Assembly: GCA_017506865.1 (NCBI GenBank)
Contig: JAFCMP010000368.1
Coordinates: 124,001 to 188,000, forward strand
Reading direction: 5' to 3'
Origin: Tribonema minus
Taxonomy: Eukaryota; Sar; Xanthophyceae; Tribonematales; Tribonemataceae
DNA length: 64,000 nt
The notes under the pieces were generated by a model that saw only the letters and a list, made by a program, of their open reading frames with translations, did not search any database and was not told where the DNA came from. Made by a program: the position numbers and the translations under genes. Shown piece after piece: positions 1 to 64,000 of this stretch (position 1 is its first letter; each line of letters begins with the position of its first letter).

Positions 1-711
1 ATGGCTTCCCTATATATACACTGCCCAATGCAAAGCACTAGCAATAACTGCTGATCATTACGTCTGTAGTAGTAGTCACATCGCTCTAATGTCCCCATGT
101 ATGCGCCACATGGTATGTGTATTCAACTCCATGACACGATTCACGCCGCATGTGCGCACAGCCAACGGCAGTTGCAGTCCAGTTATCAGCAGCTGCAAGA
201 ATGCTGGTGAACTATTGCACTTGTCCCAGATATCTTGAAAGTAAAAGCTCTAAGACGGAGTGCAAAAGCGCAGGCCGCAACTCAGCTCCCCAGGGCATGA
301 TTGCATTAGATAAATCTTTTGATGACGCTGCCATGATGTCACTCCGAGTACAAATTCATGTGTGTACATACATGAATGGCATCGCGCATCATCTTCCGTT
401 TCAACACTGAATCCTGCAGTCAAGATTGCGGTCTTGTTCTTCTGTCCCTCTGTTGCTATGGTGCTACCAATCGCTGTACTTGTCGCGGTGCTAACCCTGA
501 CCCTAACCCTGACCCTAAGATGTTCTTCTGCACAGGACATGAGCTTGTAATGCAGTGCGATAGATGTTCTTCTGCACGATAGATGAGCTCATTAGTAATT
601 ATGTATTCGTCACATTTTGTCAGGATGATGAACAATGTGCAGCAGCCAACTTCAATTCAACGAGGCAGTGGCGCTGTTGTAGCTATCCCAGAAAAGTGAC
701 TTTCTTGAAAG

Positions 712-750
712 TGAGGGCTAGGGTTAGGGTTACCCTAACCCTAACCCTAG
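712..750. repeat. Telomere-like tract, head-to-head
   Basis: GGGTTAGGGTTACCCTAACC: TTAGGG units run directly into CCCTAA units, the orientation expected where two chromosome ends meet, though here only a few units long. Confidence 0.85.
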
Positions 751-856
751 AGTACACAAGGTGACGCTCCGTGACACCTTTCCCGCCTCAGATAAATGTA
801 TACCATGGGGCGCGGCGTACAGCAAGTTGAAGATGAAAAAGGCACGTCACACTTGC

Positions 857-3800
857 CTTGTTGTAGCTGTCCCAGAGGTCGCCAAGCACGCCCATGGCAG
901 CAAGCGCAATCATCGCGTCATTGCCGTCTTCCTCCTCAAACTCACCCATGCTGCGGCCTGTTGAGCGTTGCCACAGCAGCAACATCAGTGTGGGTTTATC
1001 TATAATCAAGAAGGATTGTGTGAGCTGAGCCATGGCAAATACTTCAAAGAAGAGTCATATCCACCAGTGTTGCATGGCACCAACGTGAATTGCGCATGAC
1101 ATCCTCAAACTCGCCCATGCTGCGGCCTGCTGAGCAATGCTGCAGTATGTTGAGCATCACCACATCAGTGTTGTGAACAGCAATTTGGGCACGAATCTCA
1201 GCTGTGTGGCTTTGAGCAACTCGTTCTCGTCACACGTCATCATGGCACCGAAGTTATTGAAGTTTGTGATAATTTTTTTTGGCAGCATTCCCGTCTGCTT
1301 TTTCAAACTCGCCCCATGCTTATGCCTGCTGAGCATTGCCACAGTCTAATAATGTGAGCACAACGTTGCTGGGCCCTGGCACTTGAGTCGAAGAGGATTC
1401 ATTCTCGACACACATTCATGACGCCAACTAAAGTGCACAGCAGACAGTTTTTCTCGACACACGATGCTGACACCACTGAAGTGCACAATGCACAGTTTGT
1501 TCTTGGCGCACAGTCAGGCCATCTTTTATGGGGCACAACAGTCCCATTCAAAACGGATCGGGCGTCGCCGCATTGAGCCTGCGCCATGCAAACGTCACCA
1601 GTTCTGCGCGTGTTCGTCTCGAAGAGTCCGTGCCCGATTTGTGTGGCCATTCTGTTTGCCTCATTTTCACGCAAAAGTCCAGGGTCACTTTTCTTCAAAG
1701 CTGGCGTGGATTTAAAAGGGGCGTTTGGGTCCCGATTTCGATCGCCTGATTTGATTGCCATAAAAGACGGCCTCATGACCCTAACTGAACACCAGTTGAA
1801 AGTGCATGATGCACACTTTCATGACGCCAACTTGAAGTACATGACGTTTTGAAGTTGAAACGTCTGTTTTCTAAGCATGCAACTGCAGTGGCACGCATCG
1901 TACTTTCCCACGTCAAGAGGTAGTGTCAGGGTTAGAAGGCACAGTACTCCCATCCATGTACGTATGATACGGTTATAGTGATGTCCAATGTTCCATATAC
2001 ACGCTGCGTATACTAATAAGTATATATGTTTGCGACGACATATAGCAATGTCGTCTACTACTGGAGCGTGTTTGAGCTCTAACCCTACCCCTACCCCTAA
2101 CCCTAACCCCTAACCCTGTTGAAACTTTTCAGCAAGACACCCATTCTTTCTTTAAAAAGATAGCATTGTGTTCATTCGGGACAGTATGTATGTGGCATCT
2201 TCAAGGTCGACTTGATCGAAATTTGAGGGTGAATTTCAAGATGCCCAAGTGGGAGGGGCTGGAATTAGCCTTACAGTGCTCAACACTGACATATTGTCAA
2301 TAATATATGGTGAAGAATGCAATAACGCTCCATGTTCACAGTTTAGAATGACAGCGCACACACACACATGCGCCTCAACCTAAGGTAGGCTGTATAGCCT
2401 TGTTGTAATCAAAGCAGAATCAGGTGCGATGACTGAGTCTTATGTTGTCGCAGTCAACGCAGAATCAGCTGCGATTACTGCGTCCTATCCAACGGCATTT
2501 CTCTTGAAACTGTGCCTGGTCTGTATACGCATGCTCTCGCATATACGACCTAGTGGAAGCGTGGCTGTGTGTGTGGTGAAGCCACCACGATCAATTCAAC
2601 ACATAAAACTAAGGAACTTCAGCGCATAAAATCAAGGAACTGTAAATTTTCAGCGTTGAGCAGTGTCCTGGCGAAGGTTTTCATGAAGCGGGCCAGCCTT
2701 GCGTACGAATGCTCAGCACAGAAAATTCATCCATAAAATTGTGGAGCCGCAGCAATGGTTGGCGTTGAACAAATCGAGGCAGTCAGAGGTGTCCTGGCAA
2801 TTGACAGCAGGCCAGCTTGATCACAGAACCTCAGCAAATCTAAGGCAGTTGGACCGCTTGTACATGCTCCTTGCCTCGCCTCGAGCAATGGCAGTCAGAG
2901 GTGTCCTGGCAATTGACAGCAGGCCAGCTTGATCACAGAACCTCAGCAAATCTAAGGCAGTTGGACCGCTTGTACATGCTCCTTGCCTCGCCTCGAGCAA
3001 TGGCAGTCAGAGGTGTCCTGGCAATTGACAGCAGGCCAGCTTGATCACAGAACCTCAGCAAATCTAAGGCAGTTGGACCGCTTGTACATGCTCCTTGCCT
3101 CGCCTCGAGCAATGGCAGTCAGAGGTGTCCTGGCAATTGACAGCAGGCCAGCTTGATCACAGAACCTCAGCAAATCTAAGGCAGTTGGACCGCTTGTACA
3201 TGCTCCTTGCCTCGCCTCGAGCAATGGCAGTCAGAGGTGTCCTGGCAATTGACAGCAGGCCAGCTTGATCACAGAACCTCAGCAAATCTAAGGCAGTTGG
3301 ACCGCTTGTACATGCTCCTTGCCTCGCCTCGAGCAACGCCATTCGTTGCTCTGTGCTAGTGAGCTGCATGGCTGGATATACCGGTGGTCCAAAGCCCCCT
3401 AACGTGGTGTGATGAGACTCTGCAGCTAGCTTTTATTGAAAACTTCAGTCGAAGGAAAAAGACACCAGATACAGTTTATCGACCTGTACTTCGGTGCTGT
3501 GCCTGAGCCACACAAACTTACTGCAGGCGCCGTGAGGGCCGAGTCTATGAAAGTTGCATGGATACTCTACTTGTTGAAACTCAGTCCCGAAGAGGGCCAG
3601 CGGAATCCGTGATCCCCAGACACGGTCACAAAGATATGGTTTCGTGCTTGACGGTGGGTGGGTTTACGTCACAGGCTTCCATGAGCGCAAGTGCGAGTCA
3701 GTCGATACCTTGTACTGGGCTGCTGCAGGGCTCAAGGTCTGCGCCAAGACGGCAGCAATCCTGATTCATGGTTTGCTTCAACAAAGTGGATCCGCAGGTC

Positions 3801-4389
3801 GCCCAGCCATGCAAGAGCAGCCGCCGTCTGCGACTGGCAAGCGCTGGTAGTGCGGCTGCTGCACGCCAACAGGCTCGCAGCACGCCGACAGGCTCGCAGG
3901 ACAAGTGCGAGGGCGATCACACTGCGATTTAATGCGGTGACTGCTCATGATCGAACGAAGTCTTCTGACAACCTACAGGGTGTTTAGCAGCCGAGGTGGG
4001 CAGAGAGAGTGGCGGTGGCGGCTGTGCTGTTAAGCAGAATGTATCAGCTAGCCTCAGGTGTCGGGCAGCGGTGCTGGTATCCAACCCCTGAGGTGGCTCA
4101 ACGTGCTTATGCAAGCTTTAGAATCCTCACCGTTGTTGTTGTTGTTGCCACCGATCATGCCACCGTTGCCGCCGTTGCCACCGCCACGCTTGGCAGGGCT
4201 AGCCGTGAACAGCTTCAGCAAGCTGAACTTGGCACCGCCGCCAAGGCGCCCGCCGCTGCTGCCGCCGCTGGCACGCATCACTGTAGTTGCACCAGCAGAG
4301 CATGCTGGGAGGGTGTTAGGCACTACGAATGCGGTGGTGCTGGCTGCGGCACCGGCAGCGACGATCAGTGCGATGCCAGTCTTCACCAT
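857..4389 (-). CDS. Putative plastid-targeted protein, unrecognised, partial model
   Basis: I do not recognise the product. The first exon is the best supported: ATG at 4389 in a Kozak-like context (GCAGCCATGG), running to 4131 before a GTGAGG donor (86 codons + 1 nt). It starts with a hydrophobic Ala-rich core and TTAFVVP. A Phe just after the signal-peptide cut is known for bipartite plastid presequences of secondary red algae. A Gly/Asn-rich linker follows. A second exon is likely at 3350-3278 (acceptor CACAG, donor GTTCTG); its phase fits and it starts EQRMALLEARQG. A third exon-like stretch at 957-857 (reads MGEFEEEDGNDAMIALAAMG) ends in a GCAAGT donor. Its phase does not follow directly from 3278, so an exon between them is missing or it belongs to another gene. 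Two GTGCAG|AAGAACATC motifs on the minus strand at about 516-580 look like 5'-junction copies of a further exon beyond the left edge. The exon linkage is inference. Confidence 0.5.
1088..1345 (-). repeat. Two decayed 5'-junction copies of the exon at 957-857
   Basis: Around 1090-1140 and 1290-1340 the plus strand repeats the words CAAACTCGCCCATGCT and GCTGAGCA/TTGCC found at 935-975. In minus-strand terms these are intron tail, acceptor and first exon codons, placed upstream of the exon as in the other genes. Confidence 0.6.
2078..2118. repeat. Telomere-like CCCTAA tract
   Basis: About six CCCTAA or CCCCTA units. Others of similar size are at 11630-11705, 15560-15592, 16706-16770, 19098-19130, 34405-34440, 52288-52332 and 62566-62624 (about nine perfect units, the longest), with TTAGGG orientation at 28830-28882, 32533-32570, 41286-41324 and 47316-47342. 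Confidence 0.85.
2780..3339. repeat. Five near-identical 112-bp tandem repeats of an exon 3' junction
   Basis: The unit recurs at 2780, 2892, 3004, 3116 and 3228 with almost no differences. On the minus strand each unit carries the tail of the exon at 3350-3278, its GAG|GTTCTG donor and the start of the intron. The copies lie downstream of the exon in its own direction. Because 112 is not a multiple of three, in-frame use of every unit as coding sequence is unlikely. The identity marks it as the youngest junction array in the window. Confidence 0.9.
4131..4389 (-). other. Exon 1 with bipartite plastid-targeting presequence
   Basis: Seen: MVKTGIALIVAAGAAA, then STTAFVVP, then a Ser/Arg/Gly-rich basic stretch without acidic residues (MRASGGSSGGRLGGG, KFSLLKLF). 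Known: signal peptide, then Phe at +1, then a basic transit peptide is the import signal of secondary red plastids. Inference: the product crosses the outer ER-type plastid membrane and is delivered to the stroma or thylakoid. The exon ends in Gly-Asn-rich low complexity coded by AAC repeats. Confidence 0.7.
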
Positions 4390-5901
4390 GGCTGCTGCTG
4401 CGCTGGGTACTGATCGGCCTGGAAGCTTGTGAGATCTTCTGCCAGCTTGCATGAACCAACAGCAAAAACGGAAAAACGTTGACCTAACCCAGAACCGAAC
4501 GCATTCCGGACACATGGGGGTATGCATGTAGGTCTGATGGCGCTGCTCAGCTACAGAACACACAAAGACGACGTCGACTGTCGACACGCAGTCATCATGG
4601 TCATGCGATTAAAGGCAACCCACACATGTTTTCACACACACAGATTTCACAGACATCCATGTGCCACCATGCAACTTGTTGCGTACTGTGTATGTAATGC
4701 CGCCGCCTGGAGCGCTGCGGACAGAGCTGCATGTGATTATGCATGACTATGATGTCAAGCTTGAGCTTGCTATCAGCATTTACGCGCATCTTGTAACTTT
4801 GAAGTGTCTCAATACAAGTTGACAGTCGCTTCCAAATGACATTGCCAAATGGCATACCCCCCCCACTTTGTCCGTATGGACTTGTCCTCGTCCCCTTCGA
4901 CACGTGTGTCATAATGCGCCAAGAGTATACCATGTGGAGCGCTGCTGAGAGAGCTGAGCATATGCGTGCCAGCGCTATGTGCGTGCTAATCTAGAGAGGA
5001 GTGGCTGCTCCGGGCACCAACATGCTGCGTGCATACTGCATGTAGCAACAGCCTCTCCAGCATGCAGCTCCGCCCCTGTACCACGCTGCTGCCAAATAAA
5101 CCGGGCGCTCAAGTGGCAAGCTCGCCGCAGCAAATCTCATCTTGGTAGAACAGTGGGTGTATTTGAGCTTGTTGAATAGTGTGTTCCTCAGCAAGCAACG
5201 CATATTTGACGCCATTGAGCAAACTGCACACAAGGCATGACACGCTCGCAGACAGGGCAAATGCAAGGCCTCCCGTCAAGACCTGCAGCAATCATGCACA
5301 ACATATAGACACCCTTCGGCATGGACCCATAGCACGCGGCCTCACGATGGGAGTGAACGCTCCATCATTGAACTCGTCGTGGCATCACACAGCATCACAG
5401 AACCAGTGCACACCTGATGGCTGTTGTGGACCTGTTGCTACATAGTATTCAAATACACGAGGCAAGGTGATCTACAAGAGGCGGCACGCACGAGTGCCTA
5501 CAGAAAATGCAAATGCAGAATTGAGCATACTGTCGAAACACTGCGGCCCACACACTCCTGGCCGCATCCGCTTCGCTTGCAGCAGGGTCGACTCGTGAAA
5601 GGTACACAGCACACGCAGGTGCTGGTGCAATACGGAGCGCAGTCGCCGGTGGTGTGCCAGCGCTTGCACAGTGAGTATGTATGTAGACCCGGCAATTTAC
5701 CCCGTACCTACCCCTACACATGGCGTACTACCAGCGATACCCCACGTAAAGCTGCTCGCACTAGTGAAAACGATCGCGCAAACGCGCCGCGGCAGGACCT
5801 CCGCCTGCCGCTGCCTGACGCACGTGGCGTCAACTTCTTCCCCCAAACTTCAACTTGCTCCGTGCACCTCCGCCACACACATATGCGCCAACGCCCCAAC
5901 A
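4390..5901. other. Intergenic stretch, no gene seen
   Basis: This lies between the stop of the PWWP-like gene (5902, minus) and the ATG of the plastid-targeted gene (4389, minus). It must hold the 3' end of one and the promoter of the other. No open frame here has conserved motifs, and no clear polyadenylation signal or TATA box stands out. The only notable feature is a short C tract at about 4857. Confidence 0.5.
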
Positions 5902-6590
5902 TCACGCGTCCACTTTGCTCTCCGCCGCAGCAGCCTCCGCCTTTGACGCAGACTTCGGCTCTGCCACCGCCGTCCCCCCCTCCCCTTTTCCCTCCGCCCC
6001 CTTCCCCTTCTTGGCAGCCCCCGTTGGCGCCGCCGCCACTGCTGCGCCGCCACCTTCCTTGCCCTTGGAGGGCTTCTTGGCCGGCGGCAGTATGGTACTG
6101 CGCAGCAGGACAGCCGGCTTTTTGGCGGCAGGCGCGGCGGCGGCAGCAGCAGCAGCGGTGTCCGCCGCCGCCGCCGCCGACGACTCCTTAGCGGAGGACG
6201 CAGCAGGCGGCGCCGCCTTGGCCTTAACGGCGGGCAGGATCATCTTTGACTCAGACTTTGACTCCGACTTGGCCTTCTTGGCCGGCGGCGCGGCGCTGGC
6301 ACCTTCCTCATCCAATGGCTTCTTGGCAGCAGCAGCAGCAGGCGCTGCGGCAGCGGGGGCAGTGGCAGTTTCGCCCTCCGGTTTGGCAGAGGGAGGGGGT
6401 GTCTCCGTTTCCGGCTCAGATTTGGCCTTTTTGGCTGCTGAACGCAGCACGGAAGTGGTGGCAGTTTCATCTGCCTTTTTGGCGGAGCGCAGCACGGAAG
6501 TGGTGGCAGTTTCGTCTGCCTTTTTGGCCGGGCGCGCCGCAGAGGTTTCCGCAGTAGCAGCAGAGGCCGTGGGCGTGGGGGGAGGGGTGC
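5902..6590 (-). other. Terminal exon coding a Lys/Ala-rich tail with an internal duplication
   Basis: This 229-residue segment is made almost only of Ala, Lys, Ser, Pro, Glu and Thr. KKADETATTSVLRSA occurs twice in tandem near its start. Such tails are typical of DNA- or nucleosome-binding proteins and carry nuclear-localisation-like KKAKSE and PAKKP clusters. It ends at a TGA at 5902. Long open frames on the plus strand here are shadows of the GC-rich codons. Confidence 0.7.
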
Positions 6591-9500
6591 CTGCACAAGC
6601 GGGGTAGGTAGGGTATGTGCAAAAGGCGGCACATGTTGTTACTGCATGCTTAGAAACGCGAAAGCGCCCGAGTGAGTATTTACAGGAGCACTAATACGCG
6701 CACAATGTGTCCATGTGTTGTCGCAGACATGCACGGTGCTCAAAGCATACCACACGGCATCGCCATACATCGAGTTTTGAAACACTTTTTTCACAGTCAT
6801 TTTGAAGGAAGGGTAGACTGGTGGGGGAATATGCAATATGCATCACCAGGGATAGAGAGCATGCGCATATGAAGGCACCCGAATCACCCGAATCAGGGTC
6901 GCTGCAGCTGCAAAACCCATCCTGGCTGAAGCAGCACAACAAAAAAAGACGCACCTGAAGGTGCAGGTCTGTAACTGTAATCTGTGACTGCAGGTTGGGG
7001 CGCCTGCTTGCAGCAGCAGCGTGCACATGCTTCGGAGGATAGCAATGCATATACTGGTGTACTTGAAATCTTCAGAGTATACCACTGTTACAAATGCGTT
7101 TGTTGCAGAAACCTGCTGCGTTCTGCATGGAGCTGTGCTTGGAGCTTGCGTGGCAGCGGCGTTCGTTGCCAATTTTTCACAACTTCAAATTAGTGAGATT
7201 TGCAATCACCTGCCGGGCTCTGTGGAGTTGTGCTTCGAGCGTCGTCGCGTGACAGCGGCATTTGAACTTCAAGTACTTCGAAGTATACAAAATATACACT
7301 CCTTGTCACTTAGAGCTCTACAAACTTTTGCTTTGTTTCCACACACCAGACTTCAAAACAATAGGTTTTGTAATTATCACCTGCTGGGTGCTGCATGGAG
7401 CTATCCTTAGAGCGCCGTCGCGTGGCAGCGGCTGTTTGAAGTATACAGAACATACACAACTTCAAAATAGTAGGTTTTGCGATCACCTGCATGGAGCTGC
7501 GCCTAGAGCGCCTTCAGGCGGCAGCAGCGTTTGAACTTTACAAAGCATACACAACTTCAATTACCTGCTCGGTTCTGCATGGAGCTGTGCTTGGAGCGTC
7601 GTCGCGTGGCAGCGGCGCTTGAAGTATACCAATTTTGCATAACTTGAACTTAACAGGATTTGCAATCACCTGCTGGCTTCTTCATGGGGTGCTTGGAGCC
7701 CCTGCAGTTTTGATACTGTGTACCCTCCAAAGTATAAGCTCGCAGTATATAGTTCCATATTCTTTTATTTTGAGCAAAAGGTTTTGATATCACCTGCTGG
7801 GTTCTGCATGGAGCTGTGCTTCGAGCGTCGTCGCGTGGCAGCGGCGTTGGCGCGCTTGCGAAACTCCGCCTCACGCGGGTGTGGGGGAATCTCCAGGCCA
7901 AGTTCGCGCCCCCTGCAGGAGGAGAGTCACAGCGCAGTCAGAAGTTGAGGTTGCATCACGCGGAAACCAGCCTCGCGAGGATGCAGCGAAACTTTCCAGG
8001 CTGAGTGCAGACGAGAGTCGCAGCGCACGGCTTGAGGTTCAGCTATGCTGAGCACTGCGCCGGTGTGAGCTTTGCGCCCCCCTTGCAACAGAGAGCACAA
8101 GGGCCAAAGTTCAAGAACGGCGTTGGCACGCTTGCGAAACTCCGCCTCGCGCGGGTGCGGGGGGATCTCCAGGCCGAGTTCGCGCACCCTGCAGGAGGAG
8201 AGTCACAGTGCAGCAACAGTTGAGGTTGCGTCATGCAGAACTCAGGGTGCGGCGAAATTTCCAGGCCGAGTTCACGCCCCTGCAGGAGGAGAGTCACAGT
8301 GCAGCAGAAGGTGAGGTTGCGTCATGCCGAACTCAGCGTCGCGAGGGTGCAGCGAATCCCCACGCCGGGTGCCAGCGGAGAGTCACAGCGCACGAGGTTG
8401 AGAGTCACATGATGCGCAGGCGAGTTGCTCTGCAGGTCGGCATGACTTCGACGTATACATGTACTTCGGAGTAGATGAATGTAATTGAAAAATCTGGCGT
8501 ATTGAAGTCCTTAAATTACTGCCGCTTGAGGGGCGGAAACCTTGTGCTGCACCATGACGTACTTCAAAGTATACGACACGCATGCTCCTATTCAGGTTGC
8601 GCACGCTTTCCCTGCTGGGATATCTCAAACATTCACAAACACTGACAAAGCTACCTACAGATGGGACTCAGGCAGGGCCTCTTCTGCTGCTGCCCCTTTG
8701 AAGTACATGACTTCTAATAAGTGGAGTGTCACCTGTTGAGCACACATGTATGCAGCACTTGCTGTTCGGGTCCAGCTTCGTGTTGATTTACAGCTTTCAG
8801 GGCACGCAGCACGTATTGAGACAATGAGCTGAGCGTCACATGATGATCAGGCCTAGTGTATACAGCAGCTGCTCTGCAAGGCTTTGCTAGCGATATGCCT
8901 GGAACAAATGTCTACACACATAGTCGTATCTAGCACATACTATACTTCAAAGAAGTGATTATGGTGCTGTCTTCTTATGAATGGATTGTCACCTGTTGAG
9001 CAGATGTATGAAGCAGTTGCTGTTCAGGTCCGGCTTGGCGTTTTCTGCTCACTTTCTGTACAAGCAGTATATTACCAAAACAGACTGAAAGTAACATGAT
9101 GTTCTGATCAGTGAAACATCACATGATGTCTTGTAAAAAGTGGCAAATATACGATGGTGACAAGTGGAGTGTCACCTGTTGAGCAGATGTATAAAGCAGT
9201 TGCTGTTCGGGTCCGGCTTCGTCCCCTTGAGGCCCTGCACGAAGGGGTCTTCCGGCGCTGAAGGGTCATATGGGTCCACACTTTTAGGGGGCAGCGGCTC
9301 ATACGTCTGGAGTTCACCTGAGGCGTGCAATAATGGGGGCAGGTATGTCCAGTATAGGGTAGGTTAGGTATATAGATGAGGGTCATACATACCACGCTTT
9401 TGGGGGGCAGCAGCCTCATACGTCTGGAGTTCACCTGAGGCATGCAACAATGGCGTAGGTTTAGGTAAATGAATGAGGGTCATACATACCACACTTTTAG

Positions 9501-12500
9501 GGGGCAGTGGTTCATATGTCTGGAGTTCACCTGAGGCGTGACCTGAGGCGCATGCATACGCATATGATGCGCATGCATATCAACAAGAGCCGGCATGTAC
9601 TACGCGCAAGCTTTGCATGCTCCATCTAAGAGTGAAAACAGTGCCTAACCCTAATCCTAACCCTAATAATAGTGCCAACAACCATACAGCAGGGCATTCT
9701 CACAGCCCTAAGTGAAGTATTACCTGTATTGATTTGCCTTTTGAGGGGCACCGCCATAACCATCTAGAGGTCAGCAGCACGAGTCTCCTGTGCATGGGAG
9801 GTGAGCACACAGGCATGTACGCGGTCGCTGCGTTGCCTTCAGTGGATGACTCTGGACAACATGCTTCAAAACTTTTCCACATTGGCAAAGTCGAGCACCA
9901 TGATGTAGTGCGCAGTGGTGTCCGCCATCAAGAGTGTTTATACCACTACTACCTAGTAGCGAAAGAGTCGGGGCGCAATGCAAGTTGAAGTTTACAGTGT
10001 GTATTTACAATACTCAACACTCAGAAGTACAACCTAGTAACAAAAGGCGCCTCACCCTTCTCCACGTTGGCAAAGTAGAGCACCATAATGTAGTGCGCAG
10101 TGGTGTCAGCCACCATGCGCAGCAGCGACGCCCTGTCCGGGATGCACGTCTCAGCGGGGAACCACTGCGGCCAGCTCTCGGGGTGCGCCCAGACCAGCCT
10201 GCAGCAGCACACGATGAGCCATGTATTGAAGTTCAACTGTAAGTAGCTGTATAGTTTGAAGTTGAAAGCATGACTGGGCCAGCTCTCGGAGTGCGCCCAA
10301 ACCAGCCTGCAGCAGCACAGATTGTGCAGGATATTGAGCATCACCACCCACAGGCCGCCCCGCCCATCGCCAGATCAACTGCACGCATTTGTAGTTGAGG
10401 GAAACCATATTTGATCGTCCGCACCGTCTGCTAGTCCCGCCTCACTAGTTGTCTACTTCAAGATTTGATGGACTTCGACTGAATGCATCCCCATTCACCG
10501 TACACCCACAAATCGACTCGCCCTGGAGCACCGTCTGTAAGTCATTCTCGCTCGCACTCTACTTCAACAAGTTCTTCGACAGTGGATACACATACATACC
10601 TGCCCGTGCGCTGCACGCCCACAATTGTCTTCCCCTCAGGCACAGTTTGCAGCTCTGTCTTGCTCGCATTCTGCTTCAATGTGCACCCCTAAAATAGCCT
10701 TCTTCGCTCGCAATTTACTTCAACAAGTACTTCAACAGTGGACACATACGTACCTGCCGGTGCGCCGCACGCCCATTGTCTTCCCCTTGGGCACTGTCTG
10801 CTGCTCTGTATCGCTCGCACTCTACTTCAAGATGTAATTCAACTATGGTCACATAAATAACCTGCCCGTGCGCTGCACGCCCGCTACCGTCTTCCCCTTG
10901 GACAACATCACTCGCATTCTACTCCAAGATGTACTTCAACAGTGGACACATATATACCTGCCCGTGCGCTGCACGCCCACAACCGTCTTTCCCTTGGGCA
11001 TATTTTGCTGCTCCGTGTCGCTCTCCGCCTCCACCTCCACAAATTCAATCGGGGACGCTCCGTTTTGTGCGCCGCCCTGCAGAGTTTGAAGTTCAAGACT
11101 GAGGTTTCTCCGCCGACGTGCAGTTGAAGTTGGTTTATAATGCATGCCAGCAGATTGACCGTGTACGCACGTCCTCTGCACACGGAGGAAGTGAAGTCAA
11201 TGGCGGAGGATTTGCTGGAGACGGGGCATGTAGGTAAGGAAACGATTCAAAACATTGAAGAGAGGTCTAGGTGACAAGGTGTGGTTAGCCGTCTAATTGA
11301 ATGCCGTCCACCGGTGACTTTGGTCGCCGCTGCTGCGGCCATTGGCCACGAGTCAACCAGTGCCACCATATGCGAATTTTTCGAGCAGCATAGAGTCGTG
11401 AATGTTTGGAGTAGACTCGCTGAGTCGCGTCATGGACAGTGCCACAACATCCACAGTAGTCAATAGACTTCTGTGTGCAAGCTTCCTAGCGTTCGAGTCA
11501 TGGGTGTTCAGTACGGAAAGCTCTCACGTGTTCGGTACGCCAGCTCCAGCTGGTAGCCCAACGCAAGAGGTGCAGCAGCTATTAACTGTATACTGGGCTC
11601 CATTGTCGTGGTGCCACGGGATGGCGATGCTACCCTAACCCTAACCCTCAGCCTAGCCCTAACTGATAGATGGCTACCACCGCTTTAGGTAACCCTAGTC
11701 CTAACCCCACTCCTAACCACCGCACCGCAGCAATGCGCAGGGCCATCAAGCTGAACAGCGAGGCTGGCTGCTGCCAAGGTCCTTGAAAATAGGGCCGGAA
11801 ACCCAGCTTCCCGCGTTGCCTCGCCATTGTGACTACATAAGAGTGTTCAAGTTGAAGTGATCTTAGCACCTTTGTCACGCTAGCTTTGAGTTGCCTGCAC
11901 CTGAAGTCACTGGTTGTGCACCTGCAGTCACCTCACCGGTTGTGCACCTGCCGTCGCCGGTTGTGCAGGCATCGCAACGCTAGGGCGACATCTAAGTGCG
12001 CAACATCGCGCTACATTCAGAGTGAAAACAAGGCCAAAGCCCATACAGCAGCGCGTCTCCACAGCCCCAAGTGTAATTTTGGTTGCATGACCTACACTTC
12101 AGCTTTTCATTTGCAACTGGTTACCCACCTCGCCTTGCCTCCGCAGCAGCACTGCTTACCAACATACCGCTTGCGCTGACCAGACGAATGCCTATGATAC
12201 GTTGAGGTTTAACTTGAGGTACACATAGCAGATGAATTTTAACAGTTGAAATCAACTGGTGACGCGCCTCTGCGCCCTCGGCGGCGCTGCCCTCTTCCTC
12301 TGGCACATGCAGGGGCTTCTCTGAACCATGCCTCCGCAGTAGCACCACTCACCAACAGGCTGCTTGCTCTGGCCAGATGCTCAACCCTCAGATGCAGATG
12401 TAAAGTTGATGTTCAACTTCGAGGCTCTGCTCGCCACGCCGCCGCAGCAGCACCGCTTGCCAACACAGACTGCCTGCTCTGACCAGATGCAATTGTGAAC

Positions 12501-15500
12501 TTTGAATTTCAACCTGATGCACACACAGGTGGAATGGTTGCATCACTTGAACTTCAACATTTCAGATGCAACTGGTGACGCACCTCCGCGCCCTCGGCCG
12601 CGCTGCCCTCCTGCTCCGGCACCTGCGGGGGCTTCTTTGCTTGCCATGCCTCCACGGCAGCATCGATCACCGCCTGCGCCGGTAATGCTGGCTCCTCCTC
12701 ATTGATGGGACCGCCCGACACTTGCTCCAGCTGCTCCAACCACCTACATACGATGAGTATTGAAGTGCAGGGTGAGTCTTGAAGTGCAGGTTTGAGATTG
12801 AAGCGACGTGCAGGTTTGAAACCTGAGGTGAGGGTTGGGGTGTAGGATTAAGATTGGGGGTGGGGGGTATCGTAATGTTGGCTACTCCTCATTGATGGGA
12901 CCGCCCGACACTTGTTCCAGCTGTTCCAGCCACCTGCTCAGGAGGAGTATTGAAGTGCAGGTTCAGGTTGAAGTGAAGTGCAGGTTTTGAGGCCTGACAG
13001 GGCAAGGGGGGTTAAGTTTAAGGTTACGGTAAGGATTAGGGTTTTGAAACTTTTGCGCCTTTTCATTTATGGGACCGCCCGACACTTGCTCCAGCTGTTC
13101 CAGCCACCTGGTCAGGATCAGGGCTGAAGTGATGTGCAGCTTTGAGATTGAAGTGAAGTGCAGGTTTGGGGCCTGAGGTGACGGTCGGGGTTCAGCATTT
13201 AAGATTAGGGTTGGGGCAACGTAATTTTGGTGGCTCGTCATTGATTGGACCGCCTGACACTTGCTCCAGCTGCTCCAGCCACACCTACTCATGAGGGTTG
13301 AGGTAAATTGCAAGCCAAGGGTTGGGATTTAGGTTTTTCAATAGGGTAGGATTATGGCTGTGTTTGGCGCCTCTTCATTAACTGTTGCTTGCTCCAGCTG
13401 TTCCAGCCACCTGCTCAGATGGGAATACAAGTGAAGTGCCAGTTTGCATCATCCCAGGATATTTATTGCATTTATCACTTCAATGCCAGGCTAACATCAA
13501 CTTCAATACATACATACCTGCCCTCCAGCACCGCCAGAGAGAGCACAGGGCCGAACTCGTCATCCTGCAGGGATGCAGTGTGACGCCAACCTGAGATTGG
13601 CAATCTCTGATGATGATATCGGCAACTTCAAATTGTCTGCAACGCCTTACATACATACCTGCCCTCCAGCACTGCCAGGGACACCACAGAGTCAAACTCA
13701 TCATCGTCCAAGGATGCTACATGACACCAGTCGCTGATGATGATATGACATCAATCTTCGATGCCATCCCACAGACGCAGTTGCTGCCAACCTCAAATGA
13801 TATTGTCAACTTCAATGCCATACATACATACATACCTGCCCTCCAGCACTGCCAGGGAGACCACGGAGTCAAACTGGTCATCTTCAAGTGGTGGCTCCAG
13901 CGCCTCCCTGATTGCTGCCACCGTCTGCTGAGCATCATCGTACTCTCCTCTGAAGTCAGAAAAGAAGCAGAACAAAGTGCACCACCAGGCAAATGGTGAA
14001 TTTTAGACCAGAATGCCAAGGTTGGACCGCTGCTGCCACCATCTGCTGAGCATCATCGTACTCTCCTCTGAAGAGGAAATGAAGGGGCAAGCAGGGCACC
14101 AGGGACATGGTGAGTTTTATACTCAAATACTGATACTGAACCCCAGCAGCTACTGCCTCTGCGGAGCATCACTGTACTCTCCTCTAAACTCGAAAAAGAA
14201 GGAGAAAAAGTTGTTGCAACAGGCATATGGTGAGTCCTACACCGAAATGCTAATTTTGAAACCCTGCTGCTTGTGCCTCTGCAGTGCATTGGCATACACA
14301 CTTGTGAAGGTCTTCACACCAAAGCCACTGCGCCACGCGCATGGCAACTTTCACGCTAAAATTGCGATGGCGAATTGCAGCCACTACTGCCGCCGCAGTG
14401 CTTTGCGCGTCCTCTCCTCTGAAGACCATCACAGAAGCAGTGCACCCTGGAAGTTACGCCAGCGGTATTCATCAATTTGACCCTTGTTGCTGCTGCCTCT
14501 GCAGTGTGCCCTTCCTCTCCTCTGAAAACCATCGCTCAAGTAGTGCACCAAAAAGGTGTTGAAGTTAACGCCGGATTGCGACCCTCAACGTCAGCTTCCA
14601 ACACCTGCAGTGCATTTGCAGACTTGCCTCCAGAGGTCGTCACAAAAGCAGTGCATTGAACACGTGTGAGATTCATGCCAAACATGGAGCCCCCTCAATC
14701 TGGATCTGGGGCAGATGCTGTGGGAAATGCAGTACAACCTTGTACTATATTGTACTCGTAGTGTATGCTACAAGTACTGTGCGGTTTACTGCAGATCAGC
14801 AGTATTTGACTTTATCATGGTACCTACACTTGGTGGCGATAGATTTGGACTGCATCACATTGACAACTTGTGGGGATCGGCACTTGAACTTTAACTTGAA
14901 GAATTGTTCTTGCAAAGGCGCTTACCGTTCCAGTGCAGACCAGACGTCCTTTAGCTTGCTGATAAACGGTGGAGCGTGGTCGATGCCTGTTCAATGTGTT
15001 GAAGTTGAAGTAGACAGAAGCAGTTGAAGTAGCGCATGAGTCAGACTGCCAGGTGCAAGGAGAGGTCTGCTTAAGGTCAGAATTGGGGTGTCGCTGTGGC
15101 TTGCTTGCATGAGCACTAGCTGGCTCTTTCTGCATACACACGTTGGCTTCTCAAGACTAACTGAACAAGCACAAAGATTGACAGCCATGCCGTATTGTTG
15201 GCTGGCTAAGGCATACCCTGCTGTTATGCCCTAGGAGAGGGTGGCCACTGCCCGCGCTGCGCACCTGGTATGCTTAGGTGATGGAAGCTCTGCTACGAAT
15301 AGCATCATGGTCATTGAGCAGGCGGTTTTGAGCTTCCGACCTATGCCTATGCACATGACTGCACTACATTCGTCCTAACTTCCTAACTGCACGTTGTGTT
15401 AGCTCTGCTGACACTTCAAATGCTTGTCCAAGTCAGCTGCTGGAATGCTGTGACACAACACTTGTGCACTCAGTACTCCCAAGATGATCATGAGTCCCAC

Positions 15501-18500
15501 TTTGCATTGAGTGCGTCCTGCTATCATGCATGCAGCACGCTCAGTGGAGGGTGTTGTGAATCCTACCCTTAACCCTCACCCTAACCCTAAAGCCATTACA
15601 CTAGCCCTGCTCCAACTCTCGCCCTACAAGGAATTCTGCACAGGTCATGCTGCAATGAGCAGGAGCAATATGCAATGCTGAAGTAAATCTTTGATCACAT
15701 ACATACATTCCGCTAAATGCCACGCTCTTCCATACATACATATCGCTACATGCGACTCCACCAGGCGAGTCTACCGACACGCGGCGCAGCATATGAATGA
15801 GAGCAACTGCGGCGGCGCACCATGGTACCAGGTGACTTGCCTAGGAGAAGGTGCAGCAACTGCATGCACTGCTGAGGTTACACTCCCAATTGCATATCCT
15901 ACATACCGCTAAATGCCACGCTTCTCTTTGCGCGCATAAATACCGCTAAGAGCGACTCTACCAGGCGAGTCGCCTGAGACATGCCTACATACTGCCAACT
16001 GCCACGCTTTTCTTCTCATACATACATACTGCTTAATGCGACACTACCGGGCAAATCACCCGAGACGTGATGCAGCACATGAGAGCAGTGACGGCATGAT
16101 ACCACATGACTTGCCCAATAGAAGGCGCAGCAACTGCATGCACTGCTGAGGTGACACTCCTTTTGCGACCTTCTCCAACTGCCCCTCCCCCGATAGCATC
16201 AGCGCACTGTCCCCCGTGCCGACCTGCAGTGATTGGGGGGGGGGGGGGCGGAAGCGAGTTTTTAAAAACATGAAGGGATGCCCTTGTAACACCTAAACCT
16301 ACCCCTAATCCTTTGTCTGGGCCTGAAAAGATGCCCTTGCCACAAGACAAGAGCAGGAAGATCGGTGCTGCCTGCGTGCGTTGGCACCAAATGCATCATT
16401 GAACATGAGAATTGGGGGCAAGAGTGGCAGCACAAACATGCGTACCTACCTACCCCTAACCCAAAGGCATACATGTGCACACCTGCAACGCTCACGAGCA
16501 ATGAAGGGCACTCAAACACGATAGTGTCAGTTGTCCTCGTCCTAAAGAAACGGTGGGAAAACCTGTACTTGTTTCTCGCATCAGTTGTTGAAAAGCCAAT
16601 GGCCACAGGGGATGGCCATCAAGCAGGCATGAAGTAAGAGTGTCAGCACTGTAGGGAACGGGTTATCGTTCTCTGTGCTGCCCTGTCCTGCACTGCCCTG
16701 ACTCAACCCTAACCCTAACCCTCACCTAACCCTAGCCCTCACCTAACGCTAACCCTCACCTAACCCTAATTAACCCCTTTCCGTGTTGCTGGCGACGACT
16801 TCGTCAACCATTTGCGAATAGATCTACTTGTAAGTATGCATATATCCTCAATTGACCTGCATGGAGGCCGGTGGCAGCCTGAACAGGGCCCCCCTGCCCC
16901 CCGCCACATGTGCCAGCACCATTCCCCTAGCGATGTCCTACTTGACATACTTCGAGTATTACACTTGGTGTGTGCATGACATCTACCGAACAACACGATA
17001 ATTTTCTCAACCTGCGCAGATGCTGGTGGCAGTGTGCCAGCACCATTCCCCTAGCACTGTCCCATCTGACATACTTCAAGTACTACTTTTGAAGTGTGCA
17101 TGATATCTAACGACCAACACCTTGATTCTTTCAACCTGTGCAGATGCGGGTGGCAGCCTGAACGGTGTCACCTTGGCGCCGCAGGTGCAAAGACCATTCC
17201 CCTAGCGATGATTACTCTTGAAGTGTGCATGACATCTGACAAACAGCACAGTGACTTTCTCAACCTGCGCAGGTGCTGGTGGCAGCCTGAACAGGGCCCC
17301 CTTGCCCCCTGCCGCCTTCTGCAGTGCCTTGACGCTAGCAACTCTTATGTCAAACATACGACGAAACATACTTCAAGTATTACTCTTTCTTGAAGTGCGC
17401 ATGACATTTTCAAGTTAAAATGGACAACATAGTGATTCTCTCAACCTGCGCAGGTGCTGGCGGCAGCCTGAATAGGGTCCCCTTGCCCCCTGCCGCCTTC
17501 TGCAGTGCCTTGACACTGGCAACGTCCTTCACCAGCGGGCCAGCCCCCTTCTTGGCCTTGCTCACGCGCGTCCACTGCAGCCTGCACCACAGCAAATGCA
17601 GGCCAGCATCACTGAATAGACCACCGACTTGACGTGACTCAGGGTGACATGCATGTGTGGACTGTCTCAGAACGTACATACGTATACAATGTATACAAAA
17701 AATACAATGTATACATGCATATACAATGTATGTTGGGCCGCAGCACTAGGGTCAGCGCCATATGTCAGCGGGTCATTCCTGTTCTTTGCCTTGCTCACGC
17801 GCGTCCACTGCAGCCTGCACCACAGCGCACACAACCAGCATCAGTGACCAGACCGACTTGAAGTGACTCAGGGGTGACACGCATGTGTGGACTCTCTCAG
17901 AACATACATGTACAATGTTACATTGGTTGGGCCAGAGCACTGCGGTCAGCGCCATATATGTGGCCCATATATCAGCATGTCAACCTCGTTTGTTCACACG
18001 CATCCAGAGAACACAGGCCAGCATCAGTGAAAAGACCACCAACTTGAAGTGGCTCAGGGTGACACACGCATGTGTCAATGGGGAACAGGACTCGGAATGT
18101 GTACTTCTTATTAAGAGTTCTTGGGAAAAAGCAGCACGTGCATCACAAATTTGACTGGTATCGTCCAGCTAGTGCACGCACGTAGCTGCGGAGGAGTGCT
18201 AGCAGTCGTAGTCATACAGCACCAACAAATATATTCATACAGATGATACATGCATTGTCATATACATGCGCCTACAGCGGCAGCGCTCAGCAAAAACAGC
18301 AGCAGCGCTCACCCCAGGTCCTAGTTGTACAGCACCAACAAACTCATTCATGTTATGTTAATGCAAACATTTATAAATGAATGTTACTTCTTTGATGGAA
18401 ACAGATCAAAAGATGGATACGTACTGCAACAGCGCTCAGCAATAGCAGCATCAGCGCTCACCCCAGGTCGTAGTCGTACAGCACCAGGCACTGCTCCTTC

Positions 18501-21500
18501 TTGGCATCCCACTTGAGCAAGCTCCCCGTTCGGAACCGTTTCTGCTCGCGAACATACACCAGAACACGCCTGGGAACCTTCTGCGAGGAAGGTTCCGTAA
18601 CCGCCTCCTCTTCAGCCGCCGCTGCTGCCGCCGCCGCTGCTGTGTCTGCTGGTTCGGATTTGCGCATTTTCTGTGTGATGCAAGGCATACAAGGCAACGG
18701 TTGGCGGAGGGTGGACTGAGGGTGAGGATGAGGACTAGATAGGACCAGACGCAATGCTATTGGTAAGCGGTAAGGACTGGTACTTTTACCACACGTTCAC
18801 CCTTACATGGCGGGCAGCATGAGTGCCCTGCCACTATCTGCTTTCGTTACTGCAAAGTGCTGCTGTCCAATGCGACTTGAAAAACGACCATACATTAGGT
18901 GCCTGCACCATGGCGAGCATTCACTACACGGCCATCTGCAGTAAAAGTTGAACCTTCAAAAGCAAACAACTGCAGCTTCCTTGCGTTATTGGTCGGCGCG
19001 CGGGCGGCGCAGTGGGGGGCAAGTGGCCAAACTCCAACATGAACGCGCTTTCGCTTCTCGTTCAGGTGGCAGATTCAACAGCATACGGCGCCGCTGCCTA
19101 ACCCTAACCCTCACCCTCACCCTAACCGTAACCTTGGCCCGCGTCTCGTGCATACCACACAACCTCATGCTCCATAACCGAGACTTGAGTGCACGCTGAA
19201 TTATATGAAATATGGCCAATCGCTGCGCTGCTCGCTCGCCTCTTTGACCCTTGCAGCAGGCATCGTGACCGCCTTGGCCTCCTTGTACAATTGCTTAGTG
19301 TTAGCGTTAGAGTTAGGAATAGCTGCAAGAGGACTGCGGAATACCAGGGCTAGGGTTAGGTTCCTTGTCACCTAGAGCTCCACGATCTTTTGATTCGTTT
19401 TCGTTAGGTGCTAGCTACCTGTCACCTGCAAATGCGCTCACTGCACAGTTCCTACGCAAAGTCCAAAGCTGGTGTAATGTTAAGGTAGGACTTGAGGTTG
19501 GCGGCTTGGCAGCGGGTTGTGTGGCCATTTTCTGAACAGCATCACAGCCAGGATTACGAGTAGGGTTGATGTCCGCCTGACCTCACCTTCTTCGCGGGCT
19601 GTTCAGCGGCCGGCAATGTGGTTGAACAGCTCACAGCCAGCGTTGTCAGCTAGGGTTGAAGTCCGCCTAACCTCACCTTCTTCGCAGGCTGTTTAGCGGC
19701 CGGCGGCGTGGCCGCCTTGGCTTTCTTCTTCTTACTCGCAGCCCCCTTCTTAGCGCTCCCCTTCTTGCTCCCGCTAGTGCCACCCTTGCCCGCCGCGGCA
19801 GCAGCAGCGGCGGCGGCAGCAGCAGCAGCTTCCTCCTGCTGAGCATCGCCATCGCCATCGCCAGCCGCCTCCTGCCCGGCCTCCGCGAGCTGCGCCTCAA
19901 AGTCCATGTAGTCCACGCCGAACCTGCCGCGGCGTGTTAGAGTTGAAGTTGAATGGTGAAGTTTGGGTTACGCTTTGCACTTCCTGCTCGGGCTCCGCGA
20001 GCTGCGCCTCAAAGTCCATGTAGTCCACGCCGTGCAGCATGTTAGAGTTGAAGATCAACATTGAAGTTTGGGTCACCACTGAACGTGGTGCTGAATTGGG
20101 AACTTCAGATTCAGTGGGTCACGCCATTACCCGTCTGGAAAGTCTTGCAGTTCCGCGTCGCAAAGCGAAGTTGCCGAACTGGCTCTCTGCTGTCTGACAG
20201 GGATAGTAGCCGCCTATGTCCGGATGTGATTGGAAAGCCAAAGACATTACTGTCACGCTACCAATGGCATCTGGGCCAAGCTAAGTAGGGAGGACCAGGA
20301 GAGGGCAACGCATGTGAGTATGCCGTACCTGCACGCAGATTTCAAGTGAGGGCAAGCCTGCGGCAGCGACTGTCGTCAGCGCACAGCTCTTCGCATTTAT
20401 TTCTTAGCCCGCAGCGTTGCAGGCCCCTATTTGAGCTTGCACGTGGAGCTGGACGTGACAGGGCTCAGCATCACAGGAGGGTATGTATGTGCAGCAGGCT
20501 GTACCTGCACGGGTCCTCCACGAGCGTGCGGCATGTCACACATTACACATATCAGTGAAGTTCGTGACCTCCTCACTTGTTCAAGACAGAGTGAAGGGGG
20601 TATGTATGTACAGTTGCCATACCTGCGCAGGATCTCGACAAGCGTGCGGTACGTCCCATCTGGCATCTCATTGAAGTCCCCAACCTCCTCGATATCAGGT
20701 ATGTATGCATGTGCAGTAAGTATGTATGTATGTACACTAGACCTTTTTTGCGCAAGTTCTATGAGCGTGCGGCACGTCCCATCTGGCATCTCGTTAAAGT
20801 CCACGACCTCCTCGATTGCAGGTATGCATGTACAGTAGGAATGTATATATGTGCAGTAGATGTGAATGTATGTACAGTAGGCCGTACCCTCCTCATTTCA
20901 AGATGATTAAGCAGGCACGTATGTATAGTATGTATGTATGTACAGTAGGTATGCATGTGTGTACAGTAAATATGTATGTAGACTATGCCGTACCTGCGCA
21001 GGATCTCCACGGGCGTGCGGCACGTCACACATGGCGGATCTCATTAAAGTTTGTGACCTCCTCACTTGTCAATAAATATGGTGAAAGGGGCTTGTATATA
21101 CAGGAGGCCGTACCTGCGCAGGATCTCGACGAGCGTGCGGCACGTCACACATCGCGGATCTCATTGAAGTTTGTGACCTCCTCACTTGTTCAAGAAATAT
21201 AGTGAAAGGGGGGTATGCATATACAGGAGGCCGTACCTGTGCAAAATCTCGACGAGCGTGCGGCACGTCGCATCGGGCATCTCGTTGAAGTCCACCACCT
21301 CCTCGTTTCAAGATGAGTGGAGCAGGCATATTATGTACAGTATGTATGTATGTACAGCAGGTATGTATGTAAGTGCAGTAGGCCGTACCTGCGCAGGATC
21401 TCGACGAGCGTGCGGCACGTCGCATCGGGCATCTCGTTGAAGTCCACAACCTCCTTGATGGAAAATATATGTATTTACAGTAGATAAACGTAAGTATGTA

Positions 21501-23286
21501 TATATAGCATACCTGCGCAGAATCTCGACGAGCGTGCGGCACGTCGCCTCTGGCATCTCGTTGAAGTCCACGACCTCCTCGTTGTTCTTGCTGTTGACCA
21601 CGCCGCTCTGCGTCACCAGCATCTCACGCACCTCCGTGACAAAGTCGCTGTTGTCAAACTTGCTCTCCACAGCCTGACCGGCAGTGAAAAGGGAGGAAAT
21701 CAGCCGCGTTTGCATGACAAAATTTGAGGGTATGTATGTATGCATCGTGGCTGTGGCCAGCATCTCGCGCACCTCCGTGACAAAGTCGCTGTTATCAAGC
21801 TTGCTCTCCACAGCCTGATTGGGAGTGGACAAGGGAGGAAATCAGCCACGTTTGGTGTAAATTGAGGGTGTGTATGGTATGCATCATGGCTGCCACACCA
21901 TCTCGCACACTCTTGTGACACAGTTGCTGTTGTCAAACTTGCTCTCCACAGCCTGAGCAAGTGGAAATCACACGTTTGCATCATGTGAATCGAGGGTATG
22001 TATGTCTGTCTGTATGTATGCAGACTTGGCCTGACCGGGACTCAGCGAAGAGAGGGGAAATGGGGGTCGGAGTCAGACGTCTGCATATGTAAATTCTTAA
22101 AACGAATGTATGTATGCAAACTTGCTCTCCATGGCCTGACCGGGACTCAGAGGGGAGGGAGGAAAGAGGGGTGGAAGTGAGACATCTGCGCGTGATGGTG
22201 TAAAGTGAAGGGCTATATGTATGCAGCATGGCTGCCACACCAGCATCTCGCACACTCTTGTGACACAGTTGCTCTTGTCAAAAACCCGCTCTCCATAAGC
22301 CAGCCGAGAGGGCGGGAGGGGGTGGGGGGAACGTTTTCAGAGACCAAGGTTGGGGGCAGGTTTTTCTAAGGTGTGAAGATTTTGTGAGTGATGGCTGCAC
22401 CACGAACGTTTGCGCACTCTGTTGGTAAGGGTTTGCAGTTGAAAATTTAGCTTTTCACAGCCTGACGGGAGATAACACGATGCGTATCTGTCAAAGGTAG
22501 GTGGGTAAAATACGCGTGAGATGAGCCACCAACATCTTGCGCACCTCAGTAACACAGTCGCTGCTGCGCAAACTCCCCCCTACTCAGCCTGACAATTAGG
22601 ATCAGGTTGGAATGTAAGAGGCGAAAGAACCAGAAGCCCAAGGTGACGTGCGTGTCTAGTCGTGGTGGTAACTCTGCTTTGTCGCGCCAAGAGCGCTGCT
22701 CGTGCCGATAGTCAGTGCTTCCTATGTTGATGAAGTTGCGTTGTGACTGGCATATCACAAACCATAATGGCGAGGTTCTTGCGAATTGCAAGAAGATCCT
22801 GCCGATATGGGTGAAATCATCAAGTGACAGTTGGCGCGACTTTTGCGGTGCATATTGTGTTGTGCGACAATCGGGCCAGCACTGCCCTGCTTTGCCAATA
22901 TGTTTTGTGCACGCTGTTGAAGGAGTAGGTAAATTGTGTCTAACTAGCTGCCCTCTTCACTCGCTAAAAAAAAAAAGTCCACCTGTACTTGAAGTTGCTG
23001 CACGAGCAAGAGAGCTCTCGCAAGTGGTCGTGCTGATGCTGCCGTGCAATTTTATCAAGTAACGCTGACGACGCACATCGCATAAGTCACGAGACGCACA
23101 ACCCCCTCTTCGTCTCTCTGTGTCTCTCTGTGACCCGATCAATCCAATGAGCTTTGACCGTGTTTTGCGGATCATGACCAACTGTGACTGACGCTCTAGC
23201 TCCCACCAATCGCCACCAGAATCATGTACCTGCTTCAGCCTTGAACGTTCATCGTAAGAAAAGTCCGGCTCGAGAAAGTCTCCCAT
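5902..23286 (-). CDS. Tudor-like / PWWP-like chromatin-associated protein, 14 exons
   Basis: Exons (5' to 3'): 23286-23230, 21673-21513, 19923-19677, 18670-18462, 17581-17446, 16223-16103, 14986-14926, 13949-13836, 12743-12584, 11076-10958, 10198-10056, 9317-9176, 7912-7794, 6590-5902. Every junction agrees in phase and the total is 2478 nt, 825 residues plus stop. The ATG sits in GCCGCCATGG. Order of parts: an acidic N-terminal segment with DFVTEVREML and VVDFNEMPEATCRTLVEIL (faintly like a NET domain, weak); Ala- and Lys-rich linkers; a Tudor-like segment in exons 4-5 (RVLVYVREQKRF, LVLYDYDLGLQW); a helical region (exons 6-9); a PWWP-like domain in exons 10-12 (LVWAHPESWPQWFPAE, then HYIMVLYFANVEK); and a Lys/Ala-rich tail like a histone H1 tail. 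PWWP and Tudor folds read methylated histones, so a nuclear chromatin role is inferred. No enzyme motif was seen. Single exons remain predictions without RNA data. Confidence 0.72.
7080..8400 (-). repeat. Junction copies on both sides of exon 13 (7912-7794)
   Basis: Downstream (7.08-7.72 kb) the exon tail and donor (plus-strand word TGCATGGAGCTGTGCTT before GCGTCGTCGCGTGGCAGCGG) recur about six times, near 7100, 7205, 7385, 7490, 7575 and 7680. Upstream (8.15-8.4 kb) the acceptor and exon head (CTGCAGGAGGAGAGTCACAG, with CCAGGCCGAGTTC) recur three or so times, near 8160, 8260 and 8370. The intact exon lies between the two sets. Confidence 0.85.
8725..9545 (-). repeat. Junction copies on both sides of exon 12 (9317-9176)
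   Basis: Two upstream copies of the acceptor plus exon head (plus-strand CATACGTCTGGAGTTCACCT) lie at about 9415-9440 and 9505-9535. Two downstream copies of the exon tail plus donor (CACCTGTTGAGCA followed by TTGCTGTTC) lie at about 8990-9045 and 8730-8780. This is a compact example of the two-sided rule. Confidence 0.88.
9870..10910 (-). repeat. Junction copies around exons 10 and 11
   Basis: Exon 11 (10198-10056) has one upstream copy of its head (10260-10330, reading LVWAHSESWPS) and one downstream copy of its tail (9872-9940, reading MADTTAHYIMVLDFANVEK). Exon 10 (11076-10958) has three downstream copies of its tail (GKTxVGVQRTG + GTAnnT) at about 10855-10905, 10750-10815 and 10585-10650. 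Confidence 0.85.
10056..11076 (-). other. PWWP-like domain coding segment (exons 10-11)
   Basis: Exon 10 ends TVVGVQRTG and splices in phase to exon 11, LVWAHPESWPQWFPAE. This fits the PWWP opening (LVWAK..G.PWWPA) with the last aromatic pair varied (W-P-Q-W-F-P). About 25 residues later HYIMVLYFANVEK matches the second conserved PWWP strand (V-x-F-F-x-x). Exon 12 continues with GELQTYEPLPPKS. The assignment is by eye; a profile search would settle it. Confidence 0.65.
11238..11590 (+). repeat. Dispersed SINE-like repeat, longest copy
   Basis: It starts near GAAACGATTCAAAA and includes GGTCTAGGTGACAAGG, TGGTTAGCCG, GTCGCCGCTGCTGCGGCCAT and GTTCGGTACGCCAGCTCCAG. It differs from the other copies by about 90 extra bases in the middle. 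I see no coding potential and no clear tRNA-type A or B box, so the class stays open. It sits in intron 9 of the PWWP-like gene, antisense to it. Confidence 0.75.
12120..13430 (-). repeat. Junction copies around exon 9 (12743-12584)
   Basis: Four upstream copies of acceptor + WLEQLEQVSGGPIN lie at about 12890-12945, 13065-13115, 13240-13290 and 13378-13425. Downstream fragments of the exon's middle and tail lie at about 12255-12310, 12320-12370, 12425-12485 and 12120-12185. Copies differ by substitutions and small indels. Confidence 0.85.
13490..14540 (-). repeat. Junction copies around exon 8 (13949-13836)
   Basis: Downstream copies of the exon tail (DDEFDSVVSLAVLEG + GTATGT) occur at about 13650-13710 and 13505-13570. 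Upstream copies of acceptor + RGEYDDAQQ occur at about 14040-14080, 14155-14185, 14390-14425 and 14500-14530. The upstream copies are more decayed with distance. Confidence 0.85.
15680..18335 (-). repeat. Junction copies around exons 4, 5 and 6
   Basis: Exon 6 (16223-16103) has a downstream tail copy near 15800-15875 that keeps the donor (G|GTACCA against G|GTATCA). Exon 5 (17581-17446) has tail copies at about 17265-17330, 17130-17190, 17010-17045 and 16862-16905, and head copies at about 17790-17830 and 17985-18025. Exon 4 (18670-18462) has tail copies at about 18300-18335 and 18190-18230. Confidence 0.82.
17446..18670 (-). other. Tudor-like segment (exons 4-5)
   Basis: Exon 4 ends with RVLVYVREQKRFRTGSLLKW, then LVLYDYDLG. 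Exon 5 begins LQWTRVSKAKKG in phase. The order V-x-V-Y, aromatic, G-x-(L/V), then (V/L)-x-Y-D-(D/Y), then W resembles Tudor-type methyl-lysine readers. The acceptor at 17582 is GTGCAG and the donor at 18461 is GTGAGC. Confidence 0.5.
19490..22600 (-). repeat. Junction copies around exons 2 and 3
   Basis: Exon 2 (21673-21513) has about seven downstream copies of its tail (CGTGCGGCACGTC in plus orientation, reading CRTLVEILRR + GT) at about 21385-21460, 21235-21305, 21112-21185, 20992-21065, 20750-20820, 20622-20695 and 20510-20580. Its head (AVESKxDNSDFV) recurs upstream at about 21765-21820, 21890-21955, 22115-22145, 22240-22300, 22435-22465 and 22535-22600. Exon 3 (19923-19677) has one head copy at 19985-20042 and tail copies at 19565-19615 and nearby. 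Confidence 0.88.
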
Positions 23287-25994
23287 GGCGGCGCTCTGCA
23301 AAGGATACGATTCAAAGCTTCTTCGTTCGCCTCGCCGCTGCTCCTTTTCGTCCTTGACTTCTCGTGCCCAGCGCGCGCCTGCGAGCACAAGCTGCTGTGG
23401 TGGGCGGAAGTATAAGCTTCGCAGTTGGCCACCCTCTCGCTCTGTCGCCGCCGTCGGTGTGCGCAAGTGAGCCTGCGCAACCTTTTTTTGTGAACGACTC
23501 GAAGTGACCAACAAATCCAAGTCGTGGTCAGGGGGCCTGTTGGCCAACTGCGGGGGGATCGCGCTGGTTGGCCAACGTTGCACTTCACGCAGCAACTGCA
23601 TGTATGTTTGTGGATGACAGCAGGGGCTGCTTTTTGTTTGTTTTACAGCCTTGGAATATTCCCAGAACTTGAAGTTACTTTAGCGACAACACATGCCATG
23701 GCTGGACGGTCAAGGTTTTTGAAGTACAGCGCGCGGGGGGGGGATGCTATCGGCAGGTGCTGTTCACCACGCATTTTCCGATGTCCATGTCCATGAACGA
23801 ATGAAATAGCTGCTTTACAATATTTAGCAAACAACACAACGCTGAACTGATTTATTCCGAAGTAATTTCACCCGTAGACGAATCAAGTTCCCTGCTGCAC
23901 CATGACCGTCAGGAGTCTCCTCTGAGACATCTAGGTGCAGACCTGGTCGTCAGGCGCAGTCTGTGAGACCATGTATGTGTGCGGCGCCCCCCCCCCCCGC
24001 CCCGTCCCGGAGGGGGGGGAAGGGGGGGGCAAACCTAGTAGTTCAGCCCCCGCACAGCACATCTGACTTCAGGGGGGCTAACTTTTTGAGCGGTCAAGCA
24101 TGCGTTGAATTCTGTGTTTGTGGATAAGAGCAGGTGCTGCTGTTGCACAGGCCGTTGTGCGCGAAGCGAGATGCCCCCCCCCCCGGAGGGGAGGGGGAAG
24201 GGGGAGGGACATTCTAGGCAGGGTCTGGCACGGCAAACCTAATTCTTGTCAGCTCATTGGTGGACAAACATATATTTACTTTTCTAAAGGTAAAGTGCAT
24301 GCAAGCTAAGTTAACGTCCCCCCCCCCCCGTCCCGGAGGGTCCCAGAGGGGGGGGGGGGGGGGGGGCATGAGCGGTGCAGACGCTGCAATCACGAGTTTA
24401 CGGTGAATCAACTACGTGAGCGAATGAAGGTGCTGCTTCGTACATCACTCAAGCGTAAATCACATGAGGTGCACACCCTCGGTGTGTGAAGTCAGACTGG
24501 GCCTTCTCGCACGTTCACGTTCCGTTCACGTACCCAGGACTCGACCAACTCGCAGTGGGTCCTCTCCCGCAATCTTTTATGGGGCACAAAAGTCCATTCG
24601 AATTCAAAAACGGATCGGCGTCGCATTTTTTGATGCTGCATAGTACTACAGTATGTGGCGGCCAGCACTATCTGGGTCGGCGTGGGTGCTGAAGCAGTGA
24701 CCCCTCAGGCCGTTGGCAGTGATACGAACTGAGGATGCAGCAGCACACTGGCAGGCGGAGCTGGCTGCAGCGGTGGGAGTGATCACGTCCATAATTTCAC
24801 CATGTCTACAAAGAAGTGAGCTAGTGATGAGAGAGAGTAGTCCCAGTCTGAGCACTGCTGCCTCCCAGACCAGCTTGCACGCAAAACATTAATAATACTC
24901 CGAAGTACTGCCACAATTGGCAGTGCGTTGCGTGCATTCATACTATAGTATGCTGGAGATCCGTTGAGGCAAGGCAAGCATGCAAAACTTTGGGTTCAAT
25001 GAAAGGTTGCCAATGTGCGCCAGTCACCAGAAGTGTGTAGCTACCAGCTGTAGTCGGCGACACCTTCCCAGGCTCCTACCTCGACCCAGCGTACGTCTTT
25101 TGTGCCGTGAGAAAGGGGACGGCAGCCCACATGGGTTTTCGTGGTCGGCAAATGCAAGCAGCAGCAGGGCGATACGGCTTATAGAACAAGGAATTCCAGG
25201 TGTCAAGACTTGATGACAAGTAGCACGAAGCACTGCTGTCGCACAATATGGGTACATAGCCCCCTCTAACCCTCATCGCCTCACAACACAGTGATCACTT
25301 GCTAAGCTAACACGCAGCAGTCGATGCCGGTGCGCTGGCGCCTGCGTGTGCGGTCCCAAAGCTGGCGGCTCTGCATATGTCGCTTGACTGACTCTTGCAG
25401 CACAGCAAGACACATGCACCGTGAATCACAATTGAGGAACCAACTAGCTCCCATACTACACTTCAGCAGGTGCAGGGAACAATGCAGGGAAGACACTTAC
25501 ACACAACACAGCTGACCGAACTGTGACATGTGTATTATGGGGCTGCTGCTCTTCAAGATGTCTGAGCCAAACAAGCAACGACGAACAATCTGGTAACTGC
25601 TACAACTGTAACAGTCACAGGCGACACTCCAACATCCCAGTGTCACCACACAATGCTGCTTCGCGTGCATGCACGCATGTACAGGAGAAACGACCACGTA
25701 CGTACATGCGCTTATGTTTACACCAGCGCAGAAAGCACCCTGACACACAGCTTGATGTAAACCCCTTTGGCTACGCTATCCTTACCCCTGTGTGCGCTGC
25801 AGCGGTGCTTGACTAACCCTAACCCTGGGGCTGATGACCTTGACTTTGGCGGTTAATAACCCTCCTAGCCCTCATCGCCAGCAAGCCAGGACCCCGCGCG
25901 CTTAGCGCGCTTTACAGTTAAAATGAAGTTGCAGACTTCTGAGCGTGACATGCCCATGTGCAGATGAGTTCTAGCTTCTGTCACAGGCAGCGTA
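23287..25994. other. Intergenic stretch between the two paralogues, with GC hairpins
   Basis: No conserved coding motif was found. The part just above 23286 is the promoter side of the PWWP-like gene and is homologous to DNA upstream of its paralogue. Three long C/G hairpin tracts (23985-24030, 24173-24208, 24317-24366) lie in the middle. A 50-bp word at 24570-24625 (CTTTTATGGGGCACAA and CAAAACGGATCGG-like) also occurs at 1508-1570. Confidence 0.5.
23985..24366. repeat. Three C-run/G-run hairpin tracts
   Basis: At about 23985-24030, 24173-24208 and 24317-24366 a run of 10 or more C is followed by (GTCC)CGGAGGG and a long G run, so each tract can fold into a hairpin of almost pure G:C pairs and could form G-quadruplexes. 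The shared core and similar neighbouring words (GCAGGTGCTGCTG, GAAGGTGCTGCTTCG) suggest one duplicated unit. Homopolymer lengths are prone to sequencing error. Confidence 0.7.
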
Positions 25995-25997
25995 TCA

Positions 25998-26033
<36 letters not shown>

Positions 26034-29000
26034 TTCCTGCTGAGCGTTGTCATCGGCCTCTTCCTCGTCCTCTGTCTCCACGTCGTCATCAGCCTCTTCC
26101 TCGTCCTCTGACTTCAAGTCCATGTAGTCCACGCCGTACCTGCGTGGCATATTGAAGTTGAGGTCACCCGGTTTGAACTTCAAATTGTTCGATGGCCCCG
26201 TGGCATCGGGAGGCGCGGCAGGTTGAACATCAACTTGTTCAATTGCCGCGTTCGGCAGCACAACATGTTGAAGTTGAATTTGGATGTTGAGGTTCAAATT
26301 GACTTCCCATACGTGTAAGCGGGGGTGGCGTGAATGGCGGCATGGGTGCATGAGGCAGCGAGGTGAGTGTGAGCTGCGCCTTGAACTCCATGTAGTCCAC
26401 ACCATACCTGCACAAGCAAGTTGAAGTTGAAGTTGGGGTTGAAGTTTTTATATCGTGTCCTGGATCGCATGGGCTGAGCACGCAATAATAGGAGTCTACG
26501 CAACATCTGCGCAGGAACTTCAGGTCAAGCAAGTAACTTGAAACCTCTATGCCTACAATGCAACCATCAACTGATCTAGGGCTCCATTCTCAGACGTGGC
26601 ACGCGTTGAGGTCCATGACCTCCTCGCTTTACAGGTATGCATGTATGTATGTACAGTAGGTATGTATATACATGCAGTAGGCCGTACCTGTCTAGGATCT
26701 CGACGAGGGCGTGGCAAGCAGAGGCGGGTATGGCATTACAGTCCATGACCTCCTCGCTTTGCAGGTATCTACAGTAGGTAGTTGTGTATGTACAGTAGGT
26801 ATGCATGTATATGCAGCAGGCCGTACCTGTGTGTGTGTCCAAGATCTCGATGAGGGCGCGGTTACCGTGTGAAATCCACAACCTCCTCGACTGCAGTGTG
26901 TATGTATGTATGTACAGTAGGTATGTACGTATGTATACGCAGTATGCCGTACCTGTCTAGGATCTCAACGAAGGCGTGGCACGTCGCATCGGTCATCACG
27001 TTAAAGTCAACGACGCGGTCGTCGTTGCTGCTGACCACTATGCCAGGCTGCGCCAGCACCAATTCCCACACCTCCGTGACAAAGTCGCTGTCGTCGAAAT
27101 TGCTCTCCACAGCCTGGCGGGGAGGGGAGGGGGGGAACAAGGGGGTGGAAGTGAAGGTATGCATGTGTGTATGCAAACTTGGAATCAGCGGGGAGAGGGG
27201 AAAAGGGGGTGGAAGTGAGACGTCTGCTTGATGATGTAAATTGAGGGTGTGTATGTATGCATCGTGGCTACGCCATCACCGACGCCCACACCTCCTTGAC
27301 AAAGTCGCTGTTGTCGAAATTGCTCTCATACCCTGACCGGGGAGAGAGAGGAGGGGTTTGGGGCAAGATGAATCTGAGATTCAAGCTTCAAGGCGGGATG
27401 ATGTGTATGGGTATGTATGGCTATGGCTGCACTATCAGCATTCCGCGCACTTCACTGACAAGTAACGCTGTTGCCAGAGCTGCTCTTCACAGCCTGACCG
27501 GGTGGAAGTCACATGTTTGCATCATGTGAGACGAGGGTATGTATGTATGGAAAGAAGCGCAAGAAGCACAAGTTGCCGCACATGTGGCACCGTTTGACGC
27601 GCGGCCAGTGGCCGCAGCAGCGGCGGCCACGGTTGTTGGTGCAAGGCACTTGCGGCTCACCCACACCTTGTTACCGAAAGCTCTACGATCTTTGGATACA
27701 TTTCCATGAGTATGTAGGGAAACTCAGGCGGTGCCGCAGCAGCTGCAGCCGCCAAATTAAGGTTGCACGCTGTTCTAGAACCCAGCGTGACATCGGTAGA
27801 CAACGCTGCGATGAATGCAGCCGCAGTTCTTATTCTAACCCTAACCCTAACCTGCATGAGCGGGAGCATGAACTTCAGTATAATATGAGTATGAAGTTTC
27901 ACGGTTGTTGGTGGAAGGCTTTGCGGTTCACCACACATTATCGCCAAAAGCTCTACGATCTTTTGATTCATTCCCATACATACATGCATGGCCCGTCTCC
28001 AGCCGCCTCCGTGTGCAGAGGACGTGCGTACACAGTCAATATGATGCATGTGTGATAAAACAAACTTCAACTCGCGCCCTGAGCCACCCTGCTGGCATAA
28101 CTGCTGACAACCGCCGGTCTCGGTATCGACGACCCCACATTGTATGCTAGCGCGTTTAGTTTGTTTTGCCATGAGAGGCGCTCGCATCAATGCTGACATT
28201 CGCCGTTCTCGGTCTTCACGAAGTTGCGTTGCATTGCGGATAATGTTACAACCTGTTGAGATCTGATTACGTTGTTTGCCAGATTGCAAGAAGGTCCTGC
28301 GGAAATGGTGTCCAAACTCATGTGACGGTTGCAGCTTTTCTGGTACATATACACGCAGAGCGCGAATGCTGGGCTGTGTTGCAGCGCCCGTATCCAAGCT
28401 CCTAGGCGGCAGTGCAGACTAGGCTGCTGCATTGACGCAAACTTTTCGATTGCATAGGCAACCCGGCCTCCCATGGGCCTTTATAAGTACAAGTCCACAA
28501 GTCATGTGGGCTTTTTCGCGCCCTGAGCGAAAAATGATAAACAGTACATGTATACGCCTTTGAATTCTTTGATGTGATTGGCAGCAAAGCGTGCGCGCAT
28601 ATATATTCTACCCTTGCCACGGCGACAACAAGTTCTTTTGGTGTTGTTGGCCCTAACCCTAACCCTAGGGTTAGTAAGCGGGCGCGCATCCACGACACGG
28701 CGAAAGAGTCTGCAGCACACGAGAGCGCCTTCGGGCCCAAGCTTACATAGAGCGCTTACGAGCATGAGGTTATGAAGTAGAGGCTGCACTTTCTACTGCG
28801 CTGCAGATGAGTGTGTCGCGGGTCTAGGGTTTAGGGTCATGGGTAGGTTTAGTGTTAGGGTTAGGATTAGGGGTAGGGTTAGCTCCTACTCTCGCGGTGG
28901 AGCTCTTCAAGTGGGCTCGGGAGCAGCGGCAAATGAGGCCCATATGACGTGTCATATTTGTAGATTGTGGGAGCTTACAGATTTCATGTTCGACGGATCA

Positions 29001-29097
29001 TGCCTACTGTGACTGACTCCCTAGCTGTGTCAGCAATAAACATGCCGCTGTAACGACGCACCTGCTTCAGAATTGCCCACTCTTCATGCGTGAACAT
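25995..29097 (-). CDS. Truncated paralogue of the PWWP/Tudor-like gene
   Basis: Three exons with matching phases: 29097-29062 (MFTHEEWAILKQ), 27113-26953 and 26139-25995, giving 113 residues. Exon 2 has the same length (161 nt) and layout as exon 2 of the downstream gene (DSDFVTEVWELV, VVDFNVMTDATCHAFVEIL). Exon 3 starts YGVDYMDLKSED like its counterpart YMDFEAQLAEA. It turns acidic and ends in a poly-Ala run coded by a (CAG)n tract, then a stop, just where the homologue enters its own poly-Ala run. Everything after that point is missing. Intron 1 and the upstream DNA are also homologous, so this is a gene duplicate, not a retrocopy. It may be a short functional protein or a decaying fragment; no donor was seen in the poly-Ala region. 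Confidence 0.55.
25998..26034. repeat. CAG trinucleotide run
   Basis: About eleven CAG units in a row. On the minus strand they read GCT and encode poly-Ala at the end of the truncated paralogue. Such runs are unstable in length, and the truncation of the gene falls exactly here. Confidence 0.9.
26380..27500 (-). repeat. Junction copies around exons 2 and 3 of the paralogue
   Basis: Exon 2 (27113-26953) has tail copies downstream at about 26825-26890, 26685-26760 and 26580-26635, and head copies upstream at about 27290-27345 and 27435-27500. Exon 3 (26139-25995) has one head copy at 26382-26418 (ACTCCATGTAGTCCACACC). The set mirrors that of the homologous gene but the copies differ in number and spacing, so at least some arose after the gene duplication. 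Confidence 0.8.
28648..28676. repeat. Telomere-like tract, tail-to-tail
   Basis: CCCTAACCCTAACCCTAGGG followed by TTAG: CCCTAA units meet TTAGGG units in the opposite arrangement to 712-750. It lies in intron 1 of the truncated paralogue. Confidence 0.8.
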
Positions 29098-29866
29098 CGC
29101 GGCGCGGTCCACGATCGCGGCGGTACCCCCTGCCAGAAAGATACGTCCAACGCACTGCGCCGCTGCTCCTTCCTTGCCTCCGCGTGTCCAGCGCCCGCAG
29201 GCCAGCTCTGCTGTGATGGACGAATTAAGCAGCTTCGCAGCAGTCAACCACCCTCGCTGTCCTGATGCCGCCAAAGCACCTGTTCCTGTGTGTGCAAGAG
29301 AGAGCATGCGAGAGAGAAATTAACGCCTGAGTCGGAGGTGAACGAGTTGAACCATCCATGCATATGCCCGACACATGCAGCCGAGTATACGTACAGCATC
29401 GCTAAAAACCGGCAACCAGCACTTCTATATTCAATGAGACAACCAAAAAAAGCGGTACAGATGCGAGCATGCAGCAGCTCACCGCTGTCGTCGTTCTGCT
29501 GATGGTGCTGACCGTCCAGGGCTGCGCCCTGCCAAAAAGATACGTCCACACACTGCGCTACTGCTCCTTCCTTGCCTACACGTGTCCAGCGCCTGCAGGC
29601 TAGCACTGCTCTGACTGTGATGGGAAAAGCAACTTCGCGGCAACCCTCGCAGCCAACCCCCCCCCTCGCTGTATTTTTTGATCATGAGCATGTTACTTCC
29701 GCGTGTGACTTGCCACTGAGACCAAAAAACATGAAAAGAGATCCCAGCAGCAGCAGCAGCAGCAGCCAGATGAGTTCAAGCCTCACCTAGATCTGAGGAT
29801 CTGCGTTATCAACTGCATCAGAGGTGGTCGTCATGACTGCTGAGGAGTAAAGCTTGCGGGGTTCTC
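29098..29866. promoter_or_regulatory. Divergent promoter region with an internal duplication
   Basis: This 769-bp stretch separates the ATG of the truncated paralogue (minus) from the first possible ATG of the mTERF-methyltransferase gene (plus). About 150 bp is present twice: 29120-29275 and 29518-29680, both with AGATACGTCCA and GCTCCTTCCTTGCC. A third relative sits above the homologous gene at 23330-23440. A CAGCAG run lies at 29745-29766. No TATA box was picked out. Confidence 0.55.
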
Positions 29867-32800
29867 ATGTCACCTGCAGCGTATGCATCAGCCTCTGCAG
29901 CAGCGATGTTGCAGCATCAAATGCTGCCGCAGCTGGCGTGGCAATGGGTGCCACTGCGCGTGTCCTGCGCTCGAGCCTCGGGCCGTTCACTGTACCCGCG
30001 AAGGCGCCCATGGGCACCCACAATGGCGGCAGCCGCCGCAGCAGTTGATGAGAATGGCGGTGTTGGAGCAGCGGCAATTGACGTCTTGATGAGGGGAACA
30101 CCACGCCTGGATGCGATATTGAGGTCTGGCTTGGGGTTTCGGAACCGAGATCTGGAGAAGATCTCGAAACACAAGGTGAGCGGATCAAGTAGCAGTGAAC
30201 AAGTATAATATTGCAGCTGCACCTGCTGCAGTCTGTCGGTGCAAGCCATGCCGTCACAGCGCTGCTGCCAATTGCTGCAGCATGACGCGTGTCAACGACC
30301 GCTGCAGTAGAGAAAGCGAAGGGTTACGGTCAGGCAAGGCAAGCAGACGACAAGGCAACCGCGCTGTCTGAGGCGCATGCAGCTGACAGTACCTATATTG
30401 AAGTGTTTACGTGGTGCTGTCGGCAGATGCCGTGTATGCATTAGGTGAACCCCCTGCTGCCTTGCAGGTGCGCGCTGGCGAAGGACGCTGCTTCAGGGGT
30501 AGGGTTGAAGCTGAACTGTACACCCTTCAGAGCATGACCTGGTGGTGATGCTGAACAAAGCATTCAGTGGACGTGCCTATCGATGATGCTCAACAGCAAA
30601 ACGGAATTTGCACCCTCACCTTTGCATACTTCTAAGCATACTTCTGGCTAACTTTAGAGCACCGCAGTATCATTGGATCATTAACCTGGAGACAGGCGCA
30701 CTCAATGGTTAGGTATAGGGTTAGCACAGCAGAACTCAACCTGCAGCTCAAGATGGTGCTCAAACGTTTGTGCAACACGGTGGCATACACTTGGTGATGA
30801 AGCTCAGCAACACACTGCGGGGTGGGTGCGCTGTGCAGGCCTTCTCTTCTGAGTCAAAGGCTAGGGCTAGGGTCGGGTTGTACAACCTCTGCGTGCATGT
30901 GCGCCTGATGATGATGCTCAACAGTGCGGGGGACGCTTCGCAGGTCTGCGCTCAGTCAGGGATCAGGTTCAAAGTCGGGCTGTGCACCTTTAGGGTGACG
31001 TTACAGTTAGGGTGAAGTTACAGTGTACGTGCTAGGCGATGGCATTTTTCCCCATGTACTCAGCAGCTCCTGCATGCGCGCCTGCTGATGATGTCTGACG
31101 GTGCAACCCGCTGAGGGACTCATGCACAGGCGCTGGAGAAGGACTTGAGGTTAGCTGATGATATAAGATGTGAAGTTAGCCTGCATGCCCTCAGCGTAGC
31201 ACGCGACGATGGTGCTCGACCATGTACTCGGTGGCACTTGCTTATGAATGTCCAATGATGCAATATCGTGCGGCTGTGGGCAGGTGTGTGAGGCTCTGGA
31301 GAAGGACCTGAGGTTGGGTCAGGAGTAGGGTTGAAGTTGAAGTCAATATATATTTGTATTGCATACCAGGTTGACATTACAGTGTTCGCGCTGACCGATG
31401 ACGATGTTCACCCCATGTACTCAGCGGCTGCTGCATACGCACCTGAATGATGCCTAAATAGCAACTCTCTGCGGGCTCGTGCGAAGGTGTGTGAGGCTCT
31501 GGAGAAGGACTCGAGGTTAGCTGAGGTATAAGAGTCGAAGTTAGAATGCATGCCCTTGGCGTAGCGCGCGATATGATGCTCAACCATGTACTGACATAAA
31601 TGAATGCTTACCAATGCAACATTCTGGGGCTGGTGTGCAGGTGTGTGAGGCGCTGGAGAAGGACCTGAGGTCAATTAAGTACTTTGATGTAGAGTTGAAG
31701 TGGAGGCCAAGCTGTAAGCCCTGTGGACGTTGCACGCGATGATGATCCTCACCCCAAGTGCTCAGTGGCGCCTGCATATGCGCTGCCTTCTCAATGCTCG
31801 GTAATGCAATATCGTGGTGCTTGTGGGCAGGTGTGTGAGGCTCTGGAGAAGGACCTGAGATCGGTGGGCAAAGGCGGGCTCAGCAGCAGAACGGAGGACC
31901 GCCTGTGGGGGCTCTTCACATGCTTCAGGGTGAGCTTAATTAACGTAACACTCAAAATTCTATACCTCATCATCTGTCAATTCAATACCTAATCATCCGT
32001 CACTCAGGGTTAGGCTCATGGAACACCGCCTGAGGGGCTCTTCACATGTTTCGGGGTGAGTTCAAAAGTAGTGTAACATTCAAGTTTAGGGATGAATTCA
32101 TGCATGACTATGGTAGGCTCTTCACATGCTTCGGGGTAACGACCAAGAGTTTATGAATATATACATGACTAGGGTCACGGTCAGCAGAACCTGCGGGGGC
32201 TCTTCACATGCTTCAGGGTGAGCCTTGTTAGCATTCATACATATATATATATATCACATTGGTGGAAGCCACTTGCGGCTAAGCACTCCTTGTCATTCAC
32301 ATAAAGCACCACTCCTTGTCATCTACAGCTTTGCGATCTTTTGATTCGTTTCTATACACTTCTATATAAAACAAAAGTAGGATCAGCTGCGAGCGAAGTT
32401 CGCCGCGAGGTGCCTGGCCGTGCAATGAAGGCCGTGCGTGTGCGCTTACAATGTGTGTTGGGAAGGCGACCCGCAAGCCGTCTCCGGTTTCCTGACAACA
32501 GGTTCATGCAGCATCAGGATGAGGTTGAAAACTAGGGTTAGGTTTAGGGTTGGGGTTGGGGCTAGGGTGCGGTCGCGTCTTCCATCAGCACCAACGCAGA
32601 GGAGGGGCTGGGAATAAGCCTCATTGCTGCACATTCTCAGCAGTCACCTCAATTTCGGTCACTGGAGAGTCACAGCGTGCACTCAGTCGTCTCGCGCCTG
32701 CGCTGATGCTCACCACGCTTCAACTTGCGCAGCAGGAGAGTCATCACGTGAAGTTCCATATTGTGCCCCTGCTGATGCCTACGGCAAAAAGATTTGGATG

Positions 32801-35800
32801 TCACAACGGAGGTCATTCGGAGAATGGTCCTGGAGTAGTTGCTGATGCTCAGCGAGAGCGCATCGGCCGTCGGAGCGTCAAAACGTGCACCTTGAAAGTT
32901 AGAAATGTTGCTGGAGAGTCACCCCATGCACTTTGACCCTCTGCTCATTCAGGAAGATCTCACTTTGACCCTCTGCTCATTCAGGAAGATCTGGATGTCT
33001 TAATAGAGGTCATCTGGAGAATGGTCCTGGAGTAGTTGCTGATGCTCAGCGAGAGCGCGACGGGTAACGGAGCGTCACAATGTGAACTTCAAAAAAGTTC
33101 ACTTTGTCCCTAAAGCGTCGATTTTTTCTGCTGGGAAGTCACCACATGCTCTTTTACCCCATACCTGCGCAGGAAGACCTGGACGTCTCAACGGAAGTCA
33201 TTCGGAGAATGGTTCTGGAGTACCCGCCATTGCTAATGCTCAGCGAGAGCGCGCCTGCGGACACCGTGCACATGCTGGCTTCGGACTGTGGCTTGAAGAC
33301 ATCTGTTGCTCTGGACCTGATTGCAGCAATTCCGGCACTGCTGACGTTGAAAACAGGTGCTCATTTCATCATCAGTGCTATGCTTTGAGTAACGAACTCA
33401 TCATCAACGCAATGCTTTGAATAACAAACTCAGGTACGTGCGTGGGATTATGCTGGCTTCGGACTGCGGCTTGAAGACATTGGTTGCTCTGGACCTGATT
33501 GCAGCAATTCCAGCACTGCTGACGTTGAAAACAGGTGCACACTAGTTGTGTACTAGGAGGATGTGTATGCTGCGTGTTTTTGTTCGGATTGCAACTTGAA
33601 GGCGTCAGTCGCTGTGGACCTCATTGCAGCGATCCCGGCACTGCTGGCGTTGAAAAGGTGCTCCTCACCTACAAATGATAGTGATATTACGTATTTCCAC
33701 CATTCAAGAGAGCATTGCGGTTTACCGGAAGTAACAGCATCACAATGCCGTCGTTCGCTCTGGACACAATTTCAGCGATCACAGCATCGCTGCCGTTGAA
33801 ATTGGGTGCTCATTTCATCACCAGCACTGGTAATAATGCTAGTAGTAATGAGAGTGACCAGATATGCACATGAGTATGCTGGTGTCAAACTGCGGCTTGA
33901 AGATGTCAGTCACTCTGGACCTCATGACAGCGAGCCCTGCGCTTCTGACGTGCTCATTGCATCACTGAAGCTGGTGAGAAGGCGTGTAATAGAAAGTTTC
34001 ATTGAAGCACATCAAGAGATCGTAGAGCTCTAGGTGACAAGGGGTGGTTAGCCGCAAGTGCCTTCCACCAATATTGTAATAATGGAAACGAATCAAAAGA
34101 TTGTAGAGCTCTTGGTGACAAAAAGTGGTTAGCCGCCAGTGCCTTCCACCAATAACCGCGGTAGCCGCTGCTGCAGCTGTTGGCCACGAGTCAAACAATG
34201 CCACCATATCCACCGTGTGCAAGCTTTTTAGCATTCGAATTACTTTGAAGCATGACATAAACTGCCAATGCATACTTTTGAAAGCAACTTGCGTGTGTGA
34301 TAGGAGCTGCTTTACCAAAGTAGTCAGAATTGGCAATAGCGAGAGGGCGTGTATGCAGGTATTGGCTGTTGCTTGAAGACGGTCGCTGCTCTGAACCTGC
34401 AGCGTTTCCTAACCCTAACCCTAACCCTAACCCTAGCAGCAGGCGCTTTTGACATGTCAACCAAGGCAATCTCACATGTTTTCAGCCGACATATCATTAA
34501 TAGAAACATGCTGTTGCAGCAGCAAAATTATGAACAGTATACTGGTTCTGGACTGTGGATTGAGGTCAATGCCATTAATTGCTCTAGACCCGATGGCGGC
34601 ACTCTTTTTATTGCAAACACGTGCTCCTTGCATAAAATGACAGTGATCCTACGTTTTTATTTCGTCAATCATGCTAGCAGTACTTATACTTGAAGTAGTG
34701 ACAGCAGACGGCGACGCCCCAGAGCTCCTTGCGCCGGTGCAACACAGGTGTTTTCCACGTTACCGCTTCACCGATTGCGGGATGTCACAGGTTGAGGTTT
34801 GTGCACGTCACACACACGAGCTGAGCGCTGTGGCAGCCTAACCCTAACTTAAACCTAACCCTAAGTTCGCGGCCTCTAATGCTGTTTGCTGCGCCATTGC
34901 CGTCAGCCAGGCGACCTGGGTATAGAAGTAGAATTTAAGCTTCCACACTCCGGCTCAGTGCCAAAGAAGTGGTTTTCCGACACATCTGCACTGTAAAACC
35001 CTAACCGTAAACCTCAATGTCAACCGTGGCACTGTCGCACTGCTGAAACCCACAAGACGGATGGCAAGTGCACCACGCACGAATCAGACGACGCTGCAAT
35101 GTGCTCACCACCTGGCTGCTAATCTTGACCCTAGCTCCTCATGGTAACCCTAGCTCCTGACCCAACCCCAAACTTCTTGCCAATGCTATGCTGCACCGCG
35201 TCGCGAGGTGGCTGCGCTTAGGGTCAACCCTAACCCTAAGTGTTACGCTAAACCTGCCTTTCTACGCTAACCCTATTGCCATGCATCAATGCGGCGCAAT
35301 GTGGTTAGGCTTAGGGGCAACCCTAACTCCAACTGTTACGCTACCCCTAGCTTTCTAATCCTAACCCTATTGCTATGCAGCACCGCGGCGCAAGGTGGCG
35401 TATCTGGCTGCAGAAGTGGGCCTGTCGCCGCTCAGCATTGCGGCCATGACAGCAGCACAGGTAGGCATGTATGGTGTTTGCATTGGTAGGCACGTATGCA
35501 TTCTGGTAGATGTAAGGCTCTCCGCGCTGAGCATTGCGGCCATGAGTAGGACAGGTTGGCATGTATGGAAATGAATCAAAAGATCGTAGAGCTCTAGGTG
35601 ACAAGGTGTGGTTAGCCGTCAAATTGGATGGTTAGCGGCAAGTGCCTTCCGCAAATAAATGAGTTCGCCGCTGCTGCGGCCATTGGCCTCGAGATGTCAA
35701 AAGACATCTGTGTGTGCAAGCTTTTTAGCCTTCGAGGCATGGGTATTCCAGTATGGAAACGTCTCGCGTATTTGGTAGGCCAGCTCCACCTGGCAGCCCA

Positions 35801-38800
35801 TCACAGGTTTGTATGGTACATTGCACGTGTTTGCATTCTGGCAGAAGTAAGCCTCTTGCCGCTTAATTCTGCTGCCATGAGAAGGACAGGTAGGCATGTA
35901 TGGCCTCTTGTACAGGTAAGTAGGTATGCAGAAGTGGGCCTCGCACCGCTGAGCATTGCGGCCATGACAGCAGCACTACTAGTAGTGAGCATGTATGTAT
36001 TCAGGCGAAAGAGCGCCTCTCGCCGCTACTGTTCATTGTCGCTACGACAGCAGCACAGGTAGACATGCGTGGACTCTTGCAATTGTAGGTATGTTTGCAT
36101 TCCGGAAGAACAGGGCATCGCTGCTGAGCATTGAGGCCATGACAGCAGCACAGGTAGGCATGTATGGTATTTTGCAAGTGTAGGTATGCATGCATTATGG
36201 CAGAAGTGGGCCTCTCGCTGCTGAGGACTGCTGCCATGAGCAAGGACAGGTGGCCTATCAAATAGGTAGGTAGGTATGCAGCAGCAGGCCTTGCACCACT
36301 GAGCACTGCGGCCATGACAGCAGCACAGGTGAGCATGTTGTTTGAGGCATTGTTATTCGCATGAATACACTTCATGACCGTTCACCAATGTGGCTTTGTA
36401 GGGGGTGATATGGAGACCTGTTGTGTGCTGATTCAAACTTTGGACTGAGTATGTAGCGCAAGTGCACGTGTAGTACTCCAAGAATATGCCTTAAGCAGCA
36501 TACACATGTTTAATGACTTCACATAACGCTTGCTTGGTATTAAACACCTTGTTCTACTCCCAATCTTGCTACTCCTGCTGATTGTGCTGCTGCTGCTGCT
36601 GCTTTTGCTTGTGGTTTTGTGTGTGTCCCGCGATGAAAAACTTGGCGGGTTTTGGTAACCTACTTGCTCCTCTCAAATTTGCTGTGCTTGCTGCAATCGC
36701 TGCTCCCGCTTGTCTTGTCATGAATTTCCTCGTCTTCACTTGCGCAGCCGGCGATTTTTGGTCAAAGCCTGGATGGGTGACTTAATTCAAATGCTGCTGC
36801 GTGTTGTGACCCTTTTTGCTCCATACTCCCACTCCTTTTGTACGCTTGCTCATTGTGCTGCCACTGCGGCTACTGCTCATCTTGACTTTGCCTTTTATTT
36901 GCTCGTGCAGCCAGCGATATTTGGCCAGAGCCTGGATGGCCACCTCCGCCCCGCCATCAGCTTCTTCACGACGCACGTGAGTGACTCCTGAGCACTGATG
37001 GGTGTGTGCATATTCATTCTTCAAGTTGATGTAATTCAAGTTGATGTAAGATAAAGATATGGCCACCTCCGCCCCGCCATCAGCTGCTTCACGACGCACG
37101 TGAGTGCCTTTTGAGCACTGATGGATGTACATATAGTCATATTTCAAGTTGATGTATGATGAAGTAATGTGTTGCAATTGCTGTCAGTGCTTTGTGAGCA
37201 TTGACACGTGAATTGGGTGAAGGGTCAAGTTAGGATTAGGGTGATGCCCGGTGATTAGCTTCTTACAACGCATGTCAGTGCCTGTTGAGCACGGGTTTGG
37301 GTTTGGTCAAGTACCATGACAATCAGGGCTCAGTGTCGGTGCCCCGATTCTCAGCTTGGCCATACGCGAGGGACGCTTCAGGGCGTGAGCCTGCTTAGGT
37401 CATGGTGCGCGCAAGTCTCCGCACTACTAATGCATCTGGGCGTGCTGATTTTTGCGGCCCGTGCGTATGCCGTGCGTATTGCTGCAACCGTTCACCAACC
37501 AGGGCGCAGGGGTTCTGTTGCCGCTCCGCAGCGGCAACACCCTCCGGCAACATTCAGGAAGCTGCCAGCTGATTCTGGCGCTGGCTTTCAGGTGTTGCTA
37601 CACAGGCAGCGCTGACGGCATGCAGCGTTGGCACCTGGCATGTATTGCATCGCAATCTCATGCCTGCGGCCACGCTTCGCGGCCTGCAGAGCTCTCGAGG
37701 GCTCACAGTCTCTACTTTCTGGTTCGCTATCCTCTACTTCAAAGCCGTTACGCGCAACTTCACTTCCTGAGGCGGGCTAGGTCAAGGCCCTAACCCTGAC
37801 TTGAAATTTGGGCCAGAAACCATTTTTGCCGCTCATCGCTAGAGCGTGGTGGTGTTGATGTGCTAACCGTGGCAGCGCGGCTTAATGGCAATGCAGATGT
37901 AATCGCGCAGCATGCGCGTACCATTATCTCAATGCAACAGAAAACATCATGACATGGTTTAAAACATGAGGTGATGCGCATGTTGATTCAGATACAATTG
38001 AGCAATCTGTTGTGATGATGGTCTCTGACAGCTTCAAGCGCAACTGACAAGAGAGGCTGTCTGTTTCTGGGTCGCTCGCCCCTCATTCCTTTTACCTTGT
38101 AAGGAGGGGGCTGCTTTCTTATGAGCACGTGAGTGCCTTCTGACACTGAGATGCTGGGCATGTATTTGCATGTACTTCAAGCTGAAGTATGCATATGCTG
38201 GACTTCAGCTCGCACATATGGTCAGGATCAGAATGGGGGTGACGATGCGGCTGTAAAGCAGGGCAGTGTAAAGCAGGGGCAGGGATTGGCTCAAGTTGTA
38301 CATATGTATACCCATGCACTGCTGACACCATATCATCAACAGGAAACAAAATGAAGTTTTTTGTTACTAGAATGTTTCTTCGGCCAGTTTGAGGTTCGGT
38401 ACCTCAACGGTACCTCAAGTGACGAGACACCTATCGTATGTTGTGAAGCACTTCCGTATTGATACCTGCGCGCGCTGTGATCAACTTGGGGGGTTGGCAC
38501 GACCATATTTTAAACACCTCGATGACTGCGCATTTGTTCATCAGGAGCTCCTGGTATTTGAGCGCTGTAAGGGGGGTGAAACTTTTCAGAAATGTCCAGA
38601 AGTTCTCTTATGAATATCCACTAATTTTTTTAGGCCTGTCTGAGGCTTGGTTTCATACATGTGTGCGTGGCCACACTTCACATGCGCATTTGTTCTGCTG
38701 TGGTGGTGCAGCTAGGACTGGGACTGAGCGCTGTGACGGCCATGGTCTAAATTTTTCTCAAATGTACCCAAACAACTCTCTCATTACCACCCAAGTTTTC

Positions 38801-41800
38801 AAGGCTGGCTCAGGCCTGATTTCATACACACCTACATACAGTGCAACTCTCATCATGCGCATGTGTTTCGATGTCGTGCAGCTGGAAAATTTTCAAATAT
38901 ACCCAGAACTCTCTCTCGTTACCACCAAGTTCTCAACGCCGGCTGAGGCTTGATTTCATACATAATACATACACTGCCACTCTTCTTATAGAAGTACACA
39001 TGTGTTTCGGTGCAGCTGGGGCTGGAGCTGAGCGCCGTGCGGGCCATGGTGGTGCGTCAACCTCGACTCCTGTCCATGAGCATCGATAGCAACCTGCAGC
39101 CCAAGGTGAGGCAGAGGTCTAAGCTCAACCTCAAGTCTGTAGCATGGGCAGCTTTACGGTACTATTTTTTTGTTTTCTTACTAATGCCTAAAAATTTAAA
39201 TTCGTCACTTTTAGATAAGTGCAACGCCTCCTCAAGGGCGTAAACGGATGTACTGCAGAGTCTGTACGTTCTGAATGGTGGTGCATCACCCTTGACTAAG
39301 GTGAACATATTTGGATTAATGGTCTCTGACCCACTTCTTGAAGGCACAACTTGCAAAAAAAGGCTGTCTCTTTCTGGGTCACTTGCCCACGTGCAGCTCA
39401 TTGGAAACTGTGCTTCTTATGAACCAATTCAGTAGCAATTAACATTTACGCTTGCTGGTGGATCCCTAATTCTAACCCTAAGAACCACATGCCATCAAAC
39501 ATTGCGCAATCGCAACACCGCCTTTGTGACGCTGCATGCAGAACAAGACCATTGAGACGCCCCATGATCACGTGACATGCACGGGATACGTGGCGCTTTG
39601 CTGGTCATGTCATGTCTCGCCAGCCACTGCAACAGTGCGTTCACATTGCGGTGCTGTAGTGGTTGTGTACCGAGTACTTCACTATATATATATATATATA
39701 CTTCGAAGTATATGTATATGGAAACGAATCAAAAGATCGTAGAGCTCTAGGTGACAAGGGATGGTTAGCCGCAAGTGCCTTCCACCAATAACCGTGGTCG
39801 CCGCTGCTGCAGCAATTGGCCACAAGTCAAACAGTACCACCGTATCCACCAGTCAAGAAGACTTCAGTGTGCAAGCTTTTAGCGTTCGAGGCATGGGTGT
39901 TCAGTATTGGAAAGGTCTCACGTGTTCGGTAGGCCAGCTCCAGCGGCAGCCCAACACAGAGGTTCAGCAGCTAGTGACAGCGCTCTTGACTGCGCGTAAG
40001 GTAGAAGGTGATGACGCGGGTTTTGAACCAATCCATGCGGTGACATGGAGGCTCCAGGTTGTTTAGCACTATATATAATAGTACTTATATATATAACAAT
40101 CACCAGCACTGCCAGCCTTTGGGTGCAAATGCAAAGTCCTCTTGAAATCCTAAAAACTTTGAGGCCCGTTTTCTGATTTATTTAGGATTTGGGTTTGGGT
40201 TTGGTTTTCTGGTGAGGTTTCTCCATGCCGTCCCAAGTGGAATACCTTTTGCATGAAGTGGGCATGCATTTGAATGAAGTGGGCATGCTCTTTCGCATGC
40301 CATGTAAGATGAAGGATCTAGTTGAGGCAGTGGGCATGACTGCCGCAGCCAGTTTCGAAACAGATACTGAAGTGACAAGTCAGTTCTGTTGAAGTACCTT
40401 TGCCTTCCTGTAGAACAAAACAGTGAGATAATTCTGTCTTTTTCTTCTTTGCTTCTCACATGCCATGTCAGGAGGAGTATCTGGTTGAGGAAGTGGGTAT
40501 CACTCATACCTGACCACAACTGTTGTTGATATGCACTGTCGCTTCTTCCCGCGCTTTGCCAGGTGAAATATCTTATAAATGATGTTGGCATGGCCCTGCC
40601 GCAGCCAGTTTTGAAACTGTGGTACTGAAGTGACAAATCTGTTCTGTTGAAGTACCTAGTGCCTGTTCCGTCCTATAAACAGAGTGATAATTCTTTCGTT
40701 TTCTACTTTGCTTCCGAATGCCATGTCAGGTGGAGTATCTCATGAATGAAGTGGGCATGACTTATACTGACCACGACTGTTCTGCGCTGTCGCTTCTTCC
40801 CCGTGCCGTTTCAGGTGGAGTACCTCATTATATGAAGTGGGTATCACTTATACTTATAAGTGACGATGACTGTTGTCAACATGCGCTATCGCATATTCCC
40901 CATGCCATGTCAGGTGGAGTATCTCATGAATGAAGTGGGGATGACCCTGCCGCAGGTGGCCAAGGCACTGGCATCGCATCCCTCTGTCCTGTGCCTGAGC
41001 CTAGACGGTGAGTTGAACTTGAACTTGCACACTTGAAGCAATGTTTGAAAAGTAATTGAGATTGATCTCAACGCGCATACTGGACAGCGAGACGAACTTG
41101 AACTTGCAAACCTGATTAATGTTTGAAGTTGATTGTAATGCGCATGCTCGCACCGGCATCGCAGCGTGCTTTCCGTTGCCTCAGCCTCGTCGGATGATAT
41201 GCTGGTGGAAACGTGAAGTTCTCATGTTGAACGTGAGTTAGCCAGCTGCAGTTTCTGGTGAAAGTCGATATTTGATGCGCGTGCCAGCAAGGGTTAGGGT
41301 TAGGGTTAGGGTAAGGGTTAGGCTTGCGAGTGACAGTCCCGACAACAACGCCCGCCTACCGGGGTGAATCGTCGATCCAAACATGTCACGTGTCCCCCTG
41401 AAGCGGCAGAATTATCTTCAATGTAAACCCTAGAGTCAGGGTTGGGCTACAGTGACACGGCCATTACAAGAATTTTCAGTGTCGGCTAGTCGGAAAGTTC
41501 CAGACACTACGATTCCCAGTTCAACAAGCATATGGCAAGCCCACTGAATGAATTATTGTGCCACATTGAAATCATTACGTCTGATATGGCACTCGCTGGC
41601 CACGGGCACCTGTGAAGTGTGAGCTGCAAGGTGTCAGCAGTGCTCGAATTCATCAAGTGGGTCAGCCTCATGTGACGGACGTCATGGCATGCAATGGGAG
41701 CTTGGTGACATGTTCAGCTACCTATCAGTGTACTTCAATAGGCAGCGCCGCTCCGTTTGGCATTAGATCAGGTTGAAGTTGGAGCACTACCGCATGGCAA

Positions 41801-44800
41801 GCGCAAACAGCACAGCCCTGCTTGATGGCAATAACGCCGCTGGCGATGAAGTTGAAGTTGGAGCGTCACCACAATGCTGTGTCAACTGTGCAAAGAAGCA
41901 CAGCCTGATCGAAGGCAGCAACAACGTCGTTGGTGTGCGCACACCGCATGCGCTGGGTATCCTGCCGCTTCGTCGCCAATGGCACGCAAAGCTGCTTGAC
42001 CAAGGTCTTGAATTTGGATTCCGGCTAGGGTTAGAAATGGGCTAATCCAAACGCTGACCCTAATTCTGACCTGACCCTCACGCTAACCGAGATGTGCTCA
42101 CTGTACTTCAACAGACAACATTGCGCCGAGATAACCGCTGGCCCTAACCCTAATGCTAATCTAGCCCTAACCCTACAAACCGCATGTGCTTGCTGTACTT
42201 CAACAGACAACATTGCGCCGACAGTGGGCTGGCTGCGCGCCCCCACGCAGCATGAAGTTGAAGATGGAGCGTCGCCACCCGATGAGGGGTATGTACGTAT
42301 GTACCCGGAGGGGGGGCTCGGGCTGAGCCGTGAGGACACAGCACTGCTGCTGTCGCGGCAGGCGGACGTGCTGTGCAAGAGCGTCACCCTCAACCTCAAG
42401 TTGAAGGCGCAGTACTTCCGACAGTTGGTGAGTGTAACAGTTGGTAGGCAGTGATGTCGCGCCTGCAAATGACCTCAAAAATAAGAGCGAGCTGCTGCTG
42501 TCGCGGCAGGCGGACGTGCTGTGCAAGAGCGTCACCCTCAACCTCAAGTTGAAGGCAGAGTATTTTAGACAGTTGGTGAGTTCAGCAGCTGGTGAATCAT
42601 CATGTTGCGCCTGCGAGTGACCTGAAAATGAGAGAGAGCTGCTGCTGTCGCGGCAAGCAAATGTGCTGTGCAACGTGTCACCCTCAACCTCAAGTTGAAG
42701 CCGGAGTACTTCCAGCAGCCGGTGAGTCGTGCATTGTGCGTGTGTGCAACCTCCAGTTGAAGGTGCGGCGAGTCAGGAAGTTGATTAGTGAGTAGCACAG
42801 TGCGCACATGGACTCATTTCGTCAGGAAATATGGGTAGTGTTGTTAGTGAGGCACTTTTGGGCAGCCAACGGTAGGCTGTGGCAGCAGCACGAAACACCC
42901 TGCCATCAGATCCCATGCGTGTGCGCTTTTAACAAGGAGCTCATACGGTAATTTCTGTATCCAGGCTGCACAATGCTCAGCTCCTATCCATGTACGCATG
43001 CAGCGCATTCGTATATGCATACAGCATGCAACGAGTTCGACAACAGCGAGGTGCCTTTGACGACCAAAGGAAACGTGCGCACCGCTCAGCGAACCTGTCT
43101 TAGGGTTAGGGTTAGGGGTAGACACGGCCACAGCAGCCGGTTGAATCATGCACGCACGATTTCAGAAGCATGCTGGTGTGCCCTTGTACGCATGTGTCAA
43201 ATGAAGCTGTTTCGAACACGTGACGACATGCACTATTCAAAGAAACTCTGTGTGGTGCTCAGCAACCTGTTTTCACACTGCAGTCAATACGTGCATGACG
43301 CAACTGCTTTTTTAGTAATGCTATTCTCAGGGCCAGTACATACGTGCTGAATGCCACGACTGCTGCCTGAGTACTACAGTTTTCAGCACCAGTACATACT
43401 TGCTAAATGACACAACTGCTCCCTTATTACTACTGTTCACAGGGCCAGTATATACGTGCGGAATGACACGACTGCTCCCTTGATACTGCTGTTCGCAGGG
43501 TCAGTACATACGTGCTGAATGACAGTACATACGTGCTGAATGACACGACTACTTCCTTATTACTGCTGTTCTCAGGGCCAGTACATACGTGGTCAATTAC
43601 ATTTTTACTGCTGTAATCAGGGCCAGTACATACTTGTTCAAAGAAACAATTGCCTCCATGATGTGTCGCTGTTCTCAGGGCCTGACGGGTGAGAAGCTGC
43701 TGCATGTACATGTATATGCACAGAGCATACATTGATTTTAACGCAACAAGGTGCATCATCAAATCTGTGCATTGCTCAACAACCCTGTACAATCAAACAT
43801 ACGTGCTCAACTACACTCTTTGCCCCTTTTAAAATCTACTGCTGCTTTCAGGGCCTGACGGATGAGCAGCTGCGACAGGCGGTGACGCGCCACCCCGCGC
43901 TGCTGTGCCTGAGCGTTGAGCACAACATTGCGCCCAAGGTGAGGCAATCAGGTTGGGCTTGGCTTTGGGATGAGGGCTAGGTCTACGATGCGCCGCGCCC
44001 CCGCATTCCTACATTGCAATGTGGCAGATCATGTGATGGGTATCAATGTGTGCATTTCAGGTCATCTGGACGCACTTCAAAGCGCTGTCAGGCGCTGTCC
44101 GCACGCACTGTTGTACAACAAGCCAGTTGCTGATACGACAAGCCAGTTGCTGAAATCACGACCATCTGCACGCTCACCCACAGCTGCGCACATCAACTCC
44201 AACCTCAATTACGTGCCTGCAGGACATGATGGCAAAGCAGCTTCTGATGACAGTCGTGCGCTACCGCTGCACTGCACACGCTCACATCAAAACAGACGTC
44301 ACCTGCTGCACCGTAAGCCAATTGCGCATTTTTAAATTGTGAACCTCCCGACCACTGTTCAATGACGCCCCCGTCCTCCCCCTCCCCTGCAGATTGCGTT
44401 CCTGCAGAGCGCGATGAACCTAACCCTAATCCTAACCCTAAGCTGAGCATGCCCTTGTGAAGACAACCGCTGTACGCACTTCAAACACGCTGTCAGGCGC
44501 CACACCCTGCACATGTAATGCGCGCACACCATTGTACTTGAAGTGCGTCGCTCCGCGCCCTCTCCGCAGATTGCGTTTCTTCAGAGCAAGATGGCGCTGA
44601 GCAGCAGTGGCATTGCTCAGCTGGTGGCGACGCACGGCAACACTCTCACATCACAACAGGCGCTACCTGCTGCACCGTGAACAAATTACATACATTTGAA
44701 GTTTGAAACTCCTGAGCGCTGCTGTACGACGCGCCCTCCCCCCCCCCTCCCCCCTTCGCAGATTGCCTTTCTGCAGAGCGAGATGGCGCTGAGCAGCAGC

Positions 44801-47800
44801 GGCATTGCTCAGCTGGTGGCCATGCATGGCAATATCCTCACGCTGAGCCTCACCACCAACCTCAGACCTAAGGTAAACCCTAACCCTAATCCTACTCAGA
44901 CCCACGGTGAACCGTAACCCTAACCCTAATCCTACTGTAGCCCCAAGTGCCCCTCGTTTGACCCTGTCTTCAATTCTAGCCCCAAAAGCCCCTCATTGCA
45001 GCGAGCAACCTGCAATTGGAGGTGCGGCAAGGGTGACGTGATCTAATTTAAGGTGAACCCTAAACCCAGCCCTAATCCCCCAAGTGCCCCTCGTGTATCA
45101 GCCAGCAACGCAACCTAAGGCAACCCTGGCCCTGGGCATCCTTCTAGCCCCCATTGCCCCTCGCTTCAGCCCGCAACCTGCTTTGCCCTACCCCTAACCC
45201 TAACCCTAACCTCAAAGCGCCTGTGCTGCTGGTTTTGGGGTGCCCTTAAGGTTGACTTTAGACGGCTTTAGCGGTAGGTGTAGGATTTCTGTTTGTGTTT
45301 GAGGTCGGGGATATCCTCAACTGTAAGCTTGCGACCAAAGAGCCGCAAGCTGAGACAAATCCAGATTTGAATCTGCATCAGGATTCGGGTAAGGGTAGGT
45401 ATGTACGGACTCGAGACCTAAGGTGAATTCTAACCCTAACCTGTAGCCCCAAGTGCCCCAAGAGTGTCAGCCGGCAACGCGCAATCAAAAGAGCGGCGAG
45501 GGTGACGTGACCTGACCCTAACACAAGGGTTTAACCCTAAACACAAGGGTTTGATCAGGGCCAGGGATAAGGCTATTTAAGGTTGCCCTAACTCTAGCGC
45601 TCACCCCTACTACCCCTGATTCTAACCCAAGGGTTTCACCAGGGCCGGGTTTACGGCTGTTGAGGGTGAATCTGGCTCCATCCCCAGTTGTGAGCTCTGG
45701 GCTTTGGATTAGGGTTGAAGTGAAGATGAGACCAAAGGTGGCCCGAACCCTGCCCGCAAGTCCACCCACCCCGCACTATAAATTTAACCACCTCTCTGCA
45801 ATGGAAGCTTCTATCTGACGGGTGCCCTCTGAAATTTACATGTAGTTTGGCTTGAGAATATGTTGAGGGTCAGGGCTGGGAATAGCCTTCAGCAGAGGCC
45901 TGCGACCAATGGGCCGCAAGCTGAGACGGCCTGGGTCAGGCCTTGTGACCTGCACTCACAGCATGTGAAGAACTGCAGCTGTAGACAGACACTGGTGTGT
46001 CTCAGAGTGCATTTGCGGTATTCTCCGGCACAGCCATCAACGTCTTGTGATTCTCAGCAATGGTTGAAGCAGGGGCAGCATCAGATGTAGGGTTGGTCAG
46101 GGCTCAGCGCTGCCACAGCGACCATGAGGTGAACGCCCCAGAATAACTGTAATGAATTGTTGCTGCTGTCAGTTGTCTAGGGTTAGGGTAAGGACCATAG
46201 AAATGCATACTCGAAATGCTGTTGCTAATGTCCATCGCCTATCGCCTAGAGTTGGGCCAGCATATGGTGACCCAGGCTGCATATTGAATCGCACTAAAGT
46301 TTTTTCTAAAGCAAGTCGTAACGTGCATGCAGCCTGACCCTAGGCGTACCTGTGTTCGCAGTGCTTCGCAGTGCTTGGTGCCGTTATTGCAGCGTGGTGA
46401 GAATACACAATCCTAGTCGTATGTAGCCCTGCCAAAGCTCTCAGGCTCTTTCACTTGTATCATTGCAGCCACTGCCCATCAGCTTGACTATTGATGACCC
46501 GGAAACTGTACAACTTGGCAGTCATTAATGCGAGCTTCTTTTCTGCCAGGGCGTACCTGTAGCATCAAAAGTCCTGACTTGTGGTGTAAAACTGGCTGTG
46601 ATACGTAGGGTTTGAGATTAGGGCCAACCCTAGCTCCAAGCTTGTTATGGCGCTCGTCTGCTCTTCAGTCTGCTTGTTATCAACGTTGAAGTCACCGGTT
46701 GTTGATGAAGTAACTCATCACGCCCTGCCGCAATGCCGTCTGCTGTGCGCTGCTGCAGCTGGGCCTGTTCCACGACGAGCTAGGCGCACAACCCGACGAG
46801 CTGGCAAAGGTTGGTAACAGACTTCACACAGACAGAACTTGAGCATCAACTACTGGATTGGTACGGCTAATAATCTCCACACCTGCATCTCGGCTTCTAG
46901 CTGGCGCCCTTGTTCAAGGTTGTAAGCATGCTCGCAATTCCAAACCTGGCAAAGGTTAATGATTTCACTCAGGTATCACGTGAACATCAGTCATTCCACT
47001 CAGACATGACGGGACCATCAATCGTCGGAAGCAAAATCGCCGATACATACCTCCAGTGCCGATTCATGGCCAGCTTCATCGGAACGTACTTTGTTTGCGC
47101 TTTCGTGGTGAGAATGGACTCAAGACAGACGTCACTTCATCATGAACACCACTTGCTGAGTTGGTAACTGCATTCCTCAGAGTGCACTTTACATGCGGCA
47201 GCAGTAGAGCAGAGCTCCTGTCACTGTGTGCTGATTGCAACAGTGCTCAACGCCACGATCTCCACAAGTTACCAGTAAGGCAAATGAGCTTGTCGTCGCC
47301 GTACGCTACAGGCTCAGGGTTAGGGTTAGGGTTAGGGTTAGTTCCACGCGCTGCTCCAAACTCAGCAGCAAGGGGGACATCTTCAGCAAATCTGAAGTCA
47401 ATGCCTCACAGTGTAATCACTTAGAGCGTTTGGTGTCCATGTCTGACCTACACCTGCTGATTGCCACTGCGGAGAGGCGCATTATGCCGCAGCGACATAC
47501 AAACTCCTCTCCTTACCATGACAGTACGAGTTCATGTATCTGACACGTTTTCCATGGATCGCCAAACCAGGCTGTCTCCACAACATGTACAGGTGTGATG
47601 TATAGACACCTTTGTACATGTATGTGTCGTCAAAGGATAGTCTAAAAATGTAGTTTTCCGCCCTCTCCAATCGCGTTTTTGCACGCTTCTTGCAGGTGTT
47701 GATAAACTTCCGTTTTTGCACGCTTGTTGCAGGTGTTGATGACCAATCCGCGCCTGCTGACTGCCAGTGTGGAACGGCGAATTCTCCCACGGATGGCTGC

Positions 47801-50800
47801 CATGTCAGCAAGTGCGTCACAGTTACACTTCCTGTTGAAGTACTCACGTATGGCTGCCACGTCAGCACGTGCATGCACAGTCGCGGTTGCTTTTGATGGT
47901 AATCAAATGCTACAGAGTAGAGGTGCTGTGGTGATACTTCCGAATGAATGCGTTACTTTGGAAAGACTATAATGCTTGTAGGTATGTATGTACATGTATG
48001 CGCCATCCGCGTCTATGGCAGAACTGTCATCGGCATGAGGTTTTTGTCCGAAGCGCCGTTTGTGCTCTGTGGATTTCAGAGGCAGGCTATTAATAATGGA
48101 ACATACTGGTCTGCCACTGGTGGTTGAATTCAATGTGTGAAGTTTCAACATATACCGGCCTTTGTCGTGTTTGTTTTTTGGGTTAGCAAGACACAAGGCT
48201 CATGTCGCGATTACCCTGTGCATTTCATCAGGCTTGTACTCAGCTAATGGAAACAAAACAAGAGATTGTAGAGCTCTAGGCGACACTACATATCCCTATC
48301 ACGTCTCCATTCAAGCATTTAGGGGTTCACTAAGTCTGACATGCTGACATGCTGTTTTTCGGCACTTTGGTGACACATCTGCTTGACTCTTCTGCTTCAA
48401 TACTGTGCGTTCGCTTCCAACAAACTCTGAAACAGGGGGGCTGAAGTGCGCCATAGTTACTCTCACTGTTGAACTATCCAACTATTCATGCACAGCGGCC
48501 ATGTCAGCATCTGCGTGCGCACGTACATTCACTTCGGATATGAACGAAGTGCTACTGAGAACAGGTGCTATTGTGATTCATAAAAAACCACACATGCTTT
48601 GGAGAAACAAATGCATGTGGGATCTTCATGTACGCGTACATATCCGCGTTCCATGGCGAATTTGTCATGGGCACTCACTCCTTTTATACTCTGGATTGAC
48701 AATCGCATGTGTACATGTATGTATGTACATGTGTGCGTCATCCGCGTTCCAGGGCGACCTTGCCATGGGCATGTGTTAAAACTCTTTCTGAAAAGCACCG
48801 TTTGATCATCTGTGGATACAGCGGCAGATGAGTAGTAAACAGTAAATAATAAGACTGGCCTGCCACCGGTGGTCTGAGCCTGATGTGGCAAGTATATACA
48901 TCTATTAGGCCATGGTCGTGTTTGTTGTTGAGGTTAGCAAACCATGAAGGCCAATCCGCAATTATCCTGTGTATGCCATCAGGCTTGCACTCAGCTAGTC
49001 ATTCAATGTCTCCAGTCTGCCTGTGTTTGCAGATGGTCAAGCATTTTGAGGTTCGCAGATGGTCAAGCATTTTGAGGTTCCAAGAGTATGATTTTTTGCA
49101 GCACTATATTTGCAGCACAATGCGTTCGCTTCCAACAGCAGATGACGTTCTAAACCCAACTTACGTACCACCTTTGTGAGTCAAGCATTTTGGAGTTAAG
49201 CAGTATGACCAATCTTTGCGGCACTTGTTGACATTTCTGCTTGACGCTTCTGCTCTGTGCATTTGCTTCCAACCAACTTTGAAACAGGGGGGCTGACGCC
49301 GCAGTTTCCGCACATCAGGCCCATCACCGTTTACACGGACATCATGTTTGAGAGGTGAGGAGGTGCACTGCACATACATACATACCCCCTCTGACTGATG
49401 TCACAGTTTCCGCACATCCGACCCATCGCCGTTTACACGGACATCATGTTTGAGAGGTGAGTGTCGCAAATACATATATACATACTTGCATGTATAGCAG
49501 TACCTTGAAGCTTGTTCCTCAATCTATATGGTTTGTCATACTGTTGAAGTTTAGCAAGCTATACATCTGGCCCATCACCGTTTACACGGACATCATGTTT
49601 GAGAGGTGAGGGGGTGCACATACATGAATTGCATACAGCCATCTGCATGTACTGATATGTATCAGCACTTTGTGACTATGCATGCTTCTATATTGTACTC
49701 CTGTGCTTAGGAGGTACTGGTATCGCGCGCGTTGAATGTATGGACCAGACCGCGCACATTACATTCCGAAGATCAGCGGAAGTCTGCCACCGTATTTCGG
49801 AAGTTGATGAAATTGCTTTAGAGTCAGGCTGGACGACCTGTGAAATGTCCAGTACTGTTGTGTTTTTTCAATCGTCTTCTTGAGTGCAGCGTCAGTGCTC
49901 ATGACCTGCCCCCACACTGTCGCGCTTGCGTGCCTGGTGCCTTCCAAACAGGTGGCTGAATTCAATCGCCCCAGCGTCTAAACCGGCCCTGGCTGCTGGA
50001 GAAAGTCTTGAAATAGGGCTTGAAGTTGCTTCTTCAAACCCTAGTCTCATAGGCGACCGCCCGGTGTTCCCCTCTACCCGAGACCCCCTCACCCCTGACA
50101 CGGGGCAACTTGCCATCAGGGGTTTGCTTTCGGAGACTATGGCAGCACCATCGGTGCCATTCACAATGCCATCTGCGGCGACCGCCAATAGCACAGGTGA
50201 GCTATATACAACACGGTTGAGGAATTTGCGTAATGCAGGTGCGCCATGGGCGTGCATACATGCCATACATACATACCGCACGGCATGCATCAACTGTCGG
50301 CGACTGCATGCATGTGCGTTGTCACTGCCACTTCGTGTGTGTGTGTGTGGGTGTAGGTGTCTGCTGTGCGCTCCACTAGGGAGATCCAGGCGCTGATCAT
50401 GATTCTGATTCTACTGTCTATGCATTTGGTGCACTGGTTTTGCAATGAGGAGATCCAGAGGCAGGGTCCGGGTGCCAGGTGCCCTGCAGCCAGTTTTTCC
50501 TTTGAACCTCCCCTTAGCGCCATGCTGACCATTGTTTGCGTGTGCACGTGCTGTGTGCTGCACTATGTGAGGGAGTTCAAGTGTTGCCAACAACGGTGAC
50601 GCCTTGCTGTCTGTGTGTGCGAGCACTGGTTCTGCAGTGAGGAGATCCGGAGGCAGGATCCGGGTACTAGATGCCCTGCAGCCAGTTGGTCTTGTAACCC
50701 TAACCCTAGCACCATGCTGCATAACTGTCCGCGTATGCATGTGCTGTGCGCTGCACTATACAAGAAAATTTATTTGTTGCCAATGATTGCGGCTCCTTAC

Positions 50801-53800
50801 TGTCTGTGTGTGCATGCACTTGGCAACAGGGAGGAGATCCGGAGGCAGGATCCGCGTGCTCGATGCCTTGCAGCCAGCGTCGAAACACAGCGTTGGCGCA
50901 TCGGTGCAAGAGACCACTGCTGAGCTGGGCCTCAAGTACCTGATACCTACCCCAGGCGCCAGTGGGCGGGGACCCCCAAGGTGCGCTTACAGTGTTAGTG
51001 TCTTTTTATTAAGGTTTCAGGTCAACAGTGCTTTTATTAAGGTTAAGCATTGACCTGACCTCAGATGCTCGATACCTGCTAGAAAGATTAGTTCTTGGTC
51101 AGGATTAGGGTTTATCCGAACCTGAGGGTTAGGGTTATTGTTTGGGTTGAACTCTAGCGATTGCCCTAACCGTACCTTGAAAAGCACTGCAATCCTAGGG
51201 TTAAAGTAAGGATTGATTGTAGCCACAGCAGTGCTCCTGACCTTTGTATTGCAGTGGTAGCATGACTCTGACTTCAACACCTTCGAAAAGTTCAACTTCA
51301 CCAAGCGCTGCGACCCGCGGTGGCAGTGTGGCAACACGATGCACTCTTATTGACACCGGGAGCTCAGCTGTGGGCTCTGGGTTGCAATTTCGATGCTGTA
51401 CGACATACTTCTACTTGCCACAATACTAAATCACTGCCAGTCTGCGCGAGAAAGTCTCTTGCTGCACACCCCTTCCCCACCTGCTATGGCGGACAGCTGG
51501 GGGAAGGCTTGGGCTAGCGATTGTTGCGTCATTCACGTGTCATTTTCTTGCATGGTTTGATACGGTTGTCATGACGTCATCTTTTTGCACCTGTGACCGC
51601 GCTCCTTGTAAGGCTTGAGGTAGGGCTCGTTGCGTCATGCGTTTGTGTGCGTGTTTTATTCTGTGTTCGGTCACCTTACCTTCATCGTTTTTTCCTCCTT
51701 CGACTGAGCTGCCCCCCCCCCCCCCCCCCTCCCCGTCCCCCCCCAACTGCTACGGCAGACGGCTGGGGTAAGGCTTGAGCGGAGGCTTATCGTCCGTTTC
51801 TTTTCATATGTTTGCATGGTTTTTGTACCAATACCTTCAAGTCATTGTCTGTTCCTTCAAACGTGCTTTTGACTTTGCTTGTCTCGGTGACACTGCTCCT
51901 TGACAGGCTGAAGGTAGCACTTTTCGCGTTGTGTTTGTATCATTCATTTGCGTGTTCTTCCTTGTGTGCAGTAATTGCATCATCTTTCTATTGCTTTGAC
52001 CATGCTTCTTGCAGGCTGCCATTCCTGCCGGGCAGGCAGGCTGCGCGTGACACTGCCAGGGACCTGGCCAGGAACCTCAGGCAAGTCTTCCGCAAGTATA
52101 ATGTTGAAGCAGAGATTTGAAGAAGCAAGTTGAATTGAGGATTTGGCAAGTTGACTGCACACACGACTGCCAGGGATCTGGCCAACCACCTCTGGTGAGA
52201 CTAGAGCTCTTGAATGAGTCGTGCTGACAGCATCAAGTTGCCCAAGGTTATGTACAACTTCTGCGCCCTGGAATTCAAGCGGTAGGCAGGTAACCCTAAC
52301 CCTAACCCTAACCTAACCCTAACCCTAACCCGACAACAGGGGGTGCAAACGGGTAGGCAGGTATATAACAATGCAGCAGGTACAGCGTGAAGGAAGTATA
52401 CACTGACTGGTGATGTGATACGCTGGATGGAATTCGCGCAGATGGTTTTGAGTACTGACGACTCATTAATAAGGCGGGTTGTGAATGGTATTGGATGACA
52501 AACAATCCTTTAATTACACGTCGAAGTAGCTTCATATGAATACCGTAAATGCCTGAGTAAACGCCCCCCCTTAGGCTTAGCTGCTCCATTTTGAATTGCC
52601 AGCTAGCAGAGGGGGCGCTTACAAGGGGGAGGGGGCGTTCACTAGGGCCCGGACGGGGCGTTCACAAGGTGCGAGCACGAAGTTCTGGGGTGGCGTTAGG
52701 GGGGGGGGGGGCTCAGCTGCTCCATTTTGAATTGCCAGCTAGCAGGGGGGGCGTTTACAAGGGCCCGGAGGGCGTTTACAAGGTGCGAGCGCAAAGTTGA
52801 GTGGTGGCGATAGCGGACATCTCTGATAACGGCAATGGCGGTGCTGGCGAAGCTTCTCCAGCTGCGACAGCTCTTGCCAAGCGCGCATTGTTGCCTGTGT
52901 GACCATCCGTCTGCAGTAGAAAACACTCAGAGCGACAATGAGTTCAAGTTTGGCTTGAAGTCCGGCTTACTTCGGTTTTTCCCGGCCGTTTTGCGAGCCC
53001 CGTGCCAACCTGCAGCCATTATGGTTGCTAGGGGGCGTTTACACGGGGGGGGGGGGCGTTGTTGCCCACTTTGCCCTGGCAAGCACGCCCATGGGCGTTT
53101 ACAAGGGGGACGGGCTTGTACATGGGGGGGGGCGTTTACTCGGGCATTTACGGTAACAGTTAATAATATGTACGCATGGTGATATTCAGCAGGCGCTTCT
53201 CTAAAACATGCAGTTGACACCGTGCTTGCCAGGTGCTTGGACCTTTGCTTAGAACAGGTGGCTTTGCATTGGACTGCAATATTATCGTTCAACGAAGCTG
53301 ATTTTTGAGAACATGCAATTGCGTTTGCCATGCTTGCCAGGTGCTTGGACCCTTTCTCTGCTGATGCCCATCGTTGGAGCCTGCTTTGCTGAATGACAAC
53401 CAACTCTTGGAGTATACGTCAAAACGGTTACCATGTATCACAGTTTATAACGTGTACGCATGGTGATACTTGTAAGTATTCAACAGGCGCTCCTCAAAAA
53501 TATGTACTTGTGATTGCCATGCTTGCAAGGTGCTTGGACGTACACTCAGGGACAGGCAGATCCGCATTGAACTCCACCTATATACTTCTATAATACATGC
53601 AATTGCGGCCGTGCTTGCCAGGTGCTTGGATCTGTACTCGGGAACAGGCGGATTCGCGCTGAACTGCGCTCTCGGCGGCGCATCGGAGGTAGTGGCGGTG
53701 GAAAAGGCGGCGTGGCCAGCTGCAGCAGCGCTCAGCAATGCGCGCATGAACAAGCTGACGCCACGGTGAGTACAGCAACACTTGAAGTGCAGTACTTGAA

Positions 53801-56800
53801 GTACAATACTTGAAGTACAGTACTTCAGTACATTACTTGCATCACAATACTACCTGAGGTGGCCATCTGCAGCAGCGCTCAGCAACGCGCGCATGAACAA
53901 GCTGACGCCTCGGTGGGTTCCAGCAATGTTTGAGTCACAATAAAAACGAATCAAAAGTTCGTGGAGCTCTAGGTGACAAGGTGCGGTTAGCTGTCACGTT
54001 ACGTGCCTTCCACCACTACCCGTGGTTGCCGCTGCTGCGGCAATTGGCCACGGTCAAACAGTGCCACCATACTGGAAGTGAAGTGCTTGCAGTACATTAC
54101 TTCAAGTGCAATACTTGAAGTGCAATGCTTGAAGTACAATACTACCTGAAGTGGCCATCTGCAGCAGCGCTCAGCAACGTTCGCATGAACAAGCTGATGC
54201 CACGGTGGGTATCAGCATACTTGAAAAGAAAGTGCTTGGCTTACATCCAGCGGCGCGTAGCAGCGGTTTACCCTACATACCCTTCAAGCACACCATGTCA
54301 GACGAATGTTCAATCAGTGGTATTGAAACAAAGCCCAGGAGGGTCGCGCACTGCTCACCTGCTACATGTCCAGGTCTGCTGTCTACTGCGCATGCTAGAA
54401 CATTGACCCATTGCTACAGCTGCCATCGACGCGCAGAAAGACACAACGAGCCTTCGTAATTTGCTGTTTACCTGAAGTCACTGCTGTACTCTTCCCAAGG
54501 AAGTGGCCGATCTGGCTCATGAAGCAGTGTGGTGATTGCTTCGAATGTTGCTACTTCAACATAGGGCTAGAAAGGGCTAGGGTTGACCGGACCCTAGCCC
54601 TGTGCTTGCCTGTGCCATGTGTGGCATCACGCATGGTCCATGGGAAGTTGCTATGTATTTGGGCTACAGTTAGAGGTTGGGGTTAACGTCAGGCTTTGTG
54701 CGTCTCATTGCATCTAACCCCTACCATGATTCGAACCGCTGCTAACCCTAAGCCCAACCCTCACTTTGCCTTTCTTGAGCTGCACAGAGTCCACTTGTCC
54801 CGCCAATGAATGCTCTCATGCTCTCATGCTCGTTTGCCCCCGGCTCAAATCGTTTGCCAATGATACGTGGCGGTATGTATTGGCACTGCTGAACCAGGGT
54901 GTGTCATGATGCAGGCATTGAAGAGAGGATGGGGCAAAGGCAGCGAATACTGCAACAAAAGTTGACAGTCTGCTCGCTGAGGAAAAAACTAAGAAGAAAG
55001 TGATTTGACTATGGTGTGTCATGCAGCGCCCTGGAAATCTGCGGGCGACCCTGGAAATCTGCGGTCGACGCGACCACGATCAACAGCGCGTTAACACATC
55101 AGCGTTGCGCTCCTGGCAGGGTGAAGGTCGTGAGGGCAGATGTTGAAGTTTGGGCCCAGGGTAGGGTCAAGGGTTAATGATGATGATCCGTACCCCTCTC
55201 TGCAATCTGATAGGCTGTGAGGGTGAAGAAATGGTGCAAGCGTTGCGTCGGGCCTGGATAAATGGTCACTGTGAATACGCTAACAGCAGCAGCGCCCTTC
55301 TGACAGGGTGAAGGTCGTGCGGGCAGATGTTGAAGTTTGGGTGCGCGAGGCCTACTCCCGAGGATCGCGTTTCGGCATGGTCATCCTGGATCCGCCCAGC
55401 TTTTCCAAGGTCCCACGCAGCAGACGGAGAGCTGTCCGCAGGTGCGTCGCGATGATGCTCGATATAATGATGATGCTCAGCGCGGTCCATGGGTATGCAT
55501 GTACGCCATTAGATCCACCCAGCTTCTCAAGGTCCTGCGCAGCAGACGGCGGGCGGTGCGCAGGTGCGTCGTAGTGATGCTCAGCAGAGCTTGCAGGTAT
55601 GTATGTATACCATTATTTCCGCCTCTCTTAGGTCCCTTGCACAAGATGAAGAGCGGTGCTCAGGTGCGTTGTGACAATGCTTGACACAATGATGATGCTC
55701 AGCACGACTCGTGGGCATGTATGTATGCCGTTCGATCCAACTGTTCGAAGGTACACGCAGCAGGCGGCGAGAGGAGTGCGTCATGATGATGCTCAAGCAT
55801 GATGATGCTCAGGCTTGATGATGCTCAGCTCGCAGGTAGGTAGGTATGGGAGATAGGCTTCGCTAGTGTGTCCAAGATCTCACAGTGCAGAAGGCACGCG
55901 GTGCGCAGCTGCGTCATGGCGATGCTCAGCACCGGACTGCGGGTAGTTGTACTGTGCACAAGTACAAGTGCTTGAAAGTACGCGATCATGCGGCGGGAGG
56001 CGATCGCAGTCTGAACACGGATCGTTCTTGCATTGTGATGATGAGGCATTTACTCGTTCCCAATATCATATTACGATCCCTGCCCATTGTCTTAAATACA
56101 CAGCGGTGGCGGCTGCGGCGCTGGCACCGACAGTGCCCGGGGGGCTCATCGTAGCGGTGGGCTGCGCGCACGCGTTCGCACACGCGACGGACCTGCTCGC
56201 CGCTCTCGACAGCGCAGCCGCTACAATTATTGATCCATGTCTGCAACTGTCGATCAGGTACATGGCGGTGGCGGCCGCGGCAATGGCACTGGTGGTGCCC
56301 GGGGGGCTAGTTGTAGTGGTGGGCTGCACGCACGCGTTCGCGTTCGCGCACACTGTTGATTCATCTGCGTTGTGCCTCGCTCTCAGAGACACAAAGGTGA
56401 CCGCTGCTGCAATTGCCAATCCCTGCTCGTTGTCGCAGATACACGGCGGTGGCGGCCGCGGCGCTGGCGCTGACAGTGCCCGGAGGGCTCATTGTAGCGG
56501 TGGGCTGCGCGCACGCGTTCGCGCACGCTATTGATTCATCGCCCGTGTTGCACATCGCTCTCAACACGGAGGTCACCACCGCTTGCCAATCCCTGCACAT
56601 TGTCGCAGATACACAGCGGTGGCGGCTGCGGCGCTGGCGCTGACAGTGCCCGGGGGGCTCATCGTGGCAGTGGGCTGCGCGCACGCGTTCGCGCACGCGA
56701 CGGACATGCTCGCCGCTCTCGACAGCGCCGCCGCTACAATTGTTGATCCATGTCTGCAACTGTCGATCCCTGCCCATTGTCGCAGATATACGGCGGTGGC

Positions 56801-57251
56801 AGCTGCGGCGCTGGCGCTGACAGTGCCTGGAGGCCTGATCGTGGCGGTGGGCTGCACGCATGCGTTCGCGCACGTGACGGACCTGCTCGCCGCTCTCGAC
56901 AGCGCCGCCGCCTCGCAGCGCAAGAGCGTGACCGTGCTGCAGACCAGCGCTAGCTGCACCATTAGCACGCCACCAGAGCCATCGCACGCCGCGTCAAACA
57001 GACTCAGTTGCGGCGGCGGCGGCGGCGATGGCGGCGGCGGTGGCAGCAGCGGCGGCGCAGCAGGCAGCGGCGCCATGGCCTCAGCAGCAACAGCTGGTGG
57101 CGGAAGCGGCGTGGAAGGCGGAGCTGGTGATGGAGTGTTTGACCATGGTGTGGATGGCGTCAGAGAGGTCCCGCGTGAGCCGCACTGGGTGCTGCTGCTG
57201 TGCTCCGATCTGCCAAAAGTGCGGCGAAAGGGCCGGCAGAAAGCTTCTTGA
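29867..57251 (+). CDS. mTERF-repeat protein fused to an RlmI-type rRNA methyltransferase
   Basis: Exons: 29867-30175, 31831-31929, 33173-33356, 35381-35460, 36911-36976, 39016-39105, 40914-41007, 42207-42427, 43852-43938, 44762-44872, 46759-46809, 47733-47847, 49288-49354, 49952-50196, 50830-50980, 52015-52080, 52231-52281, 53622-53765, 55307-55441, 56786-57251. All 19 junctions agree in phase; the sum is 2832 nt (943 residues + stop). Residues ~1-60 are Arg/Ala-rich without early acidic residues, like a mitochondrial presequence; ATGs at 29906 and 30023 are alternative starts, the latter in the better context. Exons 3-13 carry about ten mTERF motifs (e.g. RQPRLLSMSIDSNLQPK, RHPALLCLSVEHNIAPK). 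Exons 15-20 match the catalytic half of RlmI/COG1092 m5C methyltransferases: GLKYLIPTPG, CLDLYSGTGGFALN (SAM binding), VILDPPSFSK, then LTVPGGLIVAVGC with the likely catalytic Cys. The usual N-terminal PUA domain is not seen. Intron 16 starts GCAAGT. Fusion is inferred from phase and lack of a stop or start between the halves. Confidence 0.7.
30470..32225 (+). repeat. Junction copies around exon 2 (31831-31929)
   Basis: Upstream, acceptor + head (CAGGTGTGTGAGGCTCTGG) recurs near 30475, 30948, 31128, 31283, 31488 and 31640, decaying with distance. Downstream, the tail + donor (GGGGCTCTTCACATGCTTC) recurs near 32030, 32110 and 32190. The intact exon, which alone joins both halves, lies between them. 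Confidence 0.92.
32650..34645 (+). repeat. Junction copies around exon 3 (33173-33356)
   Basis: Two clear head copies upstream (about 32785-32860 and 32965-33060, with GGAGAATGGTCCTGGAGTAG). Five tail copies downstream (about 33450-33535, 33575-33660, 33745-33810, 33885-33955 and 34545-34625), carrying CTGGACCTSATTGCAGC-like text and the GTGCTC donor. Most copies have lost the reading frame. Confidence 0.9.
35180..36340 (+). repeat. Junction copies around exon 4 (35381-35460)
   Basis: Two head copies upstream near 35186 and 35279 (ATGCWKCAYCGCGKCG-like). Seven tail copies downstream near 35505, 35835, 35928, 36005, 36105, 36195 and 36280, with GCTGAGCATTGCGGCCATGA and donor GTAGGCATG. The downstream copies retain working-looking GT donors. 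Confidence 0.9.
36740..38890 (+). repeat. Junction copies around exons 5 and 6
   Basis: Exon 5 (36911-36976) has one head copy at 36742-36780 (GCGCAGCCGGCGATTTTTGG) and tail copies at about 37055-37125, 37240-37305 and 38105-38150 (CACGTGAGTG). Exon 6 (39016-39105) has head copies at about 38705-38755 and 38868-38890. Confidence 0.8.
39718..39975 (+). repeat. Dispersed SINE-like repeat, reference copy
   Basis: About 250 bp from GGAAACGAATCAAAAGATCG to CAGCAGCTAGTGACAG. Relatives in the same orientation: 34008-34075, 34085-34225, 35568-35810, 48248-48290, 53940-54075 and 57667-57905. In the opposite orientation: 19360-19407, 27650-27712, 27898-27982 and 32256-32356. Copies share the 5' GAGCTCTAGGTGACAAG core and are shortened to different extents at the other end. 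Confidence 0.8.
40220..40850 (+). repeat. Six 5'-junction copies upstream of exon 7 (40914-41007)
   Basis: CATGCCATGTCAG + GTGGAGTATCTCATGAATGA recurs with decay near 40230, 40306, 40462, 40555, 40722 and 40805, at 75-165 bp spacing. The two nearest the exon are the closest matches. Each copy keeps an AG acceptor-like dinucleotide or a one-base variant of it. Confidence 0.92.
42095..42745 (+). repeat. Junction copies around exon 8 (42207-42427)
   Basis: One head copy upstream (42105-42130, CAACAGACAACATTGCGCCG). Two long tail copies downstream (42490-42580 and 42632-42722), each with CTGCTGCTGTCGCGGCA, CTCAACCTCAAGTTGAAG and the GTGAGT donor. The downstream copies are about 90 bp of exon, the longest tail duplications in this gene. 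Confidence 0.92.
43315..43700 (+). repeat. Array of about seven short acceptor copies before exon 9 (43852-43938)
   Basis: GTTCTCAGGGCCAGTACATA recurs about every 45-75 bp near 43325, 43385, 43440, 43495, 43573, 43615 and 43675. In the last one the exon head is longer (GGGCCTGACGGGTGAG), close to the true exon GGCCTGACGGATGAG. Each unit carries TCAG in acceptor context, so the intron ends in a row of decoy acceptors. Confidence 0.9.
44385..44690 (+). repeat. Two 5'-junction copies before exon 10 (44762-44872)
   Basis: Heads at about 44391-44418 (short) and 44568-44640 (about 70 bp, GATGGCGCTGAGCAGCAG) precede the intact exon. The longer copy keeps the mTERF reading for some twenty residues before diverging. 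Confidence 0.88.
47440..49612 (+). repeat. Junction copies around exons 12 and 13
   Basis: Exon 12 (47733-47847) has a head copy at about 47450-47500 and tail fragments at 47848-47885 and 48465-48520. Exon 13 (49288-49354) has a head copy at 48428-48445 (GAAACAGGGGGGCTGA) and two tail copies at 49405-49459 and 49568-49610 (CCGTTTACACGGACATCATG + GTGAG). Confidence 0.85.
50440..52205 (+). repeat. Junction copies around exons 15 and 16
   Basis: Exon 15 (50830-50980) has head copies at 50448-50495 and 50638-50690 (GGAGATCCGGAGGCAGGATC). Exon 16 (52015-52080) has acceptor copies near 51598 and 51893 (GCTCCTTG..AGGCT) and a tail copy at 52155-52196 (GCCAGGGATCTGGCCAACCA) whose donor is GTGAGA, while the exon itself is followed by GCAAGT. 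Confidence 0.8.
52543..53153. mobile_element. Non-autonomous DNA element with inverted ends and TA flanks
   Basis: Left end CCGTAAATGCCTGAGTAAAC and right end GTTTACTCGGGCATTTACGG are inverted repeats of about 27 bp including the G/C run, with one or two differences. Both outer sides are TA, which fits a TA target duplication as made by Tc1/mariner-type transposases. The inside has no coding frame; it holds a duplicated ~150-bp unit (52571-52680 and 52713-52800, with TTTTGAATTGCCAGCTAGCA) and many GGGCGTTTACA words. It lies inside intron 17. Confidence 0.75.
53225..54215 (+). repeat. Junction copies around exon 18 (53622-53765)
   Basis: Head copies upstream near 53230, 53335 and 53525 (GCTTGCCAGGTGCTTGGAC). 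Tail copies downstream at about 53862-53920 and 54152-54210 (GCAGCAGCGCTCAGCAACG and CATGAACAAGCTGA). Between the tail copies lies a run of CTTGAAGTxCA words. Confidence 0.92.
55110..55935 (+). repeat. Junction copies around exon 19 (55307-55441)
   Basis: One strong head copy at 55117-55165 (CAGGGTGAAGGTCGTG) precedes the exon. Tail copies follow at about 55512-55590, 55622-55680, 55732-55800 and 55875-55930 (CGCAGCAGACGGCGGGCGGT and TGATGCTCAGC). Confidence 0.9.
56092..56785 (+). repeat. Four long 5'-junction copies before the last exon (56786-57251)
   Basis: Near-identical heads of the final exon start near 56092, 56256, 56438 and 56611, about 165-180 bp apart, each holding ATACAnGGCGGTGGCGGC and GGGCTCATCGTAGCGGTG. 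The last two have a clean GTCGCAG acceptor. They code well for YTAVAAAALALTVPGGLIVA, so they are recent and could be spliced in place of the final copy. Confidence 0.92.
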
Positions 57252-58364
57252 TCATGGCAATGGCTTGGCTCAAATACACACTCGCAATACTTTTGTGGGT
57301 CATCTGTTCTGTGTGCGAAATGGTGTTGTACACTTGCGACTTCAAGTCTAATGCACTGTGGCTCAATTATGTTGCGGTTCAGCGATCCGTCAAGTCCAGG
57401 TAGATCCGCCCTTTTTCTGCCAAAGGAGCGGCGGAAGGATGGCCAGAATACTCTATCATGACTTGCGGCCAGGGCTTGGCTAGAATACACTTGTAGCTTT
57501 GTGTCAGTGCGTGTCACCTTGTGCAAACGTTTTGCCTTGCAGCGTCACATTCGTTGTTCCCCGGAGACGTTACAGTTCAGCAACTCTGCACGTCCGGCCA
57601 CATCACGCTTGACCTGGCCATCTGTTGCAAGGCAGACACACACAGCATTATGTCCACAGATCTCTAATGAAAACGAATCAAAAGATTGTAGAGCTCTAGG
57701 TGACAAGGGATGGTTAGCCGCAAGTGCCTTCCACCAGTAACCGTGGTCGCCGCTGCTGCAGCAATTGGCCACGAGTCAAACAGTACTTTTTATTAATTCT
57801 CGCTCAGTGCGCGAAAAAGCCCAGATGATGGTCAAACTTGATGATGCTGTACGGAATCTGCATGTCGTGTGACTTCTGAAAGTGTCAGTACCACCGTATC
57901 CACCAGTCTCTAATGTCGGCAACGCCGTGTGTCAAGCTTCAGCCTCGGAGGACGGTCTGTTGACCAGCGCCTATGCACTTGACACCAGAAGCCTCACCTG
58001 CGTTTCGCTGGCCTTGTCGTAAGGGCCATCACCATGTTCATTGTTGGCCGTAATAGCCCACTCTGAACTTCTGAAGAGCAGCTCGTCAACGGTTGGTCTC
58101 ACGGTGACACAGCAGGTCTCAACACTCATCCGCAGCCATTTGCATTACCAATAAAGTTCTCCAATGCAAGATGAGCGTGGTTCTTGATGAGATGCTTTCT
58201 GCTTGGGCCCGACCTTGTGTGCGTCAGTAGACGCATGATAGAGCCACGTTCAACTTGAAGTACCATGTGAGGGCGAGTCACCCACTGCGCTGAGTTGAGA
58301 GCTCGAGGGGGACCAGCACTTAGCTAGACAGAGCCAAACGACACGATAAGCGACAGGCGAGACC
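57252..58364. other. Intergenic stretch between the fusion gene and the peroxiredoxin gene
   Basis: It holds the 3' end of the upstream gene, one copy of the dispersed SINE-like repeat (57667-57905, itself split by an insertion) and presumably the peroxiredoxin promoter. ATAAAG at 58150 is the only polyadenylation-like word noticed. No further coding sequence was seen. Confidence 0.5.
57781..57889. mobile_element. Short insertion inside the SINE-like repeat, flanked by a 6-bp duplication
   Basis: The reference copy reads AAACAGTACCACCGTATCC. Here CAGTAC occurs twice, at both ends of about 100 extra bases, which fits a 6-bp target duplication. The insert contains CAGTGCGCGAAAAAGCCCA; its reverse complement resembles 28508-28530 (GGGCTTTTTCGCGCCCTGAG), and another relative lies at 59097-59115. 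It is therefore probably a member of a second small dispersed family. Confidence 0.6.
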
Positions 58365-61300
58365 ATGACTGCAGTAGACGTCGCGGAGGCTGCCACTGGA
58401 TTCAATCTGGTCGGCATGCACGCACCAGCGTTCGCCGCAGGTGAGCACTCACGTTCCGCAAGTCCTCGGTTGTTGTCTTCTGCGATGCTCGACCTGAACG
58501 GTGCTTCCTGCTGCTGGAATAATATCGCTGTAAGCTGACGCGTCAGATCTTCCGTCGGCATCAGTACCTGATGTTTTCAAGTAGATGTGTTGCATTCCTT
58601 TCAACATTCAGAACGCGCCCTCGCAGCAACAGAAAGCCCGAAAGCCCGACTGGTGGCACTAGAGTCGATTCAATCCTTTGTATCGCAAGGGATGCTGTAG
58701 AAAGACATATTATCAGTGAAGAAGAAGATCTCCACAATCATGCACGAACTACACTCGTTGGAAGTAACAGCAAGAGAGAAAAAGGCGTGTGCTCGTATCG
58801 CGCCCCGCTCTGCTTGACTCATGTAACTGAGCATAGTCACTCGCGCCACTGCGTGCGAGCATCTGCAACTGCAGCCAGCGTCTCTCATGATGAGGATTTA
58901 TAGATGGGGGCCACACTGCGCGGGGGTGTGGAACATCAGTCCATCACAGGCACGCCAGGCAGGGCTTGGGGGGGGGGGGGGGGGCAATCGAATCGTTAGC
59001 ACAAAGCGACTGGCAGTGCCCATTGAGACACTCTCAAGGTGTTCACAAGACACATATGGATTCTGTAAGCTGCTAGCAAGCTGGACACCCACCATCTGGG
59101 CTTTTCGCGCTCTAAGCGAGAGTCAACAGAAGGTACTGTTCTTCTGCAAGCGATCGTCAGTGCGCAACGAGAGGGTTAGCGGTAGGGTTTGGGTTAGGAT
59201 TGGGGATATTCACCTTGTCGCAAGGCACGCATAGACTCTGGTGACGACATCGGCATCAATCGTCTGGGCTTTTTTTCCGGGCCTTTTTTCGCACCCAAAG
59301 CGGCACCAGCGAGCATTTAGAAAATTACTGTTTCACAAACGCTGGGGGGGCCCGCAGACCCATTCGCTGCTGAGTCTGCGAGAGACAACTGCATGCGCCG
59401 TATTCAGAGGCAGAGTTTGGGCATGAGCAGAGTGGTGGCCGTTCAAGCCCGTAGCCCCCATCTAGAAATTCTGATCCGTGAGACGCGCTAGCTACAGTTG
59501 CAGACGCTCACTGTAGGGTTAGGTTTAGGGTTAGGGTTATGCTGCCGCCACAGCTGAGGCCACTTAAGCAGCTCGAGTCAATTGCGCAACTCTGTTGGTG
59601 CCGTGGCATGTCTCAACAAGCCCAGCCACAATGATGAGTCATTGAATACCTCAACGGTTGTGAGATTTCTAGACTGAATTTGTGTGTGGTGCGTTGTGCA
59701 CTGTCTGCCGTGTGTCGTGCTGAAGCCCAGCTTCTATGACAATTGTTAAGTGCCTTCAAGAGTGATTCTGCGAGCTCATATAATATAAGTTATATTGAAT
59801 ATACTGAACGCTGGTGCGGTGACGTTTGGACAAGCGCAGCTGCTACGACGAATTGTCAGAGTGAGTGCCTTGATGATTATGAGATGTCCATACTGAATTT
59901 GTGTGCGATGTCTGGTGCGAATGCATTCGTCTGCCGTTTGTCGTGCTGCAGATGCGGTGATGCCCAGCGGCGACTTTGGGGTGGTGAGATGAACCGCGAA
60001 CTTCACATTTGAAGTAGCTGATGCTTGGCCTGGAAGATACATGGTGTTTAAAGCACTTCTTGCTTTGGCTTGAGCATTACTTAAGACTGCTAATAAACTA
60101 GTACACGTGATGCATCTGGCTAGTTTTGGTGGACGATGAACTTCACTTTGAAGTAACTGATGCTTGGCCTCAAAGACACGCAGTCTCCAGAGCACTTCTT
60201 GCACAGAGCATCTACTGTAGACTGCCAGTAGACATGATACTTCTGGCTAGTTTCCATAGCGGCTTTTGCGTCTACGCTCCCTAGCACACTGGTGCTGCAA
60301 CAGCAACAGGTTTAGGGTGAGGCTGAGAGTTAGAGGTAGGATTAGCCCAGCGTGTGCGCTCCTTGCGTGTATGCTGCGGTACCCTTGACACTGACCTAAG
60401 TCTACCCTGACCGAAACCTTGTGCTTACCCAAGCGCTTAGGGTTAGGGTTAGGCTTGTGTCTTGTGCAGAGCTGCAATTGACGCCCTGAGTAAGATCTGA
60501 GTGATGCTGTAACCCTGATCCTAAAACAGCAACTCCACCCTCACCCTGACCCTCACCCCATTCCTGTGTCAACCCTAGCCCTCTCCACTTGTCCTGTGCA
60601 GCTGTAGTCCAAGGACCTCCTGGGCACATACATGGCCATGCTGTAAACCGAATTTTATTCCATGAGCTCAACCCTAATTGTACCCCTAACCCCAACCCTA
60701 ATATTGACCCTGGCCCGTCTCTATTTGTTCTGTGCAGCTGTGCTCCAAGGACCTTCGGGGCAAGTACGTGGCCATGCTTTGAACCCGATCCTCATCCATG
60801 AGCTCAACCCTAATCCTGATGCAAACCCTAACCCTAATCTTAAACCTAGCCCTCTCGTTTTATTCTGTGCAGCTGTCCAAGAGCTCAACCCTAATTGATC
60901 ATCATCCTCACCCCGACCCTAATAATAACCCTAGCCCGTCTCTGTTTGTCCTGTGCAGCTGTGCTCCAAGGACCTTCTGGGCAAGTATGCGACACTGTAA
61001 CCCTGATCCTAACACTCAACTCAAACCCTAACGTTGTTACCCTAGCCCTGATATTAACCCTTGCCCCTCTCTGTTTGTCCTGTGCAGCTGTGCTCCAAGG
61101 ACCTCCTGGGCAAGTACGTGGCCATGCTGTGGTACCCAGCGGACTTCTCCTTTGTGTGTCCAACGGAGGTGACGGCGTTCAATGACGCGTACGACAAGTT
61201 CCAGCACTACGGCTGCGAGGTGCGCACAACTTCAACCCTTGTACAACTGCAACACTTGAAGTTTGCCCTAGCCCTAATTTGCACGTAAACGTGACGTAGT

Positions 61301-64000
61301 CAGGCAACCCGGCTGCGAAGTGCTCACAACTTCAATCCTTAAAGTTTACCCTAGCTTCAACCTGTATGCAAAGCCATGACGCAGCCCCATGACCCTGCTT
61401 GACATCTCAGGCGGCATTTGAAATGCACAAGATAATAAGAGACAGGCTCACCCAGTTGCAACACCATACCAGTGAGAGCTCCAAGCTGATGAAGCGCTTT
61501 TACTACTATGCTACAGGAGTGCATAATGTAACATGCTATATTCGTGTTTGAGTAACGTTGCTCGCTTGGATGCTGCAGACGATCGCTGTCAGCTGCGACA
61601 GCACGTACATGAATGCATTCACCTGAGTGTACCACAGCATTGTTCATCATAATGAAAAGTGTAAGTCAAAGCATTAGAATCAAGTGTAGTGTACTCATGG
61701 AGTTGAACCAAGACAAATCAAGTGTGCAATATGTCTCTATGAGGCTGCATGTGATCTGCTGCCAGTTGCCACTGCAAGCAGATTAAGTCATTCACAGGGC
61801 TTTCGTGATACTCCAGGAAAATGTGTTGCAACGCAAAGAGCTGCTGCTCACTAGCCTGTTGCTCCACACCGACAGCGGTAGACATCAAGGTGCCAATGCA
61901 ACAGAAGACGGACGCCAGTCGTGTGCTGCTAAAAGTGGATAGATTGTGGTCTGTGTACCGGCGAGTGTATCTGCCATAATCGTCACGCGTCAACGGCAAT
62001 GTCAATGAGCACGTAACTGCGATATGCTCCAACACAATGTTCACAAGAGTGTGTTTATTCAGATATTCAATGTTTGCTCCTGAGTCTGCAGGGCATCGCT
62101 GCCAGCTGCCACTGTAAGCAGACAAAGCCATTCACAGGCGTTACTTAGTTGAAGTCTACTACCCCTGCACCGCAGTTCAAAGCGTTTTTCTGCAGGTATT
62201 CAATGTTCGCTTCTGAGTCTGCAAGTGATTGCTGCCAGCTGCGACTGCAAGCAGACAAAGTCATCATTCACAGGGCTGTACTTAGTTGAAGTTTACTACC
62301 ACTCCATCACAATGTAAAGTGCGTTTATTGAAACTCTATTCAGAACTAGCAAGGGTTCAGACTGGTCTGCCGATTGCGATGTAAACCGAGCAAAGTCGAT
62401 GTTGCAGAGAAGCAGAAGCTTTGAGAGAGAGTGTGTTGTTGTGGAGGAAAACAGATCATCCCCACAGGGAACGCGTGGAGCAACCTGCACTGGGTTGCCG
62501 CACAAAACGCCTCCCATCTGAAGTTTGCTTCAGGCCCTGCAGGTTTTCGCTGCCAGCTGTGACTGTGACCCTAACCCTAACCCTAACCCTAACCCTAACC
62601 CTAACCCTAACCCTAACCCCAAAGTGATTCACAGGGCCTTACTTGGTCAAGGTTCACTACCACTCCATCGCATTAGTATATGTAAAGTGCCTCCATTGAA
62701 ACTTCATCGCACATGAATCATGTTATTTGATGTTTGCTTCTGAGTGTGCAGGTGATCGCTGCTAGCTGTGACTCCAAGTACTCCCACCTGGCCTTCACGG
62801 AAAGTGTGTTTATTCGGGTACTATTATTCACTTCACTGGTCGTTTTTGAGCGTGCAGGTGATCGCCGCCAGCTCCGAAATGCACAGGGCATCACCTGGCT
62901 AACGTCTAGTAACAGTCCATCGCAGAGTAAAGTGTGTTCATTCAGGTCTTTCATGATTGCTTCTGAGTGTGCAGGTGATTGCCGCCAGCTGCGACTCCAA
63001 GTACTCCCACCTGGCCTTCACGGAGAAGTCCTGCAAGGAGGGGGGCGTGGGGAAGCTCAACTTCCCCCTCATCTCCGACGCCAACCGCGCCATTGCTCAG
63101 GTGTGTTGAGAACTCTGGACCTGCCGTTTTTTTTAATGAAGTTGTGACAGCCAGCGCGTGGGCTGCGTTTTTTGCAAAATGTAGAAGTTGTGTGGGAAAG
63201 TTCAACTTCAACACCCCCCTCCGACGTCGACCGTGCCATCGCGCAGGTGTGTCGAAGACTGCAGTTGAAGTTGCATAGCTCCTCATGAGTCTAGTACAAA
63301 GTGATGAGCAGATGTGTTGCCTGTCGTTGTTGCATGTGCGTTGCTTGCCTGGGAAATTCAACGTCAACTTCCCCCGTCGTCTCCGACGCCGACCGCGCCA
63401 TTGTGCAGGTGTGTCGAGCACTGCGGATGAGGTTGCAGTGCTTCTCATATGAGTCAAGCTCGTGACGGCGTGCACTGTGTCATCTGCCTTTGTTGCGTGT
63501 GTGTTCACTCACCTGGAAAAATTAACTTCAACTTCTGTATTGAACCTGATGCACACCGCGCCATTGTTAGCACCTGGGAAGTCTTGCTGAGTGCTCTGAC
63601 AGGCACACGTAGCCTGCGGCCTGGTTACCGATGCAGTGCGGTAATGAATTTTCAAGATGCTCGCTTTCCACGGAGCTCTTCACCTTCTGCATGTGCCACT
63701 GCAACCCTAAACCTACCCTTGATCCCAACCCTATCCCTAACCCTAAAGCCTGTGAGTCCTTCGGCCTCCTGAGTACGTGAGCGGCTTCTCAGAGCTCCTC
63801 TCCTTCTGCATGTACAACTGCAACCCTAATCCTCGCCCTATTTCTTGCCCTAACCCTTACCCTGACCCTAAACCCTGCAAGTCCTTTGGCATCCTGGTCG
63901 TGTGTGGTGCACTGCTGCTTGCACGAAGCAGTTCTGCTTGCCCAGAGAACGCTTGGTTCAACAACAATAGTAATACTAATGATGGTACCAGTGCACACTT
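58365..64000 (+). CDS. Typical 2-Cys peroxiredoxin, 5' part (runs off the right edge)
   Basis: Thioredoxin-dependent reduction of peroxides. Exons: 58365-58440 (MTAVDVAEAATGFNLVGMHA, PAFAA), 59952-59983 (DAVMPSGDFGV), 61088-61219 (LCSKDLLGKYVAMLWYPADF, then SFVCPTE) and 62975-63100 (VIAASCDSKYSHLAF, GGVGKLNFPLISDANRAIAQ). Phases 1, 0, 0 and 0 agree and the joined order matches the Prx1/AhpC family throughout. The peroxidatic Cys is in FVCPTE. The resolving Cys and the C-terminal half lie beyond the window. Copies of the next exon's head (TCCTTTGGCATCCTGG; reads SFGIL) appear near 63750 and 63882, so exon 5 lies further right. The ATG is in GACCATGACT. No presequence precedes LVGMHAPAF, so the product is probably cytosolic. 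ASCDS replaces the common SVDS. Confidence 0.88.
60590..61345 (+). repeat. Junction copies around peroxiredoxin exon 3 (61088-61219)
   Basis: Four head copies upstream near 60595, 60731, 60867 and 60955 (TGTGCAGCTGTGCTCCAAGG), each preceded by CCCTAAC-rich intron tail, about 85-135 bp apart. One tail copy lies downstream at 61308-61340 (GGCTGCGAAGTGCTCACAAC). The frame is lost in the copies. Confidence 0.93.
61570..63585 (+). repeat. Junction copies around peroxiredoxin exon 4 (62975-63100)
   Basis: Head copies upstream near 61577, 61748, 62090, 62210, 62540, 62750 and 62858 (GCAGGTGATCGCYGCCAGCT). The one at 62750 extends furthest, through CTCCCACCTGGCCTTCACGG. Tail copies downstream at about 63188-63250, 63350-63412 and 63515-63580 (CCGACCGCGCCATTGTGCAG + GTGTGTCGA). 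Confidence 0.93.
62566..62624. repeat. Longest interstitial telomere-like tract
   Basis: About nine uninterrupted CCCTAA units, directly after a decayed peroxiredoxin exon 4 head copy (reads AASCD) inside intron 3. Its perfection suggests recent origin or recent expansion. Confidence 0.92.

Follow-up and report, generated by a model that had tools for sequence, protein, structure and literature searches.

Tandem copies of splice junctions lie on the intron side of most listed exons in a 64-kb window

The window, by which we mean the whole 64-kb stretch of DNA analysed, has a base composition of 52% G+C and GT-AG introns. Based on the gene finder, Pfam and solved structures, the plus strand carries an mTERF-family gene, a methyltransferase (Cons_hypoth95 / Methyltrans_SAM) and a 2-Cys peroxiredoxin, and the minus strand carries gene E and a partial paralogue of it, gene D. 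For D and E a convincing database match was not found, and searches for RNA families and tRNAs in the window found none. Exon boundaries were set by a purpose-written gene finder, seeded with the ten exons named in the original prediction. The start of exon E10 was taken from that prediction, the gene finder itself having placed it at 9257, and those of Px1 and D1 were chosen manually. The donor of E8 is at 10958, and the first copy, reach and order tables were computed with its end 4 bases early (10962). The set holds 27 exons, 15 in the three homology genes and 12 in D and E, where coding signal was the sole basis of the exon ends; other exons may exist. The firmest exons are those of the peroxiredoxin and the methyltransferase. 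The peroxiredoxin aligned with solved structures without gaps over the junctions 58440|59952, 59983|61088 and 61219|62975, and in the methyltransferase 78 residues matched 78 positions of the Pfam Cons_hypoth95 profile over 53765|55307 with no net gap; these exons are therefore independent of the repeats described below. The mTERF Pfam matches covered part of the gene only, with mT1 and most of mT7 outside. Gene D (26001-29642, minus strand) resembles the 5' portion of gene E (19677-23679, minus strand) and would be its diverged paralogue, and exons D2 and E2 share 75% identity, each gene having a separate set of junction copies.

Several other features were observed in the window. At 2778-3336, five copies of a 112-bp unit with 100% identity form an array, either a satellite of very recent origin or a product of the assembly. 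The original prediction had begun its patterned region at 2780, a start that has to be given up, as this array lies outside the five gene spans and is not related to junctions. A predicted exon at 4131-4394 (minus strand), reading MVKTGIALIVAAGAAASTTAFVVPN..., resembles a signal peptide bearing the AF-type cleavage motif of secondary plastids, and it may hint at a secondary-plastid alga. Within a long predicted Ala/Lys-rich exon of gene E (5908-6590), a 45-bp repeat is found at 6425-6555, and since this unit is a multiple of three, the frame is kept despite the duplication of coding sequence. A GC-rich tandem array at 56074-56911, with a unit of 162-177 bp, is open in several frames on both strands. 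A dispersed repeat of about 120-240 bp that starts GGAAACGAATCAAAAGATCGTAGAGCTC occurs on both strands at 11228, 19363 (-), 27584 (-), 27900 (-), 32308 (-), 34011, 34082, 35564, 39717, 53944 and 57667; in contrast to the junction copies, it is scattered across the window. Patterns of this repeat had no exact match in viral or genome contigs, and two protein stretches from the window used as probes found nothing in viral contigs. Telomere-like CCCTAA/TTAGGG hexamers (for example at 34408, 52291 and 62568) number 130 versus 30 expected from base composition, with 1 inside the listed exons, and plus-strand CCCTAA predominates in four of the five gene spans regardless of gene strand.

To find copies of exon ends, we ran blastn (E<=1e-3, at least 15 bp of exon required) with each exon plus 150 bp on each side against the introns flanking it, the search extending as far as the neighbouring listed exon or to 3 kb. 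In the mTERF gene (plus strand), arrays were found at both ends of mT1 (31831..31929; head array 30472-31862, tail array 31898-32223; 4 copies upstream, 3 downstream), mT2 (33173..33356, in the mTERF Pfam match; head 32789-33253, tail 33272-33951; 2 upstream, 4 downstream) and mT3 (35381..35460; head 35184-35399, tail 35409-36338; 2 upstream, 7 downstream). A head copy (42054-42221) and a tail array (42344-42727) accompany mT7 (42207..42427; 2 upstream, 2 downstream), and head arrays stand before mT5 (39016..39105; 38578-39050; 1 upstream, 0 downstream), mT6 (40914..41007; 40219-40955; 6 upstream, 1 weak downstream) and mT9 (44762..44872; 44269-44841; 2 upstream, 0 downstream). The methyltransferase exons, placed by Pfam, are MT1 (53622..53765, Cons_hypoth95; head array 53156-53667, tail array 53712-54225; 2 upstream, 2 downstream) and MT2 (55307..55441; head copy 55096-55341, tail array 55389-55931; 1 upstream, 4 downstream), also on the plus strand. 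On the same strand, the peroxiredoxin exons, placed by structure homology, include Px3 (61088..61219; head array 60504-61131 with 3 copies upstream, short tail copy 61210-61340), Px4 (62975..63100; head array 61740-63029, tail array 63047-63535; 4 upstream, 2 downstream) and a counter-example, Px2 (59952..59983), which has no copies.

On the minus strand, D2 (26953..27113) has a head array at 27046-27356 with a further copy near 27492 and a tail array at 26611-26981 (2 upstream, 1 downstream), and its paralogue E2 (21513..21673) has a head array at 21608-22593 and a tail array at 20475-21587 (5 upstream, 7 downstream); both were placed in trees. Among the following exons of gene E, two-sided arrays were found at E5 (17446..17581; head 17533-18075, tail 16864-17523; 1 upstream, 4 downstream), E7 (12584..12743; head 12682-13436, tail 12080-12671; 4 upstream, 1 downstream), E10 (9176..9317; head 9276-9540, tail 8708-9222; 2 upstream, 2 downstream) and E11 (7794..7912; head 7842-8356, tail 7111-7848; 2 upstream, 6 downstream). 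E3 (19677..19923; head copy 19870-20076, tail copy 19533-19704) and E9 (10056..10198; head copy 10164-10319, tail copy 9872-10115) have 1 copy on each side. Tail arrays without upstream copies lie at E4 (18462..18645; 18273-18486; 2 downstream), E6 (13836..13924; 13506-13885; 2 downstream) and E8 (10958..11076; 10521-11023; 3 downstream).

In the five genes, 23 of the 27 exons have copies of their own ends in their own introns, and 16 of the 27 have them on both sides; mT8, mT10, Px1 and Px2 (4/27) have none. All 103 same-strand copies obeyed one side rule. The acceptor was spanned by 44 of the 48 upstream copies, the other 4 holding the head only, and the donor by 45 of the 55 downstream copies, the other 10 holding the tail only; at this threshold (E<=1e-3) no copy lay on the wrong side, and none contained both junctions or the whole exon. 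D1, a first exon, was kept in the 103 copies and dropped from the AG count and the reach and overlap table. The original prediction, that at nearly every exon of five genes on both strands head copies lie only upstream and tail copies only downstream, was thus borne out, with 0 head copies downstream and 0 tail copies upstream at E<=1e-3. Of its ten named two-sided exons, nine stood at this threshold, and Px3 (61088-61219) had, on the downstream side, the short copy only. These ten had been picked because the pattern was visible in them, and in the 17 exons outside them 39 of 39 copies obeyed the rule (21 upstream, 18 downstream). Px3, Px4, MT1 and MT2 alone gave 10 upstream and 8 downstream copies, all on the predicted side. 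No opposite-strand copy was found at E<=1e-3 after the exon-overlap filter, one minus-strand match having been recorded before it, and relaxing the threshold to E<=5 yielded no wrong-side junction-spanning copy, together with 33 same-strand matches without a junction that were unsorted by exon part.

The count per side was also set against chance, as the original prediction had proposed. Flanks resampled to first order gave 0 matches over three rounds. In contrast with the true exons, a set of 108 length-matched pseudo-exons placed in these introns returned 16 '5-prime' copies on the downstream side and 22 '3-prime' copies on the upstream side, together with 17 copies of the entire segment beyond its bounds. 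The side rule is broken freely by pseudo-exons in the same introns and, at E<=1e-3, never by true exons. Among self-BLAST pairs less than 2 kb apart, 191 were direct versus 7 inverted, and 38.5% of the window lies in local direct repeats, compared with 1.3% in local inverted repeats.

Each affected junction forms the terminal member of a tandem array with units that span the junction. A working exon consists of a head unit, a unique middle and a tail unit, and the remaining units, the spares, lie in the introns. Neighbouring units are spaced 70-526 bp apart (median 141), and the copies reach 15-81 bp into the exon at the head and 20-88 bp at the tail. In several arrays, such as those of MT1, E8 and the E11 tail, one in-exon breakpoint is common to 2 to 5 spares, as expected if one founding unit multiplied. 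Uniform placement predicts about 0.48 whole-exon duplications per junction-crossing event, and their absence among the 103 copies is expected if selection removes them. The reach into the exon appeared non-uniform (KS p 6e-6), a departure that was removed by requiring about 45 bp of intron to be kept in the unit; compared with uniform breakpoints under this requirement, p was 0.58 for the longest reach and 0.065 for the median reach. In all two-sided exons (16 of 16) the head and tail zones overlap by at most 7 bp. The 45-bp-intron model weakens this separation without removing it (P 0.007), and it stays beyond the random-breakpoint prediction. Six exact tandem duplications turned up in a scan covering unit lengths of 12-259 bp. 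In the five of about two copies, none of which lies on a listed junction, the extra homology at the join was 0, 0, 0, 0 and 2 bp, which fits fill-in of staggered breaks and joining better than repeat slippage, the numbers being small.

Identity between exon and spare in the homology genes was 0.901, 0.919 and 0.774 at codon positions 1, 2 and 3, respectively, and 0.815 in the intron part, and the corresponding values in genes D and E were 0.902, 0.917, 0.823 and 0.837. The difference is about 9% where the spare alone may change and 16-23% where both spare and exon may. Between spares, identity was 0.845, 0.837 and 0.744 at the three codon positions and 0.762 in the intron part, and the excess difference at position 3 fits spares that left the working exon at different times. 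The exon part was closer than the intron part in 52 of the 66 copies in which both parts measured 15 bp or more, and net frame-shifting gaps were present in the exon part of 25 of the 103 spares. Measured over their exon parts, the junction copies share 71-100% identity with the exon, in most cases under 97%, and they differ from one another in length, breakpoints and indels. The splice dinucleotides were retained (AG in 36 of 47 spares, GT in 46 of 55) at close to the neutral expectation of 0.83 from codon positions 1 and 2. An apparent over-retention of GT in HSPs covering the junction (45 of 48) was gone once the count took in copies that stop before the junction. The decay of the spares looks neutral, as of leftovers from a constrained original.

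Within arrays, the copy nearer the exon was more similar to it in 93 pairs and less similar in 42. This trend had a within-array permutation p of 0.0008 over 28 arrays, and of 0.019 without E2, the strongest exon. The nearest copy was best or tied best in 18 of the 28 arrays, so that the proposal of the youngest copies lying nearest the exon agrees with the overall trend in this window but not with 10 of its 28 arrays. In the trees, downstream spares 3, 4 and 7 of E2 share private changes, and spares have therefore also been copied from spares. At both ends the D2 exon groups with a spare of its own gene, the sequences being short and the support 0.89 and 0.94, and the E2 head groups with E2 spares at a support of about 0.80 or less. 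The D pair is joined by one downstream E2 spare (0.83), and a D2 spare by two upstream E2 spares (0.87); given this mixed grouping, some spares look older than the gene duplication. By eye, the stretch after the copied head appears alike in D and E. We read the founding duplication as old, with some spares probably predating the gene duplication and copying apparently renewed afterwards, most clearly in D.

The share of intron bases in local direct repeats is 0.588 up to 300 bp from a listed junction and 0.267 at distances over 600 bp. Introns had been predicted to be built from junction copies, and this holds for a part of them: 25-50% of intron bases per gene are in detectable local repeats, and 27% of those more than 600 bp away from any listed junction. 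Of the 52 junctions, 40 (0.77) lie inside local repeats, with 20 of 20 in the ten exons of the original prediction and 20 of 32 (0.625) in the other 17; in the homology genes minus the former, the count is 7 of 15. Outside gene spans the local repeat coverage is 30%. Half of the repeat families (38 of 76) touch no listed exon, and within gene spans 30 of 53 families (0.57) touch one.

To see what selection on exons would produce by itself, we simulated duplications with a uniform distribution along genes, retaining only those that left the exon intact and detecting them by the same BLAST procedure. Codon positions 1 and 2 were frozen and drift acted elsewhere; the rates and intron histories were assumed, so the sizes are rough. 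Growth, steady-state, homology-driven and transposon-diluted designs were run with 5-6 replicates per setting, and 30 in a larger run. The uniform steady state gave a mean junction coverage of 0.08-0.34, with mean coverage lower near junctions than far from them. Uniform homology-driven array expansion gave 0.03-0.10, and the homology-driven design with 90% junction-biased founders at most 0.43. Uniform growth with transposon dilution gave 0.07-0.30, or about 0.31 in the larger run; some of its settings also had near-junction coverage above far coverage, and 0 of 60 replicates reached 0.62 junction coverage, nor did any of 60 reach the exon-touching family share of 0.57. Together, the uniform steady-state, homology-driven and transposon-diluted designs span 0.16-0.67 intron coverage. 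Uniform growth from short introns reached 0.41-0.63 junction coverage with 0.76-0.97 of the intron turned into repeat; starting from 100-bp introns, it gave 0.51-0.63 with 0.92-0.97 of the intron repeat, versus the observed 0.25-0.50 per gene. In every setting the uniform mean was below the observed 0.77, and the 0.625 of exons not in the original prediction was approached only by introns that were almost wholly repeat. In the settings closest to the data, junction-crossing duplications make up about half to nine tenths of those kept. Based on this shortfall of uniform placement, junctions would therefore receive more duplications or keep them longer. The original prediction had explained the pattern by duplications being tolerated at junctions and not inside exons; tolerance suits the sides and the missing whole-exon copies, but under the uniform simulations it falls short of the amount of copying at junctions. 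Selective tolerance would not readily be enough for the concentration there, the size of the excess being model-dependent.

Taken all together, junction-spanning tandem duplication combined with purifying selection is well supported. The counts, identities and order of the copies agree with the original proposal of a one-junction segment that is duplicated, leaving a working copy at the exon and a spare that decays in the intron. A short tandem duplication would fall across an intron-exon boundary, and only the arrangement with an intact exon would survive, because of which the spare would always be on the intron side. The spare would decay neutrally while the same junction is copied again, and the introns would lengthen from both ends, holding a fossil row of former splice sites. 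In addition, more duplications would arise or survive at junctions than in other parts of the intron. We consider this whole account, comprising junction duplication, exon-keeping selection, neutral decay, repeated copying and junction focus, to be probable for the single 64-kb window. A bolder form of it, in which the splice junctions of this lineage are hotspots for short blunt tandem duplication that continually bud decaying copies and are a main engine of intron lengthening from both ends in place of transposons, is tentative, and we lean slightly against it.

The side rule and the missing whole-exon copies would come free if tandem duplication were random everywhere and exons were kept by selection, with junctions nothing special, which is the mechanism of the original prediction as stated. 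Arrays do occur away from listed exons and outside gene spans, at the 30% coverage given above, and growth from 100-bp introns comes near the 0.625 of the exons not named beforehand. However, that growth makes far more of the intron repeat than is observed, while the other uniform designs stay at 0.03-0.34 junction coverage and never reach 0.62, or the 0.57 family share, in 60 replicates; we regard purely random duplication as unlikely. A duplication hotspot would also be unnecessary if gene conversion from the selectively frozen exon refreshed the adjacent spares, so that arrays at junctions lasted longer. The greater similarity of nearer spares, the grouping of the D2 exon with its own spares and the founder breakpoints common to array members all suit this idea, which we nevertheless find somewhat unlikely: simulated unequal exchange dependent on homology, which is not conversion itself, left junction coverage unraised, and the spares differ from each other most at codon position 3, which fits separate budding.

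Intron birth by tandem duplication of an AGGT-containing exon segment (the Rogers model), without lengthening of existing introns, involves the same class of mutation, and cases of it are described in two reports (PMC4974935, PMC2891723). The units found here cross an existing junction and carry intron sequence, and the head and tail arrays extend toward opposite intron ends instead of forming AG|GT units between them, so we judge this birth model improbable. It is also very improbable that the spares are functional, as decoy or alternative splice sites, poison exons or enhancers under selection. While AG or GT is kept in about 80% of them (82/102), and GT in nearly all junction-covering HSPs (45/48), retention is neutral once copies stopping short of the junction are included, frame-shifting gaps are found in a quarter of the spares (25/103), and codon positions 1 and 2 have decayed by about 9%. 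False local duplication in the assembly would suit the 100% identical 5 x 112-bp block at 2778-3336, but the junction copies, mostly less than 97% identical within a range of 71-100% and differing in length, breakpoints and indels, make such an artefact a nearly negligible explanation for them.

Intron lengthening is usually ascribed to transposons and indels. The new point here is that tolerance by selection would hardly account for the concentration of duplications at junctions, as judged from the simulations. Since the working exon provides a fixed point of comparison, the order of birth, the decay rate and the rate of duplication could be measured gene by gene. If junctions were true hotspots, splicing or exon chromatin would be linked to DNA breakage. 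The arrays are also a warning for gene finders, as the spares resemble exon starts and ends, and our own gene finder mistook several of them for exons.

Compared with known systems, the arrays share features with several and coincide with none of the following. Introner elements bring mass growth of intron sequence by dispersed copies, whereas the copies here are local; the far self-matches (best 70 of 178) were mainly D/E paralogy, one dispersed family and TTAGGG blocks, not copies across many introns or genes. Tandem exon duplication, in which the whole exon is copied with both splice sites, was seen in 0 of 103 copies. As in intronic minisatellites, the units are tens to hundreds of bp long by TRF and self-BLAST, but their position does not appear independent of junctions by the coverage profile and the simulations, a model-dependent result, and to our knowledge minisatellites have no tie to splice junctions. 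Human introns are reportedly derived from tandem arrays, going by the title of Zhuo et al. 2007, and tandem arrays would then be an intron source, as they would be here.

Small tandem duplications are made by CST / Pol alpha fill-in at staggered breaks (PMC8355091); these are short as here, and the available part of that article describes no link to splice junctions. In Drosophila, novel intron positions arose by tandem duplication (PMC2891723), with a partial exon duplication and loss of one copy to the intron, much as here; the available text concerns a handful of introns, without arrays or a two-sided pattern. In the model of Rogers, Hellsten and Gao-Lynch, as cited in PMC4974935, introns are created from duplications of AGGT-containing exon sequence. 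Common to that model, in the form cited, and to our case is that a within-gene tandem duplication yields intron and leaves the protein unchanged. In contrast, a Rogers-type unit is exonic and creates both splice sites, as described there, whereas the unit here crosses a junction that was already there and makes an existing intron longer: 44 copies span an acceptor, 45 a donor and 0 both. The closest case is the potato RdRp gene, in which an intron was gained via a tandem duplication crossing an intron-exon boundary (PMC4974935). As far as the accessible part of that report goes, it is one event in one gene, giving a new intron with a recruited donor, whereas decayed duplicate arrays are found here at most exons of five genes, on both sides in 16 of 27. 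Among the matches listed, from a search with preprints and most subscription papers beyond its reach, there was no precedent for junction-copy arrays as a general intron feature. As such, isolated duplication cases are already known, chiefly that of potato RdRp, and arrays across most exons of several genes are little described.
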